DNA of 38,472 nucleotides from a virus. The DNA is taken from the IMG/VR virus record IMGVR_UViG_3300050821_011114, positions 1-38,472 of that record. One strand, given 5' to 3'. The first letter of the stretch is position 1. The number at the start of each line of letters is the position of its first letter. The notes beneath the pieces are model-generated. The model was not told the DNA's origin, searched no databases, and worked only from the letters and a program-made list of their open reading frames with translations. Positions 1 to 38,472 of the stretch are shown one piece after another. The position numbers and the translations under genes were made by a program.

Positions 1-903
1 TTCCACCCGTTTTACACTTCCAGGGTTCAAACAGCTGCAAATTTCACTAGTAGTAACAGTACCACCTTGGCCACAACCATAAATCCAACTTCAGCTGGAA
101 ACGCTATCATAGTAACAGTTACCGCGAATGCTGGATCGATAACCTGTACCGATAGTGCCTCGCAAACATATACTGCAGCAGTATCGGTTGCCAGTGGTGC
201 CAAAATTACATATACATTCTATACTTTGAACACGGCAGCTGGAGTTACCTCAGTTACAATAACTGATGGATCTTCCACCGCTTTAAATATGGTAGTTAGT
301 GAGTATTCGAATATTATGGCTTCTTCTGCTTCTGATAAAACTGCAAGTAATAGCGGGACAGGAACTAGTTGGACCAGTACTGCCACAGCGACCACGACTC
401 AAGCAAACGAACTTCTAATAGGTGCTTTATTTGACACGGCACACAACAACTCTACCTTCAGTCCCGGAATAAGCTGGAATACCACCAACACCTCACTAAA
501 CGGAGTAGGTGCGGGAGGGGCTTTATATCAAGAAGAACAGTATGTTTCCTCTACAGGAGCTTACACAGCTACTGGCACCAACAGTCAAAATGATGCCTAT
601 TTGGCCACAATCTCAACATTTAAACTAACCACCACCAGTATATCGAGCGGATTCACTATACCGAATACTCCAACAGTAATAAAAATAGGACCCGGAACTT
701 TACAGAATGTAGTATTAAATACAGCGGGGGCAACGGGTTCCAGCGTCACTTTTTATGACAATGTTACAAATTCCGGAAGTATATTGGCTGTCATAGCCTT
801 AACCGGATCCCCGGTGCAACTTCCTTACAATTTAGACTTTAGTACTGGATTAACGATGGTAGTTAATTCAATTACCCCAGATTTTACAGTAGTATATGAT
901 TAA
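1..903 (+). CDS. Beta-rich virion surface protein, 5'-truncated by window edge
   Basis: The frame is open to base 1, so the gene begins before the window; the TTG at 67 is only an internal codon. About 300 residues are visible, rich in Thr, Ser, Ala and Asn with almost no charged helices, as in beta-sandwich or fibre proteins of virions. The last ~75 residues form a recognisable unit: a GTLQNVV strand, a 'VTFYDN' strand, 'ILAVI', then 'FSTGLTMVV' and a final 'FTVVYD'. The same unit ends the next gene, so the two are paralogs in that domain. Such domains are common in phage decoration, fibre and baseplate-appendage proteins. The exact role is not visible. A stop (TAA) is followed 12 bases later by the next start. 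Virion protein is likely; fibre versus decoration is undecided. Confidence 0.6.
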   Translation, partial: FHPFYTSRVQTAANFTSSNSTTLATTINPTSAGNAIIVTVTANAGSITCTDSASQTYTAAVSVASGAKITYTFYTLNTAAGVTSVTITDGSSTALNMVVSEYSNIMASSASDKTASNSGTGTSWTSTATATTTQANELLIGALFDTAHNNSTFSPGISWNTTNTSLNGVGAGGALYQEEQYVSSTGAYTATGTNSQNDAYLATISTFKLTTTSISSGFTIPNTPTVIKIGPGTLQNVVLNTAGATGSSVTFYDNVTNSGSILAVIALTGSPVQLPYNLDFSTGLTMVVNSITPDFTVVYD

Positions 904-915
904 GGCGAAACCAAC

Positions 916-1506
916 GTGATGCTAACTATAATTAATCAAACGTCTCAACAGAGAAGTTATCTAAGCGGATCCGTAACAGTGGCCGCCAATAGCAATACAA
1001 CTGTTACTATTGCACAACTTTACCCCACGTGCAGGGATAGCTTATTAGTTTTTGATTGCATGATGCAAAATGTTTATTTAAGCGATGGAACAAATATTTA
1101 TATTGGGCAAGATGCATTAACTTATTTAAGTGAGATTGCGGCCTCCCTGGGTGGGGCGGTGGTTGGATATGCGGGAGCAGCTGCCCCGTCATTCCAGATT
1201 ACAATTGGTGGGAAAGATAGTAACGGTAACAGTCAACCGGCTAGAATGAATCAGTTTGCAGACTTGTCGACTAATTTCAGAAATAGTTACAGAAATATAA
1301 CGGGAAATTCCACCGTAACCGTAAAATCTAGCGGCGGTACGTTACACGGGATTATGGTCAACAATAACTCCACCGGTGGGACCATAACTATATATGATAA
1401 TACTGCGGGTTCTGGGACGGTAATTGCAGTATTACAAGTGGGAACACCTTCCGGAGGACTTCTTAGTTCCAGCGGAACACCGACCTCAGCATTCTTAGGG
1501 CCATAG
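916..1506 (+). CDS. Beta-domain virion protein ending at an in-frame amber codon
   Basis: A 196-residue product from GTG 916 (ATG 919 is the alternative; AAGG at 902-905 lies 10 bases before the GTG). The N-terminal half is a Ser/Thr-rich strand region with 'YIGQDALTYLSEIAASLGG'. The C-terminal half repeats the domain that ends the previous gene ('GTLHGIMV', 'ITIYDNT', 'VIAVLQV'). The frame stops at TAG 1504-1506 just after 'AFLGP', before the last strands of that domain. Those strands are encoded in the same frame directly after the TAG (see the next feature). The protein may therefore be made in short and extended forms, or be truncated by a recent mutation or sequencing error. Structural protein, exact role unknown. 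Confidence 0.65.
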   Translation: MMLTIINQTSQQRSYLSGSVTVAANSNTTVTIAQLYPTCRDSLLVFDCMMQNVYLSDGTNIYIGQDALTYLSEIAASLGGAVVGYAGAAAPSFQITIGGKDSNGNSQPARMNQFADLSTNFRNSYRNITGNSTVTVKSSGGTLHGIMVNNNSTGGTITIYDNTAGSGTVIAVLQVGTPSGGLLSSSGTPTSAFLGP

Positions 1507-1584
1507 GGACTAGAATACACAACAGGACTAACTGTAGTTACGGCTGGTTCATCAAGCAATAACATTACGATCTTATATCAATAG
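1504..1584 (+). other. In-frame extension after amber codon (readthrough or broken gene end)
   Basis: After TAG 1504-1506 the same frame continues for 25 codons to a second TAG at 1582-1584. The extension contains 'GLEYTTGLTVV' and ends 'NITILYQ', matching 'NLDFSTGLTMVV ... FTVVYD' at the end of the upstream paralog. It is therefore the missing end of the domain and not random sequence. TAG is used as a normal stop in other genes here (for example at 4560, 10709, 11991, 13014, 17160, 17835), so the code is not globally reassigned. Local readthrough, a point mutation or a sequencing error are the options. Confidence 0.7.
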
Positions 1585-1593
1585 GACTTCTCC

Positions 1594-2016
1594 ATGCCAA
1601 CCGGAACAACATACAATCCCCCTAATATGAACTACGTGGTAAAAAGCGCACTTCTTTTCGATGCTCAAGGAGTTTCTGCCACGATAACTGCTGGGCAAGT
1701 TCAAAATTTAGATTATCTTCTTTCGGACGATTGTTTGATAACGGGAGCTTCGATAATTACAAATAATGGCAACTATGGGGATTACGTTTCCTTTCAGATA
1801 GTTGATACAACCGGATTTACGGGCGCAGCGGCAGGAACTGTTTTAAATCAATTTGCCACTAATTGGCATCTTCCCCCTAATGCAGATGATCAGTTTGATG
1901 TCGCTTATCCCGCGAAACTCATAGCAGGTTTAACTGTTAGAGTTGTTTATACCTCTACAGGGGGTTCCGACGTATTCTTCGCCATAAACTATAAATTTCA
2001 CAAGGTACTTGTGTGA
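1594..2016 (+). CDS. Small beta-rich virion-type protein (140 aa)
   Basis: ATG 1594 follows AGGAC at about 6 bases. The product is acidic/neutral, Thr- and Gly-rich, with alternating hydrophobic strands ('YVSFQIVD', 'LTVRVVYTS', 'FFAINYKFHKVLV') and no Cys pairs, signal or membrane segment. It continues the series of appendage-like beta proteins at the left end. Its stop TGA overlaps the next start (TGATG), so the two are translationally coupled. I do not recognise a named family; a decoration, fibre-associated or baseplate-periphery protein would fit. Confidence 0.55.
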   Translation: MPTGTTYNPPNMNYVVKSALLFDAQGVSATITAGQVQNLDYLLSDDCLITGASIITNNGNYGDYVSFQIVDTTGFTGAAAGTVLNQFATNWHLPPNADDQFDVAYPAKLIAGLTVRVVYTSTGGSDVFFAINYKFHKVLV

Positions 2017-2501
2017 TGAAAATCTTATTCACAAAAAGCACCCTCCCCCTCTCAGTAGCTATCCGTTCCGTTTCCGGTGAACCGGTTAGCCACGTAGCTC
2101 TCGAATTCCCAGAACTCGGTATAGTAGTCCAAAGCAATCTCCTAGGGATCGGCCTAGAGTGGAGTTCATACTTCCGAGAAAAGTGCACTGTAGTCTATGA
2201 ACTTGACGATGGAAAATCAGATCTTGCTACAGATAAAGCTAAATTGACAGCTACTTTAGACGCTCATGAAAATGATTTCTATGATTTTACCGGGTTAATT
2301 TATTTGGGAATGCGCACCGTACTTAACAAATATCTGAAAATCCCAATGCCTAAGACGGACGTCCTAAGAATATCCAACACTTACCTTTGCACGGAGTGGG
2401 TGACAGAGTATATCGATGGAACTCCAGAAACCACTATTACCCCATACGGTCTATACGAGCAGCTAAAAGCCACTGGTAAGTGGACTGAAATTGACAACTA
2501 A
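2016..2501 (+). CDS. Putative permuted NlpC/P60-type (YiiX/LRAT-like) cysteine hydrolase
   Basis: A 161-residue protein from ATG 2016 (GTG 2013 is one codon upstream), coupled to the preceding gene. Two blocks stand out. 'PVSHVALEF' lies near residue 27. 'TYLCTEWVTEYIDG' lies near residue 126 and is followed by 'TPYGLYEQL'. A His in an SHVAL strand preceding a Cys at the head of a helix is the order seen in circularly permuted papain-like/NlpC-P60 enzymes, as opposed to Cys-then-His in classical NlpC/P60. Family members cut peptidoglycan peptides or amide/ester bonds, and in phages they can act in cell-wall penetration or lysis. The catalytic assignment is inferred from motif order only. No signal peptide is present, so export would need a holin or delivery on the virion. 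Confidence 0.5.
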   Translation: MKILFTKSTLPLSVAIRSVSGEPVSHVALEFPELGIVVQSNLLGIGLEWSSYFREKCTVVYELDDGKSDLATDKAKLTATLDAHENDFYDFTGLIYLGMRTVLNKYLKIPMPKTDVLRISNTYLCTEWVTEYIDGTPETTITPYGLYEQLKATGKWTEIDN

Positions 2502-2556
2502 GTTAATTGATGCTATATTTTCTCTAAAGTGACATATCACGTTAATGGAGATTAAA

Positions 2557-2949
2557 ATGGCAGAAAAAACGGTTAAAATCGGCTTACTTAATTCAACTTT
2601 CCAGTTGGCATTGACTAACCTAGTAGAGCAACCTCTCCCAGTCAAAGCCTCCTTCCTATTGGTTCAAATCACAGAAGAAACTGCAAAACACCTGAAGACT
2701 TATGAAGAAGTTCGTCAAAAGCTGATTCTGAAGTACGGTAAAAAAGATGAAGCTGGTGAACTTCAACTGAACGAAGAAAAGACTCAGTTCCTTTTAGAGG
2801 ATGAGGCAGGTTTCGTCGCAGAGTTTGCTGAACTACAAAACCTGGAAGTCACGCTCCCAGAACTCCCAATGTCATCAATCGAAAACGTCAGTCTTTCTCC
2901 CGTCTTACTGAAAGCCCTCGTAAATACGGTATTAAATACCGAATTGTGA
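2557..2949 (+). CDS. DUF1617-like phage protein
   Basis: The start is taken as ATG 2557 because GGAG (2547-2550) lies 6 bases upstream; an in-frame ATG at 2545 contains that ribosome site and is less likely. The product (130 aa) is helical and acidic. It carries 'LPVKASFLLVQI', then 'YEEVRQKLILKYGKKDEAGEL', an acidic/Gln stretch, and 'LEVTLPELPMSSI'. This arrangement (two helices, a KYG-x-K-DE turn, then a short beta tail) resembles DUF1617-type phage proteins, whose function is unknown. It stands between the candidate hydrolase and the coiled-coil membrane protein. Confidence 0.6.
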   Translation: MAEKTVKIGLLNSTFQLALTNLVEQPLPVKASFLLVQITEETAKHLKTYEEVRQKLILKYGKKDEAGELQLNEEKTQFLLEDEAGFVAEFAELQNLEVTLPELPMSSIENVSLSPVLLKALVNTVLNTEL

Positions 2950-2958
2950 TAAAATTCT

Positions 2959-2964
2959 ATAATG
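2959..2964 (+). promoter_or_regulatory. Candidate -10 box TATAAT upstream of 2990 gene
   Basis: A perfect TATAAT lies about 26 bases before the start at 2990, just past the stop of the DUF1617-like gene. No TTGACA-like -35 box is at the right distance. A 15-base inverted repeat (2927-2941, CGGTATT-A-AATACCG) lies just upstream inside the gene end and could be an operator. Similar TATAATT boxes sit ahead of many genes in this window. Confidence 0.35.
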
Positions 2965-2989
2965 AATCCCAATTTCCAAGGAAGACTCG

Positions 2990-3325
2990 ATGGATCCCAT
3001 TATAGACAAGCTGACGGAACTTGCAGTATCTCAGAAAGAGATCTTAGTGCGGTTGGATACTGCACAGAAGATCTTAGATAAGCACGCGGAATTGTTGGAA
3101 AAACATAATGAAGTCCTATTGCGTAACACCATCACCGTAGAAGAACATCATAGACGCTCAGTGCTTCTGGAAGAAGCGCACGAAGTTCTCCGTAAAGACT
3201 TGGATGATGTCCAAGAACATGTCAAAGGTGTTGAAGTCGCCGGTAAATTAATTCGTTGGATTGGATTCGCAGCTTCTGCAGCTATCGCAGTTTATTCTCT
3301 ATTCCAAATTTTCGCAAAACATTAA
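2990..3325 (+). CDS. Coiled-coil protein with C-terminal membrane anchor (XhlA/holin-like)
   Basis: 111 residues, with GGAAG 8 bases before the ATG. Residues ~1-85 are heptad-rich and highly charged ('LDTAQKILDKHAELLEKHNEVLL', then 'RSVLLEEAHEVLRKDLDDVQEHVKG'). Residues ~88-107 form one hydrophobic segment ('IGFAASAAIAVYSLFQIF') before a short basic end. This long-coiled-coil plus C-terminal TM layout is that of XhlA-type lysis accessory proteins and related phage holin-associated proteins. The nearby candidate cysteine hydrolase (2016-2501) makes a lysis or entry role reasonable, but no direct proof is visible. Confidence 0.5.
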   Translation: MDPIIDKLTELAVSQKEILVRLDTAQKILDKHAELLEKHNEVLLRNTITVEEHHRRSVLLEEAHEVLRKDLDDVQEHVKGVEVAGKLIRWIGFAASAAIAVYSLFQIFAKH

Positions 3326-3334
3326 GGAAATACG

Positions 3335-3721
3335 ATGTTTACAGCGCAGGTCATTAGCAGCAATGTAACTATCAACGATTTCGACGTTATCGGTACGCTA
3401 TCCTTTATCCCCGGTGCTCAAATAGTTTTCGCAATTCGTTTACAACAAATTCAACGTCCTGATTTACTTAGATATATCCCACCAAGCACCGCTCTTTTGA
3501 GCGTGACTTTCCAAAATATTGATGGAAGTCAACTTACTAAAACTATGACATCTTTGACGGATGATCGGTCTATATGGACTGGAACTCTGTTATCTACGGA
3601 TACTGCAAACTTAGCCAGCGGAAACTGCGTACTTAGCTTAGACTTATTGGGAGATGGATCTAACATTGATAAAGGTTATATCCAAGCAGCATTAACCCTA
3701 ATAATTACGGATATTTGCTAA
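3335..3721 (+). CDS. Small structural-type protein of unknown function
   Basis: 128 residues; AAGG lies 6 bases before ATG 3335. The sequence is beta-rich with few charges ('VTINDFDVIGTLSFIPGAQIVFAIRLQQ', 'ALLSVTFQNIDGS', 'CVLSLDLLGDGS'). It resembles an Ig-like or lipocalin-sized sandwich. It is immediately followed (one base after the stop) by the connector-like gene, so the two are co-translated. No family recognised. A minor virion or neck component is the contextual guess. Confidence 0.5.
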   Translation: MFTAQVISSNVTINDFDVIGTLSFIPGAQIVFAIRLQQIQRPDLLRYIPPSTALLSVTFQNIDGSQLTKTMTSLTDDRSIWTGTLLSTDTANLASGNCVLSLDLLGDGSNIDKGYIQAALTLIITDIC

Positions 3722-3722
3722 T

Positions 3723-4562
3723 ATGGCTATACCACCAATTGGCTTTACGAACAACCGCCACGTAAATAACAATCGTTATAACCGAGTAGAACCCCTCATA
3801 ACTGTAGAGAAGTTAAAAGCTACCTATTTGTTCGGAGTTACTGCCTTTGACGATCAAGGCAACTCTATCAGTGATGAAACCATTCAGACGTTCATCGACC
3901 AAGCAATCTCTCTGTTCGAACATGACTTAGACATCACTGTAATGCCTACTTATATCGAAGAACACAAAGACTACAATGCTAACGATTATTGGGACTGGGG
4001 CTACATGCAGCTCAACCGTTACCCAGTAATAGAACTCTTGGACTTGTCGGTGGTTTACCTCAGGGATCAAAACACTCTGGAAACAGTCCTCGATATCCCA
4101 CAAGAATGGATACGCTTGGAACCGGAAACAGGCATTGTTCGTTTGGTACCAAACAACAGGTTTCCAGGTAGACTTCAAGTAGATGCATCCGGAGCTTTCT
4201 TCCCAGAACTCTTTAGACGTTATTCCATGGTCCCGGACCTCTGGGTAGTTAGATACGTTCACGGATTCAAGGAAGGCCAAGTGCCAGCCATTCTGAACGC
4301 AGCTATCGGTATGATGGCTGCCATTTTCTACATGAACATCGCCGGTGACTTGATCATTGGGGCTGGTATTGCTGGTACCAGTCTTTCTTTGGATGGCTTA
4401 AGCCAAAGCATCCAAACTACAGCATCCGCTGAAAACCACGGCTATAGTGCTAAAGTTAAAGACTATAAACGCCTTATTTTTGGTGATGGACCCAATGATA
4501 AAAATGGAGCTCTTACCGTACTTAGGAACTTCTACAAGGGTCAAACCATTTCCATCATTTAG
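3723..4562 (+). CDS. Putative head-tail connector/adaptor protein
   Basis: 279 residues; the start lies directly after the previous stop with no clear ribosome site, so translation is probably coupled. Early residues include 'LITVEKLKATYLFGV..DDQGNSISDETIQTFIDQAISLFEHDLDI', the helical pattern of gp6/gp15-like adaptors that begin 'lit.e.lk..ylfG...s...i...i..A...le..l'. The middle has 'NRYPVIEL', 'WIRLEPETGIVRLVP' and a 'YVHGF..GQVPAILNAAIGMMAA' helix, also typical of connector and head-completion proteins. It ends TAG directly followed by TAA (tandem stops). Role inferred: a ring joining the portal to the neck or tail. Confidence 0.5.
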   Translation: MAIPPIGFTNNRHVNNNRYNRVEPLITVEKLKATYLFGVTAFDDQGNSISDETIQTFIDQAISLFEHDLDITVMPTYIEEHKDYNANDYWDWGYMQLNRYPVIELLDLSVVYLRDQNTLETVLDIPQEWIRLEPETGIVRLVPNNRFPGRLQVDASGAFFPELFRRYSMVPDLWVVRYVHGFKEGQVPAILNAAIGMMAAIFYMNIAGDLIIGAGIAGTSLSLDGLSQSIQTTASAENHGYSAKVKDYKRLIFGDGPNDKNGALTVLRNFYKGQTISII

Positions 4563-4574
4563 TAAGGTACTATT

Positions 4575-6185
4575 ATGTTTGATAATCTTTTGAAACTGAA
4601 TGAAATTCTTACTAAAGCTATCGTAGAGAACCCAGATTCTGGTATTGATCTTAATACCGCTGAGCAATCCCAAGATGATATGGCCAGCAAAGATAACCAT
4701 TGGGTTGAAGCCATTAGATCCCTCATGGATGGCGCTGAGTTAGCTGAAGCTCCTAGAGAGCTGCGTCTACCCAAATACCTGCGTCTAGTTGTGTCCAAGG
4801 CGGACGACGGCCTTTACACTGCCATAGTGATCAAAGATGACCCTGAAGCCGGAGATCACGGCGAAGTCCAAACACAACTCATGAAAATGACGCCAGAATC
4901 TATGGTCCAAGCCCTTAAGGCAAAGGAATACATATCTGTATCTTCGGACGAAACCCCAGAAGCTGAACCACAACAAGGTACTGATTATCAAGGATTATAT
5001 GAGGCTCTAAAAGATTTCCAAGGAGATCTTCATATCCATTTGGCTAAATCTTTGGCGGAAGAATTGACCAAAGGTAGAAAACCCATGCCTATAGGTACTG
5101 TCCGATATTTTGGAGGCATTCAGTACGAAAAGCATTCTGAAGGTTGGAAGCCCGTTAAGCATGAAAAGGCGCCAGCGGAAGCTAAACAATCAGAACCGGC
5201 TGAAAAAAAAACTGAAGAATCCGTAAAGAGGGCTCCCCATGAAATGCAACGTGAGGAATTCATTACAGATTACTTAAAAGAAGCTGAAATGGATAGGAAT
5301 CCTAAAGAAGTGAAAATGCTTACTCAGCTTCATAAGTTAAAAGTCCAAAACGCTATGGCAGCAGGAAAATCTATTCCTGCCGAAGTCCTGAAACAATATC
5401 CCGAAATTGTTGGAGAGCTCCCCGAAACTTTAAAAACTCCAGCTCAGGAAAAGACTAAACTATTCAAATCTGTAGACTTAAACAAAGTCCCCACCAAAAG
5501 ACAGCCGGAAATACTTAAGGCGCTTGGAGATACCAACCTGGTAATAGAATCCATGGGGATTACCTTTAAAGAAGGTCTCCATTTCAAAGCCGACAACTCC
5601 TTATCCGGAAGCACAGAGAAGAACAGAGTTAAAGCGGAATACAGTGGTGGTAGCGGGAACGAGCGTACCATAACATTAAAGAGTGGTTCTGGTGCCAGTA
5701 AATCTATCCTCCATGAAATAGGCCATGCCCTGGACTATGCCCTAGCAGAAGGACAAGGGATCAATAAGACCCGAAGTGAGGAAGCATCTGGCATCACAAA
5801 TTCACAACTGAATGATAAATATGCAGAATTATTGCTTTTAGTGAAAAACTCCAAGTTCTATAATATAGAGTGGGAAGCTTCCGAACGCAAATATCTAAAT
5901 ACCCCTACCGAAGTATTCGCTAGAGCTTTCGAAGTGTATGCTCATACTCAAGCATCTAAATTAATAAAAGAAAATAAGATTTCTCCCAGTTTTCTGGAAA
6001 ACTATATCCCCGATGTATTTAAGACATCAGACTCAGAAAAAGTAACTGCAGAAGCTGAAAAAGCTTATTCTGAAAAAATCTCTGAGCTCATGGCGTACAT
6101 ACTAAAGAACGATCCTGTCCGCAAAAGTTCGGAATTCCGGTCGGACTCACTGGAACTATTAGATAATCTTAGAAAAATGCTATAA
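4575..6185 (+). CDS. Head-region protein with zincin metallopeptidase domain (LPD-type)
   Basis: 536 residues; AAGG 8 bases before ATG. The N-terminal 170 residues are acidic and helical. Residues 174-194 contain 'GTVRYFGG-x5-H-x2-GWKPV', a short beta module frequent in phage head-morphogenesis proteins. After a charged linker, the C-terminal part carries 'SILHEIGHALDY' with the zincin motif H380-E381-x-x-H384. About 60 residues later comes 'TPTEVFARAFEVYA' (443-456), whose Glu could be the third zinc ligand. The pairing of LHEIGHALD with P-x-E-x-FARAFE is that of peptidases attached to large polyvalent phage and mobile-element proteins. Possible roles are capsid maturation cleavage or an ejected protease acting in the host. 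The next genes encode related head proteins. Confidence 0.65.
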   Translation: MFDNLLKLNEILTKAIVENPDSGIDLNTAEQSQDDMASKDNHWVEAIRSLMDGAELAEAPRELRLPKYLRLVVSKADDGLYTAIVIKDDPEAGDHGEVQTQLMKMTPESMVQALKAKEYISVSSDETPEAEPQQGTDYQGLYEALKDFQGDLHIHLAKSLAEELTKGRKPMPIGTVRYFGGIQYEKHSEGWKPVKHEKAPAEAKQSEPAEKKTEESVKRAPHEMQREEFITDYLKEAEMDRNPKEVKMLTQLHKLKVQNAMAAGKSIPAEVLKQYPEIVGELPETLKTPAQEKTKLFKSVDLNKVPTKRQPEILKALGDTNLVIESMGITFKEGLHFKADNSLSGSTEKNRVKAEYSGGSGNERTITLKSGSGASKSILHEIGHALDYALAEGQGINKTRSEEASGITNSQLNDKYAELLLLVKNSKFYNIEWEASERKYLNTPTEVFARAFEVYAHTQASKLIKENKISPSFLENYIPDVFKTSDSEKVTAEAEKAYSEKISELMAYILKNDPVRKSSEFRSDSLELLDNLRKML

Positions 6186-6186
6186 T
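6181..6186 (+). promoter_or_regulatory. Candidate -10 box upstream of 6229 gene
   Basis: TATAATTA overlaps the last codons of the metallopeptidase gene, about 43 bases before ATG 6229. No good -35 box is seen. It would allow the highly charged head protein to be expressed separately. Weak evidence on its own. Confidence 0.3.
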
Positions 6187-6228
6187 TACTTAAGAATTTT
6201 ACTCTAAAACCTCTAAGGGGTCAAGAAT

Positions 6229-8385
6229 ATGGATCTTATCCAAAAAGAAATGGACGAAATGTCTGAAAGTATGGAGAAATCAGTGAAAGTCGAAAAAGAA
6301 ACACGCGATATGCTCGTCAAAACAGTCCTAGAGCTTGGTCCAGAAGGCTTGAAAAAAGCCATGCCTATGCTGAGCGAAGACCATAAAACCCTTTTGAAAG
6401 GGATACTTGAAGACATGAAACGTATTAAAAAAGAAGAAAGTTTAGAGCCAGCTGTAAACTCAACTCCAAGCGGCGATATGGAATGGAACACAGAAACACG
6501 TCCAGCGTGGGACGAGCATGATGAAGTTCTTGAAAAAGAAGCTGAAAAACGTCGTCAAATGATGCATCGCAACCAAGGTGGAGTTCCAGTAGAAGGTTGG
6601 GAAGGTCAGATCATTAAAGCTGAAGCCATGTCCGCTAAACAAAAGAAACATGAATCAGCTGAAGATGTTGAAATTGCTAAAATTAAAGATGCTGACAAAA
6701 AGCTGGAAGAAGCTCAAAAAGACATGGAAAAAGCTGACGGAATGGCTAGTTATGCTGTTGGCGACGCTGGAGACGGAGACACTGGTGATGGTGACCGTAT
6801 CGAAAAGTGCGATCCAATGACTTGTAAAGATCCAGCGCATAAACACGGAGAAGCGATGAAGTTAGAAGATAAGAAAAAAGCAGCCAAAGAAAATTTGAAA
6901 AAGATGATTGGCCGCATGCAAGAACGTAAAATGGAAAAAAGCACCTGTATATCTGCCCTTGCTAATAGTCTTGGCGCTTCAGAAGATTCATTATCTAAGG
7001 CTTGGGATTTCGTAGCCAAGTCTGAGAAATATAAATATGACGACGGCACTGTTGGAGAAGCTACTCCAGAAGCCGACCAATCAGAGGTACCTGAACAAAT
7101 GAAAAAAGACATCGAAGGAGCCGTCCATGATCCCGACACAGTGGATACCCCTGCCTATCAGGATCCAGCTGCTAAAAAGATTAAGAAGGAAGAAAAACCG
7201 CTTAGCGGCAAGGAAGATGAAGAAGCGGACGAAACGATAGCAAAAGTCCCTTCTACTATTGATCATCACGGCGACATGAAAAAATCAATTTACCACACTG
7301 AACAAGAAGTTTATACACAACGTAAAAACCCATTGTTGAAAAAAGGCCTTTCTTACTCCGTAGATAGCTTCATCGCAGCGGAAGATGCACTGGTTAAAGC
7401 TTCTTTAGCTAAATCGACTTTCTTCGATGCAGAAGCTGGCGAAATCTTGACCAAGGCCAAAGGTGAAGGTTCCAAAGGTGGAAAAGTAATTGGTCACACC
7501 AAGTCCGGTAAAGCAATTTACGAAGCTGAACATGCTTCTCACAGAGCATTCACTAAAGAGGACCATCAAGATGCTGCAAAAGAGCTTAAAGGTCTGAAAG
7601 ATTACTACAAACATGTGGGCCAAGAAGACAAGGCTCATCAAGTAAGTCAGAGAGCTGCTCGTCACGAATCTTTAGCCTCAAATCCAGCAGCTCTACATAG
7701 CTTCAGAACTAGAGACGTCGAAGCCAAAGAAGAAAAAGCAAAACTTCACTTGGTTAAAGGTAAAGAAGTTGTAGCTGGTAATCCAGGCCAAGAAGAAATG
7801 GACGAAACAAAAGCTGGTCCAAAAGAAGCTGAAGAACAAAGCAAATTGCCTGAATGGATGGATCACAAACAAGACGCTAAACGCTTAAAAGAAGCTGCAG
7901 AAGCTAAATTGCCCGTTGACGAAATGATGAAAACTCATTATTCCGAAGACATGGAAAAAGCATATATGGGCTTCAAAAAACTAGAGTCCAAAATCGCAGA
8001 ACACGGTGGCGTTAAAGATCCAGCTGCCGTTGCTGCTGCAATCGGCCGCAAGAAATATGGTGCTGAAAAGTTCAATGCTGCAGCGCATAAACATCACAAA
8101 ATGTCCCACGCTAAACCAATGAAAAAATCCCTTAGCGATTTGATCGAAGCTGGTTTGGACATGGATGACTTGACTGTAGAAGTGGCTACTAAAAATACTC
8201 TAGTAAAAAGCCAAAACGCATTCAAAGTTAAGTCTTTCTCTGATGCCGAAATGGAATCCCTTTTCTCTCACGACTTCGAAAAATCTCGTAAGATGGCAGA
8301 AGAAAAAGAACAAGCTGAAGCTCGTAAAGCAAAGAAAAAAGAAGAAGCTAGACCAAAAGAAGATCTTAAAAAAGATATTTACTAA
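6229..8385 (+). CDS. Large charged head-assembly protein (scaffold-like), 718 aa
   Basis: ATG 6229 follows AAGGGG. The protein is dominated by Lys, Glu, Ala and Met in long amphipathic helices, with no membrane segment. Visible modules: a helical N-terminus; 'GWEGQIIKAEAMSAKQKK' near 125; 'CDPMTCKDPAHKHG' (possible metal site) near 195; the 'GEGSKGGKVIGHTKSGKAIY' module at 412-431, followed by His-rich 'HRAFTKEDHQDAA'; and 'GGVKDPAAVAAAIGRKKYGAEKF' at ~593-615, a helix pair seen in many phage head proteins. Charge and composition suggest a scaffold, an internal head protein or a prohead core. It is encoded between the metallopeptidase and a shorter protein with the same module, so proteolytic processing during maturation is a plausible inference. 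Confidence 0.55.
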   Translation: MDLIQKEMDEMSESMEKSVKVEKETRDMLVKTVLELGPEGLKKAMPMLSEDHKTLLKGILEDMKRIKKEESLEPAVNSTPSGDMEWNTETRPAWDEHDEVLEKEAEKRRQMMHRNQGGVPVEGWEGQIIKAEAMSAKQKKHESAEDVEIAKIKDADKKLEEAQKDMEKADGMASYAVGDAGDGDTGDGDRIEKCDPMTCKDPAHKHGEAMKLEDKKKAAKENLKKMIGRMQERKMEKSTCISALANSLGASEDSLSKAWDFVAKSEKYKYDDGTVGEATPEADQSEVPEQMKKDIEGAVHDPDTVDTPAYQDPAAKKIKKEEKPLSGKEDEEADETIAKVPSTIDHHGDMKKSIYHTEQEVYTQRKNPLLKKGLSYSVDSFIAAEDALVKASLAKSTFFDAEAGEILTKAKGEGSKGGKVIGHTKSGKAIYEAEHASHRAFTKEDHQDAAKELKGLKDYYKHVGQEDKAHQVSQRAARHESLASNPAALHSFRTRDVEAKEEKAKLHLVKGKEVVAGNPGQEEMDETKAGPKEAEEQSKLPEWMDHKQDAKRLKEAAEAKLPVDEMMKTHYSEDMEKAYMGFKKLESKIAEHGGVKDPAAVAAAIGRKKYGAEKFNAAAHKHHKMSHAKPMKKSLSDLIEAGLDMDDLTVEVATKNTLVKSQNAFKVKSFSDAEMESLFSHDFEKSRKMAEEKEQAEARKAKKKEEARPKEDLKKDIY

Positions 8386-8394
8386 GGTCTCGCA

Positions 8395-9453
8395 ATGACT
8401 AGCAAACTACTCAAAGACTTGACTGGAGAGAACTTTTCTATTAAACCTAAGGTAGAAGTTCCTCCAGAAAAAGATCCAGCAAGTTTCAATCGTAAACAGC
8501 TGAAGGTCGGCAAAGAGGCCGAAGCAGCCAACACGACTGATACGGCGAATCAAAGTCGCTTTGCTATGCAAAACTTGTCATCTAATCCAGACTATTATAA
8601 GAAGTCCTCCAGCAGCGACGAAGAAGTAATAGACGGCTATAAGTATAAAACTAAGTATCCGCAAGAAGAAGATAATATCCTTTTTCAAGAAAAACCAAAG
8701 CCAGCCGCAATGGTTTTGCATTCCCGGAAGGCAGCTAAAGTGAAGAAATCAGTAGATTTTTTGAATAAATTAGAAAAAGCAGCTGGAGAAGGCTCCAAGG
8801 GTGGTAAGGTAATAGGCCATACTAAGTCTGGCAAACCTATATATGAGAGCTTCGCTCACCCAGCTCACGCTGACTTCACTCCAGAAGAACATATGAGTGC
8901 TGCAGAAGCTCAAAAAGAACATCGTATTAATACTGGCGTCAAAAAGCCATTCAACCCAGAATTTCATGAAGCCTCTAAAAAAGAATCCGAAAAACACAAA
9001 GAAGCTGCCAAAACTAAAAAAAAAGTAAGCCTAGTTAAGTCTCTGGTTAACCTGGAAAAAGCAGGTAAAACCGGGGAAGGTTCCAGGGGCGGTAGGATCA
9101 TAGGTCATACTGCAGCCGGTAAACCAATCTACGCCAAAGAAGGCGTAGAAGTTTCGGACTATAAAAAAGAAGGTGTCCACCCAGGTGTGGAAGCCCACAA
9201 AATTAAGCCAGACGTGAAAGAGCATACTCTAGAACCTACTGGCGGCTGGGACCCACACTATAGCGATAAAGACACTCCAGGACTGAGTTCTTATAAAGCT
9301 TTACGCAACAAGCTCTGGAAAGAAGGCTTTGATATGAAAGGTCATATCACCCTAAATCCAAAGACTGGGGAAGTCAAAAGCTTAACCAAACGTGGCGATG
9401 CCATGATCCAACACTTGAACGATATCGCTTCTGGTTCAAAGAAAGCCGAGTAA
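8395..9453 (+). CDS. Head-region protein with two GHTKSGKPIY modules
   Basis: 352 residues; AAGG 7 bases before ATG. The first 120 residues are polar and probably disordered. The module 'GEGSKGGKVIGHTKSGKPIY' occurs at 131-150 and a diverged copy 'GEGSRGGRIIGHTAAGKPIY' at 227-246. Each copy follows a short amphipathic helix with Lys-Ser-Leu/Val near 'LEKA', so a helix+module unit seems duplicated. The first copy is followed by 'HPAHADFTPEEHMSAAEAQKEH', parallel to the region behind the copy in the 718-aa protein. The C-terminal ~70 residues ('YKALRNKLWKEGFDMKGHITLNPKTGEV') look folded. Function unknown; co-assembly with the upstream head proteins is inferred. Confidence 0.55.
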   Translation: MTSKLLKDLTGENFSIKPKVEVPPEKDPASFNRKQLKVGKEAEAANTTDTANQSRFAMQNLSSNPDYYKKSSSSDEEVIDGYKYKTKYPQEEDNILFQEKPKPAAMVLHSRKAAKVKKSVDFLNKLEKAAGEGSKGGKVIGHTKSGKPIYESFAHPAHADFTPEEHMSAAEAQKEHRINTGVKKPFNPEFHEASKKESEKHKEAAKTKKKVSLVKSLVNLEKAGKTGEGSRGGRIIGHTAAGKPIYAKEGVEVSDYKKEGVHPGVEAHKIKPDVKEHTLEPTGGWDPHYSDKDTPGLSSYKALRNKLWKEGFDMKGHITLNPKTGEVKSLTKRGDAMIQHLNDIASGSKKAE

Positions 9454-9456
9454 GCT

Positions 9457-10317
9457 ATGTCTATCCAAAAACCAGTCCAGTCGTTTCCCACCCAAAAAGG
9501 TTGGAATCCGAAAGGGCCCACCGAGCTACCACCTAAGAGTAACCGTAAGAAGGTTAACTTCCAGGTCCAGGAGTTCGATACCCTAATCAATAAACAAGGC
9601 GTCAGAGTCTTCGTTTACCGCACTTCTTTTTGCCCCAATGTAAAGTCCATAGACGGAGCTGAACACGAGCTGGATTGCCCATTATGCCACGGCACGGGCT
9701 TTATCGATCGTTACCCACTAGACACCTGGGCATTCCTCCAATCCTTCGACTTAGACAAGGGAGTTTTCGCCGAAGGCTTGTACGACGGCAACTCCATGGC
9801 CGGCACTTTCCAACAAAGTGTCGAGCTTCAGTACTTCACTTTAGTTGAGCTCCAAGATTTTTCCGAGACTTTCTTTGAGCGTATTAAACGTCAAGACGGT
9901 CAAGTAGACGTTCTGCGATATCCAGGTACCCGCGTAAATCTTGTAATAGATAAGCATGGCAAAGAGTATTTCGAAGGTAACGACTTTAAATTGGACCCTA
10001 ACGGTAACATTTCTTGGTGTGATGGTCGTCAGCCAGACCGCGGCGCAATCTATAGCGTTAACTACAGCACTAAGATTCGGTTCCGTGCCATAAAAGCCAT
10101 GCATAACAACCGCTTCGTCCAAGTAGGCCCTCCAGGCGAAACCGACTTGGTCAAAATGAGCGAACAATGGATGCTCCAAAAAGAGTACCTTGTGGCTCGA
10201 GTAGATCAAAAAGGCAAACCAATTAAGCCTAATAAGATCAGAGACTCAGACGATGCCGATGATGACCTCTATATGGTAGGGCAAGAATACACTGAAACAG
10301 ACAACGACATAGATTAA
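9457..10317 (+). CDS. Neck/head-completion-type protein with Cys knuckle
   Basis: 286 residues, starting 3 bases after the previous stop with no strong ribosome site (coupled). 'FDTLINKQGVRVFVYRTSFCP' is followed by C59...C74-P-L-C77-H-G-T-G-F, a compact Cys knuckle that could bind zinc with another ligand. The remainder is beta-rich ('VDVLRYPGTRVNLVID', 'GAIYSVNYSTKIRFRAIKAMHNNRFVQVG') with an acidic tail. Proteins with 'LINKQG ... dCxxChGTG' are familiar from phage structural clusters but have no firm function that I know. It is the last gene before a strong terminator, so it closes the head-gene transcription unit. Confidence 0.5.
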   Translation: MSIQKPVQSFPTQKGWNPKGPTELPPKSNRKKVNFQVQEFDTLINKQGVRVFVYRTSFCPNVKSIDGAEHELDCPLCHGTGFIDRYPLDTWAFLQSFDLDKGVFAEGLYDGNSMAGTFQQSVELQYFTLVELQDFSETFFERIKRQDGQVDVLRYPGTRVNLVIDKHGKEYFEGNDFKLDPNGNISWCDGRQPDRGAIYSVNYSTKIRFRAIKAMHNNRFVQVGPPGETDLVKMSEQWMLQKEYLVARVDQKGKPIKPNKIRDSDDADDDLYMVGQEYTETDNDID

Positions 10318-10339
10318 TCCCCATACAACTCAACTAAGT

Positions 10340-10385
10340 AAACGATCGCTTACTACAGTAAAACACTAGTAAGCGATCGTTTTTT
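10340..10385 (+). terminator. Strong intrinsic terminator after head gene block
   Basis: A perfect 16-base stem (10340-10355 with 10367-10382) containing two copies of CGATCG, an 11-base loop, and a run of T residues at 10380-10385. It separates the head-gene unit from the sigma-factor unit. The flanking A and T runs mean it could also work on the other strand. Confidence 0.85.
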
Positions 10386-10399
10386 ATTGGCCCATCCAC

Positions 10400-10428
10400 T
10401 TGACTTTCAAATAAATTCCTGGCATATT
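10400..10428 (+). promoter_or_regulatory. Sigma70-like promoter for 10457/sigma-factor unit
   Basis: TTGACT at 10400-10405, a 17-base spacer, and CATATT at 10423-10428 (TATTAC at 10425 is an overlapping alternative). It lies directly downstream of the terminator and 28 bases before the GAGGAG site of the next gene. The position makes it a good candidate to drive the small gene and the sigma factor independently of the head genes. Confidence 0.55.
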
Positions 10429-10456
10429 ACTCTCTGACATCAAGAGGAGATTTCTC

Positions 10457-10711
10457 ATGTTTATGACAGAAATGGACGAAGAAATTCTTTCCGAATTAAA
10501 AGACGGCAGCCATAAAATATACCTGGAAATTCCGGAAAGACAACTGGCCAGTGCTAAATGGTATCAAATTGGAAGAAAAAAAGCTCTCAAAAGAGGCATT
10601 CGAGCCCTGAATAAACTTCATGGAACTGGGGCCTATGTCCCGTATGTTTTGGCAAAAAAATTAGAATTCAAGAAGCCGTCCTTGCTTGACAAAATCCTAG
10701 GAAATCGATAG
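10457..10711 (+). CDS. Small basic protein of unknown function
   Basis: 84 residues with a strong GAGGAG site 7 bases before the ATG. An acidic N-terminus ('MDEEILSELKDG') precedes a basic helical part ('WYQIGRKKALKRGIRALNKLHGTGAYVPYVLAKKLEFKK'). No Cys, no membrane segment. It is the first gene after a terminator and promoter and immediately precedes the sigma factor gene, so a regulatory or RNA-polymerase-related role is conceivable, but nothing in the sequence proves it. Confidence 0.6.
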   Translation: MFMTEMDEEILSELKDGSHKIYLEIPERQLASAKWYQIGRKKALKRGIRALNKLHGTGAYVPYVLAKKLEFKKPSLLDKILGNR

Positions 10712-10757
10712 TATAGAGTTCAGTAGCGCATTCCTATAACGCCTAACTAACGCAGTC

Positions 10758-11993
10758 GTGGATGATATGACAAAGTATAATGATTCCAATACGCCAGTGA
10801 TTTCCGAGACGAGTCCTTCACTGGAAAGTTATAAGAAAGCTGCGCAAAAATACCCACTTCTTACAAAAAAAGAAGAGGTTACTCTAGCGAAAACCCTTCG
10901 TGATTCTAAGTTTGAAATCCTAAAATTATGCGTGAAATCCGATGATTGCATCTCCGAACTATATGCCTTGAAGGATATAGGAATGGTAGAGCTTCGGAAG
11001 ATGTTCTTTGGTCTGGTTGAAGAGAACGCTAACAAAGACGACATCATGAGCTCAGTTAAGGACCTTGAGAATCTTTTGGTAAAAAGAATAGGAAAAGTAA
11101 AGGGTTCGGACAAAGAATTACATGAATTTTTACTAAAACTCTTGTTCACCGAGCAAACCCTTAAGCGCATAACCAAGCCCATTTATGATTTCGGAACTCC
11201 GACCCAGGGCAAGAAACTCAAAGATCTATTCGAAGAACTAGTCAACTCCAAAAACAAACTAGTCAACTCCAATCTCCGCTTAGTATTTTCTCGAGCCCAG
11301 TTGTATCAAGGTAAAGGTTTCAGTCTGGAAGACCTCATCCAAGAGGGCAATATAGGCCTAATCAAGGCCGTAGAAAAGTATGACGTAGAAAGAGGTTATA
11401 AGTTCTCTACCTACGCTACATGGTGGATAGATCAAGCTCTAGGACGCGCGGTGGCTGACAAAGCCAGATTGATACGCATCCCTGTGCACATGGTCGAGAA
11501 CATCAACAAGATGACCAAAGTGAACACTAAACTAACTCAAGAACTAGGCAGAGATCCCAATGTAGGTGAGTTATCCGAATATATGGAGCTCTCGGAAGAC
11601 AAGATCAAAAAATATAAAAAGGTAGTCAACACTCCGCAGTCCTTAGAGGATTCAGTGGGTGAAGCTGGAGTACCCTTGGTCGACTATCTCGAGGATGTAG
11701 ATTCGTTGAATCCTCTGGAAGAGCTCGTCCAACAAGAAATGGAAGAAAAGGTCAAGAATCTCTTGGCGAAATTGGATCCCATGGATCAAAAGATCCTTCG
11801 GATGAGATTCGGAATAGGTGAAAAACCTTATACTACTATGAAATCAATAGGTAAAGATCTGAAGATTTCCAAGGAACGGGTTCAACAAAGAATAAAAGCT
11901 AGTCTGAATAAGCTTTCGAGACTTAATCGAGTCGATCCTTTTTGGATAGAAGATAACTTAATTCACCTATCAAAAACTAAACGGAGAAACTAG
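10758..11993 (+). CDS. Phage-encoded sigma70-family RNA polymerase sigma factor
   Basis: 411 residues from GTG 10758 (ATG 10767 is an alternative; neither has a clear ribosome site). Region 1.2 is visible at ~20-50 ('SLESYKKAAQKYPLLTKKEEVTLAKTL'). Region 2 starts at ~172 with 'NLRLVFSRAQLYQGKGFSLEDLIQEGNIGLIKAVEKYD', then the near-invariant 'GYKFSTYATWWIDQALGR' and 'RLIRIPVHM'. Region 3 follows. Region 4 (from ~339, 'LDPMDQKILRMRFG ... SKERVQQRIKASLNKL') has a complete helix-turn-helix. It directs host or phage RNA polymerase to promoters. The conserved 2.4/-10 helix suggests TATAAT-like boxes, in keeping with the TATAAT boxes in this window. The insert between 1.2 and 2 (~50-170) is diverged from host factors. 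Typical primary-sigma architecture, unlike the compact T4 gp55 type. Confidence 0.93.
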   Translation: MDDMTKYNDSNTPVISETSPSLESYKKAAQKYPLLTKKEEVTLAKTLRDSKFEILKLCVKSDDCISELYALKDIGMVELRKMFFGLVEENANKDDIMSSVKDLENLLVKRIGKVKGSDKELHEFLLKLLFTEQTLKRITKPIYDFGTPTQGKKLKDLFEELVNSKNKLVNSNLRLVFSRAQLYQGKGFSLEDLIQEGNIGLIKAVEKYDVERGYKFSTYATWWIDQALGRAVADKARLIRIPVHMVENINKMTKVNTKLTQELGRDPNVGELSEYMELSEDKIKKYKKVVNTPQSLEDSVGEAGVPLVDYLEDVDSLNPLEELVQQEMEEKVKNLLAKLDPMDQKILRMRFGIGEKPYTTMKSIGKDLKISKERVQQRIKASLNKLSRLNRVDPFWIEDNLIHLSKTKRRN

Positions 11994-11994
11994 A

Positions 11995-12288
11995 ATGAGC
12001 GCTTTCAAAGAGCGGGACATCGCTCAAATCGGAAAAGCCCTAGTCCAATCAGGGCATTGGACTCTATTGAGTCATAAGCTTTCCGAACAAGTATACGTTG
12101 CAGTGGCTTCTAAACACGTGATAGATCCAAATGCCCAAAAGTTCTTAGTATGCGATAACGGCTCGAGATGGCTGGAGATTTCAACCCTAGATCCCACGTT
12201 GTATAATATTGTGAACGATCTATCAGTTACTAGTTCATGGCTTAATTCCCATGGGGATAGACCCTTGAACGCAGAAGAGTTTATTTAA
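11995..12288 (+). CDS. Small protein of unknown function (97 aa)
   Basis: ATG 11995 follows the sigma-factor stop by one base; AGGAG-like 'GGAGAAACTAGA' precedes it. The product starts 'MSAFKERDIAQIGKALVQSGHWTLL' and is mixed alpha/beta without motifs. Its stop shares one base with the next start (TAATG), so it is coupled to the gp10-like gene. No family recognised. Confidence 0.55.
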   Translation: MSAFKERDIAQIGKALVQSGHWTLLSHKLSEQVYVAVASKHVIDPNAQKFLVCDNGSRWLEISTLDPTLYNIVNDLSVTSSWLNSHGDRPLNAEEFI

Positions 12289-13016
12289 TGGCCGATCAAT
12301 TCAAATTGACAATCGGGGATTCACTAAAGAAAATAGGACAATCCCTGGAAAACCTAGCCCCGACAGTGGAGTCGGCGATCAATGAAGCTATATCCGACGT
12401 AGCCATCAACGCCTACGTGACCATCATGGCTAAGGCTAATCAAAAGCTACACTCAACCAGAGCTGACTATCTCAAAGGCCTTCAATTCGAAGATTTAGGG
12501 GATAACAGCTATTTGATTAGTTTGGATGGAGAGTGGGCAACCGCTCTTGAAGATGGGTTTCCGTCCTTTAACATGACTGAAGGGCTGTTGGGATCCCCGA
12601 AGGCGCATACGGCTAAGGACGGCCACAAGTTCATGCATGTACCCATTGAGCGCAAAGTATCTGCTCCTGGCGGATCTAACATGGCGGATGCTATCAAAGG
12701 CTTAACGGCGCAGAACGCTGCAGGTCGTAAGCAGAAGATAACTAGCTTGTTCAAGGATGACTCTGGTAATCCCATGACTGGTAAAGTAGCTACCGCTAAG
12801 TCCGACAACCCCCTCCTGAATGGCTTGACAAAATATCAACAAGTGGTGCAAACTGACAAGGGATCTAAAGTCCGGTCTATCTATATAAATTACCGCACTA
12901 TTTCTGAGAACGGTAAGCCTTGGATTCACCCCGGATTTGGCGGAATTCACGCTTTTGAAGAGGCCGAAAGAGAAGTAGTAGCTCAATTAGATAATATTAT
13001 CAAAGACTTACTATAG
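12288..13016 (+). CDS. HK97 gp10-like neck/tail-completion protein
   Basis: 242 residues, start overlapping the previous stop. The N-terminal helices ('AINEAISDVAINAYVTIMAKANQKLHSTRADYLKGL') are followed by 'EWATALEDGFPSFNMTEGLL', a loop with 'HKFMHVPIERKV', and a C-terminal 'NYRTISENGKPWIHPGFGGIHAFEEAEREV'. The combination of an 'A..lEdG...fdM' motif and a final 'W.HPGf...haFeeA' helix is the signature of the HK97 gp10/minor tail Z-like family, which joins tail terminator and head-completion rings. Role: neck assembly. The insertion in the middle (~115-165) is longer than in minimal members. Confidence 0.6.
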   Translation: MADQFKLTIGDSLKKIGQSLENLAPTVESAINEAISDVAINAYVTIMAKANQKLHSTRADYLKGLQFEDLGDNSYLISLDGEWATALEDGFPSFNMTEGLLGSPKAHTAKDGHKFMHVPIERKVSAPGGSNMADAIKGLTAQNAAGRKQKITSLFKDDSGNPMTGKVATAKSDNPLLNGLTKYQQVVQTDKGSKVRSIYINYRTISENGKPWIHPGFGGIHAFEEAEREVVAQLDNIIKDLL

Positions 13017-13026
13017 GGGTAGCATT

Positions 13027-13386
13027 ATGGGTTACAAAGTAGTCCGCAGAATAGATCGGAAGTTAGTGGGAAATCCCTATGCTTTCAGTGAGTTATATAA
13101 AAAAGAATACCATGATGCCAAAGATGAAATGAATCTCTACCTATTGAAAGAAATAGGACACACCAACGTCAAGGTTCATGAACAAGAATACTATACCGGA
13201 TTGGGCGATTACGAAATAAGATTGAACGCCATAACTGATGACTCCTATGAATCCATGACGGAGGAAGAACTCGATATCTTGTACCAAGAAGCTAGAGCCA
13301 GGGGAAACGTGGAACCCGACTATCCCTCTGAAATGATTAACGGATTGCTCGATGAGATCCTCAGACTCAGAAGCTCACGACGATAA
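13027..13386 (+). CDS. Unknown acidic protein in neck gene cluster
   Basis: 119 residues; AGGGG lies 7 bases before the ATG. 'YAFSELYKKEYHDAKDEMNLYLLKEIGHTNVKVHEQEYYTG' suggests helices followed by strands, then an acidic helix 'SMTEEELDILYQEARARGN'. No catalytic or binding motif seen. It sits between the gp10-like protein and a small paralog-family protein in a tight rightward series, so a structural or assembly accessory role is possible. Confidence 0.55.
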   Translation: MGYKVVRRIDRKLVGNPYAFSELYKKEYHDAKDEMNLYLLKEIGHTNVKVHEQEYYTGLGDYEIRLNAITDDSYESMTEEELDILYQEARARGNVEPDYPSEMINGLLDEILRLRSSRR

Positions 13387-13401
13387 TACTTGCCACAGTG
13401 T

Positions 13402-13407
13402 TATAAT
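13402..13407 (+). promoter_or_regulatory. Candidate -10 box upstream of 13467 gene
   Basis: TATAATTCAAGTAAGC lies in the 80-base gap ahead of GTG 13467, resembling boxes at 20602 and 14726 (TATAATT followed by A/G-rich sequence). No clear -35 box. Weak alone. Confidence 0.35.
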
Positions 13408-13466
13408 TCAAGTAAGCAGGACTAAAGATATTTAGCTCCTTATTAGCAACCTCACCAGGGGTTTTT

Positions 13467-13700
13467 GTGTGTATAGGTAGAAAGTTAACTACCGAAGATA
13501 TTGGCAAATTTTTCAGAGATGAAAACGGAGAAAAAGTAAGGCTAACCAGCTTCATGGTGCAGCTGATAAGTGACGACGGTCAGACACACGCTTTCTTCCG
13601 GGGTACTACAGACGACTACAGAGCTCACTATTCCGAATACGGAGAGTGTGAATCAGCTGACTACGGCAGCACTCTTATATCAGAGTGGGTCGAATCTTAA
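13467..13700 (+). CDS. Small DIGK-family protein (paralog 1 of 3)
   Basis: 77 residues from GTG 13467, with AGGGG 5 bases before it. The N-terminus 'KLTTEDIGKFFRDENGEKVRLTSFM' matches two other short proteins of this window encoded on the opposite strand (at 23121 and 27497) in pattern: L-x3-D-[IL]-G-[KR]-x-[FY], then G-[ED/T]-[KR]-x-x-L-x-[EDSF]. The shared part looks like a small SH3-like beta barrel. Function unknown. One copy lies in the structural operon and two in accessory islands. Confidence 0.6.
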   Translation: MCIGRKLTTEDIGKFFRDENGEKVRLTSFMVQLISDDGQTHAFFRGTTDDYRAHYSEYGECESADYGSTLISEWVES

Positions 13701-13714
13701 AAGGATAACATAAC

Positions 13715-14665
13715 ATGGCGTTTAGATTACCCGATTTAATTTGCGAAAGTATTATTCGCGACGGCTTTGCTAATGCCCGTAGAGATGACACTATTATCGA
13801 TGACGTATTTGGAGATCTAGATAAGCGCTTTACCCGTAAAAAATACGGCAACAAAGAAATCGATAAGATCAAGAGTATCATTGAAAATCAAGAAGTTAGC
13901 ATTGTTCACTCATACAATCTAGTCAATGCCAACCTCCCATGCATCTCAATCCAGTTAGCGGATGACAGAGAGAAGACTGAGGATGCTCACATGGGCGACT
14001 ATGTTCATTTGTCTGCTACCCCGTATTCTAGCCCAGAAGACTTAGCTTCTATTGTAGTCATTCCAGCATTCACCCCAACTAGCTACGATCCAACAACGGG
14101 TATTGTGGTTGTTCCTGATTCTGTTGATCTTTCTACAATCCACGTAAATCTACTGTTCCAAGATAACGTCAGCAATCAATTCCCTATCTTGGGTGGTATT
14201 AACAATACTCCCGGCTCCAAAATGTTTATAACTGACACGCAGGCAACTATCGTGTTGGGTGCTGAATGTGAGATCGTAAGTGCCATTGATTACAACGAAT
14301 ACTTGGTCCATGGTAACATCGAACACACTCAGCTAATCCTCGGAATACATACGAAAGAGGCTCTTTTAACTAAGTATCTATATACATTAGTTAAATACTT
14401 CATGCTGTCTCGTAAGAAAGACATGACCAAGCGTGGCCTGCAACTGGACACCTATTCTGGCTCAGACTTCCACCGCAATGTCGAATACCTAGGGGATGTG
14501 GTCTATAGCCGATTCTTCAATCTTTCCGGCATAGTACAACATGCTTGGCGTCAAGACAAGGTTCAACTTATTGATAACGTTCAAGTTATTGCTAAAGTGG
14601 AAAGAGACGTGGCTACCAATGAAGAACTGGGATTGACCAACTCTACTATCCAAGTAGAGGACTAA
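13715..14665 (+). CDS. Putative tail-terminator/neck structural protein
   Basis: 316 residues; AAAGGATAAC precedes the ATG. The N-terminal part has helices with 'DVFGDLDKRFTRKKYG', then strands 'EVSIVHSYNLVNANLPCISIQLADDREKTEDAHMGDYV'. A ~90-residue Ile/Val/Thr insert ('IVVIPAFTPTSYDPTTGIVVVPDSVDLSTIHVNLLF') looks like an extra beta domain. The C-terminal part is 'EALLTKYLYTLVKYFMLSRKKDMTKRGLQ'. Tail-terminator-like proteins often show a 'P.i.i.l' strand followed by a long helix before a final strand set. The position just ahead of the tail sheath supports a terminator role, but this is inference. Confidence 0.5.
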   Translation: MAFRLPDLICESIIRDGFANARRDDTIIDDVFGDLDKRFTRKKYGNKEIDKIKSIIENQEVSIVHSYNLVNANLPCISIQLADDREKTEDAHMGDYVHLSATPYSSPEDLASIVVIPAFTPTSYDPTTGIVVVPDSVDLSTIHVNLLFQDNVSNQFPILGGINNTPGSKMFITDTQATIVLGAECEIVSAIDYNEYLVHGNIEHTQLILGIHTKEALLTKYLYTLVKYFMLSRKKDMTKRGLQLDTYSGSDFHRNVEYLGDVVYSRFFNLSGIVQHAWRQDKVQLIDNVQVIAKVERDVATNEELGLTNSTIQVED

Positions 14666-14725
14666 TCCCGTATTCCGGAATGAATTAAACTACCTAGCCG
14701 ACTTAAAAATCCTCGATATCTATGG

Positions 14726-14731
14726 TATAAT
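14726..14731 (+). promoter_or_regulatory. Candidate promoter with upstream palindrome for 14768/sheath unit
   Basis: TATAATTCTAGATGAATT starts at 14726, 42 bases before ATG 14768; TTAAAA at 14703 is a poor -35 box at 17 bases. A perfect 10-base palindrome ATTCCGGAAT (14672-14681) lies ~50 bases upstream of the box and could be an activator or operator site. The ~100-base gap with these elements suggests the sheath unit has its own promoter. Confidence 0.4.
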
Positions 14732-14767
14732 TCTAGATGAATTAGACACCAGAATAGAGGGTTTTCC

Positions 14768-14989
14768 ATGTCTAAGAAAAAACTAAATAATATCACGATC
14801 TTGGAAGAAGAAGAGTTGATGGTCCCCGAAAAACCTAAGATCTCCTTCGCCCATTGGTTTGATAAGATGAAAAAAGCAAAGAAGATTAGAGATTGGCAAG
14901 AGGATGGACTACTGGTGTTTCTAAAGAAACAAGGTTTATCCGATGCTGAAGATGAAGATTCATACAACGAAGCATTCAAAAAGTTTTAA
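14768..14989 (+). CDS. Small charged helical protein before the sheath gene
   Basis: 73 residues; GAGGG precedes ATG 14768. It alternates basic ('MSKKKLNNITILEEEELM', 'FDKMKKAKKIRDWQEDGLLVFLKKQG') and acidic ('DAEDEDSYNEAFKKF') helical stretches. No known motif. It is 25 bases ahead of the tail sheath gene and probably co-transcribed with it; an assembly accessory role can only be guessed. Confidence 0.6.
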   Translation: MSKKKLNNITILEEEELMVPEKPKISFAHWFDKMKKAKKIRDWQEDGLLVFLKKQGLSDAEDEDSYNEAFKKF

Positions 14990-15014
14990 AAATCCCTTTT
15001 AGGAGTATTAGCAA

Positions 15015-17162
15015 ATGGCAATTTCCAAACAATTCGCAGGCGCCACGATCCGTAAACCTGGCGCGTATTCAGTCTCTAACGTTTCCCCAGCTGGTGGAAG
15101 CGCTTCCTCAACAACTGGCGTACTTATGGTTATCGGTGAAGCCGATGCTGGTACACCTAGTTCTGCTGAAGGTATCCAATCCTATTCAGCTGCTGGATTT
15201 GCCGCTCTTGCTGCCAAATATAGAACAGGCCCACTTGTAGATGCAGCTAAAGCCGCTTTGGCCCCTAGCTTGACACCAGGTGTTAATGGCGCTGCTACTA
15301 TCTTAGTTTATAAAACTAACGCCTCAGCCCAAGCTACTTACTCTTTGCTTGACACGTATGGTACTTTAACCGCTAAAGAATATGGTGTTGGTGGAAACCG
15401 CATCACTTACAAAACAGTTTTGACAGCTGAAACTCCAGCTGCTGCAGTTGGTTCAGCTGCAGTTACTAACTTTGTTGGTTTGGACACAGAAACTCTTATC
15501 GTAGCTCAAAACGGTGCAGCACCAGTAACAGTTACATTTGCATCCCCAACTGACATGGCTGACGTTGTTTCCCAAATCAACTCAGCTTTAACCGGTATCG
15601 TAGCTAGTGGTGCCTCAATCTTAACGTTGACACAAACAGCCACAGCCAATCACCAACGTGATGGTTTCGGACATAGCTTCGAAATCTTGGCTACATCCAC
15701 AGCTTTGGCTAAATTGTTCTTGGTTGCCGGATTGGTAGTACCAGCCGTAGAACCAGCAGCAGCAATCACTGTAACACAACCACGTGACGGCATCATCGAA
15801 GCAAACGTAGTCGGTGGCGACATTGCCCTCATGTTAGGTCGCAGCGCCGTCGGATCTTGTACAGCCGCCACAGTCACCGTTAGCGGAACACAAATAACTT
15901 TGGCCCAAACTGGTGCAACACCAGCTTCAGTAGTTTTGACATACGCTAACTACCCATTGCTTGGTAACTTGGCTGACGCAATCGCAGGTATAGCTGGTTG
16001 GTCCGTATCTATTACTGCTAAAAACCGTTTGTTGCCATCAACTGTTCTCGACTACGTAAGTACTGTTGGAGCATTCAGCGCAGCCGGTGACGAACCAGCT
16101 CGTATTAAAATGGACGCATATGAAGTAGCTCAAATGTTTGCAGCATCTTCATTAGTAGCCATCAGTGCCCAAGCCGTTAAAGGTTTGCCAGACGCTGAAG
16201 GCCCAGCTAGTTTGACTGGTGGAGCAAAAGGTGCTTCTGCAACTTCTGACTTTGCTAACGCTCTCCAAGCTGCTTTGGCTCAAGATCTGAACGTAATCGT
16301 CCCAGCTATCAGCCAAGATGCGACAGCCGACATTACTGCGGGAATCACTGACCCAGCTTCAACATACGACATCGAAGCAGTTCATGCGTTGTTGGTCTCC
16401 CACTTGAACCTCCGTGGAGACATTCAAAACCGTAGAGAAGCTCAAGGTGTAGTAGGCTACCGAGTTCCAACAAAAGAAGCTGCATTTGAACAAGCTGCTG
16501 GTCTTAACGAATACGCTCTCCAATTGGTTATGCAAGACGTTCTAGTAGTAGATGCAACTAACACATTGGCCTGGAAACAACCACATGTTATGGCTGCTCT
16601 TATCGCTGGTATCCGAGTAGGAACACCAATCGGCGAACCAGAAACATTTAAATATCTGGCAGTTAGTGGAGTTGGACATTATGTTAACCCAACAACTGGT
16701 GCAGTTGGCGGTGACTTCAACCCACAAACTGATTATGATGACGCAATCAGTGCTGGCGTTACGTTCGCTGAACCAAACGCCGGAGCATACCGCATTGTAG
16801 TGGATAACACAACATACGGAATCGACCAAAGCTTCGTATTCAACCGTGGATCAGTAGTTGAAGCATCACAATATATCGCTAAAACAATCCGTAGTGATGC
16901 AGAACAAACATTCGTCGGTAGAAAAACAACAGTTGCAACAGCATCTTCTATTAAAAACCGTATTCGCTCACAGTTGATCAACTTGTTCAATGCTCAAATC
17001 CTTAGCCCATCAACAGATGCACCACAAGGTTTCGTAGAAGACACGTTCATCGTAACTGTTGAAGGTAATACCGCTACAGTTCAATTGGAATGTAAGCCAG
17101 TCCAGGGCCTAGACTTTATTTTCATTACCTTTACTCTCGGCGATACACAACAAAGTGCGTAG
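15015..17162 (+). CDS. Contractile tail sheath protein
   Basis: 715 residues; AGGAG 9 bases before ATG. 'MAISKQFAGATIRKPGAYSVSNVSP' is a typical sheath start. 'ATILVYKTNASAQATYSLLDTYGTLTAKEYGVGGNRITYK' matches the sheath motif in which a strand and 'l.SkeYG.wGN.I' follow each other. The C-terminal third has 'RREAQGVVGYRVP..EAAFEQAAGLNEYALQLV', 'ALIAGIRVGTPIGEPETFKYLAVSGV' and 'RSDAEQTFVGRKTT ... FNAQILSPSTDAPQGFVEDTFIVTVEGNTATVQLECKPVQGLDFIFITFTLG', the usual sheath end that interlocks subunits. The length exceeds compact sheaths (~480 aa) and agrees with large sheaths carrying surface insertions (~150-370, Ala/Thr-rich). Codon choice is strongly skewed (CCA, ACA, GCT, CAA), as expected for a highly expressed gene. 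It establishes the phage as a myovirus. Confidence 0.93.
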   Translation: MAISKQFAGATIRKPGAYSVSNVSPAGGSASSTTGVLMVIGEADAGTPSSAEGIQSYSAAGFAALAAKYRTGPLVDAAKAALAPSLTPGVNGAATILVYKTNASAQATYSLLDTYGTLTAKEYGVGGNRITYKTVLTAETPAAAVGSAAVTNFVGLDTETLIVAQNGAAPVTVTFASPTDMADVVSQINSALTGIVASGASILTLTQTATANHQRDGFGHSFEILATSTALAKLFLVAGLVVPAVEPAAAITVTQPRDGIIEANVVGGDIALMLGRSAVGSCTAATVTVSGTQITLAQTGATPASVVLTYANYPLLGNLADAIAGIAGWSVSITAKNRLLPSTVLDYVSTVGAFSAAGDEPARIKMDAYEVAQMFAASSLVAISAQAVKGLPDAEGPASLTGGAKGASATSDFANALQAALAQDLNVIVPAISQDATADITAGITDPASTYDIEAVHALLVSHLNLRGDIQNRREAQGVVGYRVPTKEAAFEQAAGLNEYALQLVMQDVLVVDATNTLAWKQPHVMAALIAGIRVGTPIGEPETFKYLAVSGVGHYVNPTTGAVGGDFNPQTDYDDAISAGVTFAEPNAGAYRIVVDNTTYGIDQSFVFNRGSVVEASQYIAKTIRSDAEQTFVGRKTTVATASSIKNRIRSQLINLFNAQILSPSTDAPQGFVEDTFIVTVEGNTATVQLECKPVQGLDFIFITFTLGDTQQSA

Positions 17163-17183
17163 TTAAATCAACTAGTTAAGCTC

Positions 17184-17216
17184 AAAGGCCTGGTCTAAAA
17201 CACCAGGCCTTTTTTA
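17184..17216 (+). terminator. Intrinsic terminator after tail sheath
   Basis: An 11-base perfect stem (17184-17194 with 17202-17212), loop CTAAAAC, followed by a T-rich tract. It ends the sheath transcription unit and isolates the HNH gene. Confidence 0.85.
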
Positions 17217-17245
17217 TTAGACTGGATTTCATTCTTTGCGGATGC

Positions 17246-17251
17246 TATAGT
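17246..17251 (+). promoter_or_regulatory. Candidate -10 box for the HNH gene
   Basis: GCTATAGTTATT lies about 20 bases before the AAGGGG site of the HNH gene, immediately after the sheath terminator. It is a one-mismatch TATAAT without a good -35 box. Confidence 0.35.
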
Positions 17252-17270
17252 TATTCAAAAGGGGATAGAA

Positions 17271-17837
17271 ATGAAAGAACCACAAATAAAAGAAGATGAA
17301 GTGGAAGTCACATTGAGCTATGCTTCTAGGGCCAGGTATGAAACTTTAGGGTATGATTTCCCATCCAGTTTTATAGTAGCCAAGACCAAAGTCAAAGTAA
17401 AAGTGGACCACCTCTCCAAAAAAAGCAACGTGATAGTGACAAGAATTTGCCAAACTTGTGGCAAAGAGGATCCACTAACTTGTCAAAAAGCTAGACACAG
17501 CCCACTATGCCACAAGTGCGCTACTAGCTCGGAAGCTTTTTCTAGAAATGTTTCTATGACTACGCAGAGAGCTAGAGTGTCTAAAGGCTCAAGAATGAAT
17601 GCTCGGCGGAAATATTTTAATGAAATAGGGAAATTACCTGACACCTACGTAGTGCATCATATAAATATGGATGATCAGGATAATAGATTGGAGAATTTCA
17701 TAGCTTTAAACAGACCGCAACACCACATAACTCATGGATCTTTCAACAGGCTTTGCAAATCTTTAATGGAGGCTGGTATAGTTTACTTCGATTCAGAGAC
17801 TTTGACTTATAAATTGACTGGTGCTATAATTAAATAG
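17271..17837 (+). CDS. Free-standing HNH homing-type endonuclease
   Basis: 188 residues. Residues 10-58 ('VEVTLSYASRARYETLGYDFPSS ... TKVKVKVDHLSKKSNVIVTRIC') are the N-terminal element of phage HNH homing endonucleases. C60-x2-C63 ... C80-x2-C83 forms a zinc ribbon. The nuclease motif begins 'HHINMDDQDNRLENFIAL' (H129-H130) with the expected Asn and a final His in 'QHHITHGSF'. Such enzymes nick or cut intronless target DNA and spread into related phages. The gene has its own terminators on both sides, consistent with mobile insertion between the sheath and the leftward block. No split gene is visible nearby. Catalytic residues appear intact, so it is probably active. Confidence 0.88.
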   Translation: MKEPQIKEDEVEVTLSYASRARYETLGYDFPSSFIVAKTKVKVKVDHLSKKSNVIVTRICQTCGKEDPLTCQKARHSPLCHKCATSSEAFSRNVSMTTQRARVSKGSRMNARRKYFNEIGKLPDTYVVHHINMDDQDNRLENFIALNRPQHHITHGSFNRLCKSLMEAGIVYFDSETLTYKLTGAIIK

Positions 17838-17851
17838 CACGCCCTCAGGTG

Positions 17852-17885
17852 AAAAAGCCCTAGACTAAACATCTAGGGCTTTTTT
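17852..17885. terminator. Bidirectional terminator between convergent genes
   Basis: A 13-base stem (17852-17864 with 17872-17884), loop CTAAACA, with A run on the left and T run on the right, so it can stop transcription from both sides. It overlaps the stop codon of the leftward gene at 17884. The loop and general plan resemble the sheath terminator at 17184. Confidence 0.85.
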
Positions 17886-18090
17886 ATTTTGGCAAGTTAT
17901 AATCGTAGGTGAAGAACCAATTAGAAGAATACGCTGAACAGGTATCCTGGGTGAAAGCACGGAACTCTTCAAAAGAGACCGTACCGTCTTGATAAAACTC
18001 AATTTTGTGGTCATCTACGAGAACATATCCCATCCGACCGCAATCGCTATAGATCATTTCTGGATATTCCAATTGTTGATCTGCTTGCAT
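17884..18090 (-). CDS. Small acidic protein of unknown function
   Basis: 68 residues; on the minus strand AAAGGATG lies ~6 bases before the ATG. The sequence 'LVDDHKIEFYQDGTVSFEEFRAFTQDTC' looks like a short strand-turn-helix, with Tyr and Phe enriched at the C-terminus ('SSNWFFTYDYNLPK'). No membrane segment and no family recognised. It is the last gene of the leftward accessory operon that starts near 20311. Confidence 0.55.
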   Translation of the reverse strand: MQADQQLEYPEMIYSDCGRMGYVLVDDHKIEFYQDGTVSFEEFRAFTQDTCSAYSSNWFFTYDYNLPK

Positions 18091-18094
18091 GGTT

Positions 18095-18307
18095 TCATCC
18101 TTTATAATGGCGAGTATATGACTTTTGACGTCGTAATGCTCTGGCTGCCTTAGCCAGCTTGAGCTTTCTAAGCTTTTGTTGTTTACGACGTAACCGATTA
18201 AGATGTCTACGGAATACGGGAGTTTGGCTCACATATTCGTGGATAGAAGGGCTGATTTCCTTCGCAAGTTTTAGAATCTTAAGTAGTCTTTTCACTCGGG
18301 GTTTCAT
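18095..18307 (-). CDS. Small highly basic helical protein
   Basis: 70 residues; AGGAG 9 bases before the ATG (minus strand). Very rich in Lys, Arg and Leu ('MKPRVKRLLKILKLAKEI', 'FRRHLNRLRRKQQKLRKLKLAKAARALRRQ'). Such composition suggests nucleic-acid binding or membrane-surface interaction. It lies 4 bases upstream of the next leftward gene and contains its ribosome site, so they are co-translated. Function unknown. Confidence 0.55.
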   Translation of the reverse strand: MKPRVKRLLKILKLAKEISPSIHEYVSQTPVFRRHLNRLRRKQQKLRKLKLAKAARALRRQKSYTRHYKG

Positions 18308-18323
18308 CTGAATTTACTCCTAA

Positions 18324-18620
18324 TTATTTATGAACACAACTAAATTGTAGTGTATATGCCCAGCAAGGATAATCTTGCCATTGATACTGAACGCCTTCGT
18401 ATACTCCAGATATGTCTGTTGCCCTAGTTTCCCAAGAAACTTGGACATTTTGACATTCCTCATCCGCCCTGGTTTGGATGATAGCATTGGACGGATAAGG
18501 CTCATTGAAACATTCGGTAGTTCTCTTGTGAATCACGCCCGGTTCTTTGAGACCTTCCGGCACCTTAACTGTCACGCAACCAGCGAAGAATAATAGTAAA
18601 CCTAAATATTTTATCGACAT
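18324..18620 (-). CDS. Phage-encoded lipoprotein (98 aa)
   Basis: GAGGGG lies 5 bases before the ATG. The N-terminus 'MSIKYLGLLLFFAGC' is a short signal peptide with lipobox F-A-G-C, so Cys15 should be lipidated after signal peptidase II cleavage. The mature part has three further Cys residues plus 'WQDYPCWAYTLQFSCVHK', suggesting disulphides in the periplasm. Phage lipoproteins act as outer-membrane spanins, superinfection-exclusion factors or receptor-blocking proteins; here none can be chosen. It overlaps the preceding lipoprotein gene by 10 bases. Confidence 0.75.
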   Translation of the reverse strand: MSIKYLGLLLFFAGCVTVKVPEGLKEPGVIHKRTTECFNEPYPSNAIIQTRADEECQNVQVSWETRATDISGVYEGVQYQWQDYPCWAYTLQFSCVHK

Positions 18621-18850
18621 AACGGCCCCTCATAGTTAGCGATTTCAGCCGTAGGTATACCGAAGACATTGATTTGCCCATGGTAAATGATACTGTTGGG
18701 CTGGATTCTAACTTCAGTAACGTCCAGAGTAGAAATCGGAGACAGCCAAATGGTCCCTCCGGGCTCGTAAGCTATGCAAGTAGGGCGAACGTCCATGGTG
18801 GTCACGCACCCCGGTGCAAACAGGCAAAGAAGCAACATAAGCTTTTTCAT
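18611..18850 (-). CDS. Second phage-encoded lipoprotein (79 aa)
   Basis: 'MKKLMLLLCLFAPGC' gives a classical signal peptide with lipobox A-P-G-C. The 64-residue mature part is beta-like ('GGTIWLSPISTLDVTEVRIQPNSIIYHGQINVFG') with two more Cys residues. Its ATG overlaps the stop of the 32-aa ORF upstream (ATGA), and its end overlaps the next lipoprotein gene. Two adjacent lipoproteins suggest a shared envelope function such as superinfection exclusion or lysis. Confidence 0.72.
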   Translation of the reverse strand: MKKLMLLLCLFAPGCVTTMDVRPTCIAYEPGGTIWLSPISTLDVTEVRIQPNSIIYHGQINVFGIPTAEIANYEGPLCR

Positions 18851-18945
18851 TTGTCATCCTCCGGCTTTTTGGACATATTGAACAATAAAATGACCTGACT
18901 TGCTATTAACAACGTTACGCCGATGATTAGAAATATATAGCCCAT
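18847..18945 (-). CDS. 32-residue single-pass membrane protein
   Basis: A short ORF from ATG (complement of 18943-18945): one hydrophobic helix 'MGYIFLIIGVTLLIASQVILLF' and a charged end 'NMSKKPEDDK'. GGTGA stands 6 bases before the ATG, formed by the stop of the upstream gene. Its TGA overlaps the next ATG (ATGA), so it is framed on both sides by coupled genes, which supports it being real despite its size. Inner-membrane location is predicted; function unknown. Confidence 0.6.
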   Translation of the reverse strand: MGYIFLIIGVTLLIASQVILLFNMSKKPEDDK

Positions 18946-18951
18946 AGTGTT

Positions 18952-19383
18952 TCACCGTATCCAATCTTTATAGTAGTCTTCGGGACTGAAACCCTTTTTC
19001 GGGTACAGCTTAGCCAAGATTTTTATTTGAAGATCCAACACATTCAAGTGAAATTGAGCAGCCTCAGGGTCACTCAAGTATCTACTGTATAGTTCTCTAC
19101 GCAAGGCATTAACGCTTTCTATGGCGCAGTCTCTCTTTACTATTTGAATATCATTCAATGGAATCAAATACTTTTGACGAACTCTTAAGCGAGAGACTGG
19201 CATAAACCCACAATACTTACAGTAGGTTAGTTCGCCCCACGGTTGGGCATCACACTCTTTATCGACCGCAAGACTCAAGGTTGACCATTCATGTTCGTGG
19301 CCAGCTTCATTGAGCTTGAAAGGTTCAAAGAATGAATCCTCAATCTGCAATAAGGTCTTGATTTTGTTGATTAATAGTTTCAT
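18952..19383 (-). CDS. Cys/His protein with HxHxW...CxxCG motif (143 aa)
   Basis: Residues ~28-60 contain 'GHEHEW' and, 25 residues later, 'TYCKYCGFM', a likely zinc site. The rest is helical ('ESVNALRRELYSRYLSDPEAAQFHLNVLDLQIKILAKLY'). A very similar His-x-Trp ... Tyr-Cys-x2-Cys-Gly spacing occurs in the 27732-28301 gene of another leftward island, suggesting distant paralogs. No enzymatic motif seen. Adjacent leftward genes are coupled. Confidence 0.6.
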   Translation of the reverse strand: MKLLINKIKTLLQIEDSFFEPFKLNEAGHEHEWSTLSLAVDKECDAQPWGELTYCKYCGFMPVSRLRVRQKYLIPLNDIQIVKRDCAIESVNALRRELYSRYLSDPEAAQFHLNVLDLQIKILAKLYPKKGFSPEDYYKDWIR

Positions 19384-19628
19384 TTTCCAAAATCACAATC
19401 TATAACTGAGAAGATTACATCTTGATAGACTTTGCCGTCTTTACATTCGGCTATTGGATCGCGGCTATAGGAAGGGCTGAAGCTCTTCAATCCGCCGTGG
19501 CATTCACATAGACGTTCTGACTTATGGTGCAAGGCTGCGTTGGCTTGATGAGCATCCCAACGTAGGACTCGAACGAAGGCCAAAGTGCCTAATGTTACTG
19601 CTAAAACTGTTACTAGAGTCGTTTTCAT
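19380..19628 (-). CDS. Small secreted or membrane-anchored Cys-containing protein
   Basis: The likely start is the ATG complementary to 19626-19628 (82 aa, 'MKTTLVTVLAVTLGTLAFVRVLRW'); a TTG 10 codons upstream would run into the neighbouring gene. One N-terminal hydrophobic segment, then a periplasmic-type part with four Cys ('LCECHGG', 'AECKDG', 'VIDCDFGK'). Signal peptide versus membrane anchor is undecided. It overlaps the next gene by 4 bases. Confidence 0.6.
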   Translation of the reverse strand: MKTTLVTVLAVTLGTLAFVRVLRWDAHQANAALHHKSERLCECHGGLKSFSPSYSRDPIAECKDGKVYQDVIFSVIDCDFGK

Positions 19629-19629
19629 T

Positions 19630-19812
19630 TTAAAACCCAAACAAAAGGCCCACGGCAATCATATGCCCGAAGCCAATTAAAAATGGAGTTAATATCAACA
19701 TAAGGAATAAAAACATAGTCTTAGGCGATCGGTGAGTCAAAGTTACGAAGGCCGCCACAATCAATCCAGAAAACACATAAGCTAATGCCGTGATTACACT
19801 TAGGTTATACAT
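19630..19812 (-). CDS. 60-residue two-helix membrane protein
   Basis: Two hydrophobic stretches ('LSVITALAYVFSGLIVAAFVTL' and 'TMFLFLMLILTPFLIGFGHMIAVGLLFGF') joined by a short 'THRSPK' turn, the hairpin form of small holins and other phage membrane proteins. AAGGAG precedes the start. It lies one base ahead of the next gene. A holin is possible, but no lysis enzyme is adjacent. Confidence 0.6.
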   Translation of the reverse strand: MYNLSVITALAYVFSGLIVAAFVTLTHRSPKTMFLFLMLILTPFLIGFGHMIAVGLLFGF

Positions 19813-20062
19813 GATATTTACCCGCTCCTTGACGTTTGAGTGCAGTGCCGTTTTCAGCCATAAAGCGCATAATCGCGGCAGTTAAGTACCTAGCAACGAT
19901 AGAGTAATCGTCAATCGCTTTAACATCGTTAGGCAAGTTCAGGCACTTAAAGGTAGTATAGACTATGGGTTCTTTTAAATCAACGCTACCATTCAGTACA
20001 ATTTCATCCACCACACACAGGGCTTTTTCCACTTCAGCTAGACTTTTAAATGTAAGTTTCAT
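19805..20062 (-). CDS. Unknown protein (85 aa)
   Basis: A strong AAGGAGGG site precedes the ATG on the minus strand. Helix-strand pattern ('FKSLAEVEKALCVVDEIVLNGSVDL', 'YSIVARYLTAAIMRFMAENGTAL'). No motif recognised. Overlaps the following membrane-protein gene by 8 bases, as is common in this compact operon. Confidence 0.6.
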   Translation of the reverse strand: MKLTFKSLAEVEKALCVVDEIVLNGSVDLKEPIVYTTFKCLNLPNDVKAIDDYSIVARYLTAAIMRFMAENGTALKRQGAGKYHV

Positions 20063-20089
20063 CTTAAATCCCTCCTTATGGTTCTATTA

Positions 20090-20311
20090 TTAGTTGTTAA
20101 TCATATCTAAGGCGTAATCGCAAACACGGGTACGGTATTCTTCAGTAACGTCCCATCCAGTGAATGGGTCTTGAACTGAACAAGAAATCACGAACCAGTT
20201 ACCATCAACATCTTGTTGGAGATCAACAACGGCCCAAACATCATCATTATGACCGTAATAGAATTCCATGGTTTGGATGTCTGTCATTATGCTTTGTGCT
20301 GGGTTTCTCAT
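20090..20311 (-). CDS. Unknown acidic protein, first gene of leftward operon
   Basis: 73 residues; GAGGGAG ~6 bases before the ATG. 'MEFYYGHNDDVWAVVDLQQDVDGNWFVISCSVQDPFTGWDVTEEYRTRVCDYALDMINN' is a compact alpha/beta sequence rich in Asp, Trp and Tyr; acidic, DNA-mimic-sized, but no family is recognised. As the promoter-proximal gene of the leftward block it may be expressed early, like many host-takeover proteins. Confidence 0.6.
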   Translation of the reverse strand: MRNPAQSIMTDIQTMEFYYGHNDDVWAVVDLQQDVDGNWFVISCSVQDPFTGWDVTEEYRTRVCDYALDMINN

Positions 20312-20639
20312 TTTGTTTCTCCCTCATTGCTTACATAATACTTATCGGGATATCCCATAAAAACTTTAGAGAATCTATAACTATTTTATAAATAAGTGAT
20401 TACATTGAGCTTTTAGGGCTAACGTGCGGTTAATTTATATGGTGGACGTAAGAAAAGCTACAGTATATATCTTACTGAGTGTGGGATTATTAGAGATTTA
20501 TTCAGTGGCTAAGTTTGGATATTAAGCTATAAATCGCCCATATGTCTAAGCATCTCAAACACTTACCGCACTCTACCACGTTTTTGAAAATGAAAGAGTA
20601 GTATAATTGAGTAAGACATGGATTTAGGGGGCTTTTTAC
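20312..20639. promoter_or_regulatory. Divergent regulatory region; start of the GTGCGG-rich half
   Basis: About 330 bases without a supported gene. Leftward: TATTAT (20331-20336 on the complement) with a perfect palindrome GGGATATCCC at 20347-20356 in its spacer, a likely operator. Rightward: TATAATTGAG at 20602-20607 followed by AGGGGG before ATG 20640. It contains the first two dense-field GTGCGG sites, facing each other (20424 on +, 20566 on -), each followed by T and an A/T-rich flank. The long, AT-rich, gene-free stretch between them could hold a control element or a replication-related site, but no iterons were seen. Confidence 0.5.
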
Positions 20640-21134
20640 ATGGAAATTAAGCAAAAGAAACCGCTAGCTTGTGCTACTTGTCATAAGACTGAGGAAGAAG
20701 CACTCTTCCGCCATCCCAAGGGACAACTTAGGCGCTACTGCGTTCCTTGCTATAACGCTTATATGCGCACCCTCCGTGCTCGCCTGCGCCGCTTCAACCC
20801 CAAGGGCTCAGTCAAGCTAAAGCGCCATAATGAAAAGGTTCTAAGGGATCTAAAGCCGGGGTTCTATGTAATCCAATGGGAAGCTCTTAGGAAGGCTACA
20901 GAAGGCTTTCTGGGCTTTGATGGCCGCACTCTATATCTTCATACCGGTAAGAAAGGTTTCCGCGTGGAATATGATATAAAGGCCGTGGCTGCGTTCCTGG
21001 CTAATAGAAGATTGTTGGCTGAGGCTATTAAGGTGCGGGTGCTGAAGGGGGATGAATTGGCTAGACCTAAAGACTTAATGGAGCACGAGCCCATCGTCCC
21101 TATAGTTCAGGTACAGAGGGGTTGGATACGTTAG
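20640..21134 (+). CDS. Basic zinc-finger protein, candidate DNA-binding regulator
   Basis: 164 residues; AGGGGG precedes the ATG. C11-x2-C14 and C34-x2-C37 ('CATCHKTEEEALFRH', 'YCVPCYNAYMRTLRARLRRF') form a four-Cys finger followed by an Arg-rich helix, a familiar HNH-like/recombination-endonuclease-VII-like or DNA-binding start. No HNH triad follows, so nuclease activity is not supported. The rest is basic alpha/beta ('GFYVIQWEALRKATEGFLGFDGRTLYLHTGKKGFRVEYD'). It is the only rightward gene in this accessory stretch and stands at the boundary of the GTGCGG field; whether it binds that motif is unproven. Its stop overlaps the stop of the convergent gene. Confidence 0.55.
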   Translation: MEIKQKKPLACATCHKTEEEALFRHPKGQLRRYCVPCYNAYMRTLRARLRRFNPKGSVKLKRHNEKVLRDLKPGFYVIQWEALRKATEGFLGFDGRTLYLHTGKKGFRVEYDIKAVAAFLANRRLLAEAIKVRVLKGDELARPKDLMEHEPIVPIVQVQRGWIR

Positions 21135-21496
21135 GCTTTAAGGGATTTAGATGCCATAGCCCTGGCTAGATAAGACAATCTTTGAGCATCCTCTAGCCTG
21201 CCTTCAACCATAGCTATGAAATAGGCAGTCAGTAGTTCATTTTGCTGAATTTGGAATTTCAGTAATGGATCCATAGCTACGTTACTAGAATCTAGCCAGA
21301 CTTCAGCTGTAAAAGGAATTTCTAGGTCGATGGAAATGCTAGACTCAGGATCCGCCCAAACTAATTTACTTCCACTAAGGATTTCATCTCGATTTACCAA
21401 GTAGACTTTAGAGGCGTCAAATCGTGCGGTATGGACATCGCACCAATCCGAATGAGCCTCATTAGTATGTTGAGCACCGCACGTACACTTATTCAC
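21131..21496 (-). CDS. Unknown protein with short Cys/His metal site
   Basis: A start at GTG (complement of 21494-21496) is preferred: AAAGGTG stands 5 bases before it, while the upstream ATG at 21586 would overlap the next gene by 53 bases. The 121-residue product begins with C4-x-C6 ... H10 ... H15 ... C19-x2-H22, a possible zinc site, then strands ('KVYLVNRDEILSGSKLVWADPESSISIDLEIPFTAEVWLD') and a C-terminal helix. Convergent with the zinc-finger gene, overlapping by the four bases TTAG. Confidence 0.5.
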   Translation of the reverse strand: MNKCTCGAQHTNEAHSDWCDVHTARFDASKVYLVNRDEILSGSKLVWADPESSISIDLEIPFTAEVWLDSSNVAMDPLLKFQIQQNELLTAYFIAMVEGRLEDAQRLSYLARAMASKSLKA

Positions 21497-21533
21497 TTTA
21501 GCACCTTTCGGGTATAATACCGCACGTTTATGC

Positions 21534-21755
21534 CTAGAGTTTTGCGGGCGGGGCGAATCCCCACTCGGTAAAACGTCCCTCAGCATATGCCAATATCAGT
21601 TTACTTAAATGATCTGGAGCCACTTCACCATTTATTAAGACATGACGCTCATTTGTATCAAATTCGCATTCTTCACGACTCGATACAGAGCCCTCTTCTG
21701 TAAGCAAGTCGCTCATTTTGTAGGCTTTAATGGTTGTCAAAACTTTAATTTCCAT
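21534..21755 (-). CDS. Small acidic protein of unknown function
   Basis: 73 residues with AAGGAG before the ATG. 'MEIKVLTTIKAYKMSDLLTEEGSVSSREECEFDTNERHVLINGEVAPDHLSKLILAYAEGRF' suggests a strand, an acidic loop and a helix. No motif recognised. The ribosome site lies inside the stop region of the preceding 40-aa membrane ORF. Confidence 0.58.
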   Translation of the reverse strand: MEIKVLTTIKAYKMSDLLTEEGSVSSREECEFDTNERHVLINGEVAPDHLSKLILAYAEGRFTEWGFAPPAKL

Positions 21756-21765
21756 GATTTTCTCC

Positions 21766-21888
21766 TTATTTCATAAAAAAGCCGAGATGGCCGAACACAC
21801 CTATGATTATAGCTACTCCGCCTAAGAAAGCAAGAGTGAACAAAGTCATCATAAATAAGATGTAACATGTTGTATTTATTATTTTCAT
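21766..21888 (-). CDS. 40-residue membrane protein
   Basis: From ATG (complement of 21886-21888): 'MKIINTTCYILFMMTLFTLAFLGGVAIIIGVFGHLGFFMK', hydrophobic nearly throughout, with 1-2 membrane passes. Its end overlaps the ribosome site of the next gene, typical of real coupled ORFs here. Too short for family assignment. One GTGCGG site (21908) lies just upstream. Confidence 0.5.
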   Translation of the reverse strand: MKIINTTCYILFMMTLFTLAFLGGVAIIIGVFGHLGFFMK

Positions 21889-21954
21889 TCTAGATGCCCT
21901 CCAGAACGTGCGGTTATAAGGAAGTTATCGTAGTATAGGGGCTTTCGCTTATAC

Positions 21955-22128
21955 TTAGTCTTTACGTCTATAAGAGACTTTAGGTGCTGGGTGCAAAATT
22001 GCCTGGATAACAGTAGTCATGGTCTCTTGGAACTTTTCTTCATCTTCCGGTTTCACTAGCCCGTGTTCTTTATATTGGAACAGAGCGTCTACAATCAGTT
22101 CGAGTGCTTTTCTATCCAGCTGATCCAT
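21955..22128 (-). CDS. 57-residue soluble helical protein
   Basis: From ATG (complement of 22126-22128), with GAGG about 10 bases upstream. 'MDQLDRKALELIVDALFQYKEHGLVKPEDEEKFQETMTTVIQAIL' is a clear two-helix pattern with a Pro-Glu-Asp turn, followed by a basic end. Third-position and reading-frame pattern look coding. No function recognised. Confidence 0.5.
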   Translation of the reverse strand: MDQLDRKALELIVDALFQYKEHGLVKPEDEEKFQETMTTVIQAILHPAPKVSYRRKD

Positions 22129-22290
22129 GATACTTTACCTCAATTTTTCAAATTTGCCACCTTAAGCAGTTTGCGTTTATACATACGAGCTCCACCAACT
22201 AGGTGAAGGATACAGATCCTATCGGTAATTTTACCCTAAAACTTGAATGAACGTTGTTATATCTTGTTATTATTTACTTTTTAGAGAGAT

Positions 22291-22476
22291 TTAGTCTTTG
22301 AAGAACATATGAACTACGCGGTAGACAGCCCAACATGACCCCATAATGCTGCCTGGGATGGCAAAGAAGATCATGACGGCTTTGAAATGCGCAAGAATCA
22401 TGCCAATTATCAACGGTACAATCACTAACCCCACGATAACAATGGCTAACATGTCTAGAAAGAACTTACGGTACAT
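22291..22476 (-). CDS. 61-residue two-helix membrane protein
   Basis: 'MYRKFFLDMLAIVIVGLVIVPLIIGMILAHFKAVMIFFAIPGSIMGSCWAVYRVVHMFFKD': two hydrophobic segments with basic/acidic ends; GGAAG lies ~10 bases before the ATG. It is one of several small membrane proteins in this block. Hairpin holin-like form, but function unproven. Confidence 0.55.
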   Translation of the reverse strand: MYRKFFLDMLAIVIVGLVIVPLIIGMILAHFKAVMIFFAIPGSIMGSCWAVYRVVHMFFKD

Positions 22477-22513
22477 AATAACTAACTTCCAACTAAAAGA
22501 AATGGACTGCCAA

Positions 22514-22588
22514 CTATTTCACATAGGGCCAATAAAGAACTATGGCTGCGACTAGGGTCATAATGATGATAAGGGGGATAGAACTCAT
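22514..22588 (-). CDS. 24-residue single-pass membrane peptide
   Basis: From ATG (complement of 22586-22588): 'MSSIPLIIIMTLVAAIVLYWPYVK'. Its ATG overlaps the TGA of the upstream 53-aa ORF (ATGA), which is the main support. GGATGG precedes. Such micro-proteins are often missed by gene callers; function unknown. Confidence 0.4.
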   Translation of the reverse strand: MSSIPLIIIMTLVAAIVLYWPYVK

Positions 22589-22746
22589 AACAGACCATCC
22601 AAGGTTAAGAACGCATAGACCATGAACACGATGAGAGATAGGCCGGCTATGGGTAGAATCATGTGGAGGGGATTATGAATACCGCGAACGATTAAACCGC
22701 CTAAGACACCTACGATTAATACTACTTCGAATATCTTTTTCAACAT
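22585..22746 (-). CDS. 53-residue two-helix membrane protein
   Basis: From ATG (complement of 22744-22746): 'MLKKIFEVVLIVGVLGGLIV', a short 'RGIHNPLHM' connector, and 'ILPIAGLSLIVFMVYAFL'. It starts 2 bases after the stop of the preceding leftward gene and overlaps the next ATG, so it fits the operon exactly. Membrane hairpin; function unknown. Confidence 0.55.
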   Translation of the reverse strand: MLKKIFEVVLIVGVLGGLIVRGIHNPLHMILPIAGLSLIVFMVYAFLTLDGLL

Positions 22747-22748
22747 GA

Positions 22749-23063
22749 TTATCTACCCAAATATACGGTTAATAAAAAGGGAGCCCCATCCTCGGTAACG
22801 GAGTAGCCAGCCTCCAATAGGACATACCTAAGATTTTCCACGGCGGCTTGAGCGTCCGCCAGGGTGATAGATGGATTCTGGATATTTTCATCATGTCTAT
22901 AGGAAGGTAGGGTATGGACGTTGAACTTGACACTAGTTTCACCCTTGAATAAGGCTCTCATTATCAAAGTTTCAGCAGTCTTAATATATTGCTCGTTGAT
23001 GGCTTCTCTTACAAGAGCTTTCTCAGCATCTACCCAACTTTGAATTTCATGTAACGTTTTCAT
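22749..23063 (-). CDS. Unknown helical protein (104 aa)
   Basis: AGGGG ~7 bases before the ATG. 'MKTLHEIQSWVDAEKALVREAINEQYIKTAETLIMRALF' is a long amphipathic helix; then strands and 'LADAQAAVENLRYVLLEAGYSVTEDG', and a last strand 'FLLTVYLG'. The pattern resembles small phage proteins with an alpha-beta fold, but no named family is recognised. Confidence 0.58.
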   Translation of the reverse strand: MKTLHEIQSWVDAEKALVREAINEQYIKTAETLIMRALFKGETSVKFNVHTLPSYRHDENIQNPSITLADAQAAVENLRYVLLEAGYSVTEDGAPFLLTVYLGR

Positions 23064-23120
23064 GATTACACCCCTATTTGTCTGGGATCCTTATCGGCAT
23101 TATGGCCACAGAACTTTAGA

Positions 23121-23357
23121 CTATTCCTTAACATCTGGATATTTAGAAGGATTTTCAAGGTCCAAGTGCTGATTTTTACCACGCTCATCGGTATAGTGGA
23201 TCCGGAAATGGCCGGGACCTACCTTAGTTTCGAAGACGAACTTTCCAGCCTTGAAGCGATCCTTATCGTGCGGTTTAGGCAGGATCTCCGTGAGCTTAGC
23301 CTTAGTCCCATCGGTGAACTCGAACGTGCGGCCTATGTCTTTAGCGGATAGTTTCAT
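23121..23357 (-). CDS. Small DIGK-family protein (paralog 2 of 3)
   Basis: 78 residues. 'MKLSAKDIGRTFEFTDGTKAKLTEIL' aligns with the proteins at 13467 and 27497. The remainder ('FKAGKFVFETKVGPGHFRIHYTDERGKNQHL') is beta-rich, consistent with a small barrel. Its ATG overlaps the stop of the preceding gene. Function unknown; three copies in one window indicate a family used by the phage in several contexts. Confidence 0.6.
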   Translation of the reverse strand: MKLSAKDIGRTFEFTDGTKAKLTEILPKPHDKDRFKAGKFVFETKVGPGHFRIHYTDERGKNQHLDLENPSKYPDVKE

Positions 23358-23611
23358 TTGGAAGCCCTACGAGAGTTTAAGATTTCACAGAACATACTCA
23401 TGGTGATTGGATTTGGTAGATATAGCTTGGATGGGGTAACTGGGGAGCAGCTTAGAACTCTCCGCACGTACTCGTCTTTAGTGATAACGGAGAGTTCACC
23501 CTTGCGTAAAAATATAATTTCCTCATTGACTTGGTAATATTCACCATAATAAGGATGGTCCGGCTGATTATAAACCAGTTCATGTTGTTCAAAGAACCCA
23601 TCCTCAATCAT
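23354..23611 (-). CDS. Unknown protein (85 aa)
   Basis: Start overlaps the stop of the previous gene (TAATG). 'DHPYYGEYYQVNEEIIFLRKGELSVITKDEYVRRVLSC' is Tyr/Glu-rich and mixed alpha/beta. No motif. Part of the leftward operon led by the transporter. Confidence 0.55.
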   Translation of the reverse strand: MIEDGFFEQHELVYNQPDHPYYGEYYQVNEEIIFLRKGELSVITKDEYVRRVLSCSPVTPSKLYLPNPITMSMFCEILNSRRASK

Positions 23612-23871
23612 TATGCTTTCCTCATAGCTTTGACTAAAAGCTTACCCTTGCCTACACCTTTATAGTGTGTTTCGTAGTCTAGTAAATACAATTCGGCAAC
23701 TACGTTTTTTAACACATGCAGGGCAAAATCCCCAGTATAATCGAGATCCCATTTGAGAGTCTTTAAAGCAGTGGAAACAAAGGGATTTATCTCAATGAGG
23801 GCGCCCTCTTCCTCGAGCAACTTTTTTACTATCTTTCTGGATACCCTAACTGTTGGGAATTCTTTTTCCAT
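23611..23871 (-). CDS. Unknown protein (86 aa)
   Basis: Start shares one base with the transporter stop. 'FPTVRVSRKIVKKLLEEEGALIEINPFVSTALKTLKWDLDYTGDFALHVLKNVVAELYLLD' is alpha/beta with a basic end. No motif recognised. Tight coupling suggests co-expression with the transporter. Confidence 0.55.
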   Translation of the reverse strand: MEKEFPTVRVSRKIVKKLLEEEGALIEINPFVSTALKTLKWDLDYTGDFALHVLKNVVAELYLLDYETHYKGVGKGKLLVKAMRKA

Positions 23872-25292
23872 TATGCTTTCCTCAGCTCACTCACTTTGAG
23901 TACGATCAGCCCTAGTATACTCAATGCCGTGGAAATGATCAAGCTCCATATGAGTAGCTGACCCAGTTGGCTGAAGTCTTCCCTGGTTACCACGAACCAA
24001 TTGTTCAAGGCCTTAGTGAGCAAATCGCCGCATACAAGAGCCAAGTTCATGAGGCTGGCTGTTAGGCTTATGTAGATAGCCCGTTGCTCAGGTGGGGCAT
24101 TCTTGGCGATTATAACGCCCAAGGGAATCATGGACAGCTCAGCTATAGCCGTACCCGCCGCAGTATCCACTAAGATCAGATGGCGTGCGGATATATGGAG
24201 TAGATCGTTGATGTGGTAGAAAACCATGATATCCGGCAACGAAAGAATCGTGCCAAGTACAGTCAACCAAGTGAGAACCTTAGGAATATTAGCGCTAGCC
24301 ATATAGTCCATGAAGAACCAAAGGATGGCTAGACTAGAGATCGCTCCAGTAAGAGACAGCAGCCCTAGGAATTCTTGGTCAAAGCCCATCTTATTAATGT
24401 AGAACCAAGACAACCCTGGTCCAGCTCCTGGAGTAGTGCGGAACAAGAAGATGGCAATCATAGATATAAAGAACTTAATCCGTATATCCTTAGGCATTGA
24501 TTTGGTGATCCAGTACATAAGGCTGGAAATAACTGTGAAGCTCAGAGCAAAGATCACAGGCTGAGCATAGCCAGCTAAGTACAGACCGCACAACACGCAA
24601 ACTACAGCATATATCCCGCCAGCTATGATGAGCGTGCGGTTAAAGACTGATTCATGGGTAGGCTTATTCAACCGCACGACCGCAGTAGATATGATGGATA
24701 TGACAGGGCATACAGCAGCCAAGCCAAATACCACAGCTGTAGAGTAGTGGGCGGCTAAGAAGCCAGTAATAGCTGCAGCACCCAGTGACCCAATTGCCAA
24801 AGCTATTTGAGTCAGAACCTGGATCTCACCTAGTTCCTTCTGGACATCCCCAGCTGGATCGACTAACTCAATTGCCATGGTGGAGGCAATGATGCCCGCT
24901 ACAACCGTACCAGTCGTAGCCAATAGCCCAGTGATCAATAACCCACCGAACTGACCTAGGTGATTGAATAGGATATGAGTAGAAGCGTGATCTACCATTC
25001 CCAAAGTACCCAGGAGGATCAGGAAGTTACCCAGATAGATATAGCTTTTTCTGTGATTCCCGAATAGCGAAATTCCATCAATCACAGACCCAAAGACTAT
25101 CTTTATAGACCAAGGCAATCCAGTCCAAATGCCTAGGCTGATTAACTTAGCCGCACTTAGGGATATTTGATCTTTCATGAAGTATGTAGCGGTTACAGCT
25201 GTAAGGCCGATAAAGCCCCTGGTGAAATACACCATGAGTAATGGGAGGTATCGTAGGCGGAAAGCCTTGATTGGGTTTAGTAGTTTATCCAT
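23871..25292 (-). CDS. BT1-type (folate/biopterin family) MFS membrane transporter
   Basis: 473 residues with about twelve hydrophobic segments and a short basic N-terminus; AGGAG 10 bases before the ATG. Residues 58-88 ('TGLPWSIKIVFGSVIDG' then 'LFGNHRKSYIYLGN') match the hallmark of the BT1 family, in which 'lPW.iKPlyG..sD..pifGyrRk.Yl' follows the second helix. The repeat half near 'GLSWFYINKMGFDQEFLGLLSLTGAISSLA' fits the second six-helix bundle. BT1 proteins move folates, pterins or related substrates in eukaryotes, cyanobacteria and some bacteria. AmpG-like MFS permeases share part of this motif and are the main alternative. The gene is complete, uses the same codons as its neighbours and holds several GTGCGG sites, so it is settled in this genome. 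It may change uptake of a host metabolite or act as a surface/immunity factor. Confidence 0.75.
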   Translation of the reverse strand: MDKLLNPIKAFRLRYLPLLMVYFTRGFIGLTAVTATYFMKDQISLSAAKLISLGIWTGLPWSIKIVFGSVIDGISLFGNHRKSYIYLGNFLILLGTLGMVDHASTHILFNHLGQFGGLLITGLLATTGTVVAGIIASTMAIELVDPAGDVQKELGEIQVLTQIALAIGSLGAAAITGFLAAHYSTAVVFGLAAVCPVISIISTAVVRLNKPTHESVFNRTLIIAGGIYAVVCVLCGLYLAGYAQPVIFALSFTVISSLMYWITKSMPKDIRIKFFISMIAIFLFRTTPGAGPGLSWFYINKMGFDQEFLGLLSLTGAISSLAILWFFMDYMASANIPKVLTWLTVLGTILSLPDIMVFYHINDLLHISARHLILVDTAAGTAIAELSMIPLGVIIAKNAPPEQRAIYISLTASLMNLALVCGDLLTKALNNWFVVTREDFSQLGQLLIWSLIISTALSILGLIVLKVSELRKA

Positions 25293-25355
25293 TGTTCAGA
25301 ATCTCCTATTGATCCATCTAATCTCTATCGGCTAAACCGCACGTTTCCTTTAGCC

Positions 25356-25384
25356 TTGCCCCCAACCCCTTGATCTGCTATAAT
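25356..25384 (+). promoter_or_regulatory. Sigma70-like promoter for the 25419 unit
   Basis: TTGCCC (25356-25361), 17-base spacer, TATAAT (25379-25384), 20 bases before AAAGGAAG. It lies in the divergent gap between the transporter and the tail gene block; a GTGCGG site (25337) is just upstream of the -35 box. Confidence 0.5.
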
Positions 25385-25418
25385 TTAATTAAGCCATATC
25401 TCCCAAAGGAAGTCAAGT

Positions 25419-25982
25419 ATGAGTAAGATAGTAGACTGGAATAAAATAGCTAGTGTCAATTTCGACGACAACCGCCGTAAAAAGGTAGGCCAAATCACTA
25501 GTAAGGAGTTGTTCCAAAAGGCTCACGAACGCATGCAGGAAGAAGAGTCACGTGCGGATTACTTGCGTAAAGCCATGCCAATTCTCCAGAACGAACTCAT
25601 TAAAAGCTTATCCACCAAGACTCCTATATTGGTAAAATCGCCCATAAAGAACCCAACTGAGGCTTTAGGTGGCGTGATAAAAAGCCAAGACGATGAATTT
25701 CCAGACTTTTACAACAGTACTCCATCCAATCAAGGCGGAGGCTCTACTGCTAACGCTCGGTTCGAAGAAGTCATGCAAACTATCCCAGCCGGCATTACTT
25801 TGATGTTCAAGTCTTGGGATAAAACCCTCGATCAAATGGTATTTAGGGGCTCAGACGGTGAAGATTATGCTATCTATACCCGTCAAAAGATCCTTTTCAA
25901 AGGCCAAAGCATGGAAAACCCAGGACTATTTGGGCTACTGTTCAATACTAACCTAGCGGATATCCTCCAAAGCGAGGACTAA
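25419..25982 (+). CDS. Unknown protein upstream of tail tube genes
   Basis: 187 residues; AAAGGAAG before the ATG. The N-terminal 65 residues are charged and helical ('NFDDNRRKKVGQITSKELFQKAHERMQEEESRADYLRKAMPILQNEL'), then a Ser/Gly/Asn linker, then a folded part 'RFEEVMQTIPAGITLMFKSWDKTLDQMVFRGSDGEDYAIYTRQKILFKGQSMENPGLFGLLFNT'. Possibly a tail-assembly protein; no family recognised. It returns transcription to the rightward tail genes. Confidence 0.55.
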   Translation: MSKIVDWNKIASVNFDDNRRKKVGQITSKELFQKAHERMQEEESRADYLRKAMPILQNELIKSLSTKTPILVKSPIKNPTEALGGVIKSQDDEFPDFYNSTPSNQGGGSTANARFEEVMQTIPAGITLMFKSWDKTLDQMVFRGSDGEDYAIYTRQKILFKGQSMENPGLFGLLFNTNLADILQSED

Positions 25983-25989
25983 AATCTGC

Positions 25990-25995
25990 TATAAT
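25990..25995 (+). promoter_or_regulatory. Candidate -10 box upstream of the first tube gene
   Basis: CTGCTATAATTGGATTAAC, nearly the same as the promoter at 25379 (CTGCTATAATTTAATTAAG), lies 63 bases before ATG 26058. No good -35. The 9-base identity of the two boxes supports a shared promoter class. Confidence 0.4.
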
Positions 25996-26057
25996 TGGAT
26001 TAACAAAGCGTTTTAATGGCGCGTGAGATGGATAAATAAAGGTAAGGTACTAATATT

Positions 26058-26564
26058 ATGGCCCAAGTGATCACCGGTGCGAGAGGTAAGGTCGTCGTTA
26101 ACGGACAAGTCGTTGGATTTGTTGGCGGCGTTGACGTTGATATCGAAAACACATTGGCTGATGTCGATGTCTTAGGTCAAATCGAACGTGCGGACTTAGC
26201 CGAAGTTGGCCATAAATGCAACTTCACAATCAACTACTTCAAAGCTGTCCCACCAAGCACACCAACAACTAAAGGTGCTCCACACGGTGCAGCTGCTGGC
26301 GTAGTTTTCCCACTTTCAGCTGCTGGTCTTGGAATTGATTCCTCTTCCGCTAACACCGCTAAAGAAGGTGTCAAAGCTGGCGACATCAATTTGATGCGTT
26401 CACAAGTCTACTTCGACGTTGAAATCCAAGACGACCTCCAAGGTGGAAACAACGTCTTCGTTATGCAAAACTGCAAACTCGAAGGTGGAACTGGACGTCT
26501 AGAAGCTCGTGGAATTTGGCAAGGTACTTGGAAGTTCCAAGCTCAAAAAGGCTTCGGTTTATAA
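26058..26564 (+). CDS. Tail tube protein (major copy)
   Basis: 168 residues. 'MAQVITGARGKVVVNGQVVGFVGGVDVDIENTLADVDVLGQIERADLAEVGHKCNFTINYFK' matches the tail tube fold start (ring-forming beta barrel with a long hairpin), and 'NCKLEGGTGRLEARGIWQGTWKFQAQKGFGL' is the end strand. Position after the sheath and before the chaperone and tape-measure genes agrees. Codon bias matches the sheath gene (high expression), which suggests that this copy is the major tube subunit. It is followed by a double terminator. Confidence 0.75.
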   Translation: MAQVITGARGKVVVNGQVVGFVGGVDVDIENTLADVDVLGQIERADLAEVGHKCNFTINYFKAVPPSTPTTKGAPHGAAAGVVFPLSAAGLGIDSSSANTAKEGVKAGDINLMRSQVYFDVEIQDDLQGGNNVFVMQNCKLEGGTGRLEARGIWQGTWKFQAQKGFGL

Positions 26565-26623
26565 TAGAACCGCACGTTTCCGCACCCAGAGCGTAAAAGT
26601 GGGTACGTTTTTTAAAGTTTATT

Positions 26624-26670
26624 AAAAAAGCTATTATGTAAACCCTTAGGCGACCATAATAGCTTTTTTT
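26624..26670. terminator. Intrinsic terminator between the two tube genes
   Basis: A 15-base stem (26624-26638 with 26655-26669) with A run left and T run right, hence usable in both directions. A weaker hairpin (ACCCA/TGGGT) with a T run at 26608-26613 lies just upstream. Two GTGCGG sites 10 bases apart (26570, 26580) lie between the stop codon and these hairpins. Confidence 0.8.
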
Positions 26671-26724
26671 GTTAGCGCATAGACTAACGCCCCATAGATC
26701 CAAATTAGCATATAGGCATATAAA

Positions 26725-27201
26725 ATGGCAGCAGTAATTACCGGTGCAAGAGCAAGAATCAAGTTAAGTGGGGATGTTATAGCCTTCGCTTCTGGCATAT
26801 CAGTCACTCACGAACAACGCCTAGAAGAAATCCCCCAACTGGACAATCTAGAAATAGCCGAGTATGCGGAAAGTGGCCATAGGGTATCTGTGTCCGTAAG
26901 CTTCATTAAGCTAGCCTCCGATGCCAAGATAGCAGGACAAAGCCTATCCAACAATGCAGCTGACTTCAGTATGGACAGTTTGTCAGATCCTAAGTCCATC
27001 CTACTCCAACCGGAACTAATCATCGAAGTAGTAGATGCAGTACCCGTGCGGAACGGAAATGGGCAAATCACTGGTTACAATGAAGTGCCCATCTATACGG
27101 CCTTTGGATGTAAGTTTGAGGGCGGGACGGGCCAACTGTCAGCCCGTGGTATTTGGGAAGGAAATTGGAACTTTAAAGGCCGGCGGGGATTTGGTATTTA
27201 G
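26725..27201 (+). CDS. Second tail tube-like protein (paralog)
   Basis: 158 residues. 'MAAVITGARARIKLSGDVIAFASGISVTHEQRLEEIPQLDNLEIAEYAESGHRVSVSVSF' and 'GCKFEGGTGQLSARGIWEGNWNFKGRRGFGI' parallel the first tube protein closely at both ends. The middle differs. Codon use is less biased, there is no good ribosome site (TAGGCATATAAA precedes ATG), and a terminator separates it from the first copy, so it is probably a low-copy component such as a tube-initiator or terminal ring. Its stop overlaps the convergent gene's stop in TTAG. Confidence 0.7.
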   Translation: MAAVITGARARIKLSGDVIAFASGISVTHEQRLEEIPQLDNLEIAEYAESGHRVSVSVSFIKLASDAKIAGQSLSNNAADFSMDSLSDPKSILLQPELIIEVVDAVPVRNGNGQITGYNEVPIYTAFGCKFEGGTGQLSARGIWEGNWNFKGRRGFGI

Positions 27202-27485
27202 TGTTTCTTCTTCTTGGCTTTCTTACGTAAGACAGGCTCCACAACTTCCTCTACAATAGCCCGTTCATCTGCATCCTCTACTCCGAACTCCCAGAACTCC
27301 AGCTCTTGATAAAGCTGGAGGATCTCAGCTTCAGCGATTTCAATTTGTTCTTCTCGGATCATGAGCTCACCAGCTAGAATGACTATTTTGTCTTCTAGCA
27401 ATTTCAAGTCTTGCGCGTGAAAGTAAATGTTCAAAATGATCGTGATCACCAACATCCCTATCACTAATAGAGCAGAAACTTCCAT
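27198..27485 (-). CDS. Membrane-anchored coiled-coil protein (i-spanin-like layout)
   Basis: 95 residues: N-terminal TM ('VSALLVIGMLVITIILNIYF'), then a Glu-rich coiled coil ('LKLLEDKIVILAGELMIREEQIEIAEAEILQLYQELEF') and a basic end 'RKKAKKKKH'. This N-anchor plus periplasmic coiled-coil layout is that of Rz-type i-spanins, but no overlapping o-spanin is seen; the lipoproteins at 18324-18850 are the only outer-membrane candidates. Spanin role is inference. Confidence 0.5.
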   Translation of the reverse strand: MEVSALLVIGMLVITIILNIYFHAQDLKLLEDKIVILAGELMIREEQIEIAEAEILQLYQELEFWEFGVEDADERAIVEEVVEPVLRKKAKKKKH

Positions 27486-27496
27486 TTTTTAACCCC

Positions 27497-27745
27497 TTAA
27501 TCCAGTATTTCTGGATATTTAACGTATTCGAAATCGACTGAAACTCCGCCAGGCGTGATCTTGGCTCCATTAATCGCAGTCATTACGACTTCTGACCATT
27601 GAGCAGCCCTAGATTCGACATAGAAGGCAGCGGTGTTATTACCATTAATGTTGTAGGTAATTTCTAGGAGTTCAGCCCTATCTCCTTGAGAAGTCAGATA
27701 GTGCTTGCCTAGATCTGCCGGCGTTAAATCCTTAGTTAGACTCAT
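27497..27745 (-). CDS. Small DIGK-family protein (paralog 3 of 3)
   Basis: 82 residues. 'DLTPADLGKHYLTSQGDRAELLEITYNINGNNTAAFYVESRAAQWSEVV' aligns with the N-terminal parts of the proteins at 13467 and 23121 (D-[IL]-G-K/R, then G-x-[KR]-x-x-L). The C-terminal 'VDFEYVKYPEILD' echoes 'NPSKYPDVKE' at the end of the 23121 copy. Overlaps the preceding gene by 14 bases. Function unknown. Confidence 0.58.
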   Translation of the reverse strand: MSLTKDLTPADLGKHYLTSQGDRAELLEITYNINGNNTAAFYVESRAAQWSEVVMTAINGAKITPGGVSVDFEYVKYPEILD

Positions 27746-28301
27746 TTTCTAATTCCTCCATTTCTTCTTCCCATTTTTTAGCCAGACGTATCAATCTTTG
27801 TTGAGCCAAAAGATCAGATACTTCCAGGCCAAACTTGTCATATAGCATAAAACCCTCTCTGATAAGAGTCTTATCTTTTTCAGTGAAAGACTTATCCTTC
27901 AGGAACTTAGCCAAGTATTCATCCTTGAGCACTTCGAAGTCTTGTTCCTGCGCTAGGGCTTCGTCTCGTTCTGCGTTCCTTTGGTTGGCGTAGGCTAAGT
28001 GCTCAGGCTTCAGCATCTTCTCCATCCCAGACACATAACCGCACGCTTCACAGTAGTTGGAAGCTTCTAGGGTTTCGTGGTAGGTCTTGGGATCCATCTG
28101 CATGAGCTCCATCTCGTCAGGGTGCACTAACTTGATCTTCTTCCAAGCGTGCGGTCCTTTGCATAGGCGCTCATGATCTACGGGGTGCAAAGGCTCGCGG
28201 GCATACGTGCGGACCTTTTGCAGGTAAGTCACTACGGCCGCAACTATGACTACTTCCAGGCATACTAGGGACATGGTGATCGTAGCTATTAAATTAAACA
28301 T
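27732..28301 (-). CDS. Membrane-anchored Cys/His protein
   Basis: The start at the ATG complementary to 28299-28301 is chosen because GGAG lies 6 bases before it and because a good promoter (28338-28366) would start transcription downstream of the other ATG at 28334. The 189-residue product has an N-terminal TM ('FNLIATITMSLVCLEVVIVAAVVTYL'), 'CKGPHAWKK', and 'NYCEACGYVSGM', like the H-x-W ... YCxxCG site of the 18952 protein, then a long charged helical tail ending 'KKWEEEMEELENESN'. Probably a membrane-bound zinc protein facing the cytoplasm; function unknown. Confidence 0.6.
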   Translation of the reverse strand: MFNLIATITMSLVCLEVVIVAAVVTYLQKVRTYAREPLHPVDHERLCKGPHAWKKIKLVHPDEMELMQMDPKTYHETLEASNYCEACGYVSGMEKMLKPEHLAYANQRNAERDEALAQEQDFEVLKDEYLAKFLKDKSFTEKDKTLIREGFMLYDKFGLEVSDLLAQQRLIRLAKKWEEEMEELENESN

Positions 28302-28337
28302 GTAGTACTCCACGTGATGGCTATTGGTCATCAATCG

Positions 28338-28366
28338 TACATATCACCCTCATCGGCATAAGTCAA
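28338..28366 (-). promoter_or_regulatory. Leftward sigma70-like promoter for the 28301-27198 island
   Basis: On the minus strand TTGACT (28361-28366), 17-base spacer, TATGTA (28338-28343). The predicted start is near 28331, just inside the upstream ATG, which supports the shorter gene start. It is divergent from the promoter at 28382. Confidence 0.55.
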
Positions 28367-28381
28367 CCAAAACTTGAGGGC

Positions 28382-28409
28382 TTGACTTAAGGCAGTAAAA
28401 TGATATAAT
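28382..28409 (+). promoter_or_regulatory. Rightward sigma70-like promoter for tape-measure unit
   Basis: TTGACT (28382-28387), 16-base spacer, TATAAT (28404-28409). The best promoter match in the window. It is followed by GATTTAGAT and the AAGG site for ATG 28450. It should drive the chaperone-position, tape-measure and baseplate genes. Confidence 0.65.
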
Positions 28410-28449
28410 TAATCCAGACTAGATTTAGATTTAAATGAAGGTATACAAC

Positions 28450-28875
28450 ATGAGTCGCATTAGCAACTTACCCAAAAACTTGCCCTCCAAAGAAATTCCC
28501 TTTAAAATCAAAGTAAAAGGTTCCGTATCCAAAAAGGTATACGAAGGCGATTTTACTGTTTCCGTGCCTACAGTACGCGATATGTCCCGCATTGGCGTTG
28601 AACTTTCCCGCCTAAGTGATGGTATCCCCTTTGAAATGTTGGATAAAACTACCGCCGGTATCAACAATGCCGTAGCTTACCTCAAAGTTACCCTCAAAGA
28701 CGCTCCAGCTTGGTTCGTAAATAGCCCCGATGACGCTGACGAAGACGGTATGGACTACGGGTTGGACACTGTAGATATGAATGTCCCAGTCGAGATCTTC
28801 GCTGAAGCCCAAAAAGCGACTAGCAAATGGTATAAAAACCTAAGGGTTACGACTGAAGATGAGCCAAAGTCCTAA
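28450..28875 (+). CDS. Tail assembly chaperone-position protein (first ORF)
   Basis: The start at ATG 28450 is preferred (GAAGG 8 bases before); ATG 28435 has no ribosome site. The product (141 aa) begins 'MSRISNLPKNLPSKEIPFKIKVKGS' and has 'VSVPTVRDMSRIGVELSRLSDGIPFEMLDKTTAGINNAVAYLKVTLKDAPAWF', the composition of gpG-like chaperones ('v.vPt..d.i.i...ls..'). Position directly before a second ORF and the tape measure is that of tail assembly chaperones, which bind the tape measure and load tube subunits. It overlaps the next ORF by 17 bases in another frame. Confidence 0.6.
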   Translation: MSRISNLPKNLPSKEIPFKIKVKGSVSKKVYEGDFTVSVPTVRDMSRIGVELSRLSDGIPFEMLDKTTAGINNAVAYLKVTLKDAPAWFVNSPDDADEDGMDYGLDTVDMNVPVEIFAEAQKATSKWYKNLRVTTEDEPKS

Positions 28876-29254
28876 AAAAGAGGCTAAAGATCCTTTCTTT
28901 GCCCTTAAATACATTGCATATCACCGCACGGGCCTCCCTAAGGACTCAGATGAGTTAGATACGGAGGCTTTAATCAGTTTTGCTAAATGGCAAATATGTA
29001 AAGTGCGGAATATACTGTGGAATGACCCAGTTTGGGACTCCTATACTGAAGAGGAGATCCTTATTGAGTTCTTTTCCATTAAATTCGATGAAAATGAAGA
29101 ATTACGTAAGGATTTTGGCAACTTAATGATTGGACCCTCTAAGAAAGACATGGATTGGTTCGACGAAATGGACCAAAAGTACGCACCTGACAAACAGGGT
29201 ACAATTATAGAAGAAACTACTCCTGAGCCCGAAGAATTCGAGGACAAATACTAA
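28859..29254 (+). CDS. Tail assembly chaperone-position protein (second ORF)
   Basis: 131 residues from ATG 28859, overlapping the first ORF by 17 bases, in the +1 (= -2) frame relative to it; this frame is open only from 28844. 'DPFFALKYIAYHRTGLPKDSDELDTEALISFAKWQICKVRNILWNDPVWDSYTEEEILIEFFSIKFDE' is helical, with an acidic end, as in gpT-type extensions. Either a separate coupled protein or the C-terminal part of a frameshift fusion. No strong ribosome site precedes the ATG. Stop shares one base with the next start. Confidence 0.55.
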   Translation: MSQSPKKEAKDPFFALKYIAYHRTGLPKDSDELDTEALISFAKWQICKVRNILWNDPVWDSYTEEEILIEFFSIKFDENEELRKDFGNLMIGPSKKDMDWFDEMDQKYAPDKQGTIIEETTPEPEEFEDKY

Positions 29255-31308
29255 TGGCCAAGCATACCTTAAATATTGAAGGCTCCGCCGACTTTAGCTC
29301 CGTAATTAAGGGGGTTAAAGATCTACAATCTACGTTGTCGGGCGCCTTTGGTAAGAATGGGTTCAAGGTCTTAGACGAAGACTCTATCGATTTCCTCAAA
29401 GTCCAGACCCAATCCGCCTTAAGCCAAATGGTCAAGCAGATCCAGACTCTCCGCAAAGAAGCTGGTGAACTAGACAAGCTCATGAAAAATTCCGTTGGGG
29501 ATGAACGCCAACAAGCGTCTCTCCAAAAGGATCGTTTAGCTTATACCAGCCGAATCCTACAAGCTGAAACTGCACTCAATAAACTCCGCACGTCTGAAAA
29601 CATAATTACCACGGGTCGTCCTGATGCGGGCCCGATGAACAATCCGAATCCTATTAAGGGTGGGCGTTCAGCACCAATGGCTGTGGCCACTGAAGCAGTA
29701 TCTGATGGACTGTTTAAAATGGCAGCAGGATTCCTAACTGTAGGAACTGCTATCGGATTATTAGAGTCTGCATTCGGTAGAGCTTCAGAAGCCTTTAATA
29801 CCTATAGCCAATCCGTACCTGATCTGCTCAACTTAAGCGCTCGTGGAATCACCGCTATTAAAGGTGGTCCTGGAATGGGTGCGGCTAATGAACTCGGGTT
29901 CGGTCAACAAGATGTATTCCGTACTCAAGGTGAAGCCGGTAGTGCTTTCGGTCGTGGTCGTAATGCCCAAGGCGAACAAAACCGGGTGATCAATCTTTTG
30001 ACAGCCGCACGCGGACTCGGCGTAGAACCAGGACAACTTACTAACGCAGGCAATCAACTGCGTCAAGTAGGTGGCACCGAAATGGCCAACAAGCAGATGG
30101 GCATCATTATTGAGAAAGCCTTCACTGCTGGTCTAGATAAAACCCAAGTACCGCACTACTTAGAAGCTGCTACTAGCTTACTCGCCAACCTCAATCAAAC
30201 TGGATTGGCGAACTCATCTAAGTTATTAGATGTTATGACGGACTTGACAGCTAAGGGCAATATGTCCCCTGAGCAAGCTTCTCGTAACATACAAAGTATT
30301 AACTCAGCTGTAGCTCATTCACAAGGTGAGCAAAACGCATTCTTCCAAGCAGCTGCTATGCGTGCGGGATTAGGCGGTGGAACTCTCTTAGGTACTCAAT
30401 TCGCCGTTCGTCAAGGTCTCCAAGGCGTTGATATTAACGCACTACGCAAGCAGGTTGGCGGTAGCAAAGAAGGCATGCAAGGCCTACAAGCTATCGAACA
30501 GATGGGTTTGAATAAGTCTTCCTTTACCCAAGATTTTGCCAAAAGCATTCTAGGTGAATACCATCGTCGTATCGCAACTGGAACACCACAAGGTGCGGCT
30601 GCGGGATTGGGCTTTATTGGTCAGAACTTTGGAGTCCAGACAGCTGGTGAAGCAACTCGAGTCTTGGCTATCTTGGATAAAATATCCACTGGAACGGCCA
30701 CTGCCAAAGATACTAAGAAACTCAGCGATCTGCAAAAAGATCCAGAAACAAAATGGCGTGATGATGTATTGGGTCGCTTGGATAAAGTAGCCTTGTCCAC
30801 TGCCCAAACAGCCGCACGTAGCCAGGCAGCTAAATTCGAATTCGGGGAAGCAGCAGCTGGACTGTTCAATGCTTTGACAAATGCCTTAACTAAACTCGAC
30901 CAAACTCTTACTACGTTCTTCACACAAGGACCTCTAAAGGGTGCGGAAAATCTAGCAGCAGCAATACCTGGCGCTAAAGAAGCTGCAGCGGGAATATCCT
31001 CTTTAGCTAACCCTCTGATCGACGCTGTAATGCCAGCAGTAGGACCAGCAATTGAATCCGTAAGCAATCTCCTCAGTGGTAATCCCGCAACAGCAGGAGC
31101 GACTAAGTCTGTATCGGACTTCCTCAATCCAGTTACGGCTAAGCCAGCTGCAGCAGCTGCAACTATGGGAGCTGCTAGTCAACAAAAATCCATGGATTCC
31201 AACCATATGGAACACATGGTTAACGAACAACGTAAAACTAACCAAATCCTGGAACGTAGCTTAGGCCGTCCGGGAGCTCCGAAAGTGTCCAGAGACACAC
31301 TCAAATAA
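29254..31308 (+). CDS. Tail tape measure protein
   Basis: 684 residues, start overlapping the previous stop. The N-terminal ~140 residues are coiled-coil ('SSVIKGVKDLQSTLSGAF', 'QIQTLRKEAGELDKLMKNS', 'LQAETALNKLRTSE'). Hydrophobic helices at ~150-180 ('LFKMAAGFLTVGTAIGLLESAFG') follow. A long Gly/Gln/Ala-rich helical middle ends with an Ala/Pro-rich stretch (~545-650) of membrane-active type, and a basic tail. It sets tail length and is ejected during infection. By the usual ~0.15 nm per residue it would fit a tail near 100 nm. No lytic transglycosylase or peptidase motif is visible. Confidence 0.8.
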   Translation: MAKHTLNIEGSADFSSVIKGVKDLQSTLSGAFGKNGFKVLDEDSIDFLKVQTQSALSQMVKQIQTLRKEAGELDKLMKNSVGDERQQASLQKDRLAYTSRILQAETALNKLRTSENIITTGRPDAGPMNNPNPIKGGRSAPMAVATEAVSDGLFKMAAGFLTVGTAIGLLESAFGRASEAFNTYSQSVPDLLNLSARGITAIKGGPGMGAANELGFGQQDVFRTQGEAGSAFGRGRNAQGEQNRVINLLTAARGLGVEPGQLTNAGNQLRQVGGTEMANKQMGIIIEKAFTAGLDKTQVPHYLEAATSLLANLNQTGLANSSKLLDVMTDLTAKGNMSPEQASRNIQSINSAVAHSQGEQNAFFQAAAMRAGLGGGTLLGTQFAVRQGLQGVDINALRKQVGGSKEGMQGLQAIEQMGLNKSSFTQDFAKSILGEYHRRIATGTPQGAAAGLGFIGQNFGVQTAGEATRVLAILDKISTGTATAKDTKKLSDLQKDPETKWRDDVLGRLDKVALSTAQTAARSQAAKFEFGEAAAGLFNALTNALTKLDQTLTTFFTQGPLKGAENLAAAIPGAKEAAAGISSLANPLIDAVMPAVGPAIESVSNLLSGNPATAGATKSVSDFLNPVTAKPAAAAATMGAASQQKSMDSNHMEHMVNEQRKTNQILERSLGRPGAPKVSRDTLK

Positions 31309-31332
31309 TAAGATTTTAGATTTGGATTTAAG

Positions 31333-33351
31333 ATGGCCATTACAGATATCGTACAAGAAGCTAAGAACGTCGTTAGCGGAAAAGGGTTCACCGATCAGGT
31401 AGTTCCCGATTCCGATCGCCGTGTTGATCGCGTAGACCAATGTAAAGTCGTATGGTATCAATGGGCCAATCCACTAATGAACACAGGAGCAACGGCTTTT
31501 GGTATTAACCCATTAGGCGCTTTACCCACACCCCCGTTCGTATTGTCAGCCTCTACTTCATATGATATTTCCAACCATATTGAATCCTTTACTTATTCCA
31601 AGGATATGGATTCAGCAGCTGGATCATTCTCCATAGTCCTTCACAACTCATTCGACTTCGCTAGATTCATGCATCCGGGCGAATGGATCACTATCTATTT
31701 GGCTCAAGACGGTAGCTTAGGCTTACCTTCAGAAATCCCAGCTACAGCCGCACTCTCTGCTAATCAATCTTTGGATGCGTACGAAAATAGCTTGATTCCT
31801 CCGACACCTAGTCTAAGCAATGTGGGTGGAGCTTTAGCTAGTTTAGCTACTTCTATTCTCCCACAACCTTTGCCACAACTCCCGTTGCCTTCCCCTGACT
31901 CTGATATCCTGGGTAGCTCTAAGGCTAAACTCCGCACGCTAGGGGTTATTACTCGTGTGGGCATACGCTCCACCATGACTGCAGACGGCACCCAAGAAAC
32001 CACATATACTGTTACCGGCAGAGACTTCGGAACTGTATACGAAGAAACTGAAATATGGTTCAATGCCAACAATGCGGATAACGAAACATACCAATCTGTC
32101 GTGAATGCTACAACTACCCAATTCCAACGTAACGTAAGTGAACTGCTGGACAAGTGGCATGATCTGTTCTTGAACCCAAAGAAAGATCTCAGCAACATAG
32201 CTGACCTATCCGCCTTCTATCCAGAACAGTGGCTCATGCCGAGTACTTTGACGGATGATTTAGGATTGCAGTTTCCACTAGGGGCTTCTGGCTTCTTTGG
32301 TGAAATCCAAGATCTCAAGGAATTCAACGCTACAGTGTTCGAGAACCCAGATGCTAATCCATTGTCAGGCCTTGAGGGTAAGTGTTGGGATCGTCTAAAG
32401 TCTTTAGCTCAACCAGAGTTTCACGAACTTTTCACAGAGCTCAGTGATACCGGTCACCCACGATTGATTTTCCGCCCAATCCCATGGGCTCTGGATAAAT
32501 CAAATTATCCTACGATAGGTGCGGCTATCCTTAACTACAAGGATTTGACCTCCGGTACTCCAGTGCAACCACCCGCACCCATTGGTACCAACCTTTCATC
32601 TTTGGGTTCCATAGCTTCAGCCGCACTTAGCGTCTTAAAAAGTTCTATATCGGACTTCAGAGTTATACACTCCATTCCTTTGACTGCTATCGAAGTAGAA
32701 AACTACGATATCGGACCGGATTATCACAACCGTTACAACTTCTTCCTCATTAGTTCTTCTAAAGCTGGTCTGGATCAAACGAATGCCTTCGCCACTATCG
32801 CTGGATCAGCTAATGCGAAGTTCAACTTCCCGTTGCGTAACGAAAACAACATCAAACGCAACGGATTTAAGCCCATGATCGTCAACGTAGCGACGTTTTT
32901 GGCCAATTCAGGGGGCTTATTCAATAACGGTAAGTTCTTCTCTAACTCCCCATCTGAAGAATTCATCCTCCAAGCGAATGCTATGATGCAGGATTATCAT
33001 GGTCATAATCAGGACTTTTATAGCGGTACGATCACTATAAATGGCCGAAATGACATCAAATTGGGTAAAGTTATCGTCACAGATGAGACTTTTGACGGTA
33101 TTTCTGATATGGTTTTCTATATAGAGGGCTATGAAGATAACTTTACGGTTAATTCAGACGGCGTTACAAGCTGGACACAAAACCTCCATGTAACACGTGG
33201 GATGACTAAGGCCTTCTTGAACGGCGGAAGTTCTGTATATCGTCCATCAGTCCAAACCAACACGTTCCATTCTTTCGATAAGAACGGCGCTGGAACTGGA
33301 AATGCGATTCTAGATGCAGCTAAAAAATTCATTAAATCTCCATTAGGCTAA
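31333..33351 (+). CDS. Baseplate hub protein (gp27/gpD-like)
   Basis: 672 residues. 'STSYDISNHIESFTYSKDMDSAAGSFSIVLHNSFDFARFMHPGEWITIYLAQDG' followed, after a Pro/Leu-rich loop, by 'GVITRVGIRSTMTADGTQETTYTVTGRDFGTVYEETEIWFN' is the typical first tail-tube-like domain of hub proteins (D/gp27/gp44 class). The C-terminal part contains another barrel ('DYHGHNQDFYSGTITINGRNDIKLGKVIVTDE ... MVFYIEGYEDNFTVNSDGVTSWTQNLHVTRGM'), the usual hub end. It forms the platform for the spike encoded next. Confidence 0.75.
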   Translation: MAITDIVQEAKNVVSGKGFTDQVVPDSDRRVDRVDQCKVVWYQWANPLMNTGATAFGINPLGALPTPPFVLSASTSYDISNHIESFTYSKDMDSAAGSFSIVLHNSFDFARFMHPGEWITIYLAQDGSLGLPSEIPATAALSANQSLDAYENSLIPPTPSLSNVGGALASLATSILPQPLPQLPLPSPDSDILGSSKAKLRTLGVITRVGIRSTMTADGTQETTYTVTGRDFGTVYEETEIWFNANNADNETYQSVVNATTTQFQRNVSELLDKWHDLFLNPKKDLSNIADLSAFYPEQWLMPSTLTDDLGLQFPLGASGFFGEIQDLKEFNATVFENPDANPLSGLEGKCWDRLKSLAQPEFHELFTELSDTGHPRLIFRPIPWALDKSNYPTIGAAILNYKDLTSGTPVQPPAPIGTNLSSLGSIASAALSVLKSSISDFRVIHSIPLTAIEVENYDIGPDYHNRYNFFLISSSKAGLDQTNAFATIAGSANAKFNFPLRNENNIKRNGFKPMIVNVATFLANSGGLFNNGKFFSNSPSEEFILQANAMMQDYHGHNQDFYSGTITINGRNDIKLGKVIVTDETFDGISDMVFYIEGYEDNFTVNSDGVTSWTQNLHVTRGMTKAFLNGGSSVYRPSVQTNTFHSFDKNGAGTGNAILDAAKKFIKSPLG

Positions 33352-33360
33352 GGATCTTAT

Positions 33361-34458
33361 ATGCAAAGGCAAGACGGATCAGTAAGATCTTCAAACAACC
33401 CAGTGCGGCAAAACCGGTATCTAATTAAGGACTACGGTCTTTATAAAGGTGTCGTGAGGTCTGTTATATATACGGACGATGATCGCAACGATTCAGGTGC
33501 TGGCCAAGATCCTACCGAAACTGTCTATGTAGTGATGGTTATCGGTGGCGATAGAGACGGGCAAATATTCAATAATGCTCGCCTTATGCGCAACCTGGGC
33601 GGCTTCGATAACTATTCGGAAATTACCCTAAAATCTACTGAGGGGATTTCCCACCAAGATATCACTTCCATCATAGCAGCTGGTGACCCATCCCTTAACA
33701 AGATTGAAAAGCTCGGTGGGGATAGCGTCTATATCCAGTTCCTAAACGGTGACCCGCACATGCCAGTTATTGTAGGCATGTCCAACCACCAAGAAGCGCC
33801 TGCAGATTCAACATCTACAGATGGTCCAGTATTTGTGGAACGTTATAACGGTATAACTACGGATATTGATAAGAACGGCGTCTTTACATGGTCTAAAGAC
33901 AACGGTGCATACGTCCCATTCCTCCCGAACATTGACAATCCTTTGGCACCTTTCATCAATCAGTTCGCTCCTTTGACGGGGCAAACGGATGCTGTAGTTG
34001 TAACCCTTAATAATACTTATGAACTATCGGTTGCCTTCCTCCCTGGCTTAACCATTACTGCGGATGGACTTAAGGATAGCGTTTCCATAGCGACTGCAGT
34101 TGGAACGGCTTTTGAGATTAGCGGTCCTACTGATTCCCTGAAACTATCCACTACTGGTGGAGCTTCATTAGCATTAGATACCACTTCCGGATTAAGCGTC
34201 AAAACAGCTACCGGAGATGCTTTAGCAATAGGTAACGGTGCGGTATCTTTAAAGAACACTGCTGGCGCGAATTTATCTTTCGATGCTACTGGATTTATTA
34301 AGCTCGGTAACAGCAGTGGAGATGTCTTAAAAGATGTACTCGAGGCTCTTATACAAGCTCTAACCACCGAAGCTCCTGCAGGATTCGGAGCCCCATTATT
34401 GAACGTAGCAACATATGTACAGTTATTAACAAAAATACAATTGATTACCGGGGGCTAA
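33361..34458 (+). CDS. Baseplate spike/puncturing protein (gpV/gp5-like)
   Basis: 365 residues; AAGGATC before the ATG. Residues ~20-145 form an OB-fold: 'YGLYKGVVRSVIYTDDDR' and, at 123-140, 'VYIQFLNGDPHMPVIVGM'. From ~165, short beta repeats ('TLNNTYELSVAFLPGLTITADG', 'LKLSTTGGASLALDTTSGLSVKTATGDALAIGNGAVSLKNTAGANLSFDATGFIKLGNSSGDVL') build a trimeric needle, followed by a helix 'DVLEALIQALTTE'. No lysozyme domain is present, unlike T4 gp5. It pierces the outer membrane during contraction. Confidence 0.8.
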   Translation: MQRQDGSVRSSNNPVRQNRYLIKDYGLYKGVVRSVIYTDDDRNDSGAGQDPTETVYVVMVIGGDRDGQIFNNARLMRNLGGFDNYSEITLKSTEGISHQDITSIIAAGDPSLNKIEKLGGDSVYIQFLNGDPHMPVIVGMSNHQEAPADSTSTDGPVFVERYNGITTDIDKNGVFTWSKDNGAYVPFLPNIDNPLAPFINQFAPLTGQTDAVVVTLNNTYELSVAFLPGLTITADGLKDSVSIATAVGTAFEISGPTDSLKLSTTGGASLALDTTSGLSVKTATGDALAIGNGAVSLKNTAGANLSFDATGFIKLGNSSGDVLKDVLEALIQALTTEAPAGFGAPLLNVATYVQLLTKIQLITGG

Positions 34459-34459
34459 G

Positions 34460-35101
34460 ATGGCTCTCAACGCTGATCAACTAGCTCAGGCACTATTGAA
34501 CACTATGAGCCCTAAAGTCGACGGAAAGGGCATGCCGGTTTCTTCTACCGCACAAGTGAAAGCTTATGCTGCTGGGATAGTTTCTTGTTTGCAAAGTGCC
34601 ATAGTTTCCAACGCTCCGGGAACTATCGTAGGGGTCACCGCACCCGGAGCTCCTTTGACAGCTGGGGCAGGTACGGGTGGGATTATGGTCATTACCCCTT
34701 CTGCTCTTCAAGCTCAAACAGCCACAGCTTTCGTAGGTGCCAAAACTATAGCGGCTGAAAATACCGCCATCATAACCTACATCGGTACTGGTTTGATCGT
34801 CTTCCCTACTGGAGGTATCGTAGGAACTTGCACGAATACTCCAACAAGTCCAGGACCTTTGACCGCAGGAACTGGAACTGGTGGGATGATAGTGGGTCTC
34901 ACGGGTGCGGCTGCCTTAGGTGCAGTTGCTCCAGCTCTAGGAACTCCCGGTCCTGCAGCAGTTGCTTTCTATAATGCTCTAATAACATACATTCTTTCCA
35001 GCGCCCAAGCTACTTATGGCACGGGAACGGTCCAAGGCGTCTGCCCACCCGGAGGAGGTCCTTTAACTGCTGGATCTGCCTCGGGCGGGACCATTTCTTA
35101 G
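34460..35101 (+). CDS. Repeat protein next to spike (three PLTAG-GTGG units)
   Basis: 213 residues, Ala/Gly/Thr-rich, starting one base after the spike stop. A unit with pattern V-x-G ... P-L-T-A-G-x-G-T-G-G occurs at ~56-76, ~119-144 and ~190-213; helical stretches ('TAFVGAKTIAAENTAIITYIG', 'AAVAFYNALITYILSSAQATYG') separate them. The units may form a trimeric or threefold beta element. The gene stands between spike and LysM/gp25 genes, so a small baseplate/spike-associated role is inferred. Confidence 0.6.
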   Translation: MALNADQLAQALLNTMSPKVDGKGMPVSSTAQVKAYAAGIVSCLQSAIVSNAPGTIVGVTAPGAPLTAGAGTGGIMVITPSALQAQTATAFVGAKTIAAENTAIITYIGTGLIVFPTGGIVGTCTNTPTSPGPLTAGTGTGGMIVGLTGAAALGAVAPALGTPGPAAVAFYNALITYILSSAQATYGTGTVQGVCPPGGGPLTAGSASGGTIS

Positions 35102-35104
35102 TGA

Positions 35105-35110
35105 TATAAT
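35105..35110 (+). promoter_or_regulatory. Candidate -10 box before the 35146 gene
   Basis: GTGATATAATTACC immediately follows the preceding stop, 36 bases before ATG 35146; it resembles the 28404 box (TGATATAATTAAT) over eight bases and is likewise followed by TAGATTTAGATG. No clear -35. Confidence 0.4.
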
Positions 35111-35145
35111 TACCAATAGGTATAGATTTAGATGGGAAGATGTGA

Positions 35146-37668
35146 ATGTCCACTATCAATATAGCGGGTGCAGCTAATTTAGCCAACAATATTGCTAGTG
35201 CAACCAGAGGGTTAGCCACGGCATTCGGCTTAATTAATCCAGAACCACACTTTCCAACCACTCCAGAACAAGCGATAACTGCTGATTTCCAAAGACAAAA
35301 CTGGTACGTAACCCCCAGTCAGGGTCTTTATGCCCTTATGGTCGAACCAGTCGGATCAGGATCTTCTCTGGTCAGCGAATTTCCTCAGTTCGTTCAAAAC
35401 ATCTACTCAACTTTCAATTCTCTAGAATCAAGACTCAGCGGTGCGGTTGATACCAGCTTCGCTGAATTTGTTTTGCCTACCACTCCCCAAGAAATCAACC
35501 AAACTGAAGACTTCGCCGTTTCTTTGAAACCAACCCAAGGCGGAACTGTAGTCTACCATTCCGGTAACAAATATAAGACTTTGGTTATTTCCGGTACTAC
35601 AGGGGTTGCTCCTTACCGTGGAGCTTCTGGCGTAGACAAATATACTGGCCTCTCCATTGGCAATCCCGATGATCTCCAATACCGTAGCGGTTATGAAGTG
35701 TTTCAACATTTCAGACAATGGATCAAAGCGTATCACGAAACCAAAGCGGCATCTGGAACCACGAATATCCGCATGCTTTGGAAAAACTACAAGGATTGGG
35801 AATTCTTGTATGTAGAGCCAATTAAGTTCACAATGCGCCGAGACGCAACACGCCCACTGTTGTACAACTACAACATACAATTCCGTGTTACTGGCGTTAA
35901 AACAATCGATGCTCCATTGTTCAGTTTAGTAGTCAATAAACTCAACGATATATCCACTGCGTTATCTAACGGATATACGCTTATTAAGACCAATAAAGCT
36001 GCTTCTGAGCAGATCACGGGTAACTTAAACGACCTAACCAACGCTGTTAACCGCTTAAAGTTGTCTGTAAAAGCCTCCACTCAAGGTATTCTGCACTTTG
36101 ACGACATTGATAGCACCATTACTAAGAAGCTTTCTAACAAAGAAGCTCTATCCGTGCTCAATGCTATCGGTAATGCCATGGTTCAAGGCGGAAACAACAC
36201 GCGTCAGGCAGAAGTAACTAATACCGCACCTAAGGCTGCTAATCCTACTAAAACAGGATTGAGCTTGATAGATACTGCCAAAAACCCCGGTAATATTAGT
36301 CCCACTGCTATTAAAAATCAAATAAACGGCCTATTAGACTCCGAACCGGCTCTAATGAAGTCGATTTCTTTGGCTACATTGCCAACTAGTGTCCAAAAAG
36401 ACGTCAAAACACTTCAACAAGCAGCTGCATCTATTTCTCGTGTAGACGTTATGGATGTGAAAACTCAGGTTAAATCTACCTACGATAAGCTCGCTAACGG
36501 CGTAGGATTAGCAGATTCTACGTACAATTCTATCTTTGGAATCACTCAAACAGGCGTTTCTGGCAACCAAACACAGCTAAGTGATGACCAATTTGAGATG
36601 ATGTACGCTTTGAGCCAAACAATCAACAGCGTAGATGGTATTCTCAGCAGCGATACCATGTTTGATACGAACTCACAATTGTATTCTACTGCTAGTGCCA
36701 ATAACGGATCACAAACAATTGGTCAAGGCGTATTTAGTGTTCTGAATCCAGCTGGTAGCGTTAAAGAAGGTCCTTTACCTGCTAACTTAACTCTAGAGGA
36801 CATCGCTCTTAAAGAACTCGGAGATTCTTCCCGTTGGACAGAAATCGCTGACCTGAACGGTCTTAAAGCCCCATATGTTATCAGTCTTCAAGATGCGCTG
36901 AAAATAGCTTATACTGTACAGTCTGAAAAATACAATAACTCTGCCGATATCCGCGACTTGCGTATCGGATACTTCTTCCTTATTCCAACCGCACCTACGC
37001 CTTTGAATGCTTTCGCGGGCAAAGGTAATAACATCGCTGAATACCTAGGTGGCGATAAAAATACTGCAGCTAACTGGCGCTTCATTTTCCCAGACGTTGG
37101 AACCATCGTATTTTCAGTAGGATCTCAAAACCATCTCCAGTATGAACACGGAGTTTGGGGGATCGTAGATCCGTCGACCTTCACTACAGACGGTGTTTTG
37201 AAACCTGGAGACAACATCAAGATTCCAGCTGCCCCATCACCACCGATTGCCACCCCATTGCAAGGCCCTAGGGACAATCTCTATACCAATAGCTTGTCTA
37301 ACTCTGAGAAGTCCTTAGCGGTCGATTTAAAGCTCACCAGCGACTTGGACCTGGACTTGTTGGCTAGTGGAGATTTAGCAGTAGCTACCGGATATGTGAA
37401 CGCTGCACAAGCTATCGTTTTGAAACTACTTTACAGTAAAGGTAGCCTCAAAAAGTTCCCAACTCTAGGTTCTAGCCTTCAGCCCGGCAAGAAAGTCCCT
37501 GATATTGCTTCCTTAAGAAGTGACATTACAGCTTCCTTGTTGCAAGATGCTAGAATTAGAGATGTAACCAAAATCAATCTAATCCAAGTCGGCGGAACTC
37601 TGACACTGTCCTTCACCGTAATCTTTAAAGATGTTCAACAACCTATACCAATAACCATACCGGTATAA
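35146..37668 (+). CDS. Baseplate protein: tail-hub/LysM/gp25 fusion
   Basis: 840 residues; GGGAAG before the ATG. The N-terminal ~240 residues ('FVLPTTPQEINQTEDFAVSLKPTQGGTVVYHSG' and 'WKNYKDWEFLYVEPIKFTMRRDATRPLLYNYNIQFRV') match phage baseplate proteins that precede LysM domains. The middle (250-520) is helical. 'TLEDIALKELGDSSRWTEIADLNGLKAPYVI' (~549-580) is a LysM-like, gp53-type unit. The last ~115 residues (726-840: 'LDLDLLASGDLAVATGYVNAAQAIVLKLLYSKGSLKKFPTLGSSL ... SFTVIFKD') are a W/gp25-like sheath-initiator domain. In T4 these functions are separate proteins (gp53, gp25). It should couple peptidoglycan-type LysM packing to sheath assembly within the baseplate wedge. Confidence 0.75.
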   Translation: MSTINIAGAANLANNIASATRGLATAFGLINPEPHFPTTPEQAITADFQRQNWYVTPSQGLYALMVEPVGSGSSLVSEFPQFVQNIYSTFNSLESRLSGAVDTSFAEFVLPTTPQEINQTEDFAVSLKPTQGGTVVYHSGNKYKTLVISGTTGVAPYRGASGVDKYTGLSIGNPDDLQYRSGYEVFQHFRQWIKAYHETKAASGTTNIRMLWKNYKDWEFLYVEPIKFTMRRDATRPLLYNYNIQFRVTGVKTIDAPLFSLVVNKLNDISTALSNGYTLIKTNKAASEQITGNLNDLTNAVNRLKLSVKASTQGILHFDDIDSTITKKLSNKEALSVLNAIGNAMVQGGNNTRQAEVTNTAPKAANPTKTGLSLIDTAKNPGNISPTAIKNQINGLLDSEPALMKSISLATLPTSVQKDVKTLQQAAASISRVDVMDVKTQVKSTYDKLANGVGLADSTYNSIFGITQTGVSGNQTQLSDDQFEMMYALSQTINSVDGILSSDTMFDTNSQLYSTASANNGSQTIGQGVFSVLNPAGSVKEGPLPANLTLEDIALKELGDSSRWTEIADLNGLKAPYVISLQDALKIAYTVQSEKYNNSADIRDLRIGYFFLIPTAPTPLNAFAGKGNNIAEYLGGDKNTAANWRFIFPDVGTIVFSVGSQNHLQYEHGVWGIVDPSTFTTDGVLKPGDNIKIPAAPSPPIATPLQGPRDNLYTNSLSNSEKSLAVDLKLTSDLDLDLLASGDLAVATGYVNAAQAIVLKLLYSKGSLKKFPTLGSSLQPGKKVPDIASLRSDITASLLQDARIRDVTKINLIQVGGTLTLSFTVIFKDVQQPIPITIPV

Positions 37669-37680
37669 TACGAGATAAAA

Positions 37681-38472
37681 ATGTCAAATTTAACTTTAAA
37701 AAGTGAACAACAAATTATCGGCGGGATGGCCAGGACTATTCTTGCCAATACCGGTCTCAACGACTTGAACCCCGGTTCAGTTCTTTTGACCCTTTTGCAA
37801 GCAGCCGCACAAGAAGACTTTGCTCAATACTACCAAATGCTTCAAATCGTGCGGAACTATAACTTAGATTCGACTACCGGTTCCGACTTGGACAACCGTG
37901 CTTTCGAATACGGTTTAACTCGTAAACAAGCCACCACTACTACTGGCCGTATTACTATATTTCAAGCTGCTTCTTTCGTAGAAGTGGAAAGCGGATTCTA
38001 TACTGGTTTCCGTTCAGCCATCGCAGGCGATACCACCATATTCATTAACAACGGTGCGGGTTTCCCAACTAGTGGGGCTCAACAAACGTTGATCATCGGT
38101 AGTGGAACTCCTAACGAAGAAGAAGTCACATATACTCCTAGCGGTTCCAACCCACAGAACTTCACCAACTACTACGCCATTACTTTGGACGTAGCGTTGT
38201 CTCATGATCATTCCCAAACTGAGACCGTAATCCTTAAACAGGGTTCTGACATCCTCATTCCAGCTGGTACAATCGTTCAAGTTCCTGCAGCAGGAGTTTC
38301 CCCACAAATCACATTCTCAACTACAGTTGATGCGACTATCCTCGCAGGTACTTCTGAAGTAGACGACGTCAACGTAGAGTGTACTCAAGTCGGATCCGTA
38401 GGTAACATTAGCGTTAACGCAATCAGCGGAACATCAGCCTTTGTGAACCCTCCGTTCTCAGGCGCTAGAGCA
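37681..38472 (+). CDS. Baseplate wedge J-like protein (3'-truncated by window edge)
   Basis: 264 residues are visible and the frame is open to the right edge. GAGATAAAA precedes ATG 37681. 'MSNLTLKSEQQIIGGMARTILANTGLNDLNPGSVLLTLLQAAAQEDFAQYYQMLQIVRNYNLDSTTGSDLDNRAFEYGLTRKQAT' is the standard start of gpJ/gp6-like wedge proteins ('l.....G..ld..a...g..R..a'), followed by beta-rich domains ('SFVEVESGFYTGF', 'ILIPAGTIVQVP'). It follows the gp25-like gene as in P2- and Mu-type clusters. Confidence 0.8.
   Translation, partial: MSNLTLKSEQQIIGGMARTILANTGLNDLNPGSVLLTLLQAAAQEDFAQYYQMLQIVRNYNLDSTTGSDLDNRAFEYGLTRKQATTTTGRITIFQAASFVEVESGFYTGFRSAIAGDTTIFINNGAGFPTSGAQQTLIIGSGTPNEEEVTYTPSGSNPQNFTNYYAITLDVALSHDHSQTETVILKQGSDILIPAGTIVQVPAAGVSPQITFSTTVDATILAGTSEVDDVNVECTQVGSVGNISVNAISGTSAFVNPPFSGARA

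Follow-up and report, generated by a model that had tools for sequence, protein, structure and literature searches.

A dense field of the hexamer GTGCGG in one half of an uncultured myovirus contig, probably a lineage-specific DNA signal in an imported tract

Results

The window, by which we mean the whole stretch of DNA that was analyzed, is IMG/VR virus record IMGVR_UViG_3300050821_011114 in its full length of 38,472 bases. Its source is an uncultured myovirus, and it is probably part of a longer phage genome. Among its genes are those for a tail sheath, baseplate proteins, baseplate J, and an HNH endonuclease, and a sigma-70-like factor with regions 1.2, 2, 3, and 4 is encoded at 10758-11993 among structural genes. 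Reference phages are far off, as the sheath is 29% identical to that of Myxococcus phage Mx1. The right half opens with a divergent intergenic stretch (20312-20639) and carries a leftward gene for a BT1-family (folate/biopterin-type) transporter (23871-25292) and a block of structural genes (25419-38472), mostly rightward tail and baseplate genes as judged from synteny and baseplate families. The transporter is odd cargo for a phage. No relative of it was found in the reference phages, and its best relatives, 39% identical, are scattered across several phyla, which led us to reject it as a means of assigning the host. A search of the window for known RNA elements found none, and the annotated domains and families of its genes gave no pointer to an enzyme of the modification or restriction type.

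The preliminary description of this DNA had reported a dense field of GTGCGG in the right half, with 51 copies, 25 of them on the minus strand. An exact count on both strands gave 57 copies in the window. The coordinates of the field were right; its content was 53 copies between 20,424 and 38,059, with 26 on the plus and 27 on the minus strand. The left half (1-20,400), which served as an internal control, was at chance level as had been claimed, with four copies at the four places named (509, 3047, 9618, and 12893). Dinucleotide shuffles of the whole window yielded 9.6 ± 2.9 copies, and none reached 57. We also shuffled synonymous codons within each gene 300 times, which preserves both the proteins and the codon use. 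The right-half genes contained 47 copies as compared to 5.6 ± 2.2 in the shuffles (maximum 12), and the left-half genes 4 as compared to 3.0. In the right-half genes, no other hexamer reached the z of GTGCGG (17.5), and the runner-up was its own overlap, CGTGCG, at 10.2. When the analysis was repeated on 47 segments of 18 kb, the other 46 taken from eight reference phages, five relatives, and the left half, the top-hexamer z by codon shuffle was 16.6 for the right half and at most 7.3 elsewhere. The field is real and unusual, and it withstood both the hexamer ranking and the codon shuffling that had been put forward as checks. The enrichment operates at the DNA level, with neither protein constraint, already discounted in the preliminary description, nor codon use as its cause. 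Apart from GTGCGG, weaker words were in excess in the right half (CAGCTG, 40 versus 17; ATATCC, 23 versus 8.7), and AAATTT was avoided (0 versus 14.5).

Counts, codon shuffles, and change-point analysis place the field at 20424-38472, on both strands. The best change point is at 20,420 (range 19,680 to 20,420), and by gene order and sequence this best position of the left edge lies within the divergent intergenic stretch. From there, sites continue at a uniform density (Kolmogorov-Smirnov, KS, p 0.66) of 2.9 per kb until some 400 bases before the record ends, a point that need not be the right limit of the field. They occur in all codon frames, 23 in sense and 24 in antisense orientation, and 6 of the 53 are intergenic. 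The gaps between them fit an exponential distribution (KS p 0.80), by which a phased or paired array was rejected, and orientation switches randomly; both spacing and orientation are random, and the sites are non-directional. A degenerate motif was rejected, since eighteen one-mismatch words showed no excess and the exact hexamer alone was enriched. We then counted possible positions, defined as places where the present protein could be encoded with GTGCGG on either strand. The word was used at 47 of 95 such positions in the right half and at 4 of 87 in the left half, a measure that somewhat favors existing sites because it is based on proteins in their present form. With one word at about half of its protein-compatible positions, mostly with no change in the protein, this phage tract represents an extreme case of DNA-level selection in a virus.

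The flanks of the core were analyzed at bases whose variation leaves the proteins unchanged, namely intergenic and fourfold-degenerate ones. Upstream, we found A at −3 in 6 of 8 free bases, A or G at −2 in 18 of 19, and C at −1 in 12 of 17. Downstream, T was found at +6 in 10 of 11 and at +7 in 18 of 25, with nothing clear further out. The C before and the T after the core that had been noticed earlier are genuine preferences and belong to a motif of about 11 bp, approximately ARCGTGCGGTT, with a hard GTGCGG core and softer flanks. Within genes, the flanks yield to the protein, while the core does not. The full motif AACGTGCGGTT stands at four of the six intergenic sites: the first site of the field (20421-20431, plus strand), identified by its sequence and the free-base motif, and those at 21905-21915 (plus), 25335-25345 (minus), and 26568-26578 (minus). 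A second core on the same strand as the last of these (26580-26585, minus) lies 10 bases from it.

We found one syntenic relative, IMGVR_UViG_3300047160_021165 (G001; 108,914 bases), with 66 to 78%, about 70%, nucleotide identity to the right-half genes of the window. It encodes DNA polymerase A, ribonucleotide reductase, an SbcD-like protein, terminase, and portal, as well as a GroEL-like chaperonin and an Nramp-family transporter. The BT1-family transporter is also present, at 81% amino acid identity. In the G001 homologue of the structural right half, GTGCGG was found zero times, at 0 of 96 possible positions. At each of 29 aligned field sites, G001 lacked the word through substitutions of many kinds, typically with two to three mismatches, a pattern by which we rejected a single-base conversion process. 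Residue conservation between the two phages was 66% at the sites and 68% elsewhere; since residues at the sites are conserved like those elsewhere, many sites arose through silent change. A conserved role of the right-half region is unlikely because the sister phage lacks GTGCGG there, and we rejected a conserved regional function of the field on the same ground.

GTGCGG was nevertheless the strongest regional hexamer of G001, with 11 copies as compared to 0.9 expected at 16 to 26 kb of the reversed contig. In the comparison with related phages that had been proposed earlier, the word was missing from the homologous genes and present in another tract. Clustering was strong, with 18 of 20 copies inside 26.7 kb (p 5e-5), and the frequency of the word was raised in genes that are insertions by comparison with the window (10 of 79 versus 9 of 443 positions, p 1e-4). 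The free flanks leaned toward the same extended motif (18 matches versus 11.8 expected, z 2.3). By eye, inserted genes of G001 resemble thymidylate synthase and dihydrofolate reductase. The sole GTGCGG shared between the two phages by alignment is in the left half of the window, at 9618-9623 (reversed-contig position 8893).

Gene order runs on across the edge at 20.4 kb, as in G001. A step in base composition at the edge, considered as proof of mosaicism, was gone once genes were paired one by one with those of G001 (p 0.39). As composition is unchanged at the edge, the case for import comes solely from the distribution of the motif. Base 241 of the window aligns with base 3 of the reversed G001 contig. 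The left end of the window is thus about 240 bases from the G001 contig end, and the two assemblies share this breakpoint in the genome.

Further relatives, with open reading frames called by a simple longest-ORF rule, differed in their words. The sibling contig G006 had no excess of GTGCGG (3 sites versus 2.7 expected), and the distant relatives G002 and G005 had no comparable enriched word. The distant relative G004 (121 kb) carried TGTGGCT genome-wide, with 67 copies in genes as compared to 9.5 by codon shuffle. These were divided nearly equally between the strands, spaced exponentially, and followed by T at +6 in 49 of 59 free positions. TGTGGCT was used at 25% of possible positions in G004 and at 3 to 5% in the other tested relatives. 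Strong word avoidance was also seen in G004 (CCAGG, 1 versus 147; TTTAAA, 0 versus 106; CAGCAG, 0 versus 52), in G002 (AACGTT, 0 versus 74), and in G005 (GGCCA, 5 versus 77), a picture suggestive of restriction pressure exerted by different hosts. Avoidance of neighboring words may add to the TGTGGCT excess in G004; the one-mismatch table suggests that TGTGGCT itself is favored. TGTGGCT is a second, different strict word within the same phage family. Scans of viral contigs found no further contig with a dense field; one fragment carries the field.

The motif was also used to search for the host. Overlapping samples of 230, 369, and 398 Pseudomonadota genomes showed no field-like excess, and none of the tested genomes of this phylum was rich in the extended word. 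In about 1,000 scans of bacterial genomes, no host was found; the host may lie in a phylum other than Pseudomonadota. Among the papers listed in a literature search, no title or abstract named GTGCGG as a phage signal.

Discussion

The field is probably a lineage-specific DNA signal in an imported tract and not a conserved function of the tail genes. As to what reads it, we tentatively favor a sequence-scanning machine of the host, most likely of the Chi type. A RecBCD- or AddAB-type nuclease would halt degradation at the motif, and repair would begin there. Recombination would have brought in the tract from a lineage of phages that is adapted to a host using GTGCGG as its signal, while lineages lacking it would have given rise to the left half and to most of the sister phage. 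Several results are consistent with this combination of Chi-like signal and import: the codon-shuffle excess, unique among the segments; the strictness and non-directionality of a word filling 47 of 95 positions; the extended motif at free bases; the sharp edge within an intergenic stretch; and the absence of the word from homologous G001 genes together with its presence, mainly among inserted genes, in a different tract there, where the flanks lean toward the same motif. That G004 has its own strict word is expected of a host-matched signal, and G001 encodes an SbcD-like recombination protein.

There is a precedent in that phages select Chi sites, which are concentrated in parts of their genomes at 0.2 per kb (Bobay, Touchon and Rocha 2013, PMC3784561). 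Like Chi, GTGCGG is a short, strict, non-palindromic word under selection (the exact hexamer alone is in excess), is found in genes, is concentrated in part of the genome, and appears host-dependent. Chi is the known case nearest in behavior, and uptake sequences are nearest in letters. In contrast to Chi in phages, the density here is about 2.9 per kb, far higher, and the soft flanks on both sides resemble a binding site on duplex DNA more than a Chi of five to eight bases. The sampled Pseudomonadota genomes without a field-like excess may also speak against a Chi-like signal, and the constant composition across the edge, together with the possibility of a chimeric join at 20.4 kb, speaks against import. 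The absence of strand bias had been taken as an argument against a Chi-like site; this was too strong, since DNA ends are attackable from both sides. Should GTGCGG prove to be a Chi or an uptake signal of the host, fields of this kind could be used to read such signals, and the hosts, of uncultured phages directly from sequence.

The main rival to the Chi-like reading is that the sites are targets of a DNA-binding protein of the phage itself with a need for numerous scattered asymmetric sites. This could be a repressor of the stoperator type or a factor for nucleoid, partition, or packaging functions. We regard this as possible, though somewhat less so, and with a reader encoded by the phage, the field would be a genome mark of a new kind. 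Soft flanks around a hard core, over about 11 bp, are what a duplex-DNA binding site looks like. Stoperators have a fixed orientation relative to transcription and lie mostly near gene borders. The field sites, unlike these, show no transcription bias (23 sense, 24 antisense), are mostly intragenic (6 of 53 intergenic), and are missing from the homologous genes of the sister phage. The likeness is to the many dispersed asymmetric sites bound by cluster A mycobacteriophage repressors (PMC9283540). We found neither a candidate protein nor, in the window, a repressor; the product of the gene at 20640, suggested earlier as a binder, has the position of its gene as sole support. From the same preliminary proposal, a non-directional mark acting at the DNA level stands, while a conserved partition, packaging, or silencing role in this region is unlikely given 0 of 96 positions in G001.

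It is rather unlikely that the field is a dialect of DNA uptake sequences, in which the tract would come from a naturally competent host and the sites would have been gained by biased uptake and recombination. The letters are close, as AACGTGCGGT here and the Haemophilus 10-mer AAAGTGCGGT are one base apart, and GTGCGGT is common to the field and the Pasteurellaceae uptake signal sequence AAGTGCGGT (PMC1626085). Both are strict, dispersed, and non-directional, lie within and between genes, and point to an origin by point mutation; uptake sequences reach at least about one copy per kb, and the field has 26 plus and 27 minus sites at 2.9 per kb. Pasteurellaceae prophages accumulate uptake sequences, although these are scarce in large, likely lytic Pasteurellaceae phages (PMC6776037). 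In contrast to the uptake signal sequence, with A at −1, the field has C there and lacks the AT-rich 3' segments: free positions +8 to +25 showed no AT preference, and neither AAGTGCGGT nor ACAAGCGGT occurs in the field (zero copies of either). Nor was any tested Pseudomonadota genome rich in the extended word.

A modification or defense mark, for example a methylation target favored since the modified site protects the phage, is improbable. Many methylation targets are short, strict, non-palindromic, and non-directional, and the strong word avoidance in relatives is typical of restriction pressure; such pressure, however, usually deletes sites instead of adding them, and the window holds no pointer to such an enzyme. 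We give equally little credit to a chimeric record, in which two phages, one with a genome-wide field, would have been joined by the assembly near 20.4 kb. The edge is sharp, but gene order is unbroken over it, as in G001, and the field in the right part would stay real even so. Codon bias, protein constraint, or chance, which the genic location of most sites might have suggested, is refuted to near certainty by the codon shuffle (z 17.5), by sites on both strands, in all frames, and between genes, and by 46 control segments without an equal.

With respect to the family, it is possible that its myoviruses carry lineage-specific dispersed words (ARCGTGCGGTT here, TGTGGCT in G004), in fields gained or lost whole and moved with tracts, and that such a word would serve as a DNA-level identity mark governing how the molecule is treated by host or phage machinery. 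The different word in G004 offers a comparative handle testable across phages. HIP1 of cyanobacteria is another single word, very dense in genes and with a function that is unsettled; it is palindromic and chromosomal, whereas GTGCGG is non-palindromic and lies in a phage tract.
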